NCBI RefSeq assembly: GCF_041146795.1
Contig: NC_135185.1
Coordinates: forward strand, 13,055,529 to 13,119,528
Source of the DNA: Maylandia zebra
Lineage: Eukaryota > Chordata > Actinopteri > Cichliformes > Cichlidae
Length of the DNA stretch: 64,000 nucleotides
Direction of reading: 5' to 3'
Shown here: positions 1-64,000 of the stretch, one piece after another
Numbering within the stretch: the stretch's first letter is position 1
Layout: each line of letters starts with the position of its first letter
Notes under the pieces: model-generated
The model's input: only the letters and a program-made list of their open reading frames with translations
Databases searched by the model: none
What the model was told of the DNA's origin: nothing
Position numbers and translations under genes: made by a program

Positions 1-218
1 AGTGTTAAAGGAAAGGATGCACATTTCTTTTAGTGTATCCTTCACAAAAATGTGCATTTATTCATCCACACTGAAATAATCTTTCAATTATTTTAAGAGT
101 CACAATAGCATGTTGAAGACTGTTGTTTCGTTGAACCAAACAAAAAAGCATACCTGAAATCTGTTTTTGGAAAGTATAAGAGAAGGTACTTGTACTTAAA
201 GCTGCAGTGTATCAAATA

Positions 219-1824
219 CAGTGGGGCAAAAAAGTATTTAGTCAGCCACCGATTGTGCAAGTTCCCCCACTTAAAATGATGACAGAGGTCAGTAATTTGC
301 ACCAGAGGTACACTTCAACTGTGAGAGACAGAATGTGAAAAAAAAATCCATGAATTCACATGGTAGGATTTGTAAAGAATTTATTCGTAAATTAGGGTGG
401 AAAATAAGTATTTGGTCACCTCAAACAAGGAAAATCTCTGGCTCTCACAGACCTGTAACGTCCTCTGTAAGAAGCTTTTCTGTCCCCCACTCGTTACCTG
501 TATGAATGGCACCTGTTTGAACTCATCATCTGTATAAAAGACACCTGTCCACAGCCTCAAACAGTCAGACTCCAAACTCCGCCATGGCCAAGACCAAAGA
601 GCTTTCGAAGGACACCAGGAAAAGTATTGTAGACCTGCACCAGACTGGGAAGAGTGAATCTACAATAGGCAAGCAGCTTGGTGTGAAAAAATCAACTGTG
701 GGAGCAATCATCAGAAAATGGAAGACATACAAGACCACTGATAATCTCCCTCGATCTGGGGCTCCACGCAAGATCTCATCCCGTGGGGTCAAAATGATCA
801 TGAGAACGGTGAGCAAAGATCCCAGAACCACACGGGGGGACCTGGTGAATGACCTGCAGAGAGCTGGGACCAAAGTAACAAAGGTCACCATCAGTAACAC
901 ACTACAACGGCAGGGAATCAAATCCCGCAGTGCCAGACGTGTTCCGCTGCTGAAGCCAGTGCATGTCCAGGCCCGTCTGAAGTTTGCCAGAGAGCACATG
1001 GATGATACAGCAGAGGATTGGGAGAATGTCATGTGGTCAGATGAAACCAAAGTAGAACTTTTTGGTATAAACTCAACTCGTCGTGTTTGGAGGAAGAAGA
1101 ATACTGAGTTGCATCCCAAGAACACCATACCTACTGTGTAGCATGGGGGTGGAAACATCATGCTATGGGGCTGTTTTTCTGCCAAGGGGACAGGACGACT
1201 GATCCGTGTTAAGGACAGAATGAATGGGGCCATGTATCGTGAGATTTTGAGCCAAAACCTCCTTCCATCAGTGAGAACTTTGAAGATGAAACGAGGCTGG
1301 GTCTTCCAACATGACAATGATCCAAAACACACCGCCCGGGCAACAAAGGAGTGGCTACGTAAGAAGCATTTGAAAGTCCTGGAGTGGCCTAGCCAGTCTC
1401 CAGACCTCAACCCCATAGAAAATCTGTGGCGGGAGTTGAAAGTCCGTGTTGCTCGGCGACAGCCCCAAAACATCACTGCTCTCGAGAAGATCTGCATGGA
1501 GGAATGGGCCAAAATACCAGCTACTGTGTGTGCAAACCTGGTAAAGACCTATAGTAAACGTTTGACCTCTGTTATTGCCAACAAAGGTTATGTTACAAAG
1601 TATTGAGTTGTATTTTTGTTATTGACCAAATACTTATTTTCCACCCTGATTTACGAATAAATTCTTTACAAATCCTACCATGTGGATTCATGGATTTTTT
1701 TTTTTCACATTCTGTCTCTCACAGTTGAAGTGTACCTCTGGTGCAAATTACTGACCTCTGTCATCATTTTAGGTGGGGGAACTTGCACAATCGGTGGCTG
1801 ACTAAATACTTTTTTGCCCCACTG
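219..1824 (+). mobile_element. Tc1/mariner-family DNA transposon with long terminal inverted repeats
   Basis: A 1606-bp element is bounded by TA dinucleotides (217-218 and 1825-1826), the target duplication expected for Tc1/mariner. The ends are inverted copies starting CAGTGGGGCAAAAAAG. The inverted repeats run about 200 bp (roughly 219-417 and 1624-1824) and are almost identical, the long-repeat architecture of many fish Tc1 elements. They enclose one transposase gene. The close match between the ends suggests a fairly young insertion. It lies downstream of the minus-strand calpain exon at 2000-2267, so probably in that gene's first coding intron. Confidence 0.95.
584..1606 (+). pseudogene. 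Tc1-like transposase, interrupted by one in-frame TAG
   Basis: Tc1 transposases bind the terminal repeats through an N-terminal paired-type helix-turn-helix region and cut with a DDE catalytic domain. The reading frame starts at the ATG at 584, and 341 codons take it to a TGA at 1604-1606, the usual family length. The helix-turn-helix region is near residues 8-50. The catalytic residues are visible: Asp in VMWSDET, Asp in HDNDPKHTA and Glu in NPIENLW. A TAG at 1139-1141 (codon 186) falls between the first and second Asp. The frame does not shift and the next ATG is at 1160. I see no other lesion. As it stands the copy cannot make full-length transposase without readthrough. Confidence 0.93.
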
Positions 1825-1999
1825 TATCTGTGTCGAGCTCTGACAAACTAAACCAGAAACCTGACTGTGCTGTTTTTGAACCGTAGAATAAGAAATTCTT
1901 CGTGTAGTGAGACTCAATCTAAATGCAGTGAAAGTACTAAAACTGAATTGCTCTTTTTATAATCAGCTGAGCAGTTTAGCTTTACAAAATTACACTCAC

Positions 2000-2267
2000 T
2001 GCTGGTCGCCGCCACTCCACACAGGCCAGTTCAGAAGGGCTCAGTATGCCATGGCGTAGTATCTCTTGACCAATGGACCTTCTGTCAGGTAGAAATGTCT
2101 CATCAATGAAGCTTACTCCTCTTGTGAGGCAGTACTGTTTCAACTGCTCGTAGTCTTGGCCCAAGAACTTCTGGGGCTTGGTGAATTTTCCGAAACCGTC
2201 CTTCTTGTAGCGGGCCTCTATGATGTTCAAGCATACACCGGGAGGAGGCATCACTGCAGTTTTTGAA
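2000..2267 (-). CDS. First coding exon of a second calpain (partial gene, rest off the left edge)
   Basis: On the minus strand this exon follows an acceptor ending AACAG at 2268-2272, has its ATG at 2249-2251 and ends at 2000 before a GTGAGT donor. It encodes 84 residues starting MPPPGVCLN with a calpain N-terminal pattern (KFLGQDYEQLKQYC, then FIDETFLPD). It is clearly homologous to the first coding exon of the plus-strand calpain at 25178, including the short 5' untranslated stretch after the acceptor. The exon carries about five extra codons near its end compared with that paralogue. The downstream exons would lie at lower coordinates; 1-1999 holds only intron sequence and the Tc1 insertion. 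The two calpains are therefore divergent. A non-coding first exon could lie beyond the transposon block (a GAG|GTAAG-type donor is seen near 12395), but this is weak. Confidence 0.85.
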
Positions 2268-2924
2268 CTGTTTACAAGAATTTTGCATTAAAAATCCAGA
2301 AAATATAAGAGATTAAAGAACGCAGCACTACCTATTTAGGTTGGGTATAGATCAAGGGTGTGGGAATGGCATTTCAAAATGGGAAGTCATGACACAAATG
2401 ATACATATTTTAAATAAATATAATGAGCTACAGTATGATGGAAAAAGATAATTCCATTATGGTGCATAAAATCATATTTGCAGCTCGCTGAAAAAGAGCA
2501 AAAATGAGTTCAAACTTTAGATAGTTCATGTGAAATTATTGCAAATTGCGGTTCGCCCAACTATTATGAAACATAGTTTACAACAAGATTATTATTAACA
2601 TTATAATACTAATAATAATTAGGCATTTTTGAGAACTTTTTTGTCAGGAAAACAAGGTTAAAGGCTTTTATATTAATTATTATGTTATATTGTTCCAAAC
2701 ATTAAAAATATATGTAAAATGTAAAGGTTTTCATTATGTTGGACCTTATTTGCACCCTGAATGGAAAAATTTAAAAGTATACCTTTAACATTCATTCTTT
2801 TTCAGGGGCTTCTCTTTTGTTAGTGTCTAAAAATGTAAACAAATTCTGCTATAAACACTTTTTTTATGATAGTCTTAAAAATATAATATCTTCATGCATA
2901 AACAATACCTTGTAAGGTCAACTG
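2268..2924. other. AT-rich stretch without a gene
   Basis: No reading frame, splice-bounded exon or recognisable repeat is visible. It is probably 5' flank or first-intron DNA of the minus-strand calpain, ending at the 5-bp target duplication (2920-2924) of the adjoining LTR element. Confidence 0.5.
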
Positions 2925-3473
2925 TGTTAGGATGCCTGGGTCGTTGACCCAGGGTTTTTGAGTTTATTATATTATTTATACTTTCTAGTCTTTGGTTTCT
3001 TTGAGTTCTGTCTTATGGTTTATGTCTCTGTCTTCTTTAGTTGCTCTGTCTTTCTATCACCTGTATCCCCTTGTCTAGTTCGCGTCTCTGTGTATCCTTA
3101 GTTCCTATATCCCCGTGTTCAGTCAGTGTTTGTGTCTGCCCTGGTCCCACATCTCTGTTCCCTCTGTAGTGCCTGCATGTGAGTCTGTGTTATGTGTTTC
3201 CTGTTTTACTTTGAAGGTCTGTGTCTTATCTTAGTGTGTTCATTCCCTGATTGCTCCTTCTGTGTATTTAAGCCCTGTGTTTCTCTGTGTCCGTGTCGTG
3301 ATCTACCGTTTACCTTGCTGTGTGTTCTGTCATTCCTCCAGTTTAAGTTTATTTTGAGTTTTTCCAGTTATGTTATATTTTGAGTATCACATTAAAGCCA
3401 TTTTGAGTTCACGACTGTCTCCGGAGTCTGCACCTTGGGTCCTATCCCTGTCCGCACACAGCCGCCACCTAAC
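2925..3473 (+). repeat. 5' LTR of LTR element 1
   Basis: Pyrimidine-rich 549-bp LTR. It repeats at 8808-9281 plus 12197-12272 with only scattered base differences, such as near 3217-3238 against 9102-9117. ATTAAA at 3393-3398 is a plausible polyadenylation signal. The first bases include an inverted motif (CTGGGTCGTTGACCCAG, 2935-2951) that could form a small hairpin in RNA. Confidence 0.9.
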
Positions 3474-4849
3474 TGAAGATCGCGACCAGAACATGGACCC
3501 AGCAGACATTGAACTCCAGGAGCGACGCCGAGCAGCCTTTGCCAAGCTGGAGGAGGAACTCCGCTGGAAGCCATGGCTCACCCCTGACGTCGGGCGCATT
3601 TTCCATGGCACTCGGCTGGCTCTCGGCGGTCCCCGGAGCTGCCAGAAGTCTCCACCTGTGGCTCCGCTAGCACGCAAGATGCGGCCGTTTCAGTTGGGAG
3701 TCCTCCATGTGGCTTCAGGCGTTCACGCTCCAGCCTCAGCGTCACCGTTCTGTGCACCAGAGGCTCAGTTGCTCACACCGCCAGCTACCTCTGCCCAAAG
3801 GAAACGGCGCTCACATCGCCATCATATGGACACTTCGGAGCAACCTCCGGTGGTGAGTCAAAAGGACTACACTTTCCAAACTCCACCTGAGCCGTTGATC
3901 AGTAAAGATTATGAACTCACCTCAGACACTTTTGGGATTTCTTTTCTCGACGAGGATTTGGATTGGGAGGCCAGTTTTGGTTTGAATCTTCCCGCGCTAG
4001 TTCATCACAATAAGCATTCGTCTGAGATTTTTAGTTCGAGGTCTGCTCGTTGGGGTGGGAACAAATTAAAACCTGAGTTTGCCGAGTCTGTTTTTTCTGA
4101 GATTGTGAACACTGCTAAACCTAAGACTGTACAGACTGTTAAACGTGGTGGGAAAGGGTCGTCACCTGTTTTTGATGAGCCAGTTTCCAGTGTGCCTGCT
4201 CCTTTGCCTTCCGGTGCTCCTTCGCCCAGGGCAACTGCGGTCCAGCCATCTCCTGCACCTGTATCAGTTCCTCGGGTGAGGGGGGGCTAGGGCCCAGTTT
4301 GTCCCTGCTCCAGTTTCCAGGCCAGCTGAGGCTCCGCTAGTCTCTGCGCCCGTGCCTATTCCGCGGGTGGGAGCGGCTACTGCCCAGCAGGCCCCTGCAC
4401 CGGTTTCTGTCCTCGCTGGAGGCTCGGGTGAGCCCGTCCAGCAGTTTTCCGTAGGCTCGGAAGACATAGCTCAGCTTAGTGCTCATCCACCACCTCACCC
4501 ACCATTACTGCCATCGTTACAACAGTCAATACAACTTAAACTTCTGTCCATAGCTCGAACATTAGCTCACCTATCCGCTCAGTCACCTGCTCAGTTACCG
4601 CCTCAGTTGTTTACTCAGCCTCCCGACTCCGCTGGAGGGTCCGAGGGGCCCGTTCAGCCACCTGTCTCTGGAGGGTCCGAGGGGCCCGTTCAGCCACCTG
4701 TCTCTGCTGGAGGGTCCGAGGAACCGCTTCGGCCGTCTCTTCCTGCTGGAGGGTCCGAGGGGCCCGTTCAGCCTCTTGCCTCGTCAGCTGGGGGTTCGGG
4801 AGGACCCAGTCAGCACGTCCCAGTGTCTGCCAGAGGTGGGACCAAGTCA

Positions 4850-4990
4850 TTGTTTTGCAAGTCTCAAGTAAGTCTCAAGTCTTTATCCTCAAGTCTCAAG
4901 TCAAGTCTCAAGTAATGTCAGGCAAGTCAGAGTCGAGTCTCAAGTCACTGGTGTAAAAGTCCGAGTCAAGTCACAAGTCTGAAACTTTGA
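4850..4990. repeat. CAAGTC/GAGTC motif array, left subterminal
   Basis: Many copies of a 6-8-base CAAGTC motif, mirrored at 7890-8060. Such arrays next to hAT ends are candidate transposase-binding sites. Confidence 0.7.
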
Positions 4991-5389
4991 ATTTCAAGTC
5001 CTTTCGAGTCTTTAAAAAAAAAAAACAACGAAAAAATAATGTTGCAGTTATGCTAAATGTAAATATTAGACCATGTAATTTTAAAATCTGTGTTTTTCTC
5101 AACACATGACAAAATAGTGAACTTAGAAAATATACACAAATTGTGAAATTGCACCTCTTTAAAATGCAGCTCAATTAAACTTAGCTCCAAGAATAGTTTT
5201 CACCGACAGTTCTGAGATAAGCTGCATGTCATTCTTGGATGCGGTTGTAGGACCGGCTTTAAAATCGCATGACAAAAATATCATACACATTAAAAAAACT
5301 GTATCACCAACGTAGCCTGGACAACATTTGCTAGTTAGATGAAGTCAGCTATCTCATCGTAGCATATTTATATGCATATTTATAATCAT

Positions 5390-6223
5390 ACGGTTCTTGG
5401 AGTGAGTGCATACACTCATGAAGTTTAGTAACTTCAGGTCACTGCAACAAGCCCAGGTACAGTTTACCGACGGATGGGTGCAGGACCTTGAAATGCACCG
5501 TGTAGAAAGTAAAGACCATCGTACGTATCATAAGTTTACCAGTCTCACAAATCGTCGTCATAAATACACATTCGTTAACCGTTTATTAATAGGACCTTTG
5601 AGCTCAACGGTAATTAATTAGTAGTGGAAATAATTTCTGGTTCGCATTACAGAAATGTAGCAGTGACAATAATATTGTATGCTGTAATCGTACTGGGCAA
5701 TTAGTGATACAAAAAACCTGTTTTATCCTGTGAATAAAAGTATATGTTTTTGTCAATGTACCATAATAACAGAGGCGAAACGCAATATTGTGTCAGGACA
5801 ATTTACTATTTATGCACAATAAATAAAGGAGCATAGCGCGACAATTTCTGTTCAGCGCCAGACTTGCTTGTAACCTATATCACCAGTTATGTTATGAAAG
5901 TGACGTATTAACTACTAAAAAACACTGACCTTTGTGTAAATGCTTGGAGCAGACTAACCTGTGAGCTGGAGGGTTCTGGGACGTTATATTTGACCTTTGA
6001 ATGGCTGCAATCCAGGCCACCCGTCGCCTCTTTGTTACTTCGGAAACATGGCTCGAACAATTTCTCTTCAACGAGGTAATCCGATAACAACCGATCTCTT
6101 TACCCGTCGGCTTCCCATGGCTGTCATGCGACCGGCTATTGCAGTTAATAATACAACGGCTTCTTGTGTTTCTTTTTATCGCTGTATAACTGATTTTAAT
6201 TGAAAGCCTGCGTGCGCTAGTAC
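5390..6223 (-). mobile_element. Decayed THAP-domain DNA transposon remnant (continues at 7778-7860)
   Basis: This stretch, plus 7778-7860 after the inner hAT is removed, is the reverse complement of the better copy at about 53165-54065. The shared blocks include the CGGTTCTTGGAGTGAG region, the start of the THAP exon and the terminal motif CTTGCCACGAGTTCCCAG (7787-7804). On the minus strand, 5930-6090 has the decayed THAP exon: the residues before the zinc ligands are recognisable, but a frame disruption splits it. It cannot make a working DNA-binding domain. Confidence 0.75.
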
Positions 6224-6586
6224 TAGTGATGTGCGGATCGATCCTGAAATATCGATTCCTCCGATACCAGTCATTTATGTTCTAGAATCGATTCTCACAT
6301 TAAAATATCGATATTTTAGTAATTTAGAGTAAATTTGTAGTTTATCATTAACAGGAACACAGTGGAAAGAAACTATAACATTCGGATTGCCTACATTCAA
6401 AGGAACTACTTCCTCTTCCGCCTTTCATAGTCATGTGCGAAATACGGCTGTATAAATGTCTCGCAGCCCCTTGGCGTGCGCACTCACAACAATGGCTGAG
6501 CGTAATTGTGCGGATGTATTTTACCTCCACAAACAGCTGAGCCGTGGTTTGCAATAAATGTGGCAAAAAAAGTGAGGTGTTGTGGC

Positions 6587-7381
6587 CATACTTGCCAACC
6601 TTGAGACCTCAGAATTAGGGAGACATTCAAAAGGGCTGTTTGGGCGGATAAATATATTTTACAGGGTTTATTTATCGGATAAAATACGTTAAATGTCACC
6701 GTTATTATTGGCCGGCCCGGAAACAGCGGGGGTGTCCAAATTCAGAGGCTGCTTCCACCTGAGGACCGGCCTTCGCGGTCTAAAGAAAGCCGGGTAGTAC
6801 GTCACGAGCTCCCTCGGTGGAGTGAAACTCTGCCGTCTGCTCCTTGCTGTCTAAAATATAACCGGACACTGACGTAAACTCTTCTGTTTAATCAGTTTTC
6901 TGTTTGATGTTTATTCAGCTGTGTGAAAACCCCGGAGGAACCCTCCCGAGGGAATAATAAAGTTTAATTTAATCTAATCTAATAACTTTAATCTCAGCCA
7001 AACCGATATACTCACGAACAAATAAAACACTGAAAAAGCCAAACAATAACATTTTTAAGTTATCAAAGTGACTTGTACATCATGTTTAACCCGAGTGGTG
7101 AAAGACCGCGGGGGTTTGAAGACGATGTGTCGGTCGGCTCAGATATTTGAAGTTTACACAGCTACATTCTCACCTGAAAATATGTTAAACGTTTTTTTGC
7201 GACCCAGAAAGAGAAATAAGAGTGATATTAAAACTAAGTCGCTGCCGTCATTGTTGGAAACTGGAATTGGCTGGGCCGCGCTATGAATTCTGCGATATGG
7301 TTTTTCAACTTTGTTGTCCGGGTGGAAAATCTGGAGAAAGGTGGGATTCTCCCGGAAAAATCGGGAGGGTTGGCATGTATG
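6587..7381. mobile_element. Inner hAT-type element, inserted in the BED finger of the outer hAT
   Basis: The ends are CATACTTGCCAACC at 6587 and the inverted match of CATACATGCCAACC ending at 7381. The 8-bp duplication GTTGTGGC lies at 6579-6586 and 7382-7389. No transposase is present. Its interior holds a fragment of a further repeat (about 6731-7312). Confidence 0.9.
6731..7312. mobile_element. Fragment of a GGTGTCCAAATTC-ended element
   Basis: The stretch begins with a terminal motif GGTGTCCAAATTCAG and is homologous, in reverse orientation and with many substitutions, to most of the element at 51995-52951. The shared order includes the TTAGATTAGATT block near 6970 and the GGGCCGCGCTATGAATTC block near 7274. 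The second terminus is missing, so the copy is truncated. Confidence 0.7.
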
Positions 7382-8506
7382 GTTGTGGCAACATCACTAA
7401 CCTTGTCAAACACCTCAGAGTAAATCATATCACAGAATATGACGAGCGTATGTTGAGGCGAACTGAAGAGGAGGAGAGGGACAGGTGCTGCTAGGGTGAG
7501 AGTCTCTCACGGAGTCCTTTAGTCCTCCAGGCAGGCAAGGTGTTCAAATAGCACACAACTTTAGTTTTTTTATTTCTATATGATGAACTCTGCATTATTA
7601 AGTGATAAGAAGAAGGTATTCTGATGTCCTGTAATCATTATGACGCTATAATTTGAGATACAATAAATAAAATCCGTTTTGTACAAAGTATCGGTATCGG
7701 ATCAGTATCGTCGATACCACCCTGAATATTACTTGGTATCGGATCGGAAAGGAAATCAGTGGTATCGCACATCACTAGCTAGTACCGCTTGCCACGAGTT
7801 CCCAGAATCCTTTGCGGTTCTACCCGTGAATGACGTCACATTTTCAATCTCTATATAATATGCATGTTAAATTTTGTATTTGGGGTAAAATATCAAGTCT
7901 TTTCAAGTAAACCGGTTCAAGTCCAATTCAAGTCCCAAGTCATTGGTGTAAAAGTCCAAGTCAAGTCACAAGTCTTAGAACATTTTTTCAAGTCAAGTCT
8001 AAAGTCATAAAATTAATGACTCGAGTCTGACTCGAGTCCAAGTCATGTGACTCGAGTCCACACCTCTGGTGTCTGCTGATGGTTCTGGCGTTGCCGTTCA
8101 GCCACCACCGGCTCCTCCGCCTGGTCCGGCCTCAGCCTCTGCAGCTCCGCCTCCTGGTCCGGCCTCAGCCTCTGCAGCTCCGCCTCCTGGTCCGGCCTCA
8201 GCCTCTGCAGCTCCGCCTGGTCCAGCCTCCGAGTGTTCAGCTTCGTCTGCTCCTGAGGTCTCCGTGCTGTCTGTTCCTGCCCGTCCCATCCGGCCTGCAC
8301 GTCTTGCCCGTCCCGTCCGGCCTGCACGTCCTGCCCGTCCTGCTCGTCCTGCACGTCCTGTCCGGCCGATGACTGGACGTCGTTGCCGTCATGGACGGCC
8401 CCCTGAACTACGCCGCCGCCGGTGCCTCCCGCCCGGCCGGCCTCCTGAACTGTTTTCTGGGCTCTTGGACTGTCAGCCTCCGGGCCGGCCCCCTGACCTT
8501 TTTTGA

Positions 8507-8807
8507 GACTGTTGCCGGGGCCTCTGCGCCTTTCGTGAGCTCTTTTGTTTGTTTGCTTTTGGACTATGCCTGGGCCTTGGTGCTGTTGCTTTGGACTTTG
8601 TTCCTGTGTTTTGTTCTGTTGCTTTCCGGGCTCCATTGTTTGTTCTTTTTTTGTTTCTGGCTCCTTGTTTGGTTTTGTTTCGAGCCCTCCATCCTGTTTC
8701 CCCCGCCGCCCTGGTTGGGTTGTTTTTGTTTTTTTTTTGTTTTGGTATTTTGGTTTGGGCTGTCTGGAAGCCAGCCCTTAAGGGGGGGGGGGGGGGGGGG
8801 GGGGTAC
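8507..8807 (+). other. 3' non-coding tail and G-homopolymer polypurine tract of LTR element 1
   Basis: GT-rich sequence follows the ORF and ends in CCTTAAG plus about 23 consecutive G (8782-8804), three bases before the 3' LTR. The position matches a plus-strand-priming polypurine tract. The homopolymer length may be unreliable in the assembly. Confidence 0.7.
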
Positions 8808-9281
8808 TGTTAGGATGCCTGGGTCGTTGACCCAGGGTTTTTGAGTTTATTATATTATTTATACTTTCTAGTCTTTGGTTTCTTTGAGTTCTGTCTTATG
8901 GTTTATGTCTCTGTCTTCTTTAGTTGCTCTGTCTTTCTATCACCTGCATCCCCTTGTCTAGTTCGCGTCTCTGTGTATCCTTAGTTCCTATATCCCCGTG
9001 TTCAGTCAGTGTTTGTGTCTGCCCTGGTCCCACATCTCTGTTCCCTCTGTAGTGCCTGCATGTGAGTCTGTGTTATGTGTTTCCTGTTTTACTTTGAAGG
9101 TCTCTGTCTTATCTCAGTGTGTTCATTCCCTGATTGCTCCTTCTGTGTATTTAAGCCCTGTGTTTCTCTGTGTCCGTGTCGCAATCTACCGTTTACCTTG
9201 CTGTGTGTTCTGTCATTCCTCCAGTTTAAGTTTATTTTGAGTTTTTCCAGTTATGTTATATTTTGAGTATCACATTAAAGC

Positions 9282-9880
9282 TGTCATGGTCCTGGGCCAT
9301 GTTGGCCCAGTGTTCTTAGTTTTCTTGTATGTTTGTATTTTGTTCCCTGTTTAGGCTCTGTTTCCTGAGTTGCCCTGTTGTGTTGTTCCCTGAGTGCTTT
9401 CCCTTTGTGACTCTCACCCCCTGTGTGCCCCTCTGTGTATTCATGAGCCCTCGTCCCCTTTCGTGTTTATTCCGTGTCTCCCCTGCCCGTTATGTTGGTG
9501 TTCTCCCCATGCTCTCTCTCCTCCTGTCTGAACCTCTGTACTTCCTGTTTCACCTCTACCGTCAGTGTTGTGTTCACTCCTGCCATGTCCCGTGATTATT
9601 ATCAGTGTCACCTGTGTTCCCCGTGTGCTCCCACTTCCCTCGTTAACCCTCTGTGTATTTATGTCTGCGTCTCCCTCAGTTCTGTGTCACGTTCTCCCTC
9701 ATGTTGTGTGGATCTTCCTGTGTCTACCTGCGAGTGTTAGTTTACTTTTCCCCAGTTTAGTTTTGTATTTCCTGTGTTCTGCCGTGCCAGCATTAAAGCT
9801 GTGTTTCTCGAGTTCATCCCCGTGTCTGTGAGTTTTGCATTTGGGTCCTCCTCCTGCTTGCCACACAGCGATCCATGACA
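9282..9880 (+). repeat. 5' LTR of LTR element 2
   Basis: Pyrimidine-rich 599-bp LTR with TG...CA termini. CATTAAAG at 9790-9797 is a possible polyadenylation signal. The short reading frames in it (for example 9474-9740) recur exactly in the partial 3' copy and are not genes. Confidence 0.9.
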
Positions 9881-9898
9881 GAAGAACGCGACCACGAC

Positions 9899-11765
9899 AT
9901 GGACCCAGCAACTCACAACCCCTCCGCTGAGCTCCGGGAGGATTTGATCTATACGGTGGAGTACCACTGTCAGGAGTGGGAGGCGCTGCCAGGAGACGAA
10001 CACCGGGAGGTCGTAGCCGTCCGTCTACAGCGGATGGTGTCCGGACTCCCGTGGCTGTTCGGCGCGCTGCACCCCCACATCCGGGACTTCCTTGTTTCCA
10101 CCGTAGGCGTCCGCCCGGAGCTGCCTCTCCAGTGTGAGGGGTCGGAGGACGTTCAGCCCGGTCCGCTGGAGGATTCGCGGCCCGGCTCATCTCCTCCCCC
10201 CTCTCGGCAAAAACGGCGCTCACGCCGCCGCCGCCCTAAAGTTTCTGAGCAAACTCCGGTGGTGAGTGACACTAACTGTTTCTTCCATGCCACTTCCAAG
10301 TCGGACCAACTCGGACAATATTCTGTTCCTGAGTCCGCAGTTTTTCACGTCTGTAACTCATCAGAGATGAACAGTAAGTTTGAAAATGACTGTGTTTCCA
10401 GGCCTCATAACATTTCTAAGTTCACCTCTGCACCTATTAAGCATGAGACTGAGTTCATTGCCCCCCTAGAGACTGCTGTTCAGGCTGACTTAAAAAACTC
10501 TGGCACTGTAGACTCTGTGTGCGTCATCCCAGAGACCGTTAACTCTGTCTGGTAATTCTGGGTCAGTTAATCCAGAGTCTGCATTACCTACCCTCACACC
10601 CATGTTTGAGAATGACTGTGTTTCCTTTGCTCCTCCCGGGTCAGCAGTAATTGACACACAGACTGATAATCCCACTGTAGAAAAGAAAAAGACTATTTTT
10701 GAGTTGCATACTTGTGAACTAAGTGTTAAAACAAACTGTCCTGAGGTTCCTCTTCCTGCTGAAACCAGAGGGGACCCCCTGGAAAATGAACAGTGTGTCT
10801 GCCAACCTCCAAAGGCTACACTTTCTGTTTCTCAGGTTGCTTGTGACCCTCTGCCACATTTAGCTTTTCCTGCCTTGTCTGCTAGCTCTGACTCTGTTTC
10901 TCCAGGGATAAAGAATGTTGCTCCTCTCGTGTTAACACTAGCTGATGCGAAGTCTGTTAACTCAGGTTTTGAAAACACTAAGACTGTGCATTCAATCACA
11001 ACTGTTAAGGTTAAGTGCAACAAGTTACCGTCCGTCATGTGTAAACTGCTAGGGGAGCTCAGGTTGACTATTCCTGAGTTAGTTTCTCACCAAGTTGCCT
11101 CGGACACCGCCTGTGTTAACTCCCCAACTCCTGTACCTCCTGTGGATGGTGTTTCTTCAGTCCTGGACTATGCTGCTCTCCAACCTGTATATTTAGAAAC
11201 GGTCTGTGTGAATGCTCCTGTGTCCGCAACGGATCCCTTTGTGCGCTGTATTACTGACTCTGACTCTGCTAAACCTGGATCTTCCTGTGCTATGACTGTT
11301 TTAGAGACTGCTACTCCTAACATGGACAGCTTAAGGCCTACAGAGTTGCCAGGAGTGACTCGCCATGACTCTCTGTTCGCTATCATTGCTTCTAGCTCCA
11401 CTAACTCGATTTTCCCTGTGTCTGTTTCTGTTCCTGTGCTTCGCTCTCCGCCTCCAGTTCCTGTAACCAGGGCAGCGCGGGCCCAGCTTTCCCTTGCTCC
11501 CGTACCAGTTCCTCGGGAGAGGGTGGCTGAGGTCCAGCTGGTCCCTGCTTCTGTCCCCAGCCTGGCAGAGGCGCCGTTCATCCCGGCACCCGTACCTGTT
11601 CCTCGGGTGGGGTTGATGGACACCCTGCCTTTGCCTGCTCCTGTTCCGGTTCCCCGGGTGAGGTCAACCGTGACCCTGCCGACTCCTGCACCTGTCTCAG
11701 TTCCTCGGGTGGGAGCGACAGAGGTCCAGCTAGCTCCTGCACCCACACCGGCCCCCAGGGTAAAG
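9899..11765 (+). pseudogene. Proline-rich ORF of LTR element 2, broken once
   Basis: Translation would start at the ATG at 9899 (MDPATHNPS), 18 bp after the LTR. The first part runs to a TAA at 10553-10555; a second open stretch in another frame covers about 10602-11765, so one frameshift separates them. The N-terminal 100 residues look folded, with helical, Leu- and Trp-containing segments. A basic cluster (QKRRSRRRR) and SEQTPVVSDTN follow, matching elements 1 and 3. The second half is Ser/Thr/Val-rich with a C-terminal array of PVPVPRVG-type repeats. It ends abruptly where the partial 3' LTR begins. No zinc knuckle, protease or polymerase motif is visible. Confidence 0.75.
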
Positions 11766-11766
11766 G

Positions 11767-12191
11767 CCCTTTCGTGTTTATTCCGTGTCTCCCCTGCCCG
11801 TTATGTTGGTGTTCTCCCCATGCTCTCTCTCCTCCTGTCTGAACCTCTGTACTTCCTGTTTCACCTCTACCGTCAGTGTTGTGTTCACTCCTGCCATGTC
11901 CCGTGATTATTATCAGTGTCACCTGTGTTCCCCGTGTGCTCCCACTTCCCTCGTTAACCCTCTGTGTATTTATGTCTGCGTCTCCCTCAGTTCTGTGTCA
12001 CGTTCTCCCTCATGTTGTGTGGATCTTCCTGTGTCTACCTGCGAGTGTTAGTTTACTTTTCCCCAGTTTAGTTTTGTATTTCCTGTGTTCTGCCGTGCCA
12101 GCATTAAAGCTGTGTTTCTCGAGTTCATCCCCGTGTCTGTGAGTTTTGCATTTGGGTCCTCCTCCTGCTTGCCACACAGCGATCCATGACA
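11767..12191 (+). repeat. Truncated 3' LTR of LTR element 2
   Basis: 425 bp corresponding to 9456-9880 at a constant offset of 2311. The join to the ORF occurs at a short shared CCCTTT (11767-11772), which suggests a deletion by microhomology or a template jump during reverse transcription. Confidence 0.88.
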
Positions 12192-12272
12192 AAAGCCATT
12201 TTGAGTTCACGACTGTCTCCGGAGTCTGCACCTTGGGTCCTATCCCTGTCCGCACACAGCCGCCACCTAACA

Positions 12273-14384
12273 AACTGCACCAGTAATAACATTTGAACTT
12301 ACAAAGCCCATAGTTTGCATTCACAGCAGCAGGAAGGACCACACTGATACAAATGCAAATTAAGGATCATCTGGTTTAAAGTTTTAAAAGCAGGTCTTAC
12401 CTCACTTACTCAAAAGTGAAAAGCTGTGCAGAAAAAGGTGTAGTTGCGTCGCGGTGAACCGGTGGGTGAGAACCAAGTAGCTTCGACTCTGCATTTAAGC
12501 ACCTGAGGCTGTGCACGCCGTCCTTATGTTTCTAACACAGATATGAAAATCACCTTTGAACAAATCACGCCTGTGCTGACCTGTAGCTCATAATAATCTA
12601 CTTCCTGCAAGCTACTGTATGACCAAAAGAGAGAGGGCCTAGAGAGAGTTTCACTTCATTCAAGTGACCCTCCACTAGCCCATATTTATGTGTATCACAG
12701 TCTTATACGTTTATGTGTTTATGGTATCCACTTTCATGTTTAGAGAACAGCAGTTGCTGTTAATGGTTAGCCTGTCAGCAGTAAAATTGAAAGTACTCAC
12801 TGCTTGCAGTAGAGTAGAATAGAACAGAGTGCCTTTATTGTCACTAGACAGATGTACAATGAGATACAGAGCATCTCCTGCTCACTATGGCTGTGCTTCT
12901 TGTTGGCTTCCAGTATTTGCAGTCCTCACAGTATGACTGAAATCTGTTTTTTATATCTTTGTGTGAACCTCAAAAGTTCTATAGTTGATAAATAACTGTT
13001 GCCATAAAAAAAATCAACATTAGTCACCATTTTGAGATGATCTCAGCAGACACAGTGACGTGCTGAACACATTTAAGAAATCATTCTTTGTTTCTTAAAA
13101 CAAAGCCCATATATTATATTTGTGTGACAGCCATCCTAAACCAAATTTGTGCCCACACACCTGTCAGACAAAGAGCCACTTTACCCCGTCTGACCCAATT
13201 TACTTAGTTAATTACCTTTAAGCAAACATACAAAGAAAACCCCTAATAAGACCTGTTACTGGGAGTCACATGGTCAGTAAACTGTCAGCGTATGTGTCGC
13301 TTTAGAACAAACATCCTATGAAATATAGACGTTTGAAGCAAAGTGTCCTGCCCTAAACAGCAGCATGAAATTTATAAATTGAGCACATGGCTTGGACGTA
13401 TCCCAGGCTAATGTAAGGTGTGTGCCAACTACCATGACACACCTGCCACCATTAGCGTTAGACTTAATGATTATTCACTGTGTAAACAATAGCAGGCACA
13501 CAGTTGCTTTCTGGTGCTGCTAAGCCTTGTTTAGTTAATAGGTCAAATTTAACAACTGAACTGACATTACACTGGCAAGTCAAGCTGAACTCTCTGTGAC
13601 TGAAGATACTAAAGGAACCAATATTGTATTTATAGTTAACCTTTTTTCAAAAAGAAAGTGAAAAAATATGGTTAAAAATAGTTTCTTGAGTCCAGAAGGG
13701 CAGCGTCAGCCTACTTTAATGAGCAAAGTTGATTCAAAGGGTAATGAAAGGAATAAAATATTATATAGGCTGAGATACAGCTACTATTGGTCTGTGTATT
13801 ATCTGTCAATCCATTCACAATTTAATTCAAGTCATAACTGAATGTTTGTGGTATAGAATAAGAAGTATTTACTAACTCATATTGAATATTATCACCCGTT
13901 AATCTTAATTATGTTAATTATGTGTTATAATTTATTTTAATGTGAGATGGGTACATTTGCGTGCTACCATCTGCACGGTAGCATGCAAAGAACAACTATA
14001 ATCTCCCATATTTTAAAACATGTTTAAAAATGTCATCTTTGGACTTTAATACAGGGAATCTGTTACCTGTCTGTCATGAGAGCTCCACCCTGAAACTACA
14101 CCTTAAAAACACAAAGGCAGATGCACAACAGACGACATCTGCTTTCTACATTTTGACTCTCAAAAAAACAGTCAAATTACTTTGTTTAGACAACGTTTTA
14201 AGGTGATTTGAATGTGCTAGTCATCTTTTTTCATAAAGACTATGTGAAAAGTGGATTTATATTTGAATCATTCAAAACAAAAGCAACCATGAACTCACAA
14301 AAACTCAAACCCTGGATTCAAAACCGAGCTATTTTCCCATCTTTGCCGTATTAGGTTTTGCATTTATCATTAATCATTCTTGGA
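12273..14384. other. Intergenic stretch, no gene recognised
   Basis: No reading frame of useful length and no splice-bounded exon with recognisable coding content. About 12811-12915 carries a TTTATTGTCACTAGACAGATG block resembling the antisense 3' end of a fish retroposon. A weak non-coding-exon candidate for the minus-strand calpain lies near 12396-12440. Confidence 0.5.
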
Positions 14385-15103
14385 CAACAACAACAACAAC
14401 AACAATCTTTATTTATAGAGCACATTTAAAAGCCAAGGGGATGCCAAAGTGCTTTACATAAAAGAATAAAACAATAGAACAATTAACACTATAACATCAG
14501 AGTCATATAAGTGTGGAATTATGTTCACAGGTAAAAACCACTAATAAGAGTAAACTATAGCACATAGCTATAGCAAAGTAAAGCTGTACCATCAAACACA
14601 GTGATAGAGAACATAGACAACGCAAGACAACGCAAGACAAACAGAAAAATTAATAGAATAACTCACTGCAAACAAGGCCAGGATTTAACTGGTAGAAAAA
14701 GCAAGTTCAAACAGATATGTTTTAAGCCGTGATTTAAAAGATTGAATAGAATCAGACGCCCGGATGCCAATCGGGTGATTGTTCCACAGCTCAGGTGCAG
14801 CTAGAGCAAACGCTCGATCACCTCTAGACTTCAAACGAGATCTGGGCTGAACCAACAATAACTGTGAGGATGATCTTAAAGCCCTCGCAGGAGCATATGA
14901 GTTTAAGAGTTCCTTAAGATAGCTTGGTCCTGTGTTATTAGTAATTTTAAAAGTAAGCAACAGAATTTTAAATTGAATACGAAATTTCACAGGCAACCAG
15001 TGCAGATCAGCAAGGACGGGAGTGATGTGAGCAAACTTCTTAGTTTTAGTTAGAATGCGTGCAGCGGCATTCTGGACTGTCTGTAATCTATGTAGAAGGG
15101 TAG
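14385..15103 (-). mobile_element. 3' remnant of a non-LTR retrotransposon (LINE), interrupted by LTR element 3
   Basis: Antisense to the window, 14685-14996 encodes about 100 residues of the C-terminal end of a LINE polyprotein as commonly seen in fish: FKILLLTFK, then RSRLKSRGDRAFA, AAPELWN and FKSRLKTYLF. CAA triplets (14388-14405) and TTTATTTATAGAGCAC mark its 3' end. The same repeat continues at 24602-24660 beyond the inserted LTR element, as shown by the GGTAG duplication. The reverse-transcriptase core is absent here. Confidence 0.8.
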
Positions 15104-15758
15104 TGTCACGGCGGGGTGCGCCAATGTGTGCGGAAACAGGACCCAGAAGCAGATGATGACGAGGAATAGTAATGATTAACAGAAAAGTGAACCTTTATTG
15201 CGATGACGACAGGAAATGAACCAAGAGACCAAAGCAAACAGGCAAAACACTAAGAAACAAAACACTAAGCTGGCAAAACACTAAGAAACAAAACACTAAA
15301 GGTACTAAGACCAAAAACTATAACTATGACTGAGGTGGAAAATAAACAGGCTAAGACTATGACTATGACTATGACTGTAACTCTGGTGAGATAAACAGAC
15401 GAACTGACAATGGCATGAAGAAAACAAAAGGCTTAAATACAGACATGAGGTGATCAGGGGAAGTGGCGACACATGGGGGAAAACAGCTGACAGACATAAA
15501 CCTAATGACAGGACCAGGAGAGGAAAGCTAAATACAATGAACAAAGAACACATGACATTGTCAGAATAAAACAGGAAATGACAACACAACTTAACAGACC
15601 TAATACGTGATGAAATAAATAGAAAACCCCAAAACATAGAAAACCCAGGAACAATAACTGCCTAAACTAAAGGCAAATAGGAAATAACACAAACTAATAA
15701 CATATCAAAAAATACAAAGAAAACTCAGAGTGCTGGGTCGGAGACCCAGCCTGTGACA
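15104..15758 (-). repeat. 3' LTR of LTR element 3
   Basis: 655 bp, matching 23953-24601 almost base for base apart from the short tandem TATGAC difference and a few substitutions. This implies a recent insertion. Confidence 0.93.
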
Positions 15759-15925
15759 GAGCCCCCCCCCCCCCCTTAAGGGCGGATTCCAGACGCCCTA
15801 AAACCTCGAAAAACAAAACCAAAAACAACCCACCAAGGGCGGGCGGTGGGGGTCCAGGACGGAGGGCCAGAAACAAGGCCAAAAAAAAACAAAATGTCCA
15901 TCAAAAATCACAGGAGCGCAGGGAA

Positions 15926-16395
15926 CAGTTCATGACTCCTCAGGGGACCGACCCGGAGGGTGACGGTCCAGAAAGTCATAGTCCATGTGATCAGGGGGCT
16001 GGCCCGGGGGGTGACGGTCCAGAAAGCCACAGTTCATGTGATCAGGGGGCCGTCCGTGCGGACGGCAACGGCGGCGACACGGAAACGGTTCAGGGGGCCG
16101 ACCTCGACGGCGGTGACGTGGAAACAGTTCAGGGGGCCGGCTGTGCGGAAGGCGACGGGGCGGAAACAGTTCAGGGGGCCGGCCGTGCGGAAGGCGGCAG
16201 CGGCGCCCAAGTGTCAGGCGTACCGGCCGAGGCTTGGAGGGCACAGGACCAGGTGACGCTGAAGCAGAGGCTGGCCCAGGCGACGCTGAAGCAGAGGCTG
16301 AGGCCGGACCAGGCCTATCAGAAGCAGAGGCAGAGGCCAGACCAGGCGTAGCAGAAGCACAGGCAGAGGCCGGACCAGGCGTAGCAGAAGCACAG
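15926..16395. repeat. 470-bp direct repeat, left copy (3' end of element 3 ORF)
   Basis: The same sequence occurs at 21371-21840 at a constant offset of 5445, with no difference that I noticed. On the minus strand it encodes the C-terminal part of the element 3 ORF, with repeated GRPPEL/GRPPDHM motifs ending at a TGA near 15930. The left copy is the one physically joined to the true 3' LTR and is interrupted at 16396 by the inserted LTR sequence. The right copy continues uninterrupted into the rest of the ORF. Confidence 0.9.
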
Positions 16396-17100
16396 TGTCA
16401 GGGTTCGAATTTGAGGAAGAGACAAACGACTGCATGGTCTCAGTAGATGTCAGAATAGTGATTTTTATTATACATATGTACATATGGGGAAGATGAGCAT
16501 CACAAGCCTTTTAGAGCCGATCTCCCCCGAACAAGCATCTCACAAGGCTTTTATTACAATGATGACGTCAAGTCCCATGATAAGTATCAGTCAGTTCTCA
16601 GAACTCAGGAAGTTCCCCTCACTCCACAAGTTCTCCTTATAAGGCCTCCAGATGTTTCCACTCAGCCCAGCACTCAGAGAAAACCAGTGTGTGGTGTGTA
16701 TATCTATTCGTGTCTATTGTGAAAGTATATCTATCAGAAAACTGTCCTATTCTTACTAAGTGTGTGTGTACACATGCATGTGTTATATAAGAGCGTGCAT
16801 GTACTTTCAAGGCCTGTGTACGTGCAGAACTGAACATAGAACCAAGGCAGGGTCCAGCAGGCCCCACAGGCTTCTGAGTGATTACAGAACTGTGAAACAG
16901 CTTTAAGCAAATAACATGAATAGTACAGAACAACAATAGACTGATCAGAGTACTGATAATCTGTGTAGATTAATGTTAACATAGATATGGTTCAAAGATT
17001 ATTCTGTCAACTGGTTCAACAATGGTAAATGATTAATGATTGATACTTCTGATTATAACTGTAATCATAAGAATACAAAATAAAATATCTCCTGGTCACA
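16396..17100 (-). repeat. LTR of an unclassified retroelement (element 4), minus orientation
   Basis: A 705-bp unit has TGTCAGGG at 16396 and CCTGGTCACA ending at 17100. Immediately outside, on the minus strand, AAAGAGGAGGAA (17101-17112) is a good polypurine tract, so this reads as a 3' LTR on the minus strand. An AATAAA on the minus strand (about 16459-16464) and a TATA-like TTATAAGG near 16630 fit LTR signals. The first 123 bp on its minus-strand 5' side (16978-17100) also belong to the palindrome arm. No coding capacity on the minus strand of the adjoining arm identifies the family. Confidence 0.75.
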
Positions 17101-19099
17101 TTCCTCCTCTTTGGGCTGGCTTGCCAGCCCAACTCACACCAGGATTTATTTCCAAACCAAACAAACACGTTATGACACTTATCAATCCCAACACCTCCGT
17201 TGTTTTCCAATTTTCCCACAACCCAGCTGTTCTTTTAGCTTCAGACTCGAGTTTCAGCCTGACACGCTTCAGGCCCCTTTACCACCTCCTCTTGGAGTGA
17301 AGAAACGCCCTCGGATTCTTCTTTCTTCGACTTCCGGGGTTAGACCACCCTTCAGTCGCTACACAGATCTGTGTGTTTGTTGTCCGTTGTCACCGCCGTG
17401 TCCCCCTTTTTGCCAAAAGCCTCTCGAACCACGTTGGTCTCTGGTGTTCCTAGGTTTCGCCAACCCCTTCCTGGTTATCGCTGTGGTTATGGGATCCATC
17501 TTATCAAGGAGCCCCAAGGCCATGACACTTGACCCCAGTTGCTGTGAAGGGTCCCCATATCTCCGTGTCCCCGTCTGGTGTCTGTTCCCTTCTCTGCAAG
17601 AGACAGAAAGCCAACACCTCTCCTGCGCTGGCTCTCCTAACCTAATGTTGTTGACTTTGTTTATTCCAATCCTATGCCATGCTTATGTGTGTAAGCGTGC
17701 ATGCATTTAACCCTCTGCACGTGAAGTCAATAGCTCCAATATATCAATCCGATCCGTTGTCGGATGAAGCTTTTGACCTTCACAGACTAAGTGCCAGCTC
17801 CTTATAAGCACATTTGCAATGTGTGTATAAAAATGAACAACAGACCTCAAACAAATTGGGCATTCTTAATTCTAACTTGAGTGTAGTACTCAGTTTCTGA
17901 TCATCTAATTATGCTTCTCACTCGTTCCCTAAATTGTCTAGAAACCTTTAATTTTGCCATACCTAAATTATTAAAACACAAACCAAATTATAGACCCCCT
18001 ATATAGGTTTTGCCTTTATGAGCACACTTCAACAATGAGCAACAACCTGCAATCTGTACCAAAAAATCTTCATGGTCCCACCTGCAATTAAAGATCAGAT
18101 GCATTTTATACCTGTTTTAATTCCTCCTTATATAGAACCTCCTCAGTTTCCGGTTAGTTGCGATTAGTCTCAATTAATCGTTCTAGTTGTATTTTGCAAT
18201 TCAGCTAGAAAGCAAACCTGTTAAAGTAAACAGCTTATTTACAACCACCTGCAAATCATAAGAGTAATAAACGATTCAGCACAACAGACAAGTATCATGT
18301 TCAGGTTTCTCCAATCATTAAATCACTATTATTGCCACAATTTGCTTTATTCACCCTTTGGGCAATGTTATTCCAAGAGAGAGAGCCCCTAATGGCCAGT
18401 TAGTGGGCTCTAGGTCAAACTGTCCCCAAATTTGTTATTTGTTATTATTACTTGTTTTCATGTCACTTGTCTGTTTTCTACTGCACCCCTCTCACCAAAG
18501 CAAAGCAAACATTAGCAGCACATTGACCGTAGTCAGCCATCCTCATTCCATAGGTGCTATAAAAACATTTCCTGTAAAAGAATCACAGTTTTCAAGACAG
18601 GGTGTGTCTCCCCCAACACTCTCACCAGAATACAGTGTAATAGCATCCCCAACTCCTAACCCATAAACACCGTTTCTTCACACATCCGCCCAGAAATCCT
18701 GTAATAGAAAAACATTAAAACTGTAACCCTGTAGGGAAGAAAATGTAAATGGTAACGCTGCGCAGTTACCTCTGTAAGCAACACAAGACACAAAAATGGC
18801 ATTTAAAGGTTCACTCATCCTCGAATATTTTGTCATCCTTCTACTCCTGTAAAAAGAAACACACATAAATTCATCCACCCTTTTATCCTATCTAGGTGGA
18901 GGTGGTTAACCTTGAGTCATGGTCAAGTCTTGTCATCTTTTACCAGTCAGTCCGTTTGTTTTTATTTCCAGTCTTTCATCCATTCATCCATTCTTTGCTG
19001 ATAGTGAAACCTGTCGTCGCATTTAGTTTCCACACTCAGCAAAATGACGTCATCTCAAAAAGAAAACAAGAACTTGAATTTGGATTACCTCGCTGAATC
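16978..19099. repeat. Palindrome, left arm (2122 bp)
   Basis: Inverted and nearly identical to 19248-21369: every position x pairs with 38347 minus x without indels where checked, at both ends and the LTR border. The only difference I noticed is A at 17063 against the arm partner. It carries part of the element 4 LTR, its polypurine tract and about 2 kb of internal sequence. Open stretches at 17111-17710 (199 codons) and 18358-18666 (102 codons, one Leu-rich hydrophobic segment) run antisense to the LTR. They resemble no family I know, and I do not call them genes. Confidence 0.92.
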
Positions 19100-19247
19100 T
19101 TTTCTTTAAGCAGATCTGCATATCGGAAATTACAAGCATTACACGTCGGCGAGAAAATTGTTGTAAGTGACTTTCTCCGCATTGAAATGGGTTCTGGAGG
19201 AAACACTTGTGGGGACAATTAGAAACGAGAGTCCCTGTTTAAAAAAG
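19100..19247. other. Palindrome spacer (148 bp)
   Basis: Unique sequence between the two arms, and the loop of the predicted hairpin. No feature recognised. Confidence 0.85.
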
Positions 19248-21369
19248 GATTCAGCGAGGTAATCCAAATTCAAGTTCTTGTTTTCTTTTTGAGATGACGT
19301 CATTTTGCTGAGTGTGGAAACTAAATGCGACGACAGGTTTCACTATCAGCAAAGAATGGATGAATGGATGAAAGACTGGAAATAAAAACAAACGGACTGA
19401 CTGGTAAAAGATGACAAGACTTGACCATGACTCAAGGTTAACCACCTCCACCTAGATAGGATAAAAGGGTGGATGAATTTATGTGTGTTTCTTTTTACAG
19501 GAGTAGAAGGATGACAAAATATTCGAGGATGAGTGAACCTTTAAATGCCATTTTTGTGTCTTGTGTTGCTTACAGAGGTAACTGCGCAGCGTTACCATTT
19601 ACATTTTCTTCCCTACAGGGTTACAGTTTTAATGTTTTTCTATTACAGGATTTCTGGGCGGATGTGTGAAGAAACGGTGTTTATGGGTTAGGAGTTGGGG
19701 ATGCTATTACACTGTATTCTGGTGAGAGTGTTGGGGGAGACACACCCTGTCTTGAAAACTGTGATTCTTTTACAGGAAATGTTTTTATAGCACCTATGGA
19801 ATGAGGATGGCTGACTACGGTCAATGTGCTGCTAATGTTTGCTTTGCTTTGGTGAGAGGGGTGCAGTAGAAAACAGACAAGTGACATGAAAACAAGTAAT
19901 AATAACAAATAACAAATTTGGGGACAGTTTGACCTAGAGCCCACTAACTGGCCATTAGGGGCTCTCTCTCTTGGAATAACATTGCCCAAAGGGTGAATAA
20001 AGCAAATTGTGGCAATAATAGTGATTTAATGATTGGAGAAACCTGAACATGATACTTGTCTGTTGTGCTGAATCGTTTATTACTCTTATGATTTGCAGGT
20101 GGTTGTAAATAAGCTGTTTACTTTAACAGGTTTGCTTTCTAGCTGAATTGCAAAATACAACTAGAACGATTAATTGAGACTAATCGCAACTAACCGGAAA
20201 CTGAGGAGGTTCTATATAAGGAGGAATTAAAACAGGTATAAAATGCATCTGATCTTTAATTGCAGGTGGGACCATGAAGATTTTTTGGTACAGATTGCAG
20301 GTTGTTGCTCATTGTTGAAGTGTGCTCATAAAGGCAAAACCTATATAGGGGGTCTATAATTTGGTTTGTGTTTTAATAATTTAGGTATGGCAAAATTAAA
20401 GGTTTCTAGACAATTTAGGGAACGAGTGAGAAGCATAATTAGATGATCAGAAACTGAGTACTACACTCAAGTTAGAATTAAGAATGCCCAATTTGTTTGA
20501 GGTCTGTTGTTCATTTTTATACACACATTGCAAATGTGCTTATAAGGAGCTGGCACTTAGTCTGTGAAGGTCAAAAGCTTCATCCGACAACGGATCGGAT
20601 TGATATATTGGAGCTATTGACTTCACGTGCAGAGGGTTAAATGCATGCACGCTTACACACATAAGCATGGCATAGGATTGGAATAAACAAAGTCAACAAC
20701 ATTAGGTTAGGAGAGCCAGCACAGGAGAGGTGTTGGCTTTCTGTCTCTTGCAGAGAAGGGAACAGACACCAGACGGGGACACGGAGATATGGGGACCCTT
20801 CACAGCAACTGGGGTCAAGTGTCATGGCCTTGGGGCTCCTTGATAAGATGGATCCCATAACCACAGCGATAACCAGGAAGGGGTTGGCGAAACCTAGGAA
20901 CACCAGAGACCAACGTGGTTCGAGAGGCTTTTGGCAAAAAGGGGGACACGGCGGTGACAACGGACAACAAACACACAGATCTGTGTAGCGACTGAAGGGT
21001 GGTCTAACCCCGGAAGTCGAAGAAAGAAGAATCCGAGGGCGTTTCTTCACTCCAAGAGGAGGTGGTAAAGGGGCCTGAAGCGTGTCAGGCTGAAACTCGA
21101 GTCTGAAGCTAAAAGAACAGCTGGGTTGTGGGAAAATTGGAAAACAACGGAGGTGTTGGGATTGATAAGTGTCATAACGTGTTTGTTTGGTTTGGAAATA
21201 AATCCTGGTGTGAGTTGGGCTGGCAAGCCAGCCCAAAGAGGAGGAATGTGACCAGGAGATATTTTATTTTGTATTCTTATGATCACAGTTATAATCAGAA
21301 GTATCAATCATTAATCATTTACCATTGTTGAACCAGTTGACAGAATAATCTTTGAACCATATCTATGTT
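19248..21369. repeat. Palindrome, right arm (2122 bp)
   Basis: Inverted copy of 16978-19099. It ends inside the element 4 LTR (LTR portion 21247-21369) and is joined, through a single extra G, to the second copy of element 3 sequence at 21371. No shared bases are needed at the join, so it resembles end-joining rather than homologous recombination. Confidence 0.92.
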
Positions 21370-21370
21370 G

Positions 21371-21840
21371 CAGTTCATGACTCCTCAGGGGACCGACCCG
21401 GAGGGTGACGGTCCAGAAAGTCATAGTCCATGTGATCAGGGGGCTGGCCCGGGGGGTGACGGTCCAGAAAGCCACAGTTCATGTGATCAGGGGGCCGTCC
21501 GTGCGGACGGCAACGGCGGCGACACGGAAACGGTTCAGGGGGCCGACCTCGACGGCGGTGACGTGGAAACAGTTCAGGGGGCCGGCTGTGCGGAAGGCGA
21601 CGGGGCGGAAACAGTTCAGGGGGCCGGCCGTGCGGAAGGCGGCAGCGGCGCCCAAGTGTCAGGCGTACCGGCCGAGGCTTGGAGGGCACAGGACCAGGTG
21701 ACGCTGAAGCAGAGGCTGGCCCAGGCGACGCTGAAGCAGAGGCTGAGGCCGGACCAGGCCTATCAGAAGCAGAGGCAGAGGCCAGACCAGGCGTAGCAGA
21801 AGCACAGGCAGAGGCCGGACCAGGCGTAGCAGAAGCACAG
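21371..21840. repeat. 470-bp direct repeat, right copy (uninterrupted, 'empty-site' version)
   Basis: Identical partner of 15926-16395. At 21840 it continues directly into element 3 coding sequence (GCAGAGGCC...), so it represents an element 3 copy without the element 4 insertion. Confidence 0.9.
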
Positions 21841-23935
21841 GCAGAGGCCGGACCCGACGAGGCTGAAGACTCTGAGGCCGGACCGACGAGGCTGAAGACT
21901 CTGACGAAGCTGGACCAGACGAGGCTGAAGACTCTGACGAGGCCGGACCAGACGAGGCTGAAGACTCTGACGAGGCCGGACCAGATGAGGCTGAAGACTC
22001 TGACGAGGCCGGACCAGGCGAGGCTGAAGGCTCTGATGAGGCTGGGCCTGGCGAGGCACAGGCTGAAGCTGGACCAGCCGATGACGAGGTGGCCGCAGAT
22101 GGCGGCTGAACGGTCCCCTCGGACCCTCCAGCTGACGAGGCATGAGGCTGGACGGGCTCCTCGGGCCCTCCAGCTGACGAGGCAGGTTGCTTTTCAAGTT
22201 GCAGCAACACACAGTCTATAGTGGGTGAAATGAGTTTGTATGAGTTCTCAGACTGAGGTGTGGCAGAACCAGGTGAGGCGTCGTCCTCAGGCTGAGGCGT
22301 AGAAGCAGCAAGCAGTAGCGCAGCAGGTGGTGGTCCTGCAGGCGGCGGCACGGGAGCCGCAGGAGGTGGCGCTGCAGTCACAGGTGGTGAAGCAGAAGGT
22401 GGCCAGACGGGCTCCTCAGGCCCTCCAGCTGACGAAGCATGAGGCTGAACGGGCTCCTCGGGCCCGCCAGCTGACGTGGCGTGAGGCTGGACGGGCTCCT
22501 CGGGCCTTCCAGCAGACGTGGCATGAGGCTGGTGCGGTTCTCCTGAACCCCCAGCTGACGTGGCATGAGGCTGGATGGGCTCCTCGGGCCCTCCAGCTGA
22601 CGAGGCATGAGGCTGGATGGGCTCCTCGGGCCCTCCAGCTGACAAGGCATGAGGCTGGATGGGCTCCCCGGGCCCTCCAGCTGACGAGGCATGAGGCTGG
22701 ATGGGCTCCTCGGGCCCTCCAGCTGACGAGGCATGAGGCTGGATGGGCTCCCCGGGCCCTCCAGCTGACGAGGCATGAGGCTGGTGTGGTTCTCCTGAAC
22801 CTTCAGCAGACGAAGCATGAAGCTGGCTGGATTCTCCTGAACCTCCAGCAGACGAAGCATGAAGCTGGCTGGATTCTCCTGAACCTCCAGCAAACGAAGC
22901 CTGAAGCTGGCTGGATTCTTCTGAACTTCCAGCAGACGAAGCATGAAGCTGGCTGGGTTCTCCTGAACCTCCAGCAAATGAAGCATGAAGCTGGCTGGGT
23001 TCTCCTGAACCTCCAGCAGACGAAACATGAGGCCGGACGGGCTCCCCGGGCCCTCCGGCTGACACTGAAATTGGCTGCACCAGCTGTACCTCCGTCTCCG
23101 GCTCCAAACCGGCCTGGATAGCAGTCCCACAGCAGCTTAGCTGAGCCTGATGGCTAGCTTTTCCAGGGCAAACAGTCTCGGTATAGCCGGGCTCATTAAC
23201 CGGAAAAGTAGTGTCAATTTCAACAACTTCCTGAGAGAAAACATGAGGAGCCAAAATGTAATCACTCACTTGCGTTTGTGATACGGAGCGTCGGTGGCGC
23301 GCACGCCGCTTTTTCTTAGGAGTGGAAGACGGCGGAGCGATGGGTGGAAGTCCCTGGTAACTCCGAGGTCCCCCGAGAGCCAGTCGAGTTCCCCGGAAAG
23401 AGTGCTCGTGCTCCGGAATGAGCCACGGCTTCCACCGGAGCTCCTCCTCCAAGAGAGCGCAGAATATAGACTGGCGCTCGTCGTCGTCCAAGTCTATGGT
23501 GTGCGGCGCTTCCTCGCGCTGAACTGTGACAGGAGTATGGCGAGACTGTGATGAGGGCGTGGAAACTGGTGAGCTGAGAGGTGCTGACGCTGCGGCGAAT
23601 CTCAGCGAACCGACACGAACACACTCAGGTTCCGGAGGCAGCAATGGAGATGACTGATTGTGGGGTTGTTGTGACTGGTGGGTGCTGGAAGCCATTTCCT
23701 GACTCGACAGTCCCTGGGCCTGCAGCATCTCCTTTATCCTCGTAAAGGCATCAACTATGGCAGGTGAGTCCGGGAGCTGGAGAAGGCGGGGATCCCTCTC
23801 CATAATAGCTTCAGCGACGTTAATCATTACCAGCTTGCTCTTCAAATCGGGGGCTGTAAAGAAGCGGTCGAGGATCGCTTGGATCCGAGCAGTCTCCTCC
23901 AGACACTCGGTGAGAGCAGAATGCGCTGGGTCCAT
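21375..23935 (-). CDS. Proline/serine-rich ORF of LTR element 3
   Basis: The start is the ATG at 23935 (MDPAHSAL), 17 bp from the 5' LTR. The first frame is open for 758 codons to 21659; the C-terminal GRPPEL segment (21375-21689) is in another frame, so either a frameshift is present or the product ends early. Residues 1-100 form a helical-looking N-terminal region. EEELRWKPWL and GTRLALGGPRS follow, then a basic cluster (KKKRRARHRR). More than a dozen tandem units of about 13-20 residues come next (HASSAGGPGEPIQP type), then PASSES repeats. Elements 1 and 3 share the EEELRWKPWL block, and all three share the basic cluster. The leader and position suggest a gag-like or RNA-binding product, but no known domain is visible. 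Confidence 0.75.
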
Positions 23936-23952
23936 GACTGGTCAGTTCGTTC

Positions 23953-24601
23953 TGTCACGGCGGGGTGCGCCGATGTGTGCGGAAACAGGACCCAGAAGCA
24001 GATGATGACGAGGAATAGTAATGATTAACAGAAAAGTGAACCTTTATTGCGATGACGACAGGAAATGAACCAAGAGACCAAAGCAAACAGGCAAAACACT
24101 AAGAAACAAAACACTAAGCTGGCAAAACACTAAGAAACAAAACACTAAAGGTACTAAGACCAAAAACTATAACTATGATTGAGGTGGAAAATAAACAGGC
24201 TAAGACTATGACTATGACTGTAACTCTGGTGAGATAAACAGACGAACTGACAATGGCATGAAGAAAACAAAAGGCTTAAATACAGACATGAGGTGATCAG
24301 GGGAAGTGGCGACACATGGGGGAAAACAGCTGACAGACATAAACCTAATGACAGGACCAGGAGAGGAAAGCTAAATACAATGAACAAAGAACACATGACA
24401 TTGTCAGAATAAAACAGGAAATGACAACACAACTTAACAGACCTAATACGTGATGAAATAAATAGAAAACCCCAAAACATAGAAAACCCAGGAACAATAA
24501 CTGCCTAAACTAAAGGCAAATAGGAAATAACACAAACTAATAACATATCAAAAAATACAAAGAAAACTCAGAGTGCTGGGTCGGAGACCCAGCCTGTGAC
24601 A
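23953..24601 (-). repeat. 5' LTR of LTR element 3
   Basis: 649 bp, partner of 15104-15758. On the minus strand its 3' end abuts the 17-bp leader of the ORF. Confidence 0.93.
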
Positions 24602-25159
24602 GGTAGAGTGGAGACCAAAATAAAGTGAATTACAATAATCATGCTTTGTGACTTGATACTTGCATATTTGCAGAGTTGACTGACTTGGAAGCTTTTAATC
24701 ATGTAAATGTCTGCATTTCTTCTATTCTTCTCTCCGTTCGTGAACAACAGACAGCTGTACCAGTAAAAAAAAACAGATCAGGGAGGGCTTATCACGTGCT
24801 GACAGAAGCAGCCTCGGGCATTTACAGGTATGATAAAAACAGCAGAGTTTCTCTCCACCCACAGTCACTGCTGTCTAGCTTTTTGAGGTAAGGCAAGGTA
24901 CTGTACTCGTACTGTAAACATTCTTAAGCAGCTTGGTTTACACTTTTTTTTTTTTACCTCTTTTTGTAACAGTTATGTGGTGTTGGTATTGTTACATTAT
25001 TAACGCTGAAAAATACTTTACAGTCTTATGTAAAAGACTCTTGTGTAAAGGAGTACACCTACTTAGTGATGTCCTTTGGGCACGTCGAAGAAGAAAAACG
25101 AGTTTGTGTAATGAGAATTAAAGCTAATCTTTACACTTCTTAATGTTTGTTTTCAACAG
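24602..25159. other. LINE remnant tail, then 5' flank of the plus-strand calpain
   Basis: 24602-24660 continues the antisense LINE repeat cut by LTR element 3. The rest has no coding exon. A possible non-coding first exon of the calpain ends at about 24889, where TTTTTGAG is followed by GTAAGG; the next acceptor is TTTCAACAG at 25151-25159. This first exon is a guess from one donor site. Confidence 0.45.
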
Positions 25160-28100
25160 CTTTCAAACCCTGCAGCTATGCCTCCTCCAGGTGTGTGCAT
25201 GAACATCATCAGTGCACGCCACATGAAAAATGGCTACGGGACTGTCACCAACCCCGAGAGGTTCCTAAACCAAGACTTCCACCAGCTGAAACAGTACTGT
25301 CTCATCCAACATCTAAGGTACATCGATGAGATGTTTCCCCCTGACAGAAATTCAATCGGCAATGGGATACTGACGCCTTCTGACCTTGACCGAGTGGTGT
25401 GGCTGAGACCAGGGGTGAGTGTTGCATTGGCTGAAAACCCCAAATGCAAGTACATATAATCATGAAAGCTGTTTGAGGAGAGGGTGTGGTCTGTGGCTCT
25501 GCTGCAGAGGAGTGGTGGGGCATTGGGTTTGGTGGGCAGTGCCAGTGTAACTGATCACACCAATCGGTCCAGCTCTGCAGCTCCTCTGCAGTGGAGCCGA
25601 AGGCCATACCCCCACCACGCCGATGCTCTAACAATCTACAAATCTAGATAGTTAAGGCTCTTCATGAAGCATAGAAATCTGCTAATTCATTTGTACGTTG
25701 GGTTATTGGAACCTTTGTTTCATGGTGTGCCTGAATGCTTTACCAACCACAAACGAGGATGCACATTTTAGCTGCATGAAGTATTTCTTCAAGGGAAACA
25801 AAGACAAAACTGTATGAAACACCAACTGTTAATTTGTCAAATGATTGTTAATGTTTCTTTAACTTCTATAACTTTTGTTGCAGTAAGCCCAATAATAATA
25901 ATGATGATAATAATAAAGAAATAATAACAATAATCCATAAAGATAAGAGTTTGTTTTGTTATTTCAGAAAATTGTTCCAAATCCATCGTTTGTTGCTGAC
26001 GGGGTGTCCAGGTTCGACTTTGGTCAAGGTTGGGTTAGTAAGTATACTTATTCTTTCACTTCTTTGTGTCAATCTAACCATAATCAGCACAATTACTACT
26101 GCGATATCTGCACAGTAAATCATTCTGACAACTCAACTACATATTTTTACAGAAAACTGCTGGTTTATTGCCTCTATTGGAGCTCTGACATTTCAGAATC
26201 ACATCCTTGGACAAGTTGTTCCACTTGAGCAAAACTTTCACGAGGATTACTGTGGACTGTTCCACTTCAGGGTATATACAGTACCATAATATCATTCATA
26301 CCATTGAAAAGTCAGTGGTAAAATGTTGTCTGTACATTTTAAAGTTGTTTAAGGAATTACTTGAAATATTACGAGTCTTTTGTTTTGATATTCTGCCATT
26401 GCCAAAGATAAATATCTAAAAGCAGGTTGCATTAAACAATGCATAAAACCTTTTCGCTTTCTCTTCTCTCTCAACTGCTTAGTTCTGGAGATTTGGAAAA
26501 TGGGTGGATGTCATCATTGATGACAAACTACCAACAATTGATGGCAGACTCATTTTTGTCCACTCCAGAGATCCAACTGAATTTTGGCCAGCTTTGCTGG
26601 AAAAAGCCTATGCAAAGTATGTAAAAACCCTGTGTTATTTCTCAGTTTACAGTGCTCTTTGTGGGAGTTATTTGTCAGTAAAAATAACAATATATCCACT
26701 TTTTTTCAGGGTGTGTGGTTCCTACACAGATATGAATGCTGGAACTCCTGCCGAGGCATTGGTAGACTTCACTGGTGGGGTCCACATTTATATTGATCTG
26801 TCAAAGCCCCCTCCAGACCTGTGGGAAATGATGTGTCGAGCTGGTCAATCCAAGTCACTGATGGGTTGTGGGACACCACAGGGTGTAAGCATTGATTTAC
26901 ACCACATAAAGCAACATGCTGCCTTGTAATCTTTGTTTTGAAAACAGTCAGGGGTGTCTGTCTTACTGAAAGATCGGGTGATAAAAAAGAACCTTCAGAA
27001 TAATAGCTCTTAGCTCAGAGTTATCTTCTCCCAGTAGAAAAATAAAAACACTGTGTTGGGATTGTTCCATTTTGAGAAAGTGGTTTGATAACTCCCCCAT
27101 TCACAGCGGCTGGAAATCTACCTGTCACATTAAAGTAAACAGCACCGCCCTGTTTCCCTGAAGTTAAGCGCAATACCTAGAAAGCAGTACAGTTTAATAG
27201 AATGAAGAAAATCCCGTACATGTTAATGCAAGAGTGAACCACTCTCAGAGCCATAGTATGTTGTGAAAAGAAAACACTGGTAAATGTTTTTGACGATCAT
27301 GTTTTTAGAGATATTTTTTATCAGAATTCAAATTAAAGTATAATCAGTGTTTTGCATGTATTATCTTTCTAAATACCTTAAATTACAGCAGAACAGTACC
27401 AATACTTTGTGGGTTGCATTTCTGTTTGTATGAAAGAATCTTCACCTTTTTCATCATGTAGTTTATTTTAATTAATTAATGACCCATAAGTGGCTCCACA
27501 GGATCTTGTTTGGCCCCTCAAACAGTAACTACACGGATAAGTCTTTTCAGACAGAGAGAGCTACTGATACATTAGACTCTGAAATACTTGTCCAGATGGT
27601 TTACTCTCATGATGAGTGAAAGCACTTAATCCAGCAGAAGCACGTCTCATATGATGTATGATAATCTTGCACCATTTGAACCTTCACAAGAATTTAAGAA
27701 GCTGTTTGTTTTCCAAATAATGTTGATATATCCTACTGTATGAGCAAATACATGGGGTGACCGTGGCTCAGGGGGTTGGGAAGCGTATCTGTAACCGGAA
27801 GGTTGCCGGTTCGATCCCCGGGCTCTCTGTCCTGGTCGTTGTGTCCTTGGGCAAGACACTTTTTACCCTACCGCCTACTGGTGTTGGCCAGAGGGGGATG
27901 GCGCGATATGGCAGCCTTGCTTCTGTCAGTCTGAACAAGCTACAACCGTAGCTTGCCTCCACCAGTGTGTGAATGCGAGAGTGAATGAATAGTGGCATTG
28001 TAAAGCGCTTTGGGTGCCTTGAAAAGCGCTATATAAATCCAATCCATTATTATTAAATGAAATTTAATTTGCTGACACACGAGTAATGCTAACATAAGCA

Positions 28101-31100
28101 ACAATATACTGGTTCTTTACTACTTTGAAAAGCCAAAGTTTGCTAATATGATTTTGTTTTCATTTAAAATTTGCCAATTAGCCAACTCAGCTCGTTCTTG
28201 TGTGTTCACTATTTATTACCTGCAAGACTCAAAAGCAAAATGATATTTTTCTTAAGTTGTGCTAATTTAAACTGAACTTGGAATGTTTACATGTGTTAAT
28301 TCTTTGTAGGAGACAACTGAAAACATTGTACTACCAAATGGGCTGGTCCAAAGCCATGCTTACGCTGTCACAGGTGTTAAACAGGTAAGGTCTGGAATTT
28401 ATTTAAAAGATAATACAACATGCAGCAAACTAAAATAGAGTGGTTGTTAACGTTCTATTAGCAAGAGTTGCGTTTTTAAGTTTCTAATGATGTTTACCTC
28501 AGCAAACAATTAATTTCATTCATTTTATGGTAATAAAGGTACCGAGCTTGCATTTACTGTAAAGCAGTGTATTTTTTTTATTAAAGAAACTACAAATGTG
28601 GTTTCCTTTGGTGTGCAGATGATTAGCCGAGGGCAGATGGTGAACCTGGTGCGTTTGTGGAATCCCTGGGGCCACGGAGAGTGGAATGGAGACTGGAGTG
28701 ATCGGTTAGAGCATCTTGCACTCACCATTTCTCTGGTTTTGTACCTCAGGAGAAAAAATACTGAGATAATTTAGCAGTGGTGGAATAGCATTATATATAT
28801 ATATATTATGCTCACAGGGAAGTATCAAGAAGTCCTGTGTGTTTTGTTTTAGTAATTTCCTCAGTTATAAACTTAAGGGGCGATCGTGGCTCAAAGAGTT
28901 GGCAGTTCGTCTTGTAACTGGAAGGCTGCCGGTTCGAACCCCGGCTCGGATAGTCTCGGTCATTGTGTCCTTGGGCAAGACACTTCACCTACCTACTGGT
29001 GATGGCCAGAGGGGCCGATGGTGCGATATGGTAGCCTCGCTTCTGTCAGTCTGCCCCAGGGCAGCTGTGGCTACAACTGTAGTTTGCCTCCACCAGTGAG
29101 TGAATGAATAGTGGAATTGTAAAGCGCTTTGAGGGCCCTGTAAAGCGCTATATAAATGCATTATTATAAATACATTTTTAGGCATGCAAGGAAGGGCTGA
29201 GGATAGCTGAGGATATGTGGATCAGAGCCATGAGAAGCTTTTGTGTTGGTTTCTTATCAGCGTAATCTCTTAATTATGAACTTCTTATGTAAGTGAAGAA
29301 AAAAACCCCACAGATGGCAAGTTTTGACAGGACTTGAAGGTTTTATTCTAGAGTTTCTTATTTTGAAATACTTGATGATTTTAGGTGTGGTTTGTGGTTT
29401 GGAGGCATTCTCTAATGGCTCTGTTTGAAACTATTGAAACAAGGTCTGTCTTGCACACGAGGCAGAAGAAAAAGTCTCCTGACAGCTCTGAAAGACTCTT
29501 TGTTGACTGCAAAGGTCACTAATTTCCCACACGTCATCCACATGAGTAGAGAGGAGTAGTTGTAGCTTGAATGAGCTTAAATTTGAAAAGTTTAGAATAT
29601 GACAATATTGTATTCATATGCCTCCTCTTCCTTCTCTGAAAAATTTCCAAAAAGGTCACCTCTGTGGCAAACTGTGAGTCCTCAAGATCGAGATATGTGC
29701 CTAGCAGTCTATGATGACGGCGAGTTTTGGTAAGAAAAATCAAAATGTGACAAATGCAACACAGTAATTAGTTACACAATAATAAGTTCTTACCATAATT
29801 AAACAAAAGAAGAACAAAAAGATGCTTTCTAACCCTAAGTACTCAAATGTATTTGTGTTATGCATCTCTATGCTCAAATGCTTAAAAGTTAAATTAGATT
29901 ATATAGTTAGTTTCTTTGAACATAGTTTAATAGAATAATAGAATAATAGAATAATATAAATAATAGAATAGCTATTCGAGGGCAAAAGAGTCTATAGAGT
30001 TAGAATTTGACTTCCAGTGAAAGCTGCTAAACAAAAGCTGCTACGCTTTTGTGTAGATTCCATTAAATCAACAAATTGTTGCAGAATACATGCTTTTTAT
30101 ATTTCTGTTCATTTTTTGTTATCGTTCATTATCACGAAACTGCCAGAACTCATTATTACCTAAATTTATATCTGTTTTCAAGGATGAGTCTGAAAGACTT
30201 CTGTAAGACCTATTCAGAGCTCGACATCTGCTGCATGTGTCCTGACTTCCTGGATGGAAACTCTACCTGTCACTGGAAAACCTCCATTTATGAAGGTCGA
30301 TGGGTTGCAGGAACCACTGCTGGAGGCTGCATGAAGAACCCTGGTATATTCAAAAGCTCTAATAAGTTAAAGCCTCATTAAATGCCTTAGTTATGGAAAT
30401 AAATGATCTCTTTGCTACATCCATTTGCACAGCACCACATGCCTTTTAGCAATTCTAAACTAATTGCAACTATCATTTATTTCCTTTGCGCTATAATCAA
30501 TCTTTGTAGACTACAGTGTGACCAAAATCCTGACCATACAATCTCACTGACTCTGAAAGGGTTCCTTCGAAGACGGGAACAGGTCTGTGACCACCAGCAG
30601 TCAGTTATCATCTTCAAAGTGACTTTGATGCTTCAAAATACCAATAAAACATATAAATATGATCAAATGGTAACCAGAGATAAGCACAGGAGTCTGGCAG
30701 TGATTGTAGTCAGAGGATAATTTTTTTTGGAGACAGGGTACTTCCTAACATATCATGTGGCCTATCCAATGACCTTGGAGGTGCCAAGGCCAAGGAAGTG
30801 CTATTTTTACTCTAGTGTGACTGAGCCATTAAATATAATTGCAATAATTTGGGAACTGTGAAGAGAAAGTGTCGTATTTCTGTGGAGTCAGTCTATCATC
30901 TTGTAGCTGCTTGTTAAGGTTTACTTAATAATAATAATAATAGATTAATGGAAAACTCCAAAATGATTTCCTTCTTTGCTTTTCAGAGAGCTTCTGGACA
31001 AATCCACAGTATCGGGTCAAGATTGATGAATTATCCAGTGAATGTGCTGGGAAACAGGGTGAAGTCAACATGCTGGTGTCTCTCATGCAAAAGCCAGATA

Positions 31101-34100
31101 AAAGGAATAGACGCCTGGTCCAGAACCTCTACATTGGATTTTCTGTATTTGAGGTAAAGATTAGCCTTTATTGTTTCCATCACACTGGTTAGATTGGTGT
31201 ACTCTGCACTGCATGTGTAGAAGTCATGTAGTAAACTAATGAAAAGTGGGAGTTTTGTGCCTCATTTACAAAAAACCCTTCAATTCCTAAATCATTAGTT
31301 TCCATTTAGCTTTTATAAAGACATAATTCACGTGATCTAATTTTTTTTTCTGTGATTTCCTCTAAGGTGCCTGAAAACGTGAGTATTTTCCCACAGCAAA
31401 CATTTCATTTCACAATTTTCAAATAACAGAACCGAGACAGAGCGGAAGAGATTAAATATCTGTTTAAAACTGATATTACAGTACATGGCACACAGCGGGA
31501 AATTCCCAGCCTCTTTCTTCAGTGCGAGCAAACTTGTTGCCTACACTAAATCCTACATAAATGCCCGTGAGGTGATGGAGTTAATGATGCTGAAGCCTGG
31601 TGAATACGTGATTGTGCCATCCACCTTCAGTCCCAATGAGACAGCCTCCTTCATCCTGACCATCGTGTCCAAGGCAGAGACCCACGTGCAGTAAGATACT
31701 TGCAATCTTATACACTACACTGGCAAAAGTATTCACTCACCCGTCCAAATAATTTAATCCAGGTGCTCCAATCATTTTCATGGTTATAAAATCAAGTACT
31801 TAGGCATGCAGACTCCTTCTACAAACATTTGTGAAAGAATAGGTCATTCCCAGGAGCTCAGTGACTTCCAGCATGGCGATAGGATGACATCTGTGCAACA
31901 AGTCGAGTCGTGAAATTTCCTTGTGGGATTATCGTGTGCGGCCGTTTTTTAGGAGTTGGGCTCGGCTCATTAGTTGCAGTGAAAGGAACTCTTAATGCTT
32001 CAGCATAACAAAGCATTTTTGACATGCTTCCAACTTTGTGGGACCAGTTTGGACATAACCCCTTCCTGTGCCAATAAAACTGCATACCAGTGCACAAAGC
32101 AAGGTCCGTAAAGACGTGGATGAGTGAGTTTGGTGTGGAAGAACTTGAGTGGCCTGCACAGAGTCCCGACAGATCACCTTTGGGATGAATTAGAGCAAAT
32201 ACTGAAAAGTGTTTAAACACACATTATTAACACATTTAAATGTATATATATGTTTCTTCAGTTTCAGTTCTCTGATGTGAACTGAAACTAAAGAAGCTGG
32301 ATGACTGTTGAAACGTCTTCAAGGAAACTTAAAGAAGTCCAGAAGCTTTTCTTTCCAAGCAAGTCTTTTGGCAAAATAGTGTAGTGACAAGTAATGTTCA
32401 AAGTTGGGGTAGTAAATGCTAAAAAATAAACATAATCTCAAACAAAGGTATTACTTTTGACAGAAAGGGTGGGGCAGAGGAGGCGCGGGCAACATGACAA
32501 GCAATGGTGCCCATCCATATCATACAACCTGTTTTGACTGTGTCTAGTTGTAAAAGTTCTACTATATGTTTATACTGCACTGATTTAAGCAGGTGCCTTT
32601 TTTGGAAGGTTTTGATGATGCTCTCAATCATCTGTGGAATTGCCTGGAGAACTTTTGACATCAACTATGCGTCTAAGTGTCGTAAAGAGTATTATTGGCA
32701 CTATAAAAGATGTTTAGCAAGCAAGTAAAGAAGTGGCATTTTGGAGAGAGAAGAGCAGAAGGATTTTACCAAAAGACTGAGTTTGAGCAGTGCTGTCACT
32801 GATTATACGAGTGCAAAGTCTGATAGATGGAGTTCTTATGGCGGAGCTGTTTTGAAATCCATCCATTCGCTACCACTTATCCTTTTCAGGGTCGTGGGGG
32901 GTGCTGGAGCCAATCCCAGCTGTCATAGGGCGAGAGGCAGGGTACACCCTGGACAGGTCGCCAGTCTGTCGCAGGGCTAACACACAGGGACAGACAACCA
33001 TTCGCACTCACATTCACACCTATGGGCAATTTAGATTAATCAATTAACCTATCCCCAATAAGTGCATGTCTTTGGTGGGAGGAAGCCAGAGTACCCGGAG
33101 AGAACCCACGCAAACACGGGGAGAACATATAAACTCCACACAGAAAGCCCCCGGCCTGATGGTGGAATTGAACTCAGGACCTTCTTGCTGTGCGGCAACA
33201 GTGCTAACCACCGTACCACCATGCTGCGAGATTTAAAATCATTAATTGTTATTTGTTAAAAGTTTGCATTCTTACTATGTGGGTGTGCAAAGCTGGGCAA
33301 GTGGGAAGGAATTTTGAATGGGGAATTCTATAAATGTGTGTCATTGGTACACTGACCTGTCAGTCTGTGTGGACCTGTAGTGCTGTGGTGCTCAGGTATC
33401 ACATGGCTGTATCGTCCTCAGGGTCTATCACAAAGTTGTTGCTCCTGTGATCTCCCGAATGACAATCCTGCACATTACTTTTACTTGCTGGTGAAAAAAA
33501 GTTGTACTCATTCCTTTTATCTGTCCTGTGTCCTCAGTGAGAACTCCAGTGGTCATGAATATATGGAATTGGAAGAGGTGAATAAGATGGATCATGTTAC
33601 ATCATCCAGTAGAAATATATACTGTCAAATAATAGTGAAAATAACCCCTTGGTATTTGGTAGAGTTAATTCTGAACAACTGACCCCATACTGACCCCATA
33701 CTCAGTCAGTTTTTAACCTTGGTTGTTGTTGTTTTTTTTGTTAACATTGATTGAATGACACAGTCTAATCATTAATATAGAGATAAAAACATGCTTAGAG
33801 CACCGCTCTTTTGCAGAACACACCAGTGGGAAAGAGTGAGGATGACGAACGTAAAAGGACACTGTTCCGTCAGCATTCTGACAAGGTAAAGGATTGTGTC
33901 TTGTAACAATAGTTCCTTTTTTTGGGGGGGGACACATGTCTATTTGCTTTTTTTTTAATGAGTTAGATAATAAGAAACGCTTAAAAGTAACCCAACCATC
34001 ACATTAAGCTTTGATTACTTTCCAGTATGAAGAAGTGGATGCAGAGCAGCTCAAGAGGCTCCTAAATGGAAAAATACTAAAAGGTTTGCACAGTAAAAGT

Positions 34101-36049
34101 GAAAGGCTACACAGTTAAAATAATAATCCCATGTAGATGGTGCCGAGTGTCCTAGTATGATTTACTTTTTTCTTTTTTAGGAGACTTGAAATCTGGAGGA
34201 TTCACAATCGATGCCTGTCGCAGCATGGTAGCTCTGATGGATGTATCCTCGAGTGTCATATTGACTTGGGTGCATTTATATTGGCTTCATTTCAGCTGCT
34301 TACTGGAGCAAACCCTTACAATAACTGCACTTACATAAAACATATTAACAGTGTACAAGTCAAAACCTGCCTGCCCTTTTACTCAATAATGCAAAAATGC
34401 ACAGTTCTGATATCTTAATGGTACCTTAAAAAGACATCTGTGACTGGAAAGCTGAATGATGAGGAATTTGTTCGTCTGTGGAAGAAGGCTGTCACATACC
34501 AGGTAAGATAAACATAGTAAATGTCAAAGATGTCATCACAACACAAAGGCAGGGTTACCTGACAGGTAATCAGAGGTGAAAGCAGGATTTAGTTTGAACA
34601 CAAACTGTCACATTTGCATATAAGAACTCACTGAACAAAGGGAGCGACCTGGGAAACATATGATTTCAGATTTGGTGATGACATCAGGAAGGCTGTAGCA
34701 CACAAGAAATAATGTTCATCCAGTTGCACATTGAGGTTTATTGCTCTGAAACACAGCAAAACAGCAACTCTGTGTTACTGACGGCTTCCATTACAATAAC
34801 TGGCCTGCGTTACTTTTGTAAGGTATTATGTGTAATGGCCCTTTAGTAATCAGCCCTTAGTAAACAGAGCAAATGACAGACCAGTGAACAATACACAGCA
34901 TAAGATGTACTGGCTGGTTTATCAAAACATTTCTTATAACTTTTACTGAAACCAGCTAATTGTTTTCTATCATATTTCTGATGGAACAACACGGTTAAAC
35001 AGTTTAACCCAGGAGACTAACATCACTTAGCGCAGCGGTCCCCAACCCCCGGGCCTCGGACCGGTACCGGGCCGCGAGAGTTGAGGCTCAGGTGTGAAAT
35101 GTATAGTTTTCAGGGTTTTTATCGGTTTTCAGCGTTATTTTGTTATTGTTTTTATCGTTTACTCAGTTTTCAGGGTTTTTATCGGTTTTCAGCGTTATTT
35201 TGTTATCGTTTTTATCGTTTACTCGGTTTTCCTGGGTCTTTTCACGTGTGTTATGAAAAAATTTTCGGTAAAACTTTTCCGGTACCGGTACTAGTTTTAT
35301 TTTGTTGTATTTATCCGCGACACCTTAAAGGCCGGTCCATGAAAATATTGCCGGGCATAAACCGGTCCGTGGTGCAAAAAAGGTTGGGGACCGCTGACTT
35401 AGCGCACAAAGGTTACTAGCGTTAGCCACGGATAACGTGAATCAACTCTCTTCTTTGGTCACATCAAACGCCTTATAAACAAGAATTACACTCCAAACAT
35501 GTTACTTTAAATAACTATCAACTTTACATAAATGTATAGAGTTCTCGTATACTGCTCTCACCTGAAACACAGCAAAACAGCAGTTCTGTGTCACTGACAG
35601 CTTCCATTACAATAACTGGCCCGCGTTACTTTTGTAAGGGATTATTTTGCCAGTCTCTCATTTGTCTGAGACGCCACTGCCACCTACTGGCGAAACTAAA
35701 TATCGCCTTAAAACCAAATCAGGTGGGCGCACACGTTAAAAAACTTCAACAAGAATTCTGAGGCTTGTTTTTGATCCTTAAAATACTCAGGATGCCACAA
35801 TTATCAGGATGTTGACTTTATCTCACCCACACCACCAGACTACTCCTTTTGTAGACTAATCCATTGTGTATATTAGGATTGTCTCAATGTCAGAGTTCAT
35901 TCAACAGTTGATCATGCTACAAAGAGAAATCACTTTAAGTCCATAACGACGGATGTTCTAATGCATTTACGTGTAGTTATTACACAATTATCTATGAAGT
36001 CTTTTAACATGTCAACCATTGATTTTCAAATATCAAATACAGACCTACA

Positions 36050-36082
<33 letters not shown>

Positions 36083-37728
36083 TGTGAAAATGTGACATAA
36101 AAAATAATTAAACAAAGATTATCTTACATTATCAAGCAAGACTTTATATACAGTCTTCGAGCAAAAGTAACAAAACTTCACAAACTGAAGTGGATTTGTT
36201 TCATTTTTAAGCTTGTCTGTAATCTCTCCCTCACTGTTCTGTTTCTCCGTTATTTTATTGGTGGTCAAGCTGACTGCTCATGGAAGGAAAAACTAAAACC
36301 AGGAAATGTCCCAGTGCTGCTGAGGGGCAGAAGATCACTGGTTCTAACCCATGCAAACGTCTTATTATAAATATTCTAACATTATAATCGCTAATTATGT
36401 GCTTTTCACACAGGAAATTTTCTCCCGCTGTGATGTTTCGAAAACAGGGACGCTGTCACTAAGCGAGCTGAGAAATGCTATGATAGCCTCAGGTAGACAT
36501 TTAATTTTAAAACCCATTTTAAGATACTGTTGGAACACAAAACTATCCTGTGATTATTGAGTCTTTCACATTTTCTATGTAAAACAATGGTATAGTTAAC
36601 ATTTTTAGAAAAACAAAATGAACATGAAAACAATGGTCCCTCTAACAATCATTTATTTAAATCTCTCCCTTCATGCAGCTCTGTATCAGGTTTTAGCTCA
36701 GTGTTTAGCTGTCTGCTTATTTTTGGTCACTTTCTGTAGTGGTGGCTCTCACACTATGTGGCACCCAGAAGCTGGTAAAGACCAAAAACCAAGCTTAAAG
36801 AGTCTAAATAAGTGGGCTATATGACTGGTTACCAACTAATTAAATTGTCATATTAAAGTTTTTTATTTGCAACATGTCTCTGCTTCTTCTATGTGGCCAA
36901 AATGATTATTCCTCAGGTTAGTAAAATACCAAAGTAAGGCATTAAAGCAGAGAAAAGATCAAGATCCAGCTTAAATTCTACAATGAAGACAGTAATGGCA
37001 ATCATACATTCAGTATTAATATGTTCTGAAGGTTATGTAAATAGTATTTTTGTAAAGTATTAGCACTTGCTTTGATATTCTACACAAACCACCTGTCTAG
37101 CAGCGTGTCTGTTTGTATCTGGTAGCAACCAGCCCTAATACACACTCCACTGACTTCATCTTATGAACTGTATGTTGGTCAGGAAAGAAGATCAGCGATG
37201 AGATGCTGAATTTGATGGCTCTCCGTTACGGCACCTCGTCTGGGCACATTACTCTGGAGAGCTTCATCAGTCTAGTACTCCGCTTTGAATGCATGTATCG
37301 TAAGTAAAACTGAAGAAAATTACAGTAGACATATTTTATATTCTTCAAAGGTTAAAAGTTGTCAACTGTGGAACTTGAATTAGATTTGAATATCTGCAAT
37401 ATCTGTCTTTTCTCTTTATTTTCTTTACAATTAGAAATTACTCAGAAATACTCATTACATCACTGACGGGACACCAAAAGGATGAAGTCAGAACAAGTTG
37501 TGAAACTTCTACTTTTTCTTAACTATAAGGATTTATGTCTTTCTCCACAGAAATCTTCAACCAGTTGTCTGATGGCAAGGCTATGACTCTTCAGGAAACA
37601 GAGGTGACTACACTTCATTTTAAAATAGTTAACGAATCATGTCATGCATGCGCGAGATTTTAAGGTATGAAACATTAATAATCTATGATTTTTTATTGCA
37701 GTGGATGTACATTGCAATGTACACTTAA
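25160..37728 (+). CDS. Classical calpain, calcium-dependent cysteine protease, complete coding region
   Basis: Twenty-one coding exons with GT-AG borders can be read: 25178-25414, 25968-26037, 26153-26271, 26483-26616, 26710-26884, 28310-28384, 28619-28704, 29655-29729, 30183-30343, 30987-31153, 31367-31378, 31482-31690, 33538-33577, 33817-33885, 34026-34083, 34181-34242, 34434-34502, 36414-36492, 37183-37299, 37551-37603 and 37702-37728. They sum to 2094 nt, an exact 697 codons plus stop, the normal size for a classical calpain. Several exon sizes (70, 119, 134, 12 and 209 nt) are those of vertebrate calpain genes. The ATG at 25178 follows a short leader after an AG at 25158-25159. Domain order is protease core, CBSW/C2-like, penta-EF-hand. 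The paralogue (1, 2, 8, 9 or a fish-specific type) is not decided, so I give no symbol. Calpains cut cytosolic and cytoskeletal substrates in a limited way upon calcium entry. Confidence 0.93.
25470..25640. repeat. Imperfect inverted repeat in calpain intron 1
   Basis: GCTCTGCTGCAGAGGAGTGG near 25496 has an approximate inverted partner around 25585 (GCTCCTCTGCAGTGGAGC), within a GC-rich 170-bp block. It may be a small DNA-transposon remnant. Confidence 0.4.
25968..29729 (+). CDS. Calpain protease core exons (catalytic triad)
   Basis: By residue count the triad falls at Cys105 (NCWF, exon 26153-26271), His261 (SHAYAVTG, exon 28310-28384) and Asn285 (LWNPWGHGEW, exon 28619-28704). These are at or within one residue of the positions in mammalian calpain-2. 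The oxyanion-type Gln at position 99 (FGQGW) is kept. The residues just before the catalytic Cys are Lys-Asn rather than the usual Gly-Asp. Exons 28310-28704 also contain the MVNLVRLWNPWG signature. All splice borders keep the frame, so an active protease is plausible. Confidence 0.88.
27754..28055 (+). repeat. tRNA-derived SINE in calpain intron 5
   Basis: The 5' region has Pol III promoter-like A and B boxes (GTGGCTCAGGGGGTTGGG and GGTTCGATCCCC). A conserved body (TCCTTGGGCAAGACACTT) and a tail AAAGCGCTATATAAATCCA follow. It is a second copy of the family seen at 28877. Not a functional tRNA gene. Confidence 0.85.
28877..29168 (+). repeat. tRNA-derived SINE in calpain intron 7
   Basis: Same family and orientation as 27754-28055, with B box GGTTCGAACCCC, the same TTGTGTCCTTGGGCAAGACA body and the AAAGCGCTATATAAATGCA tail. 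It is inserted between the exons ending at 28704 and starting at 29655. Confidence 0.87.
30183..31690 (+). CDS. Calpain CBSW (C2-like) domain exons
   Basis: Four exons (161, 167, 12 and 209 nt) encode residues about 324-506. Visible landmarks are FCKTYSELDICCM, the WVAGTTAGGCMKNP stretch, WTNPQYRVKI, and YVIVPSTFSPNETASFILTI near the end, all typical of the calpain beta-sandwich domain. The 12-nt micro-exon (31367-31378, VPEN) is a hallmark of this gene family. Confidence 0.9.
31711..32385. mobile_element. Decayed, internally deleted Tc1/mariner-type element in calpain intron 12
   Basis: The left end has CACTACACTGGCAAAAGTATT; the right end has TTTTGGCAAAATAGTGTAG in inverted orientation. 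The interior keeps transposase-like segments from the start (about 31830-31920) and end (about 32090-32195) of the gene, with the middle gone and many stops. About 32240-32360 looks like further unrelated insertion sequence. Confidence 0.8.
32860..33231 (-). repeat. V-SINE-like retroposon (DANA/TAFC type)
   Basis: Read on the minus strand it begins with a tRNA-like head (GGTGGTTAGCACTG and GAGTTCAATTCC). The conserved central block follows (TTCTCCCCGTGTTTGCGTGG, CTCTCCGGGTACTCTGGC), then CATCCATTTTC-like 3' sequence. The central block is the signature of vertebrate V-SINEs as I know them. It lies in the calpain intron between exons ending at 31690 and starting at 33538. Confidence 0.78.
33538..37728 (+). 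CDS. Calpain penta-EF-hand domain exons and C-terminus
   Basis: Nine exons encode residues about 507-697. At least two EF-hand loops have acceptable calcium ligands: DTSVTGKLNDEE (exons 34181-34502 joined) and DVSKTGTLSLSE (exon 36414-36492). The last exon is only 27 nt and ends WMYIAMYT, close to the usual calpain ending. In the family this domain binds calcium and the small regulatory subunit. Confidence 0.88.
34737..35647. repeat. Pair of about 90-bp direct repeats in calpain intron 17
   Basis: The block with AAACACAGCAAAACAGCA and CTTCCATTACAATAACTGG occurs at 34745-34832 and again at 35562-35645 with a few substitutions. A hAT element lies between. It could be a split older repeat or a local duplication. 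Confidence 0.65.
35033..35396. mobile_element. Non-autonomous hAT element (CAGCGGTCCCCAACC ends)
   Basis: The terminal inverted repeats CAGCGGTCCCCAACC / GGTTGGGGACCGCTG are exact over 15 bp. The 8-bp duplication ACTTAGCG is at 35025-35032 and 35397-35404. The interior contains a 60-bp unit repeated in tandem (about 35107-35166 and 35167-35226). No transposase. Confidence 0.95.
36046..36080. repeat. CA dinucleotide microsatellite
   Basis: About 17 CA units with one interruption, in calpain intron 17. Confidence 0.95.
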
Positions 37729-39134
37729 CCTGACAGAGGAGATGACCTGCAGGAATGAGAACAAAGAAGAAATAAACAAAAAAGAGTTTTTCAGCATGAA
37801 AAAAAAATCATGATATGCAACCACTGGGTGAAGGTTTACAGTATATGAACAGGGCAGCAGAGTTAGACTACAAATCTGTGAGGAGTAGAAACTTTACAGT
37901 ACAACAGATAGAACCGTGAGTGTGAAGCATCTGTGATTATTTTACACTGAAATCATTTTTTACAAAAACTAATTCAAAGTTCAAAGGTGGTGGTGCTTTA
38001 GAAGCACAAAGTTTGTGTCAAATCTTTATAGCCCATGTACTCCACCTTTGCTAAATGTTTCTGTTACTGAAGTTCTTTTTAAGTGGGTTGCTGCATTTTC
38101 TTTTCCACTGCTATGATACCGTAAGAGGGTTTTTTTTGATTGTCTCCCAACCTAGAGTCACATTGAAATATGCAAAAAGCTTTTGGATGATGTGAGATTA
38201 AATCTGATGTCTCGGGAAAAAATGTATTCACTGTTGTGATTGGATAACCTTTCATCTAGTGCCATCAATTGGTTGAAACTTTACTTTGTTATTTAGCTGA
38301 GACCATGTGTGCCTGTACGTGCAGCCTTATGGTGCCAGGATATCTGATATGTCTGTAAAAAGTGTTTCTGATAGAGCATTTTAAGTGGGTTACTGAATTT
38401 TTAGCTTGGAATGGATTTTTTTTTTATATTATTATCAGCTTCTACACAAAGAAATGATTCAAGCAGCTACGACAAGCATCAGAATTTCACGTACAAACCC
38501 CCTTTTTAGATGAAAAAAATAAATGAATGAAAAGCATGACATAAAAACCGAGCCTCACTGAACAGAGAATTCACAAATCAATTCTTTGGCCGCCATTTAA
38601 AAAACACTCAGATAAAATGCTCTGAACCCTAAACCTTTCATTCTTAAGCTTGAGTTTAAAGTTTTGAATTTACAACAGAGCGAGAAACTATTCAAAAATA
38701 TGATGCCTGATCGTTCTGATTGTTCAACAGGCAGAGACATAGGCGTCAGATATTTATTTCCATGTTTTTATTGATTTTATCAATAGCAATACAGTTGAAA
38801 TAATGACAGAACAGAAAATTTCTTGGTTCAAATTATAATGTAATTTAGTTTTAAGAAAGATTTGCCAATGATTATTAGAATTTATTAGAAGTTCTTCATT
38901 TTAAAATTCCAGAGTACTATTAAAATATATTAAAAAATAAAGATTACATCATAGTTTTGATTACATATCAGTTAAATTATTTGACATATGGATGAAGCAG
39001 AAATTAAACATTTGAACGGTAATTTGAATTAAATTAAACAAATAAATAAAATATTCACCCTCAAGCTACATTTAAAAAAAATCACTGATTCATGATTATT
39101 GATTATTATAAGAATGTGAAAGCTAGGTATGTTT
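37729..39134. other. Convergent 3' intergenic region
   Basis: It lies between the calpain stop codon (37726-37728) and the mesothelin-like stop codon (39135-39137). No coding potential is seen. AATAAA motifs occur on the plus strand near 37771 and 38518, and a minus-strand AATAAA lies near 38766-38772. These are candidate polyadenylation signals for the two genes. Confidence 0.6.
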
Positions 39135-39614
39135 TTAGGCTGGTTGTAGTAGCATTTGTAGTACAGCTGTTAGCAGAGCACCCAGCATCATAGTTGTCTG
39201 GGATTTTCCAAGCTCCACTTCCCCATTGGTTAGAGAGGCAGTGGTGGTGCTGTTGGAGCCTGGTGCAGTGGTGGTGCTGTTGGAGCCTGGTGCAATGGTG
39301 GTGCTGTTGGACCCTGGTGCAGTGGTGGTGCTGTTGGAGCCTGGTGCAGTGGTGGTGCTGTTGGAGCCTGGTGCAATGGTGGTGCTGTTGGACCCTGGTG
39401 CAGTGGTGGTGCTGTTGGAGCCTGGTGCAGTGGTGGTGCTGTTGGAGCCTGGAGTTGGGCTGATTCTGTTGCTGATCAGACCCAGATTCAGTGTGTCCAG
39501 CTCTGACTGCAGCTGCAGGTTGATCCAGGTCTGAACTACAGTATCATTCTCAAACAGCTTCAGATCAGGTAGGTGCATACCCACGAGGCCTTTAACGTTG
39601 CTCACAGTCAAATT
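39135..39614 (-). CDS. Last exon of mesothelin-like gene: conserved segment, Ser/Thr stalk, GPI signal
   Basis: The exon encodes 159 residues and a TAA at 39135-39137. It starts NLTVSNVKGL and includes TWINLQLQSELDTLNLGL, a close counterpart of the mesothelin C-terminal segment. Eight tandem nonapeptides APGSNSTTT/I follow (39232-39450 approximately), each with an N-glycosylation sequon. The end is a small-residue region (TNGE) followed by a hydrophobic stretch (MMLGALLTAVLQMLL) with no cytoplasmic tail, the pattern of a GPI-attachment signal. Confidence 0.88.
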   Translation of the reverse strand, partial: NLTVSNVKGLVGMHLPDLKLFENDTVVQTWINLQLQSELDTLNLGLISNRISPTPGSNSTTTAPGSNSTTTAPGSNSTTIAPGSNSTTTAPGSNSTTTAPGSNSTTIAPGSNSTTTAPGSNSTTTASLTNGEVELGKSQTTMMLGALLTAVLQMLLQPA

Positions 39615-42600
39615 CTGTGAATTTTAAATAAATAACAGAAAACAAAATTAGTCTGAAGCTGTTAACACACAAGACAAAGAAGCCAAATATAAATGCCTTC
39701 TTTTTAAATATTATCATATTATGTTAAATAAAGAGCATGAGAAATTTGAAAGACTACATATGGTGGTTTATGTTGCCAAAGCACCTAAATCAGGAACTTG
39801 GTTGACATTTACATATATCAGCAGCAGTTTAGCTATTTCTTATAAGAACTATTTAAAAAGAAAATCATAGTTTTCAAGGCACAACTCAGACATATAATAA
39901 AGTCACAATAAAAATTAGATGTAGGCGGATGTCCAAAAAGTTTTCGTTTCATTTCTTTAACAACTATTCTTACAGCTATAACAGCAGGGTCCAGACTGCT
40001 GAAAGTGCTTATGTCCATGCTGATGTTTTGTGTTGACAGTGTTACTATATCCTGCAGAGGTGCTCCACCTATCAAGAAAGGAAATGAAACAGGAAATTAG
40101 AAAGCAGTTTTATGAGAAATAGAGAAACAGCTACGCAAACAGACAAAATGTATTCTCACCTAGATAGGGCTTAATCAACTGGTAAATGATACTGGAGCTG
40201 GACCGTTGTGAGCTGAAGGAAGTGGTACTGATGCCATACAGGACTTGCTTCTGCTCAGCTGAACATGATGACACATTCAGAGGGCTGGCATTTCTGTCAA
40301 GGGGAAAGAAGAAAGAGACATACAGTGTTACGTGTGCATGACCACTCACATTTGGCAATGTTTTTATATCGTTGAGCTGCAATCTGACACCAACCTGATG
40401 CTGTCTGGGCTGATGGTCTGCAGTGTACTGGTGTTTAGTGAGCACAGGTTGGAGTCAATAATGGTCAGCTCAGTGCTGCCCAGCAAGTTTCCAGAAGTGC
40501 TCAGATACTGAGTGATGATTTTGTTGCTCTAAGCGACATTAAAGAAAAGGTATCATGTAAGAATAATAAGACTATTAAGGATAAAAGTGAAATGAATTCC
40601 ACCTCTTATACCTTTGCTGCCTCCCAGGGTCCATCTTCAGCTTTCATTAGAGCTGCAAGGGTGTCAATTTTGGTTATGTTCCACTTGGATATATCGTCAA
40701 GTGATGCCACACGAGACACTGATCCAAGCAACTGGACATCCTGATCAGGAATCCCTGACGGGAATGCCTGCAACAATAGAGAATGTGTAATGCTATGTGC
40801 TAATGTGCTAAATCCCAAATTTGAAACAATATCTCATTTGCAAATTCTGCCATTTAATAATAAGTCCGTCTAACATAATGAATGACATTTTGGCTCTTTT
40901 TCAAAATTCCCACACAAAATACCTCATTGAGTTTCTTTAGGATGACAGTCTGGAAACCATTATCATCCACTTTGTTGCAGATGGAGTTGAGGTTTTCTTT
41001 CAGAACGGGAACATCCAGGCAGAGGTCAAACTGCGTGAGATCATAGCCAAAGGGGAAGGCGGAGTCGCTAACTATCACCTGGGTGATGTTGCCCTTGGTA
41101 CAACCTTAAGAACAATTAGAGATGCAGATGAGAGTGCTGTGCAAGCTACGGTTGCCTTTATATATAAAAGCAAATATAATAATTAAGTCATATAACATTT
41201 GAGCATAAAATATGGGTTATTGTGCAAGTCTGTCTAACTTTAAAACCTGACTTCTCTAAGTTCACTGAATCTTTTGCTATCTGTACTCGTACCACTAAAG
41301 CAAAGTATTTACATTGTCTATTTATTTAAGTTATACAGTTATACAATTATTAATCTCCCGCTGACTAATTGTTTTTGCTTCAGTTTGAATAGCTGGTGTG
41401 AAAACAAATAAGAGCAAGGTCGCACCTGCTCCTCGTTTTGTTGTCCGGCCGCTGATCGCTTGGAACAGCGTCTTGAGCTTGCTTTTCTCTGTGTTTGCTT
41501 TCCTCAGTTTGGGCATGAAGGTCTTCAGGAACATTTTCTTTGTTGTCTGTAAAAAACACAAAGGTACCCAAACTGATTTCTAACACAAGTTATTTGAATG
41601 AATATTGTTAGACTAGATACTATCAAGCAACGAGAAAAAACATACAGAATCGAACCGGTTCCAGATATTTCTTGTGAAGTAGAGTGGAAGGGGTACGAGG
41701 TTCTCCAGTGTTTGCTTGTTCCAGGAAGCGGCATTTCTGAAAATAGAAGAGGATATTTTCTTACAGTGCTAACTTGAAAGAGGTAGTATGGGCTACAAAA
41801 TTTGGTGGCATGGCTACTAGGTATTATATATACAAAGTCCTCAAAATGAAACTGGCAAGTTTGTGCCAATGAATCAAGGTTTATGACTTCATTTAAAAAA
41901 ATAAGGTAGGAGTTAAACTTGTGCAGCTAACTGATAGCTCTACAAAAAATATAACTGAGTTACAGAGTTGTGCTTTTGGTGCAAATTAATCTCTGCATAA
42001 TAAAATTATTGAAGTTTGCTTATGAATTTCCTTTGAGAGCTGTTTGGTTTCTAATTGTTGTCTGCTCAGAGTTCCTTAGCCCAATTTCAAAAGGCCGATG
42101 ACTTAGCTTAAACTAGCTTAAAGCACAAAACTCCCCACATCTGTAATCAAACGCTTCTGCAGTCTACACCAGCTCTCTATACCGGAAGCCACAAAATGTA
42201 ACTGTTTTCCTTAGAGGCTAAATCAGAGGATTATGTAATGGATTATATAGTTTAATCTGACTCAAGATACAAGATTAAACTGCAAATCTGTTATATAACT
42301 TATCTAACTCCTCTAAGCCTGGAAACTTTATGAAACATTGTTCCCCAGAGTGGTTGAAGGTATAATATCGGCACGGCCAAAACTGTGATTGGCTCATGGC
42401 TTCCCCTCAGATGTTCAGATATTCTCCTTTTCAGTAACAAATCAATCACACTGCAAATACGAACACAATTGTCACCATGTTTGATATGTTTGATGTGTGC
42501 ATGATGCACAACAGCATTAACAACACTACTAGTTGTGTTTTTTAAACTCCTGACAGAATGACTTGTTTTTATCATTGTACCCATATTGTGTTGTTCCAGA

Positions 42601-45600
42601 CAGCAGCAATGTCTCCATGGCTGCCACCTGGCTGGCAGAGAAGTCATTGCAGGCTTTAAGTTTCTCCAGGATGAGAGGATCTGCGTTCTGTATGTAAGAC
42701 CCATCCAGAGTGCAAGCCATGTTCCCCAAGATCTCTATATTCTCTCTGCTCAGGCTCAAGCCATTTATACCCTGAAAACAGAAAACAGGAAAATGCTGTA
42801 TTTAAAAAACTGTGCACGCATGCAACCTTATCAGTGTCAGAGTGTAATTCATGCATTTATTACCTTTAGACATATACATGTAAAAAAAACCATCACTCAC
42901 CAAGCACACAGTGGCTTCACGGAACAGCTGCGAGCCCTTATTCAAGATTTTGGAGGCCACAGAGAAGTCTGCCGCACCCAGTGCAGAAAAGTATGACCTG
43001 CAGTTGCCTTTGTTAACATTTTTGCTGCTGTTTTTAGAAAAAAAAGAAAGGTAAAATCAGTAATTATTCTTCACATTAGTGATGCATTTTAAGGTGAGTG
43101 CAAGAAAATGCTTGGAGACACCGAATCACCTTAAGTAGAGAAGCATGTCTGATGGATAATCTGTAAAGTTTTGTGAGATTTCTCCACTCAGCAAGTTGAG
43201 CATGCAGGTTAGCTGTAGAAAACAGTGTGGGAAAAAAGAGGATTCCTCAGTGATATGCAAGTAAGCTGTTTCTAACACTGAAACTGATGATTCGTGCATT
43301 ATCCTAACTTTCAAAAGAAAAAGAAATCCTCAACCTGATGATTTATGTTTCTGTTATATTATATCCATATAACATACACATCTTAATTGTTAACTTCATT
43401 TTAAGAGTCATAGTAATATTATTAAATTCCTTTCTAACAGATGTTACCTGGGATTCCTTTAACTGCACTTTGGCTCGGCCTGACCGGGGCCTACAGGCCC
43501 TGATTAGCTCCTTGGTCCTGAATTGTGTCATTTTCTGGGCAGAAGTGCAAGTGAAGCCTTGCAGCACTGAGGGAGAAAGCCTGCGGGGAGGATTGATGAA
43601 CACCAGAAAGAAATGATAAATAATCCCCTCTTCAAAATAAACCTACAGGGCCAAATAGTTATATGACTTGTTCACTTACTGCTCAATGTCAAAGTTTGTG
43701 TTGTCAAGGACCCCCAAAAAGATGGCAGCCTAAAAGAACAAAAAAAGAACAAAAGTTTCGTATTATTATCTGTAACATCGACTTTAAAAAGTCATTTTTG
43801 ATTAATAATGCTATTGTGTGTATTTAACAAAATGTTAACCTGATCTGGTGTCCAGGTTTTTCTATTGAGCACGGTGATGTCTGCAGATTGGTCAGAAAAC
43901 ACCAACAGGGATGGTGGGATCTCAACTGCCATAGCATCTGGCACATTCAGCACCACTTGTGATGGATTTGTGTCCAGAGAAATGATCTACCAGGTAGGTA
44001 AATGCATTTAGGATTAAATGTAATGAGTGGAGTAATAATATCATGGAATACAGAGTTAATATTGATATCAAAGTAATTCTAATATTTAAATATCATAATG
44101 CCAAAGATAAATAAGTTGATGTCCTCCAGATCATAGCATTTACTTTATATTGTCTTGTGGAAGCTAACGTTGTACCTTTTTGACGAAGGTCATTTGGACA
44201 ACACTTGGGGCTGCCAGCATGTTGGAAACGAAGGTGGTGCTCTTTGAGACGCTGAGTAGCACAGAAGCGCTGGTGTTTTCTATTGCTTCTGAAGGAAGTC
44301 CAATAACAAGCGTGCCAAGGGATGCCAGGGAAGATTCGCTGTTGATCTGTTAACACATTTCAAGTTTTTGAAGCCTCATTCTCTAAAGTGGTAAGCATCT
44401 TAGAGTTATTTTGTATTTTATAAAACCTTACTGGATTAATATATAACATCGTTAGGCACATGCATTTAAGATCTAACATGGATATCAGGTATATTAAGTG
44501 GACCTGAAGGGCGTTACCTGGAAGCCTGAGGCAGTAAGGGTTTGGATGATTATTGAGGCCTGATCCTGGCTCCAGGTACTGATTGAGCCCAGGGTGGACA
44601 AAGAAGAGATGAGCACTGATGAGGGAACTGAACTGATCTGGCTGTTACTCAGCCCTGCGCTGGAGCTTCCAAGAGCTGTAAATATCTGTGGTGTAATTGT
44701 CTTGATGTTGGATGCCAAAGCAGCAGAAACCTTTCAAATAAAATATCAAAACATGTGTAAACAGGAGTAACTGCAAAGAGAATTATGTCTGATAACATAG
44801 TTATTAAGTACCAGAGTTATATTATTAATAAGGGACTAATTTTAACAGAGTTAAAATTAAGATGGCCTTTGCGAGAGAGCATACTGTTCAGAGTTCAGGT
44901 TTTTTTGTTAACATTTAGCTCAAAACCAGCATTTACAACAATGAGATTTATGGTTGGTTTTTGCTAGAAACAATTCAACTCTGTTTGTTTTTAGGGCTGG
45001 TACCTCAGGGTCCTGGGTGCCATTGCAGAAAGTCTTCAGATTGTCTAAGATAACCATGGTTTCAGCTTCAGTCATAGTAGTATATGCCAAAGGTGGCACC
45101 GCAGAAGAGCACAGGAAAAAGCCTGGGAGACTGAATGAAAACAGATTTTTAACTACAAATACAGAATGACTACCACTGAACTGCTAAATTATATGCGGTG
45201 TATGGTTCACATAACACAGTTTGCTGTTTTTATCAGGCTGGTAATACTTACTTGACCGGCTTGAAGTTCGGATCGAATGCAAAAAGCTGTGTGACATAGT
45301 AGTTGGTTACATTTGCTGGGATTGCGTTATTGTTGAAGAGTTCCAGGTTGGCTTGGTTCTTCAAGAACACTTGAAACTTTAAAAATTAAGAAACAAAACA
45401 GGTCGATAATACTGATTTCTGTTAACCATGTTAACATTCCCACCAAAATCACGGACTTTGTATTTTGCTTTATTAACTGTGCATATGTGATCTCTGGAAA
45501 TACCTGAGCGGTGGAGACAAAGGTGGTGAGGTCATCCAGAGTGATAAATGTCACAAAGTTCCCGATGTTACTGACAAACCAGGCAGTAGAGTTCAGTTCT

Positions 45601-48600
45601 GCATCACTGGCATTGTAGCATCTGGCTCCAGAACCTGTGGAACCAAGAAAAGCAGAACACACAGACAATAAATAACTTGTTAAGCGATCTCCCCTTATAC
45701 GAATCGACATCAGTTTTGGCATTACGTGGCTCAAAATTTAAGACCACCTACTCTTTTCACTCAGCAAGCACACTGACTTCAGATGAGCCAGAAAAGACAA
45801 ACAGATGCGTGTTATGTGCACTTTATATTTGGTAAGGTCCACGCATGTTACACCACCTGTTTCGTCCCAGTAAGTTAGCACATACATGTTTCTTCTCTGT
45901 CTGGCAGTTGCTATTATCCTTTGGGGCTGTGTGGAACATGTATGCCTACACATATCCGCTAATGCAATAAGTATGTAAGGAAGGAAGGTGTTTAATATGG
46001 TATATAGATCAAAATGTTGAAGCAGATTCAAACCAGGAGGAAACATGACTGCAGTAATCATTCCACATAAACTGTAAACCCCCTCTTAGAAGTAGATTCT
46101 GATCTTTTTCCACAAATGTAAATTGTTGCAGCTAGGTGCATTTTACAAACTCTTTGTGAATAGTCGGGCAGTATATTTTTAAAATAATTTTTACCCATTT
46201 CATATAATTTGAAAAAAAAAAAAAAGACAAGCAGACATAGTTTTTAAATTCCTTGAATTCCACACACAGATGTATACATACACAGTGCTTTTACAACACT
46301 TTTGATCATTAATAAATCTTACCAGCACTCAAGTAGGTCTTGATGGTGGTATAAACGTACTGCTGTTCAAACTCAGAGCTGTTGTATGCGAAGTTATTTC
46401 CCATCACATAGACCCTGTTGAAAGGAAAATGATGAAAAACGTGGTCATCATGTAATTAATTCACTTATCTTGAGACACAATGAAAAAGAGACTTACAGTT
46501 TCTGGAAGGCAAAACATGAGGCGTTCTGCACTTCGTCGGGGCTGATGAGGCTCTTGCTGAGGAATCTAAGATAGTTCCTCAGTCGTAGGTCAAACCATAA
46601 ATTAGCCTCAGCTCTGCTCCTGCTATTCAGCGCAGAAGGCCAAATACAGGGGAGGATCACCTTCTTTACATTGTCTTGAACATCCTCCTAGGGTATAACA
46701 CATACGTTTTCACATGTAATGACAAACTGAAGTATAACTGTCAATTTAAGTGACAAGCAGTATTCTTGCTTGAATACTGCTAAGGTCAGTATACATTTTC
46801 TGTGAAGCCAATAATGTTGTATGTAAAACGTAGACAGTATTTAAGGGACATACAGTCTCAAGGAAGGCAGAAGTGTTGTTGTAGTTGTTGAAGATGACAC
46901 AGATGTCAGTACTGTTACCAATCACATTGGGCTGACTAAGGAACTGGCCAAGCTCTGAGGTGCTGATGGTATCCAGAAGCTGGAGAAAGATTAAAAAACA
47001 AAACAGAATACATAACTTAATATATTATATTAGTGCACAGGTGTGTGCTATTTTATTTCCTTATTTATCTATTTTTTACCTCTGATTTGCGCATTGGTGG
47101 CAGAAGTGACACTAACGTGGACAAATCTGGAAAACCAAAGCTGAGGAAAGTGTTCCTCAGATAGACATAGAAGCTTCCACCACCGTAACACTTGAGTGGT
47201 GGTGGACCTGTTTTTAACACAAAGGAAATCACTTTTTAAACTAACATTGATTTGGTTACACATGTCACATCTGAAGAACAAACAAGTGAAAACAAAACAG
47301 TAACTTATGTCACAGATGTTTTTCATTATTAGCTTTTGAGTTAACAAACCTTGAAGGAAGACAATGATGTTTTTGTAGATCTCGCTTTGGGTGCTGCTGC
47401 TGAGTGTTGTGGTCAATGTGTCCAGCAATGCAAACCTAAATTCAGACAAATTGGAAAAAAACAATTATAGAAATATCGATCAAACGCCACTTCATTTGAT
47501 CCAGAATCCTCCACATAACATTTACCCCAAGGTGTTTTTGATCACAGCAAATATACAGCAATTTCTAAAACTGAGTGTACAAATTCTTACATCTCTTGGC
47601 TGCTGTTACAACTCCTTTTTATCCCGATGCTGAATAAGGGTGTCACCAGGCTGGAAGAGAGGTTGGTCAGGAGAGGACTCAGGCGAACTCTGAGCCATAG
47701 CAGGAAGTCTCCATCACTGACAGTTGGAGATGACAGATTCCCTCTGTTGAAAACTGCTTCAAGGAATGCAGACTTCACTTCCTGTGAGTAGTTAGCTGAG
47801 TGGACCTGGGGTGAAATTACATAGCATGAGTAAAATGCTTACAAGAAAGTAAAAAGTATTTGAATTTGAACCATAATCCAGCTGTTAGTTTTGAAACACA
47901 GCTGAATTTTAATAACCTGTTTTTCCCCATTGTGTTATCCAGAATTACTTTTTTAACTTTCAACGTCTGGCTTAGAACTGTTTACAAGTCAAAAGCTTAA
48001 ACTGCAGCTTACAACCAAAAGATGGTGTGGAAACGCTGCACAGAAGAAATGGCATCAGTTTTTTTTTTTAACTAAAACAACCTGTTTTGATATCTGAACA
48101 GCACTGTCTGACAGAAATGATCATAACCTTTTAACACAGAGTTGTGATATATACATTTCAAAGATTATATGTCAGGACCACAGAAACAAACAACCTTCTC
48201 CTTAACTTCCTTGATGGTCGTGCCAAGCCTGTCTTTCTGAGAGTGGTTTCACAACAGTTAATCACATATTCACAATTAATTCCTAAACCAAAGCAAGTAT
48301 GTGTGTTGCCTAAACTACAAATATAAACTAAAGATACAAAGGCACACTGATGCCTACACTAACCATAAAGCAGCAGACGGAAATAACTACTTACTCTAAC
48401 AATTGTGAACAAATGTAAAGCCTAGCTGCCCAAACCTAAGCCCCGCCCCCCAAAAAACAAACCAACCAAAAACACTTCCCTGAGGCTGCAATGAATGGAT
48501 GAATGAATGAATGGATGACAAAACAAATAAATAAATAAATAAAACGTTGCCTTAACCTATCTAAACCCAGATTGAAAGTCAAAACTAGCTATCTAAACGA

Positions 48601-51600
48601 ACTGCCAAGAAAGGTAAGAATTAGAGATGGCTGAGAGGTCAAATGTACTGCAACTTAAGAGAGCAATAACAAATAGACACAAGCCACAAAAGCACAAAAA
48701 AGACAATAATAGAAAATTAAAACACAAAATACGTTAAAGCACAAGAGAAATTTCTCAAAAACAACAGAAGTGTTTTGGGGGAGACTTTAAGGTGACGGAA
48801 CAACTGCGGAAGTGAAAGAAAACAAAACAAAAAACTGGGAACTAAAAAGAAGAGGAGGATTCTTCACTATTGCGAGGGAGAAAAACATGTAAGGAAATCT
48901 GTGTTTTGATCGCATGAGTCATATACTACTGCAGATTAGTAATGCGCGAATCAAGAACGAATCGTTCTATACTCGAGAATCACTTTACTGACTCGTGAAT
49001 CATGATTCACAAGCCCAACTGACTCACTGACTCATCCCTGTTGCTGTTAGCAAACTAATTTCATTAGTAGAAATATATCTAGCTTTTAATTAAAATTGTG
49101 TGGAAAAAAACAACAGCCAAAAACATTTCTGCTCTGAACTGGAAGAAAAATCCCTGGGTAGACAGCTCACATCAAGACAATAGCTCATTGGTTCACCGTA
49201 GCATCGCTCTGCTAACATGCTAACAGCACATTTGAGTTACTCACCCCCTCCCTTCCTGCGCTGAATCGTAGCATGAACGAATCACTCAGGACTCACTCAC
49301 CCTCTCCCTCCTGTGCTGAATCTTAGCATGAACGAATCACTCACTCACTCACCCCCTCCCTCCTGGCTCACAGCTTCTTCTTCTTGGTTGGCAACCAATG
49401 TTATGGAGCATTACCGCCCCCTGGCACACAGCTCAGAGGACATTTAGATGAGAAAATATATATTTGACAAATTTGAGGAAAATACTAATAAAATAAAATA
49501 AAAATGAATAAAATAAATGTTCCCTTTAGATATCTTTTTTTTGCTCTATAAAAATAGTTGTTTTTCTTTTTCAATCACTCATCTTAGCAGTAGGATTTAC
49601 ATGAAAAGAGAAACAAATTAAGTTTGAGTGAAAATGTACATGTTTTAATGTACAGGGCTGTTTCGAGGTGACCGACTGGGAAACACTCTGTGAGCCTCAC
49701 GCCGAGGACATCAATGGGCTTACTGAGTGTATCACAGGCTACATAACTTTCTGCACCGACTCCATTGTTCCAGCTCAGACTGTTCATTGTTACCCAAATA
49801 ACAAGCCGTGGGTGACTAAGGACATCAAAGCCCTCCTCAACAACAAGAAGAGGGCTTTCAGAGGGGGCAACAAAGAGGAGGTGAGGAAGATCCAGGTGTT
49901 ACTAAAGGACAAGATCAGAGAGGCTAAGGACAATTACAGGAGGAAGCTGGAGTGGAAACTCCAGCAGAACAGCATGAGAGAGATGTGGAGGGGCATGAAG
50001 ACCATCACTGGATTCAGGCCAACCAACAGCAGGGGAGCTGAGGGAGGTGAGAATAGAGCCGACGAGTTGAATCTGTTTTTCAATAGATTCGACACCACAG
50101 TGTCTGCTCCCACCCCCACAACCTCACCTGCAGTCAGCCTGGAATCCAGAGCCACACCACTGTGCCAGCCTCTCTCTTCACATGTTGCCTCCTGTGAGAT
50201 TCCTGACACCCCTCCCCCACCCATCACCTTCACTCAATACCAGGTTGAGATGCAAATGAGGAGACTTCACTCAGGCAAGTCTGCTGGACCAGACGGAGTG
50301 AGTCCCCTTGTCCTCAAGACCTGTGCCCCCCAGCTGTGTGGAGTCTTTCATAAACTGTTTATGCTGAGTCTGAGTCTGCAGAGGGTCCCGGTGATGTGGA
50401 AGACATCATGCCTCGTCCCTGTACCAAAGACGCCTCGTCCCAGTGGCCCCCAGGATTACAGGCCCGTGGCACTGACCTCCCACATCATGAAGACCCTGGA
50501 AAGGCTCATCCTGGACCAGCTGCGACCCATAGTAAGACCACATCTGGATCCCCTTCAGTTCGCTTATCAGCCTCGTCTCGGAACAGAGGACGCCATCATC
50601 TACCTGCTCAATCGTGTCTACACCCATCTGGACCAGCCGGCGAGCACTGTGAGGGTCATGTTTTTTGACTTTTCCAGTGCTTTCAACACCATCAGGCCGA
50701 CCCTCCTGGGTGATAAGTTAGCAGCGATGCAGGTGGATGATTCTCTGGTGTCCTGGATTGTTGATTACCTGACAGGAAGACCACAATATGTACGTCTCCC
50801 ACAGTGTGTGTCTGACAAGGTGATTAGCAACACAGGGGCACCACAGGGGACTGTCCTCTCCCCCTTCCTCTTCACCCTCTACACCACAGACTTCAGCCAC
50901 TGCACAGAGACATGCCATCTTCAGAAGTTTTCTGATGACTCTGCGGTGGTTGGATGCATCAGCAGGGATGATGAGACAGAGTACCGGGCTGTGGTCGACT
51001 CCTTTGTCACGTGGTGTGAGCAGAATCATCTGCAGCTCAACGTGGCAAAGACCAAGGAACTGATCGTGGACTTCAGGAAGACCAGGAAACACTTGACCCC
51101 TGTTTCAATCCAGGGGGTCAGTGTTGACATTGTGGAGGACTATAAATACCTTGGAGTACACATTGACAATAAACTGGACTGGGCTAAAAACACCACAGCA
51201 CTTTACAGGAAGGGCCAGAGTCGTCTCTATTTTTTGAGGCGACTGAGGTCCTTCAACATCTGCCAGAAAATGCTGAGGATTTTCTATGAGTCTGTTGTGG
51301 CCAGTGCGATCCTCTATGCTGTTGCATGCTGGGGGAGCAGGCTGAGGGTCGCAGATGCCAACAGACTTAATAAACTGATCCGTAAGGCCAGCAATGTTGT
51401 GGGGATGGAGCTGGACTCCCTCAAGGTGGTGTCGGAGAGGCGGATGCTGTCCAAGATAAAGACAATGTTGGATAACACCTCCCACCCACTCCATGACATG
51501 TTGGTCAGTCACAGGAGCTCGTTCAGTGAGAGACTGAGATTACCGAAAAGCACCACTGAACGACACAGGAAATCATTCCTGCCTGTGGCCATCTCCCTGT

Positions 51601-54600
51601 ACAACGCATCCACTTAACACACTGTTTGCTGCTACAGCTACACATGTTTCTTTTCCAACTATTTATTTATAAGTGACTTATGTATGTATGTATGTATATA
51701 TATGTATATATTGTACTATTCTTAGTTAGCGTATTGTCTGTCTTGTATTAATGTTGGTTTAAAATGGAGCACTGTAACAAAAAATAATTTCCCCCAGGGA
51801 TCAATAAAGTATTCTGATTCTGATTCTGATTCTGATTTTGCACTCTCTGGTCAACTGACTCAGTGACTCAATGACTCAAAAAACTCGATTCACTTTGGTG
51901 AGTAACTCATTCAAACTCGATTCAGTAAAAAGAATCGAATTTACCATCACTACTGCAGATACATATTTGATATTAGCTGTTTCTGCTTAGATTGGTCGTG
52001 TCCAAATTCATGGGCTGCATCCTCCTGAGGACGCATTTGTAGACCGATTACGACACAGCGACGCACCGAAGGCTGTCCAAATTCGTAGAATCCTCCGAAT
52101 GCAGCCAACAAGTGTGACCTCCTTTTCCCCGAATTTGACGGATGGGTCGGGTGTTTCCTTCGTGGCCCACCATATCCCAGAATTCATAGCGTGGCCCAGC
52201 CAAACTCCAGTTTCCGGCAATGGCGGCCGCTACTAAGTTTTAAAATTACTCCTATTAATCTTTATGGGTCACAAAATAAACTTTTAACATATTTTCAGGC
52301 GAGAATGTGGGTGTGTAAACTTCAAATATCTGCTCGATTTATCAAGATATCGCATATTTGCAAAAGTGCTTTGATGTTTTTAGAGACGTCTGTTACCCAC
52401 CAGCTCGATAGCTAGCCGAGAGCTCGAGGGTCACTGAAGCCGCTGAGAACGGCACAACGCCCGGCACATCATTTTCAGATCACTGCAGACTTTCGCTACT
52501 CAGGTTAAACGTAATATATAAGTCACTTAGACAACCTAAAAATTTTATTGTTTGGCTTTTTTCAGTGTTTTATTTGTTCGTGAGTCAATCGGTTTGGCTG
52601 AGATTAAAGTTATTAGATTAGATTAGATAAAATAAAACTTTATTAATCCCCCGGGTGGGTTCCTCCTTAGTTTTCACACAGCTGAATAAACGTCAAACAG
52701 AAAACTGACTAAACAGAAGTGTGAGATGGTCGAGAATTTACACCAGTGTCCTGTTATATTTTAGATAGCAAGGAGCAGATGGCCAAGTTTATTAAACTCC
52801 ACCGAGACAGCGGTGACGCTAATCAGAAGGCTAGACCGTCCAATTTCACAGCTGTTTACTTCCGGCCTACCCGACCTTCTGAGGACCTGGCCCACGTAGA
52901 CCGCGAACGTCGGGTCCTCAGGAGGATGCAGCCCATGAATATGGACACGACTATTGTCAGTTCCACAACTGTTCCGTCACTTTATTCTGTCCCCAAAAAC
53001 ACTTACCTTGTGTTACCTTTAAGTCATTTATGTTACCATGTATAGGTAAGCTAACTGTTTTAATAGTAGGCGTTTGCTAGCCACTATTAAAAGCAAGTGT
53101 CCATTAAAAAAGCTAATGGTTTGAAATTACTTCCAGTAATAATGCAGTAACAAAGTGTCACAGCAGTATAGAGATTGAAAATGTGGCGTCATTCAGGGGT
53201 AAAACCGCAAAGGATTCTGGGAACTCGTGGCAAGAGGTACTAGCGCACGCAGGCTTTCAATTGAAATTACATTACACAGCGATAAAAAGAAACACAAAAA
53301 ATTGCAAGAAGCTGTTGTATTATTAACTGCAATAGCCGGTCGCATGACAGCCACGGGAAGCCGACGGGTAAAGAGATCGGTTGTTATCGGATTATGTCGT
53401 TGAAGAGAAATTGTTCAAGCCATGTTTCCGAAGTAACAAAGAGCCAACGTATGGCCTGGATTGCAGCCATTCGAAGACCAAATATAACGTCCCAGAACAC
53501 TCCAGCTCACATGTTAGTCTGCTCCAAGCATTTCCACAAAGGTAAGTGTTTTGTTGTAGTTAATACGTCATTTTTCATAACATCATTCGTGATATAGGTT
53601 ACAAGCAAGTCTGGTGCTAAACAGAAATTGTCGCGCTATGCTCCTTTGTTTATTGTGCATAAATAGTGAATTGTCCTGACACAATATTGTGTTTCGCTTG
53701 TTATTACCATGGTACATTGACAAAAACATATACTTTTATTCACAGGGTAAAAAAGGTTTTTTTGTATCACTAATTGCCCAGTACGATTACAGCATACAAT
53801 ATTATTGTCACTGCTACATTTCTGTAATGCGAACCAGAAATTATTTCCAATACTAATTAATTACTAATGAGCTTAAAGGTCCTATTAATAAACGTTTAAC
53901 GAATGTGTATTTATGAAGACGATTTGTGAGACTGGTAAACTTATGATATGTACGATGGTCTTTCGTTCTACACGGTGCATTTCAAGGTCCTGTACCCATC
54001 CGTCGGTAAACTGTACCTGTTACTAAACTTCATGAGTGTATGCACTCACTCCAAGAACCGTATAATTATATATATGATCGTGGTGAAGGTTGGGCAGCAC
54101 GCTAACGTATTTTGTCCATTCTGTGTGCTCGTAAGGGTCTTACCCTTTCACTCCTTTGATTTTTTCCTCGTATCTTTTCTTTGACTTTTTATCAAGTCTG
54201 TCTTTGTACGGACCGGCATTGTTCTCCTTCGTTTTGTACATAACTTTTTTGGGGGGCAAAGAAAAAGCAAGAAGGTATTGGAACCGGAGAATGAACGTTT
54301 TGCGGTGTTGCAAATGCTTACGTTTGATGCATTGCTTTGATTGTTTTGCCACGAGTACCCGGCATGCAATGCGCGAAAGTCACATGGTCTGTCAATCTTT
54401 ATAGTAAGTAAGTATACCTTTCAGCATGACTATACAGCAATAGTCATGTCACTGGCAGTTTTTAATTTTCAGTTTCTATACAATTTCAGCATTAACCTGA
54501 AAAAATGCAGCTTTTCTATTGAGTTTAGTGTAGTTTATTTCCTGGGGGAAATTCCCCAGCTTTATTCATAAAACTAAGAAAACTATGATGATTACCTTAA

Positions 54601-57600
54601 TAGCTGGTGAGACTTCATCAAAGAAAGCGCCAAAGTCAAAAGGATTGATGACTGCCATGACGTTCATAACATCTTCCTTGCTCTTTAGCTGGGAAGGAGT
54701 TGCTGCAAGGTTGACCACCTGACTAAAAGTGAGCAGATCTGCTATATTCACCTGGAAGATACAACCAGCAATTCAGTAAGAAAACAAAAACAAGTTGGCA
54801 TATGCCTACATTTGTTTTCTTCAATTCACTGTGAGGGACACTATATGTTTTTCACTTATTTACCTTTAACCCTCTAAGGTTAATTCATCATAGGGGGTAA
54901 CCCCACTCTATTATTGCTGCACACCCAAAACATTTTTTTGGACGTAAAATATTCTAGAATGTTGTTTTACTGTTCTCAGGGAGGACAAGAACTAAAATTT
55001 ATGGCTTACCATGGAGATGTTGAAGTCTTTGAGGTCAGAGTATGATGTATATTGGACAAATGGACCCAGATTTGCTTTAACCCATTGGGCATCACTCTCA
55101 TTTTGTTGCCTGCAAGCTAAGGCATGCAGACAAAAGTTAGGATGTGCTCAATTTAGCAAGGTTTGTGACTGGTAGAGATGAAAGAATTTAAGTTTTTTGT
55201 CTGAGTGCTTTTCAAGACATTTCACTCTGGAAAGCACATAACGCACCCTATGTCTGCCCTACCTGGCTCATTGATGGCATTTTCAGCATTTCTTAGATAG
55301 CCCAGCAGACCATGTGTGATCTCTTGCCGTCTGTACAGTGGCATCTCCTGGATAACTGAAGCCAACCCACTCACACTGCAACAGTTGAAAGAAAACGTTC
55401 TCATGCTGTTCTTTGTCAGTATTGTCATTTTCATTTGCAACAAAATCTTGATTGCTCCAAGAAAACTACTCACATGACTTGGTAATTCATGCAGCTGATG
55501 TTTGTGGTTGTGTTTATGAGCATTTCTGGAGTAAAACTGGCAAGGATAGGAATCAGTTTCACATGGAACCAAAGTTCATAGTCGTTTGTCGTGAAAGTGG
55601 AGAAATGTGGACTGATGATGATGAAGGTCGTATTCATGATCCGATCTCTCACAACAGGCTGGAAATGTGGGGTCTGTCATATTAAAGTGGAAAAAGACAT
55701 AAGCAAAGGTGAGATTGCATGTTGGAAGTACACCCATACAACATGGTACAAAAGCTGTAACCATTTGTTTTCTAAGATACAATAGCCAACAATGGATGTA
55801 GCGGTTGAGACCTATGTTTTATTCTGTGTTTACTTCTGGAATCAAATATCTGCATTGTCCTCCTTCACCCTTTTAGGAGGCTAGCCTACCTGTCCATTGG
55901 CTGTCAGCTGTGTCAGGAATTCATCCACATTTTTTAGAACATTGCCCTCTTCAAGTTTTTCAAACACAAGATCAATAAAATCTGTGTTATTTGAGGCTCC
56001 AGAGCTCAGTAGCAGCTGTGCCACCTCAGAGGGATTGAGCGTTGACAACAATCCAGCCTACAACAGGGAATCAACATAATATCAGACAACAGTAATGACC
56101 AATGCTGTGGGTAAAGGATTAGTGTTTGCAACCAAAGAAAGTGTGCTCTATGATTTGCTTGTATTTTTGATATGGCAAAATAAACTCCTGTGTTTGTCTT
56201 CTTAAGTCTACAATTTTGTTTTCCTGTTCTTAAGGGAGGACTAGAAGTGCAATGTAGGGCTTACCGTAGAGATGTTGAAGTCTTTGAGGTCAGAGTATGA
56301 TGTATATTGCACGAATGGACCCAGATTTGCTTTAACCCATTGGGCATCACTCTCATTTTGTTGCCTGCAAGCTACAAACAAAAGTTAGGATGTGCCAAAT
56401 TTAGGAAGGTTTTTGACAGGTAGACATGAAAGAATTTGTGGGCAAGTTTTTTGTCTGAGTGCTTTTCAAGACATTTCACACTGGAAAACACATAACGCAC
56501 CCTATGTCTGCCCTACCTGGCTCATTGATGGCATTTTCAGCATTTCTTAGGTAGCCCAGCAGACCATGTGTGATCTCTTGCCGTCTGTACAGTGGCATCT
56601 CCTGGATAACTATAGCCAACCCACTCACACTGCAACAGTTGAAAGAAAACATTCTCATGCTGTTTTTTGTCACTATTGTCATTTTCATTTGCAACAAAAT
56701 CTTGATTGCTCCAAGAAAACTACTCACATGACTTGGTAATTCATGCAGCTGATGTTTGTGGTTGTGTTTATGAGCATTTCTGGAGTAAAACTGGCAAGGA
56801 TAGGAATCAGTTTCACATGGAACCAAAGTTCATAGTCGTTTGTCGTGAAAGTGGAGAAATGTGGACTGATGACGATGAAGGTCGTATTCATGATCCGATC
56901 TCTCACAACAGGCTGGAAATGTGGGGTCTGTCATATTAAAGTGGAAAAAGACATAAGCAAAGGTGAGATTGCATGTTGGAAGTACACCCATACAACATGG
57001 TACAAAGGCTGTAACCATTTGTTTTCTAAGATACAATAGCCAACAATGGATGTAGCGGTTGAGACCGATGTCTTATTCTGTGTTTACTTCTAGAATCAAA
57101 TATCCGCATTGTCCTCCTTCACCCTTTTAGGAGGCTAGCCTACCTGTCCATTGGCTGTCAGCTGTGTCAGGAATTCATCCACATTTTTTAGAGCGTTGCC
57201 CTCTTCAAGTTGTTTAAGCACAAGATCAATAAAATCTGTGTTATTTGAGGCTCCAGAGCTCAGTAGCAGCTGTGCCACCTCAGAGGGATTGAGCGTTGAC
57301 AACAATCCAGCCTACAACAGGGAATCAACATAATATCAGACAGCAGTAATGACCAATGCTATGGGTAAATGAATAGAGTTTGCAACCAAAGAAAGTGTGC
57401 TCTATGATTTGCTTGTATTTTTGATATGGCAAAATAAACTCCTGTGTTTGTCTTCTTAAGTCTACAATTTTGTTTTCCTGTTCTTAAGGGAGGACTAGAA
57501 GTGCAATGTAGGGCTTACCGTAGAGATGTTGAAGTCTTTGAGGTCAGAGTACGCTGTATATTGGACGAATGGACCCAGATTTGCTTTAACCCATTGGGCA

Positions 57601-60600
57601 TCACTCTCATTTTGTTGCCTGCAAGCTAAGGCATGCAGACAAAAGTTAGGATGTGCTCAATTTAGGAAGGTTTGTGACTGGTAGACATGAAAGAATTTAA
57701 GTTTTTTGTCTGAGTGCTTTTCAAGACATTTCACACTGGAAAACACATAATGCACCCTATGTCTGCTCTACCTGGCTCATTGATGGCATTTTCAGCATTT
57801 CTTAGGTAGCCCAGCAGACCATGTGTGATCTCTTGCCGTCTGTACAGTGGCATCTCCTGGATAACTGAAACCAACCCACTCACACTGCAACAGTTGAAAG
57901 AAAACATTCTCATGCTGTTCTTTGTCTCTATTGTCATTTTCATTTGCAACAAAATCTTGATTGCTCCAAGAAAACTACTCACATGACTTGGTAGTTCATG
58001 CAGCTGATGTTTGTGATTGTGTTTATGAGCATTTCTGGAGTAAAACTGGCAAGGATAGGAATCAGTTTCACATGGAACCAAAGTTCATAGTCGTTTGTCG
58101 TGAAAGTGGAGAAATGTGGACTGATGACGATGAAGGTCGCATTCATGATCCGATCTCTCACAACAGGCTGGAAAATTGGCATCTGTGAAATTGAGGTGGA
58201 AAAGAAGCTAAGCAATACAGAGACTGCATGTTGTAAATGTACTCATACAACATGTCACAAAGGTTGCAAACAAGTCTTCTCTATGATAGACTCCTTGAAG
58301 AGTTGTGTAGCGGTTTAGCAAATGTCTTATTCTGTCTTATCCTGCTGGAATAAAACACCAGGATTGTCCTCCTTCACCCTTTTAGAAGCCTAGCATACCT
58401 GTCCATTGGCTGTCAGTTGTGTGAGGAATCCATCCACATTTTCTAGAGCGTTGCCCTCTTGCAGTCGCTCAAACACACGATCAATCAAATCTGTGTTATT
58501 GGAGGCTCCCAAACTCAGTACCAGCTGTGCCACCTGAGAAGGACTGAGGACTGACAACAATTCAGCCTACAAAAGAGAACCAGCATAATATCAGACAGCA
58601 GTCATGGAAATGTTCTGGGTAAAAGAATTCCGTTTACAGGAAGATGTACATCTGCAGTTGGCACTCACAGCGGACAAATTAGGATTGAAGGCTTCCAAGT
58701 CCTGCACAGTTGCAAAATCAGAGAAGTCGCCAAGGTTTGCCTTTAGCCACGCTTGGCTCCCCGTGATAGATGAGACACAGCCAGGATCTGCAGAAAAAGC
58801 AAGAAAGTTATTGACAGGGTAATATACCACATGTTGTCATGGAAAAACCAAAGTGAGCTTGAGTTTCTCCTTTTACCTGTTGAGTCATTTCTTGACAAGA
58901 ACGGTTTGATGAAGTGAGTGAAGACTGCTTGCTGTGTGTCTCTGTCCATGGATGCCTTTTGGCTTCCAAATGCCTGAATGCTACATTTGAGAGAAAGCTT
59001 TCAACATCTAAACTTCTAGTCAACTGCACATTTGCAGAACAGAGCTATATGTCTCATATTTACTTACACAGTCTGGTATGTCTGGCAGCTGAAGTTTTTG
59101 GAGCTAAGGCAAAATAGGAAGTTGAAAGATGGAACGGCCAGAAACGGACGGATCTTTGTCTTGAACCAGCTGGTAATGAACTCCTCACTCTGTAGTTGTG
59201 CCTGGCTGAAGTTGTCAATTCTCACTTCTCCAAGAGCCTCGAGCACATTTGACGAGGTCGGGTAGGTGTTGTTGACGGCCTTGAATTGGCAGAAAAATAA
59301 TTGTAGCTGGACCCAAACTTCACGCAGGGAAATGGCAATATTGTGAAAATGTGATTTTGTACTTACCATGTTAGCAAATGTCTCAAGGGCCTGGTCCAGT
59401 ACAGCAGAGGCTTTTTGGAAGAAAAGCTTCCAGACTTCTACTGGGTATATGTTTTGGCTTTTCAGTGTGCAGTTCAGCAGTGTGACCAAGTTGCTGGATG
59501 TGAGATAGGGAGCCTTGAAAAAGAAAATTGACAAAGAATACAGCCATTTTGTCAGAGCTCATGGAGATTTGTCTCAGGACCATAATGGGCAAAATCCATG
59601 TTCTGTTTTTGGAGTTTAAAAAGGAATCTTACAGAGGAACAGGCATGTTCTGTGATGGTGAAATTGCACAGGGCTGCCGAGGAATTGCCAGCTGACAGGA
59701 TTTGCTCAAGTTTTGAACTGTGGAAAAAACACAATAAATTGAAATCCAATGTCCCCTTAATTACACTGTTAACAAATTTTACCTAGACAGAATCAACATT
59801 GAACAAAACGGCATTTCACCCACCCATCAACTCCATTACAAATGAGATTCACTGTGAAAAGAGAATGGTTGTGTGTCAGATAATAGTCCTTCAGAATGCA
59901 TTTATATCCTTAGAGTTGAAATGTGTACTTCTAGACAGACTTACCATGAACTGGGGTCACCTTGCACTGAAGACAAAGAGAATATGAGTGTTAGTATAGT
60001 GGAAACATCTTCTTCAAGTGTAAATACCTTGACTTTGTCACAGTTGGCCCAATTAGTGTGCCAAACCTGGATCAAATATTGGATAACCCATGTAAGACAC
60101 CCCCCACACCCACCCACCCACCCCCCAAAAAACTAATCTTACCACAAAGGAAGCTGGAACTGAGCAGCCTGTTTGAGAAGAAAAAGAAAGGAAACAAATC
60201 AATGGAGTAGTCATTACAGTGCTGGTACTGGGCTTTTGGGAAAAGTTTAGTCAGGAAAGCCCATTTGCCACATACGTGGGAATGTGTCCTGGAGGTACTG
60301 CTTGCTTGATCTCACGCCCTGTGAAAGGTCCAGTGGCAATGCTGCCAAACTCTGCGCAAGACCATCGTATCTAAAGGAAGAAAAGAATTCATTGTGACTT
60401 GTCAGGAGCCTCAGCTTGGCATTGTGCACACCCAAATGTCTAACTGTGGATATCAGAAATATCTTACACAGCCTGGTAGGATTCACAGGTGATGTTACTG
60501 GGGATCACCCGCAAGCTGCTAGGAAGGATGCTCGCCATCACAGGAACCAAATAAACCTGGAACCACTGTTGATAGTCTTCTGGCTGAAAGTCTTTAAGCT

Positions 60601-63600
60601 GAGGAGCAAGGGCTGTCAAGGTCAGGCTCAAAATGGTGTCTCGCACATCTGGATTTTGGATGAGGGTGACATTTCTCTGAAAAGAGAAGGGGATCATAAT
60701 AAGGTCAGAGAGGAAGTTCTGAAGTCTTTGTGGAAATGCGGAGATGAGGGGGAGCTTATCTAAACTAAATCTTTGTACTTCTGTACAGCAGGGATGCCTC
60801 AAGGCATGAAGCATATCAGAAATGGATCATTTTCAGTTAAACACTTGAGCAGGTTTATGAAAGAACACTGTTAACATTTGTTGATGTTTGCGCTGAGGTA
60901 AGGTTACCAATGAGAATTCACCTGCTTGTTGATGTTTGCAAAAGCCTGGAAGAATTGGTTGAGCTGCTCATAATCACTGGTCTCTGTCAAGCTTGTCAAC
61001 ACCTCCCTTACAACATGTGCATCGTTTAAAGCACCACTGTTTGGATCTAGGATTAGATCAGCCTTTTGCGATGGTGAAAGAACGTCCAGAACTGCCAGCT
61101 ATGGATACAAAAAAGTAGAATTCATGAAATGCATGTCTTTTGTATAATTTCCAGAATTTTGCTTTGCTATTCTCAAGAAAGACAGGAAGAGTAATAAGAG
61201 TAAAGCTTACCGTAGAGATGTTGAAGTCTTTGAGGTCAGAGTATGATGTATATTGGACGAATGGACCCAGATTTGCTTTAACCCATTGGGCATCACTCTC
61301 ATTTTGTTGCCTGCAAGCTAAGGCATACAAACAAAAGTTAGGATGTGCCAAATTTAGGAAGGTTTTTGACAGGTAGACATGAAAGAATATGTGGGCAAGT
61401 TTTTTGTCTGAGTGCTTTTCAAGACATTTCACACTGGAAAGCACATAACGCACCCTATGTCTGCCCTACCTGGCTCATTGATGGCATTTTCAGCATTTCT
61501 TAGGTAGCCCAGCAGACCATGTGTGATCTCTTGCCGTCTGTACAGTGGCATCTCCTGGATAACTGAAGCCAACCCACTCACACTGCAACAGTTGAAAGAA
61601 AACGTTCTCATGCTGTTCTTTGTCAGTATTGTCATTTTCATTTGCAACAAAATCTTGATTGCTCCAAGAAAACTACTCACATGACTTGGTAATTCATGCA
61701 GCTGATGTTTGTGGTTGTGTTTATGAGCATTTCTGGAGTAAAACTGGCAAGGATAGGAATCAGTTTCACATGGAACCAAAGTTCATAGTCGTTTGTCGTG
61801 AAAGTGGAGAAATGTGGACTGATGATGATGAAGGTCGTATTCATGATCCGATCTCTCACAACAGGCTGGAAATGTGGGCTCTGTCATATTAAAGTGGAAA
61901 AAGACATAAGCAAAGGTGAGATTGCATGTTGGAAGTACACCCATACAACATGGTACAAAAGCTGTAACCATTTGTTTTCTAAGATACAATAGCCAACAAT
62001 GGATGTAGCGGTTGAGACCTATGTTTTATTCTGTGTTTACTTCTGGAATCAAATATCTGCATTGTCCTCCTTCACCCTTTTAGGAGGCTAGCCTACCTGT
62101 CCATTGGCTGTCAGCTGTGTCAGGAATTCATCCACATTTTTTAGAACATTGCCCTCTTCAAGTTTTTCAAACACAAGATCAATAAAATCTGTGTTATTTG
62201 AGGCTCCAGAGCTCAGTAGCAGCTGTGCCACCTCAGAGGGATTGAGCGTTGACAACAATCCAGCCTACAACAGGGAATCAACATAATATCAGACAACAGT
62301 AATGACCAATGCTGTGGGTAAAGGAATAGTGTTTGCAACCAAAGAAAGTGTGCTCTATGATTTGCTTGTATTTTTGATATGGCAAAATAAACTCCTGTGT
62401 TTGTCTTCTTAAGTCTACAATTTTGTTTTCCTGTTCTTAAGGGAGGACTAGAAGTGCAATGTAGGGCTTACCGTAGAGATGTTGAAGTCTTTGAGGTCAG
62501 AGTATGATGTATATTGGACGAATGGACCCAGATTTGCTTTAACCCATTGGGCATCACTCTCATTTTGTTGCCTGCAAGCTAAGGCATGCAGACAAAAGTT
62601 AGGATGTGCTCAATTTAGCAAGGTTTGTGACTGATAGACATGAAAGAATTTAAGTTTTTTGTCTGAGTGCTTTTCAAGACATTTCACACTGGAAAACACA
62701 TAACGCACCCTATGTCTGCCCTACCTGGCTCATTGATGGCATTTTCAGCATTTCTTAGGTAGCCCAGCAGACCATGTGTGATCTCTTGCCGTCTGTACAG
62801 TGGCATCTCCTGGATAACTATAGCCAACCCACTCACACTGCAACAGTTGAAAGAAAACATTCTCATGCTGTTTTTTGTCACTATTGTCATTTTCATTTGC
62901 AACAAAATCTTGATTGCTCCAAGAAAACTACTCACATGACTTGGTAATTCATGCAGCTGATGTTTGTGGTTGTGTTTATGAGCATTTCTGGAGTAAAACT
63001 GGCAAGGATAGGAATCAGTTTCACATGGAACCAAAGTTCATAGTCGTTTGTCGTGAAAGTGGAGAAATGTGGACTGATGACGATGAAGGTCGTATTCATG
63101 ATCCGATCTCTCACAACAGGCTGGAAATGTGGGGTCTGTCATATTAAAGTGGAAAAAGACATAAGCAAAGGTGAGATTGCATGTTGGAAGTACACCCATA
63201 CAACATGGTACAAAGGCTGTAACCATTTGTTTTCTAAGATACAATAGCCAACAATGGATGTAGCGGTTGAGACCGATGTCTTATTCTGTGTTTACTTCTA
63301 GAATCAAATATCCGCATTGTCCTCCTTCACCCTTTTAGGAGGCTAGCCTACCTGTCCATTGGCTGTCAGCTGTGTCAGGAATTCATCCACATTTTTTAGA
63401 GCGTTGCCCTCTTCAAGTTGTTTAAGCACAAGATCAATAAAATCTGTGTTATTTGAGGCTCCAGAGCTCAGTAGCAGCTGTGCCACCTCAGAGGGATTGA
63501 GCGTTGACAACAATCCAGCCTACAACAGGGAATCAACATAATATCAGACAGCAGTAATGACCAATGCTATGGGTAAATGAATAGAGTTTGCAACCAAAGA

Positions 63601-64000
63601 AAGTGTGCTCTATGATTTGCTTGTATTTTTGATATGGCAAAATAAACTCCTGTGTTTGTCTTCTTAAGTCTACAATTTTGTTTTCCTGTTCTTAAGGGAG
63701 GACTAGAAGTGCAATGTAGGGCTTACCGTAGAGATGTTGAAGTCTTTGAGGTCAGAGTACGCTGTATATTGGACGAATGGACCCAGATTTGCTTTAACCC
63801 ATTGGGCATCACTCTCATTTTGTTGCCTGCAAGCTAAGGCATGCAGACAAAAGTTAGGATGTGCTCAATTTAGGAAGGTTTGTGACTGGTAGACATGAAA
63901 GAATTTAAGTTTTTTGTCTGAGTGCTTTTCAAGACATTTCACACTGGAAAACACATAATGCACCCTATGTCTGCTCTACCTGGCTCATTGATGGCATTTT
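39135..64000 (-). CDS. Mesothelin-like large cell-surface protein, 5' end beyond the window
   Basis: Minus-strand gene with more than 50 exons visible. The final 26 exons (54751 down to 39135) join in phase through every border into 3882 nt, 1293 codons plus stop. The last three exons align residue by residue with the C-terminal part of mammalian mesothelin as I know it: YLGGAPLQD, LSTQNISMD, then LDTLNLGL, followed by a stalk and a hydrophobic tail. Mesothelin, stereocilin and otoancorin form one superfamily predicted to fold as superhelical ARM-like repeats and usually held at the surface by a lipid anchor. Upstream, the coding sequence is built of four-exon cassettes (a, b, c, d). No signal peptide is seen because the first exons are off the right edge. 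A binding or adhesion role at epithelia is inference from the family. Confidence 0.85.
39229..39455 (-). repeat. 27-bp coding minisatellite (stalk repeats)
   Basis: About eight units of 27 bp. The third and sixth units carry the same two changes (GCAATGGTG and GGACCC on the plus strand), so an 81-bp three-unit block has itself been duplicated. All units stay in frame. Confidence 0.9.
39974..41104 (-). CDS. Mesothelin-like gene, exons before the last (C-terminal homology region)
   Basis: Exons 41104-40923, 40767-40612, 40528-40395, 40293-40160 and 40068-39974. They encode CTKGNITQVIVSDS, then SKWNITKIDTLAALM, ILTIIDSNLC-type (TELTIIDSNLCSL), CSAEQKQVLYG and GGAPLQDIVTLS segments. These correspond in order to the mature mesothelin region (CxP/D...QVLY, GGAP..DL.ALS). 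Junction phases (2, 0, 2, 1, 0) close perfectly. Multiple NxS/T sequons are present. Confidence 0.85.
41426..47805 (-). CDS. Mesothelin-like gene, middle exons (diverged cassettes)
   Basis: Exons, minus order: 47805-47591, 47435-47350, 47207-47080, 46979-46854, 46687-46497, 46414-46323, 45634-45504, 45376-45252, 45130-45004, 44730-44518, 44346-44176, 43986-43840, 43729-43680, 43580-43448, 43212-43130, 43024-42901, 42771-42581, 41736-41646 and 41546-41426. The first ones repeat the b-c-d-a length and phase pattern of the cassettes at 55-64 kb (for example d begins with a conserved Cys: CYNASDAELNSTAWF), so they are old diverged copies. The later ones (GNAASWNKQTLENLVPLPLY) look like the conserved superfamily core. 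All phases match. Confidence 0.83.
48411..48560. repeat. Simple repeats GAATGGATGAAT and AAAT
   Basis: Short interrupted arrays at about 48491-48519 and 48525-48543 in the 6.8-kb intron. The rest of 47806-48928 is intron with no recognised feature. Confidence 0.75.
49650..51838 (+). mobile_element. L2-clade (CR1-like) LINE, 5'-truncated, in the hAT element
   Basis: The element starts inside ORF2, keeps a reverse transcriptase and a 3' untranslated region with GGATCAATAAAGTATTC, and ends in short tandem GATTCT repeats (about 51810-51838). This tail is typical of fish L2 elements. 5' truncation is the usual result of target-primed reverse transcription. The left border is approximate. Confidence 0.85.
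49668..51617 (+). CDS. LINE reverse transcriptase (ORF2, N-terminally truncated, otherwise open)
   Basis: 649 open codons. The endonuclease domain is missing apart from its C-terminal fringe. Reverse-transcriptase motifs are in order: KSAGPDGVSPLVLK (near residue 205), the PVPKT..P..YRPVALTSHIMKTLERL stretch read in pieces, FFDFSSAFNTI, GAPQGTVLSPFLFTLYTTD, and the catalytic FSDDSAVVG. The C-terminal segment has AILYAVACWGSRL and LP.STTERHRKSFLP, the common ending of fish L2 proteins. No stop interrupts it, suggesting a young copy. It cannot retrotranspose alone because the endonuclease is absent. Confidence 0.9.
   Translation: MTDWETLCEPHAEDINGLTECITGYITFCTDSIVPAQTVHCYPNNKPWVTKDIKALLNNKKRAFRGGNKEEVRKIQVLLKDKIREAKDNYRRKLEWKLQQNSMREMWRGMKTITGFRPTNSRGAEGGENRADELNLFFNRFDTTVSAPTPTTSPAVSLESRATPLCQPLSSHVASCEIPDTPPPPITFTQYQVEMQMRRLHSGKSAGPDGVSPLVLKTCAPQLCGVFHKLFMLSLSLQRVPVMWKTSCLVPVPKTPRPSGPQDYRPVALTSHIMKTLERLILDQLRPIVRPHLDPLQFAYQPRLGTEDAIIYLLNRVYTHLDQPASTVRVMFFDFSSAFNTIRPTLLGDKLAAMQVDDSLVSWIVDYLTGRPQYVRLPQCVSDKVISNTGAPQGTVLSPFLFTLYTTDFSHCTETCHLQKFSDDSAVVGCISRDDETEYRAVVDSFVTWCEQNHLQLNVAKTKELIVDFRKTRKHLTPVSIQGVSVDIVEDYKYLGVHIDNKLDWAKNTTALYRKGQSRLYFLRRLRSFNICQKMLRIFYESVVASAILYAVACWGSRLRVADANRLNKLIRKASNVVGMELDSLKVVSERRMLSKIKTMLDNTSHPLHDMLVSHRSSFSERLRLPKSTTERHRKSFLPVAISLYNAST
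51995..52951. mobile_element. Terminal-inverted-repeat element with GTCGTGTCC ends
   Basis: GTCGTGTCCAAATTCATGGG at 51995 recurs inverted, ending at 52951, over about 38 bp with one mismatch noted. A diverged, truncated copy sits in the nested stack at 6731-7312. No intact transposase frame is seen; the target duplication is unclear (possibly ATTG). Superfamily not assigned. Confidence 0.75.
53205..54375 (+). mobile_element. THAP-domain DNA transposon fragment
   Basis: The ends are related inverted motifs: ATTCTGGGAACTCGTGGCAA at 53214-53233 and TTTGCCACGAGTACCCGGCA at 54345-54364. The segment 53394-53541 encodes the THAP zinc finger fragment below. The same repeat, reversed and partly deleted, is present at 5390-6223 plus 7778-7860. 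P-element-like and Kolobok elements both use THAP domains; I cannot decide between them. Confidence 0.7.
53394..53597 (+). pseudogene. THAP zinc-finger fragment of a transposase
   Basis: The open stretch has WIAAIRR followed by MLVCSKHFHKG, matching the THAP pattern (Trp-Ile/Leu-x-x-Ile-Arg-Arg, then Cys-x-x-His). A GTAAGT donor follows at 53542. The first zinc-binding Cys pair is not clearly preserved upstream and no catalytic domain is present, so the gene is non-functional. Confidence 0.65.
54596..54751 (-). CDS. Mesothelin-like gene, a-type exon linking the tandem cassettes to the 3' part
   Basis: 156 nt (VNIADLLTFSQVVNLAATP...). It begins in phase 0 after cassette 1 and joins in phase to the exon at 47805 across an intron of about 6.8 kb filled with transposons. 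It resembles the 168-nt a exons but is 12 nt shorter. Confidence 0.85.
55010..56057 (-). repeat. Exon cassette 1 of the mesothelin-like gene
   Basis: Four exons in minus order a (56057-55890, 168 nt), b (55673-55474, 200 nt), c (55375-55263, 113 nt) and d (55116-55010, 107 nt), total 588 nt or 196 codons. Exon a encodes NPSEVAQLLLSSGAS; b ends SCMNYQVM; c has YRRQEITHGLLGYLR; d starts with Cys and contains NESDAQWVKANLGPF. The cassette is in frame at both ends, so copies can be added or lost without a frameshift. Confidence 0.9.
56265..57311 (-). repeat. Exon cassette 2
   Basis: Exons a 57311-57144, b 56927-56728, c 56629-56517 and d 56371-56265, 588 nt. It lies about 1254 bp from cassette 1 and is nearly identical in exons and introns. 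Exon c has the Ala-Ile-Val variant (GLAIVIQ) shared with cassette 7. Confidence 0.9.
57519..58566 (-). repeat. Exon cassette 3
   Basis: Exons a 58566-58399, b 58182-57983, c 57884-57772 and d 57625-57519. Exon d and the d-c side match cassette 8 (GAGTACGCTG variant), while the b-a intron and exon a are more diverged, marking the edge of the recent homogenisation. Confidence 0.88.
58669..59513 (-). repeat. Exon cassette 4 (diverged)
   Basis: Exons a 59513-59367 (147 nt), b 59279-59068 (212), c 58980-58877 (104) and d 58787-58669 (119), total 582 nt, still a multiple of three. Exon d starts with the conserved Cys (GCVSSITGSQAWLKANLGDF); b ends SCQTYQTV. The same phases are kept despite low sequence identity. 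Confidence 0.85.
59633..61098 (-). repeat. Exon cassette 5 (diverged, d part irregular)
   Basis: Exons a 61098-60922 (177 nt), b 60676-60468 (209) and c 60370-60276 (95) are clear; b ends ITCESYQAV. In place of d there seem to be small exons near 60168-60143 and 59966-59945 and an 85-nt exon at 59717-59633 (LEQILSAGNSSAALCNF). I could not make the phases of the two small ones close, so this part is uncertain. Confidence 0.65.
61211..62264 (-). repeat. Exon cassette 6 (near copy of cassette 1)
   Basis: Exons a 62264-62097, b 61880-61681, c 61582-61470 and d 61317-61211. From exon c upward it follows cassette 1 at an offset of 6207 bp, sharing marker variants (AAAGCACATAACG, GLASVIQ). The d exon and d-c intron look more like other cassettes. 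Confidence 0.9.
62472..63519 (-). repeat. Exon cassette 7 (near copy of cassette 2)
   Basis: Exons a 63519-63352, b 63135-62936, c 62837-62725 and d 62578-62472. It follows cassette 2 at an offset of 6208 bp and shares GLAIVIQ and the exon a variant with LPSSSCLST on the opposite strand. Confidence 0.9.
63727..64000 (-). repeat. Exon cassette 8, partial (cut by the window end)
   Basis: Exon d 63833-63727 and the start of exon c (from 63980). It carries the cassette 3 variants (GAGTACGCTG, CACATAATGCACC), showing that the 6.2-kb block duplication continues beyond the window. Confidence 0.85.

What the first reader, a model, noticed from the sequence alone, without database searches (positions are those of the whole stretch)
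39135..64000. Mesothelin-like gene growing by frame-neutral four-exon cassettes
Seen: at least eight tandem copies of an a-b-c-d exon set, 588 nt each in cassettes 1-3, 6 and 7 (200, 113, 107 and 168 nt with fixed junction phases), and older copies with the same phase pattern back to 45 kb. Known: mesothelin, stereocilin and otoancorin are predicted ARM-like superhelices. Inference: each cassette adds one 196-residue superhelical segment, so copy number would set the length of a surface ectodomain and could vary between individuals. I do not know of a description of such an expandable mesothelin.
Basis: partly seen in the sequence, partly recalled or inferred. Interest (0 to 1): 0.78.

Follow-up and report, generated by a model that had tools for sequence, protein, structure and literature searches.

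The report
Giant mesothelin gene with nested repeats
A vertebrate (probably fish) gene related to human mesothelin appears to have grown to about 225 exons and 9,900 amino acids by copying a block of five protein segments over and over, so gains and losses of copies can lengthen or shorten the protein without breaking its reading frame.

Summary
The gene is on the minus strand. It starts 45.6 kb beyond the window and stops at window 39135. My model has 225 exons and 9,898 aa in one open frame with canonical splice sites. The repeat that grows is a higher-order unit of five cassettes: about 6.2 kb, 23 exons, 996 aa (three cassettes of 196 aa, one of 194, one of 214). Eight full units and one partial are present. 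All eight full units are intact and differ by 0-7 residues. Residues 9224-9785 are mesothelin (Pfam E 1.8e-75; solved human mesothelin 3.4e-38). The cassettes themselves match neither Pfam nor the PDB.

A second site 4 Mb away holds two more arrays. One, read in full, is an intact 4,672-aa frame without the mesothelin/GPI end. Units differ by about 0.3% within an array and 2.7% between arrays; unit counts are about 9, 6 and 5. This indicates recent, independent growth or homogenisation of each array.

Comparable coding repeats are known (LPA KIV-2, nebulin triplicate, piccolo b). I found none described for mesothelin. Expression, fold, cleavage and individual variation are untested.

The parts
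39135..39614 (-). last coding exon: end of mesothelin domain, Ser/Thr/Asn-rich stalk, hydrophobic C-terminal tail (GPI-signal-like), stop codon
   Evidence: tail ends ...MMLGALLTAVLQMLLQPA; GPI reading is by eye
39238..39452 (-). 27-bp coding minisatellite, 8 copies of PGSNSTT(T/I)A
39974..43986 (-). exons that, with the last exon, carry the Pfam Mesothelin match (protein residues 9224-9785 of 9898)
   Evidence: exon chain; Pfam E 1.8e-75; coordinates; human mesothelin chains E 3.4e-38
44176..45376 (-). 4 exons between the last old cassette and the Pfam match; parts also similar to the C6 mesothelin-like loci
41426..41546 (-). exon coding ...RTTKR-GA...: dibasic site (residues 9502-9503) close to where mammalian mesothelin precursor is cut by furin
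   Evidence: mammalian site from PMC2628672 passages; cleavage here is inference
45504..46979 (-). old cassette (d 126, a 191, b 92, c 131 nt)
   Evidence: C6 loci carry matches to its d, a and c exons
47080..54751 (-). old cassette (d 54596-54751, a 47591-47805, b 47350-47435, c 47080-47207) split by a 6.8-kb intron
49632..51614 (+). reverse-transcriptase-like ORF (661 aa) lying inside that intron, not part of the gene
   Evidence: identity by eye
55004..61204 (-). higher-order unit 1 (most 3'): cassettes 1-5, 23 exons, 2988 coding nt
55010..56057 (-). cassette 1 of unit 1 (588 nt)
56265..57311 (-). cassette 2 of unit 1 (588 nt)
57519..58566 (-). cassette 3 of unit 1 (588 nt)
58669..59513 (-). 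cassette 4 of unit 1 (582 nt: 147+212+104+119)
59633..61098 (-). cassette 5 of unit 1 (642 nt; c exon split into 26, 22, 28 and 85 nt)
61205..64000 (-). first 2.8 kb of higher-order unit 2, cut by the window end; units 2-9 and the 5' end of the gene continue to C19:13165101 (window coordinate 109573)

Best explanation
This is a frame-intact gene for a giant mesothelin-family precursor. It codes for a signal peptide, then 45 repeated ~196-residue segments with two conserved cysteines and many N-glycosylation sequons, then a mesothelin precursor with a GPI-type tail. An ancestral four-exon cassette N-terminal to the mesothelin domain was first duplicated and diverged into a five-member block. 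The whole ~6.2-kb, 23-exon block was then multiplied and kept near-identical, most likely by unequal crossing-over and gene conversion. Every cassette begins and ends in phase 0, so any such exchange keeps the frame. The array with its 5' part and upstream flank, but without the mesothelin end, was also copied into a site 4 Mb away and then duplicated there; one of those copies, read in full, is an open frame for a protein made only of the array. Shown: anatomy, open frames, low divergence within arrays, unequal copy number between paralogs. Inferred: the exchange mechanism, transcription of the whole gene, alpha-superhelical shape, secretion, likely release of the array from the anchored mesothelin part by cleavage at the dibasic site (as MPF is released in mammals), and use as a long glycosylated spacer or binding surface on or near epithelia. 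I rate the gene and expansion mechanism at about 0.88, the soluble-array product at about 0.45 and the tethered-ectodomain product at about 0.35.
For: One open frame of 9,898 aa over 225 exons, 223 of 223 internal exons with AG/GT. 8 of 8 full units have all 23 exons at identical length, canonical sites and no stop; 0-7 aa differences. No exonic indel in the comparisons; 0 exonic vs 6 intronic (cassette 1 vs 3), 0 vs 7 (unit, 13 Mb vs 17b), 0 vs 11 (5' region with flank); single-comparison probabilities 0.007, 0.010, 0.058; cassette 1 vs 2 had no indel of either kind. Cassette 1 vs 3: exons 6.1%, introns 13.8% different (Fisher p 3e-5). Mean difference within array 0.26% and 0.37%, between arrays 2.69%. 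Unit counts about 9, 6, 5 by exon-a hits 26, 16, 14. 17-Mb copy b: 108 exons, 4,672 aa, no stop. C-terminal part is mesothelin. Two C6 mesothelin-like loci carry matches to the d, a and c exons of the last old cassette.
Against: No transcript or protein evidence. Cassettes have no Pfam match over a cut-off (7 weak families, best E 8e-4, all below cut-off) and no PDB match as a profile up to E 5. Between the 13-Mb and 17-Mb arrays dN is close to dS (0.019 vs 0.022 for 17a and 0.020 vs 0.024 for 17b, 2,400 nt); cassettes 1 and 2 also have dN about equal to dS; in the N-terminal exons dN exceeds dS (0.019 vs 0.010, 15 substitutions). So strong purifying selection is not shown there; exon vs intron substitution between loci is not significant (p 0.10). 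A hydrophobic-moment test for helices was weak (z 0.3-1.7 for the cassettes, 2.0 for the mesothelin part). Copy counts rest on one assembly. Exons outside the unit are model predictions.
Confidence: 0.8

Rival explanations
1. The array stays tethered: copy number sets the length of a GPI-anchored surface ectodomain.
For: The 13-Mb gene model is open from a signal-peptide-like exon to a GPI-like tail; mesothelin is GPI-anchored in mammals (PMC2628672, passages).
Against: A KR dibasic site lies close to where mammalian mesothelin precursor is cut; the fully read paralog, and the 3' end of the other, lack the anchored part.
Confidence: 0.35
2. The exons are real but transcripts use only some of them: several shorter mRNAs start or end within the array, so no single 45-segment protein exists.
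For: No transcript data; intron 47806-54595 carries a retroelement ORF; whole cassettes and d exons are phase-symmetric, so skipping would be silent in frame.
Against: My model of the 13-Mb locus has one signal-peptide-like first exon and one mesothelin end; the mesothelin end is single copy at DNA level. Alternative promoters or ends were not searched for.
Confidence: 0.15
3. The number of units is an assembly artefact (false duplication of a shorter array, or false duplication of the 17-Mb segment).
For: Units are 99.3-99.6% identical to the reference unit and the two 17-Mb arrays are very close (dN 0.003, dS 0.002 over 2,400 nt).
Against: Units differ from one another by substitutions and intronic indels; the two 17-Mb arrays differ in unit number and lie in a locally duplicated segment.
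Confidence: 0.1
4. A decaying or non-coding tandem array (coding satellite without function).
For: dN close to dS between loci.
Against: No stop codon in 8 of 8 units nor in the full 17-Mb copy b and no exonic indel in the comparisons made; exons differ at under half the intron rate between cassettes 1 and 3.
Confidence: 0.05

Closest known systems
Human LPA kringle IV type 2 copy-number repeat
   Same: Multi-exon, ~5.5-kb unit repeated head to tail inside a secreted-protein gene and highly alike between copies (PMC4378929, passages read)
   Different: Two exons and one domain per unit; here 23 exons and five diverged segments per unit; kringle vs mesothelin-linked segment; population variation is proven for LPA and untested here
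Nebulin triplicate region
   Different: Muscle protein; three copies, not eight or nine
Teleost piccolo b zinc-finger exon amplification
   Same: Intragenic amplification of coding sequence in teleosts, attributed to unequal crossing-over (PMC3484663, abstract)
   Different: Single exon amplified 8-16 times; repeats of diverse length; no multi-exon block described in the abstract
Mesothelin precursor (MPF plus mesothelin)
   Same: C-terminal ~675 residues from the start of the Pfam match, GPI-like end, dibasic site near the mammalian cleavage position
   Different: Human precursor is 69 kDa (PMC2628672, passages); here 45 additional N-terminal segments
Stereocilin and otoancorin
   Same: Longer relatives of mesothelin predicted as ARM-type superhelices (PMC2628672, title and passages)
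   Different: No internal homogenised repeat is mentioned in the passages read; sequence relation to the cassettes not tested

Membership tests
Mesothelin family (PF06060) | Profile match over most of the domain | tested here: met
   C-terminal part: E 1.8e-75, profile 33-580 of 624
Mesothelin family (PF06060) | Cassettes themselves match the mesothelin profile | tested here: not met
   996-aa unit: PF06060 not among hits up to E 1; profile of 8 cassettes: no PDB hit up to E 5
Mesothelin family (PF06060) | Cassette is an ancestral companion of the mesothelin domain | tested here: met
   Two C6 mesothelin-like loci carry matches to the old cassette's d, a and c exons upstream of the domain; its b exon gave no separate hit there. 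One genome only
Mesothelin family (PF06060) | Signal peptide and GPI anchor signal | tested here: inconclusive
   Read by eye from the model; no predictor available
Mesothelin family (PF06060) | Furin-type cleavage between MPF and mesothelin | tested here: inconclusive
   KR site at residues 9502-9503, 23 residues before the start of the match to human mesothelin, but Thr and not Arg at P4
Mesothelin family (PF06060) | ARM-type superhelix in the cassettes | tested here: inconclusive
   Structure job never accepted; hydrophobic moment weak
Intragenic coding copy-number repeat (LPA KIV-2 kind) | Tandem near-identical multi-exon units | tested here: met
   8 full units plus one partial; 0.03-0.47% pairwise difference among the seven units compared
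Intragenic coding copy-number repeat (LPA KIV-2 kind) | Unit is frame neutral | tested here: met
   2988 nt, phase 0 at both ends in 8 of 8 units
Intragenic coding copy-number repeat (LPA KIV-2 kind) | Copy number differs between arrays | tested here: met
   26, 16 and 14 exon-a copies in the three arrays of this genome (150 of 210 candidates scored)
Intragenic coding copy-number repeat (LPA KIV-2 kind) | Copy number differs between individuals | not testable with these tools
   One genome only

The most novel reading that the evidence does not exclude
A mesothelin-family gene has turned its N-terminal segment into a copy-number-variable giant superhelix (up to 45 segments), built from homogenised five-segment blocks, and has spawned anchor-less paralogs that secrete the array alone. 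Array length would then be a fast-evolving, individually variable trait of a mucosal or reproductive surface.
Probability: 0.3. Interest if true: 0.8.

Novelty: new variant of a known kind. Interest (0 to 1): 0.62.

Why it matters
If the full protein is made, it would probably be among the largest extracellular proteins of its species. It would be a natural experiment in how unequal exchange builds a long repeat protein: one ancestral cassette, a five-segment block, then block multiplication, with three arrays of different length in one genome. It links a cancer-antigen family whose normal role is poorly known to a possibly length-variable extracellular scaffold. It also makes a testable case for copy-number polymorphism like that of LPA in a non-mammal. 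Short-read assemblies would probably collapse or truncate it (my inference), so it may be missed in other species.

Tried and rejected
Non-coding satellite: rejected because of intact frames and no exonic indel in the comparisons made; the diverged cassettes 4 and 5 do differ in length from 1-3, by multiples of three. Two separate genes divided by the retroelement at 49-52 kb: not needed, because the d exon at 54596-54751 and the a exon at 47591-47805 join in phase and complete a cassette. A first length-driven gene model overran introns and was replaced by one with a codon model. Placing one exon of the partial ninth unit from a local alignment lost 4 nt and broke the frame; it was corrected at the exon border. 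Cassettes vs Pfam and PDB: only weak matches below every cut-off, or none. DNA search for a second copy of the mesothelin end: none apart from five matches in the minisatellite part. Helicity by hydrophobic moment: inconclusive. On checking, I placed the Pfam match at residues 9224-9785; an earlier estimate of 9139-9700 was wrong. Literature: one search found 1 paper, none, six, 24 (15 listed), 3,077 (12 listed, none of which holds the word mesothelin). Of these I read passages in two, where mesothelin-like protein is one row of a proteome table (catshark semen PMC11083954; quail seminal foam PMC12853081): a lead for a reproductive role, not evidence. The rest I saw as titles and abstract starts; none of those describes an expanded mesothelin. 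The library is open-access only.
Full report
WHERE IT IS. The window is C19:13055529-13119528 of a 962-Mb, 63-contig assembly. I take the organism to be a teleost fish; that is an inference from genome size, transposons and receptor genes recognised by eye, and no call names it. The gene lies on the minus strand. I fetched the next 100 kb and continue window coordinates beyond 64000.

OBSERVATION. Exons of 168, 200, 113 and 107 nt with AG/GT borders and open frames recur as described. They sum to 588 nt and start and end in phase 0. Two of the five cassettes of the unit depart from 588 nt: cassette 4 is 582 nt, and cassette 5 is 642 nt with its c exon split into four small exons. Two older sets with the same phases precede the mesothelin part.

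THE TRUE REPEAT. Aligning one unit against the region shows a unit of 6,201-6,224 nt holding five cassettes, starting at 55004, 61205, 67413, 73630, 79837, 86054, 92271 and 98487, with a partial ninth at 104711. Seven full copies are 99.3-99.6% identical to the one used as reference, introns included. Mapping 23 exons onto 8 of 8 full units gives identical lengths, canonical splice sites, 2,988 coding nt and no stop in each. The proteins differ at 0-7 of 996 positions.

THE GENE. From a first exon at 109519-109573 (MGGIRMSVQVLLLSSIG..., signal-peptide-like by eye) through the partial unit, eight full units, two old cassettes and the mesothelin part to the stop at 39135, the model has 225 exons, 29,697 coding nt including the stop, 9,898 aa and a 70.4-kb span. 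All 223 internal exons have AG and GT. 58 exons lie wholly in the window and one more is cut by its end. A cassette motif (Trp-Phe/Leu ... Cys ... Gln) occurs 45 times. There are 265 N-glycosylation sequons and 156 cysteines. The exons outside the unit were placed by eye and with a dynamic-programming model trained mainly on the unit's exons; they are predictions.

WHAT IT IS. Residues 9224-9785 match Pfam Mesothelin at E 1.8e-75, and residues 9526-9785 match solved human mesothelin at E 3.4e-38. The protein ends in eight copies of a nine-residue Ser/Thr/Asn motif and a hydrophobic tail. The 996-aa unit has no Pfam match above a cut-off (seven weak ones, best E 8e-4), and a profile of eight cassettes finds no solved structure up to E 5. 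The link between cassette and mesothelin is therefore genetic, not by profile: one frame, plus two tandem mesothelin-like loci on C6 that carry matches to the last old cassette's d, a and c exons. The cassette looks like an ancestral neighbour of the mesothelin domain that was amplified on C19.

OTHER ARRAYS. All 58 matches to the unit's DNA, and all listed matches of the cassette protein (184 found, not all listed), are on C19. A second site at 17.08-17.21 Mb, in opposite orientation, holds two arrays. Exon-a matches number 26 (13 Mb), 16 (17a) and 14 (17b), 56 in all, with 150 of 210 candidates scored; the 26 agrees with my model and the 14 with the full reading of 17b. By their spacing this is about 9, 6 and 5 units, partial ones included. 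17b was read in full (34.8 kb): 108 exons, canonical borders, no stop, 4,672 aa, ending inside exon 5d with ...AKRGC-stop. 17a was read only in part (L025, L027, L028; about 23 kb): its 5' flank and first exons match the 13-Mb gene over 3.8 kb at 96.7% plus further blocks upstream, and by eye it ends at the same truncated exon. The mesothelin end has no second DNA copy. Receptor exons that I recognise by eye as olfactory/vomeronasal type C lie downstream, and the flank is itself repeated locally.

HOW IT GREW. Units differ by 0.03-0.47% within the 13-Mb array (mean 0.26%, 21 pairs of seven units), 0.10-0.55% within 17b (3 pairs of three units) and 2.5-2.8% between them (21 pairs). The arrays were thus re-amplified or homogenised after they separated. 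Unequal crossing-over with gene conversion is the standard explanation; it is inferred, not observed.

SELECTION. Exonic indels: 0 in the comparisons, against 6, 7 and 11 non-exonic ones in three comparisons (probabilities 0.007, 0.010 and 0.058 taken singly; the third counts introns and flank together). Cassette 1 vs 3: exons 6.1% and introns 13.8% different (p 3e-5). Against this, between loci dN is near dS (0.019 vs 0.022 and 0.020 vs 0.024), cassettes 1 and 2 have dN about equal to dS, N-terminal exons have dN above dS on 15 changes, and exon vs intron substitutions between loci do not differ significantly (p 0.10). About 3.5% of random substitutions would make a stop; for the roughly 80 exonic changes between loci (65 and 15) that predicts about three, and none was seen (my arithmetic). 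The frame is kept while residues change rather freely.

HOW IT MIGHT WORK. Mammalian mesothelin precursor is cut by furin into soluble MPF and GPI-anchored mesothelin, and the family is predicted to be ARM-type superhelices (PMC2628672, passages). Here residues RTTKR-GAGC (9499-9507) lie 19-27 residues ahead of the part that matches human mesothelin. If cut, the 45-segment array would be released as a giant MPF-like protein, and the 17-Mb copies would make such a protein directly. If not cut, it is a tethered ectodomain. I favour release slightly. Structure prediction was never accepted by the queue, and a crude helix test was weak, so the superhelix remains inference.

KNOWN AND NEW. LPA KIV-2 (two-exon, 5.5-kb unit, 1 to more than 40 copies; PMC4378929, passages), the nebulin triplicate (PMC9109913, listing) and teleost piccolo b (PMC3484663, abstract) are the same kind of event. 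A mesothelin-family case, a 23-exon higher-order unit and anchor-less array paralogs were not found in the searches made (listings, and passages of two papers). I file it as a new variant of a known kind.

Noticed in passing
window 15240-24150: Large inverted repeat: ORFs at 17084-17707 and 18322-18663 (+) recur at 20640-21263 and 19684-20025 (-), flanked by 27-51 bp coding-like minisatellites.
   Followed up: no
window 49632-51614 (+): 661-aa reverse-transcriptase-like ORF inside the 6.8-kb intron of the mesothelin gene (by eye).
   Followed up: no
window 521-1603 (+): Tc1/mariner-like transposase ORFs (by eye).
   Followed up: no
window 25115-26926 (+): Calpain-like exons (recognised by eye, not searched).
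   Followed up: no
C19:13184600-13193300 (L011-L012), minus strand: Peroxidase-like exons upstream of the mesothelin gene (by eye, not searched).
   Followed up: no
window 39238-39452: 27-bp minisatellite coding a Ser/Thr/Asn-rich stalk, 8 copies, 95% alike; another possibly length-variable part of the same protein.
   Followed up: partly
C6:13.873-13.903 Mb (L001, L002, L029, L030): Two tandem mesothelin-like loci with matches to one old cassette each; full gene structure not worked out.
   Followed up: partly
C19:17032340-17038092: A third copy of the 3' flank of the 17-Mb array, without listed array matches: the segment is itself locally duplicated.
   Followed up: no
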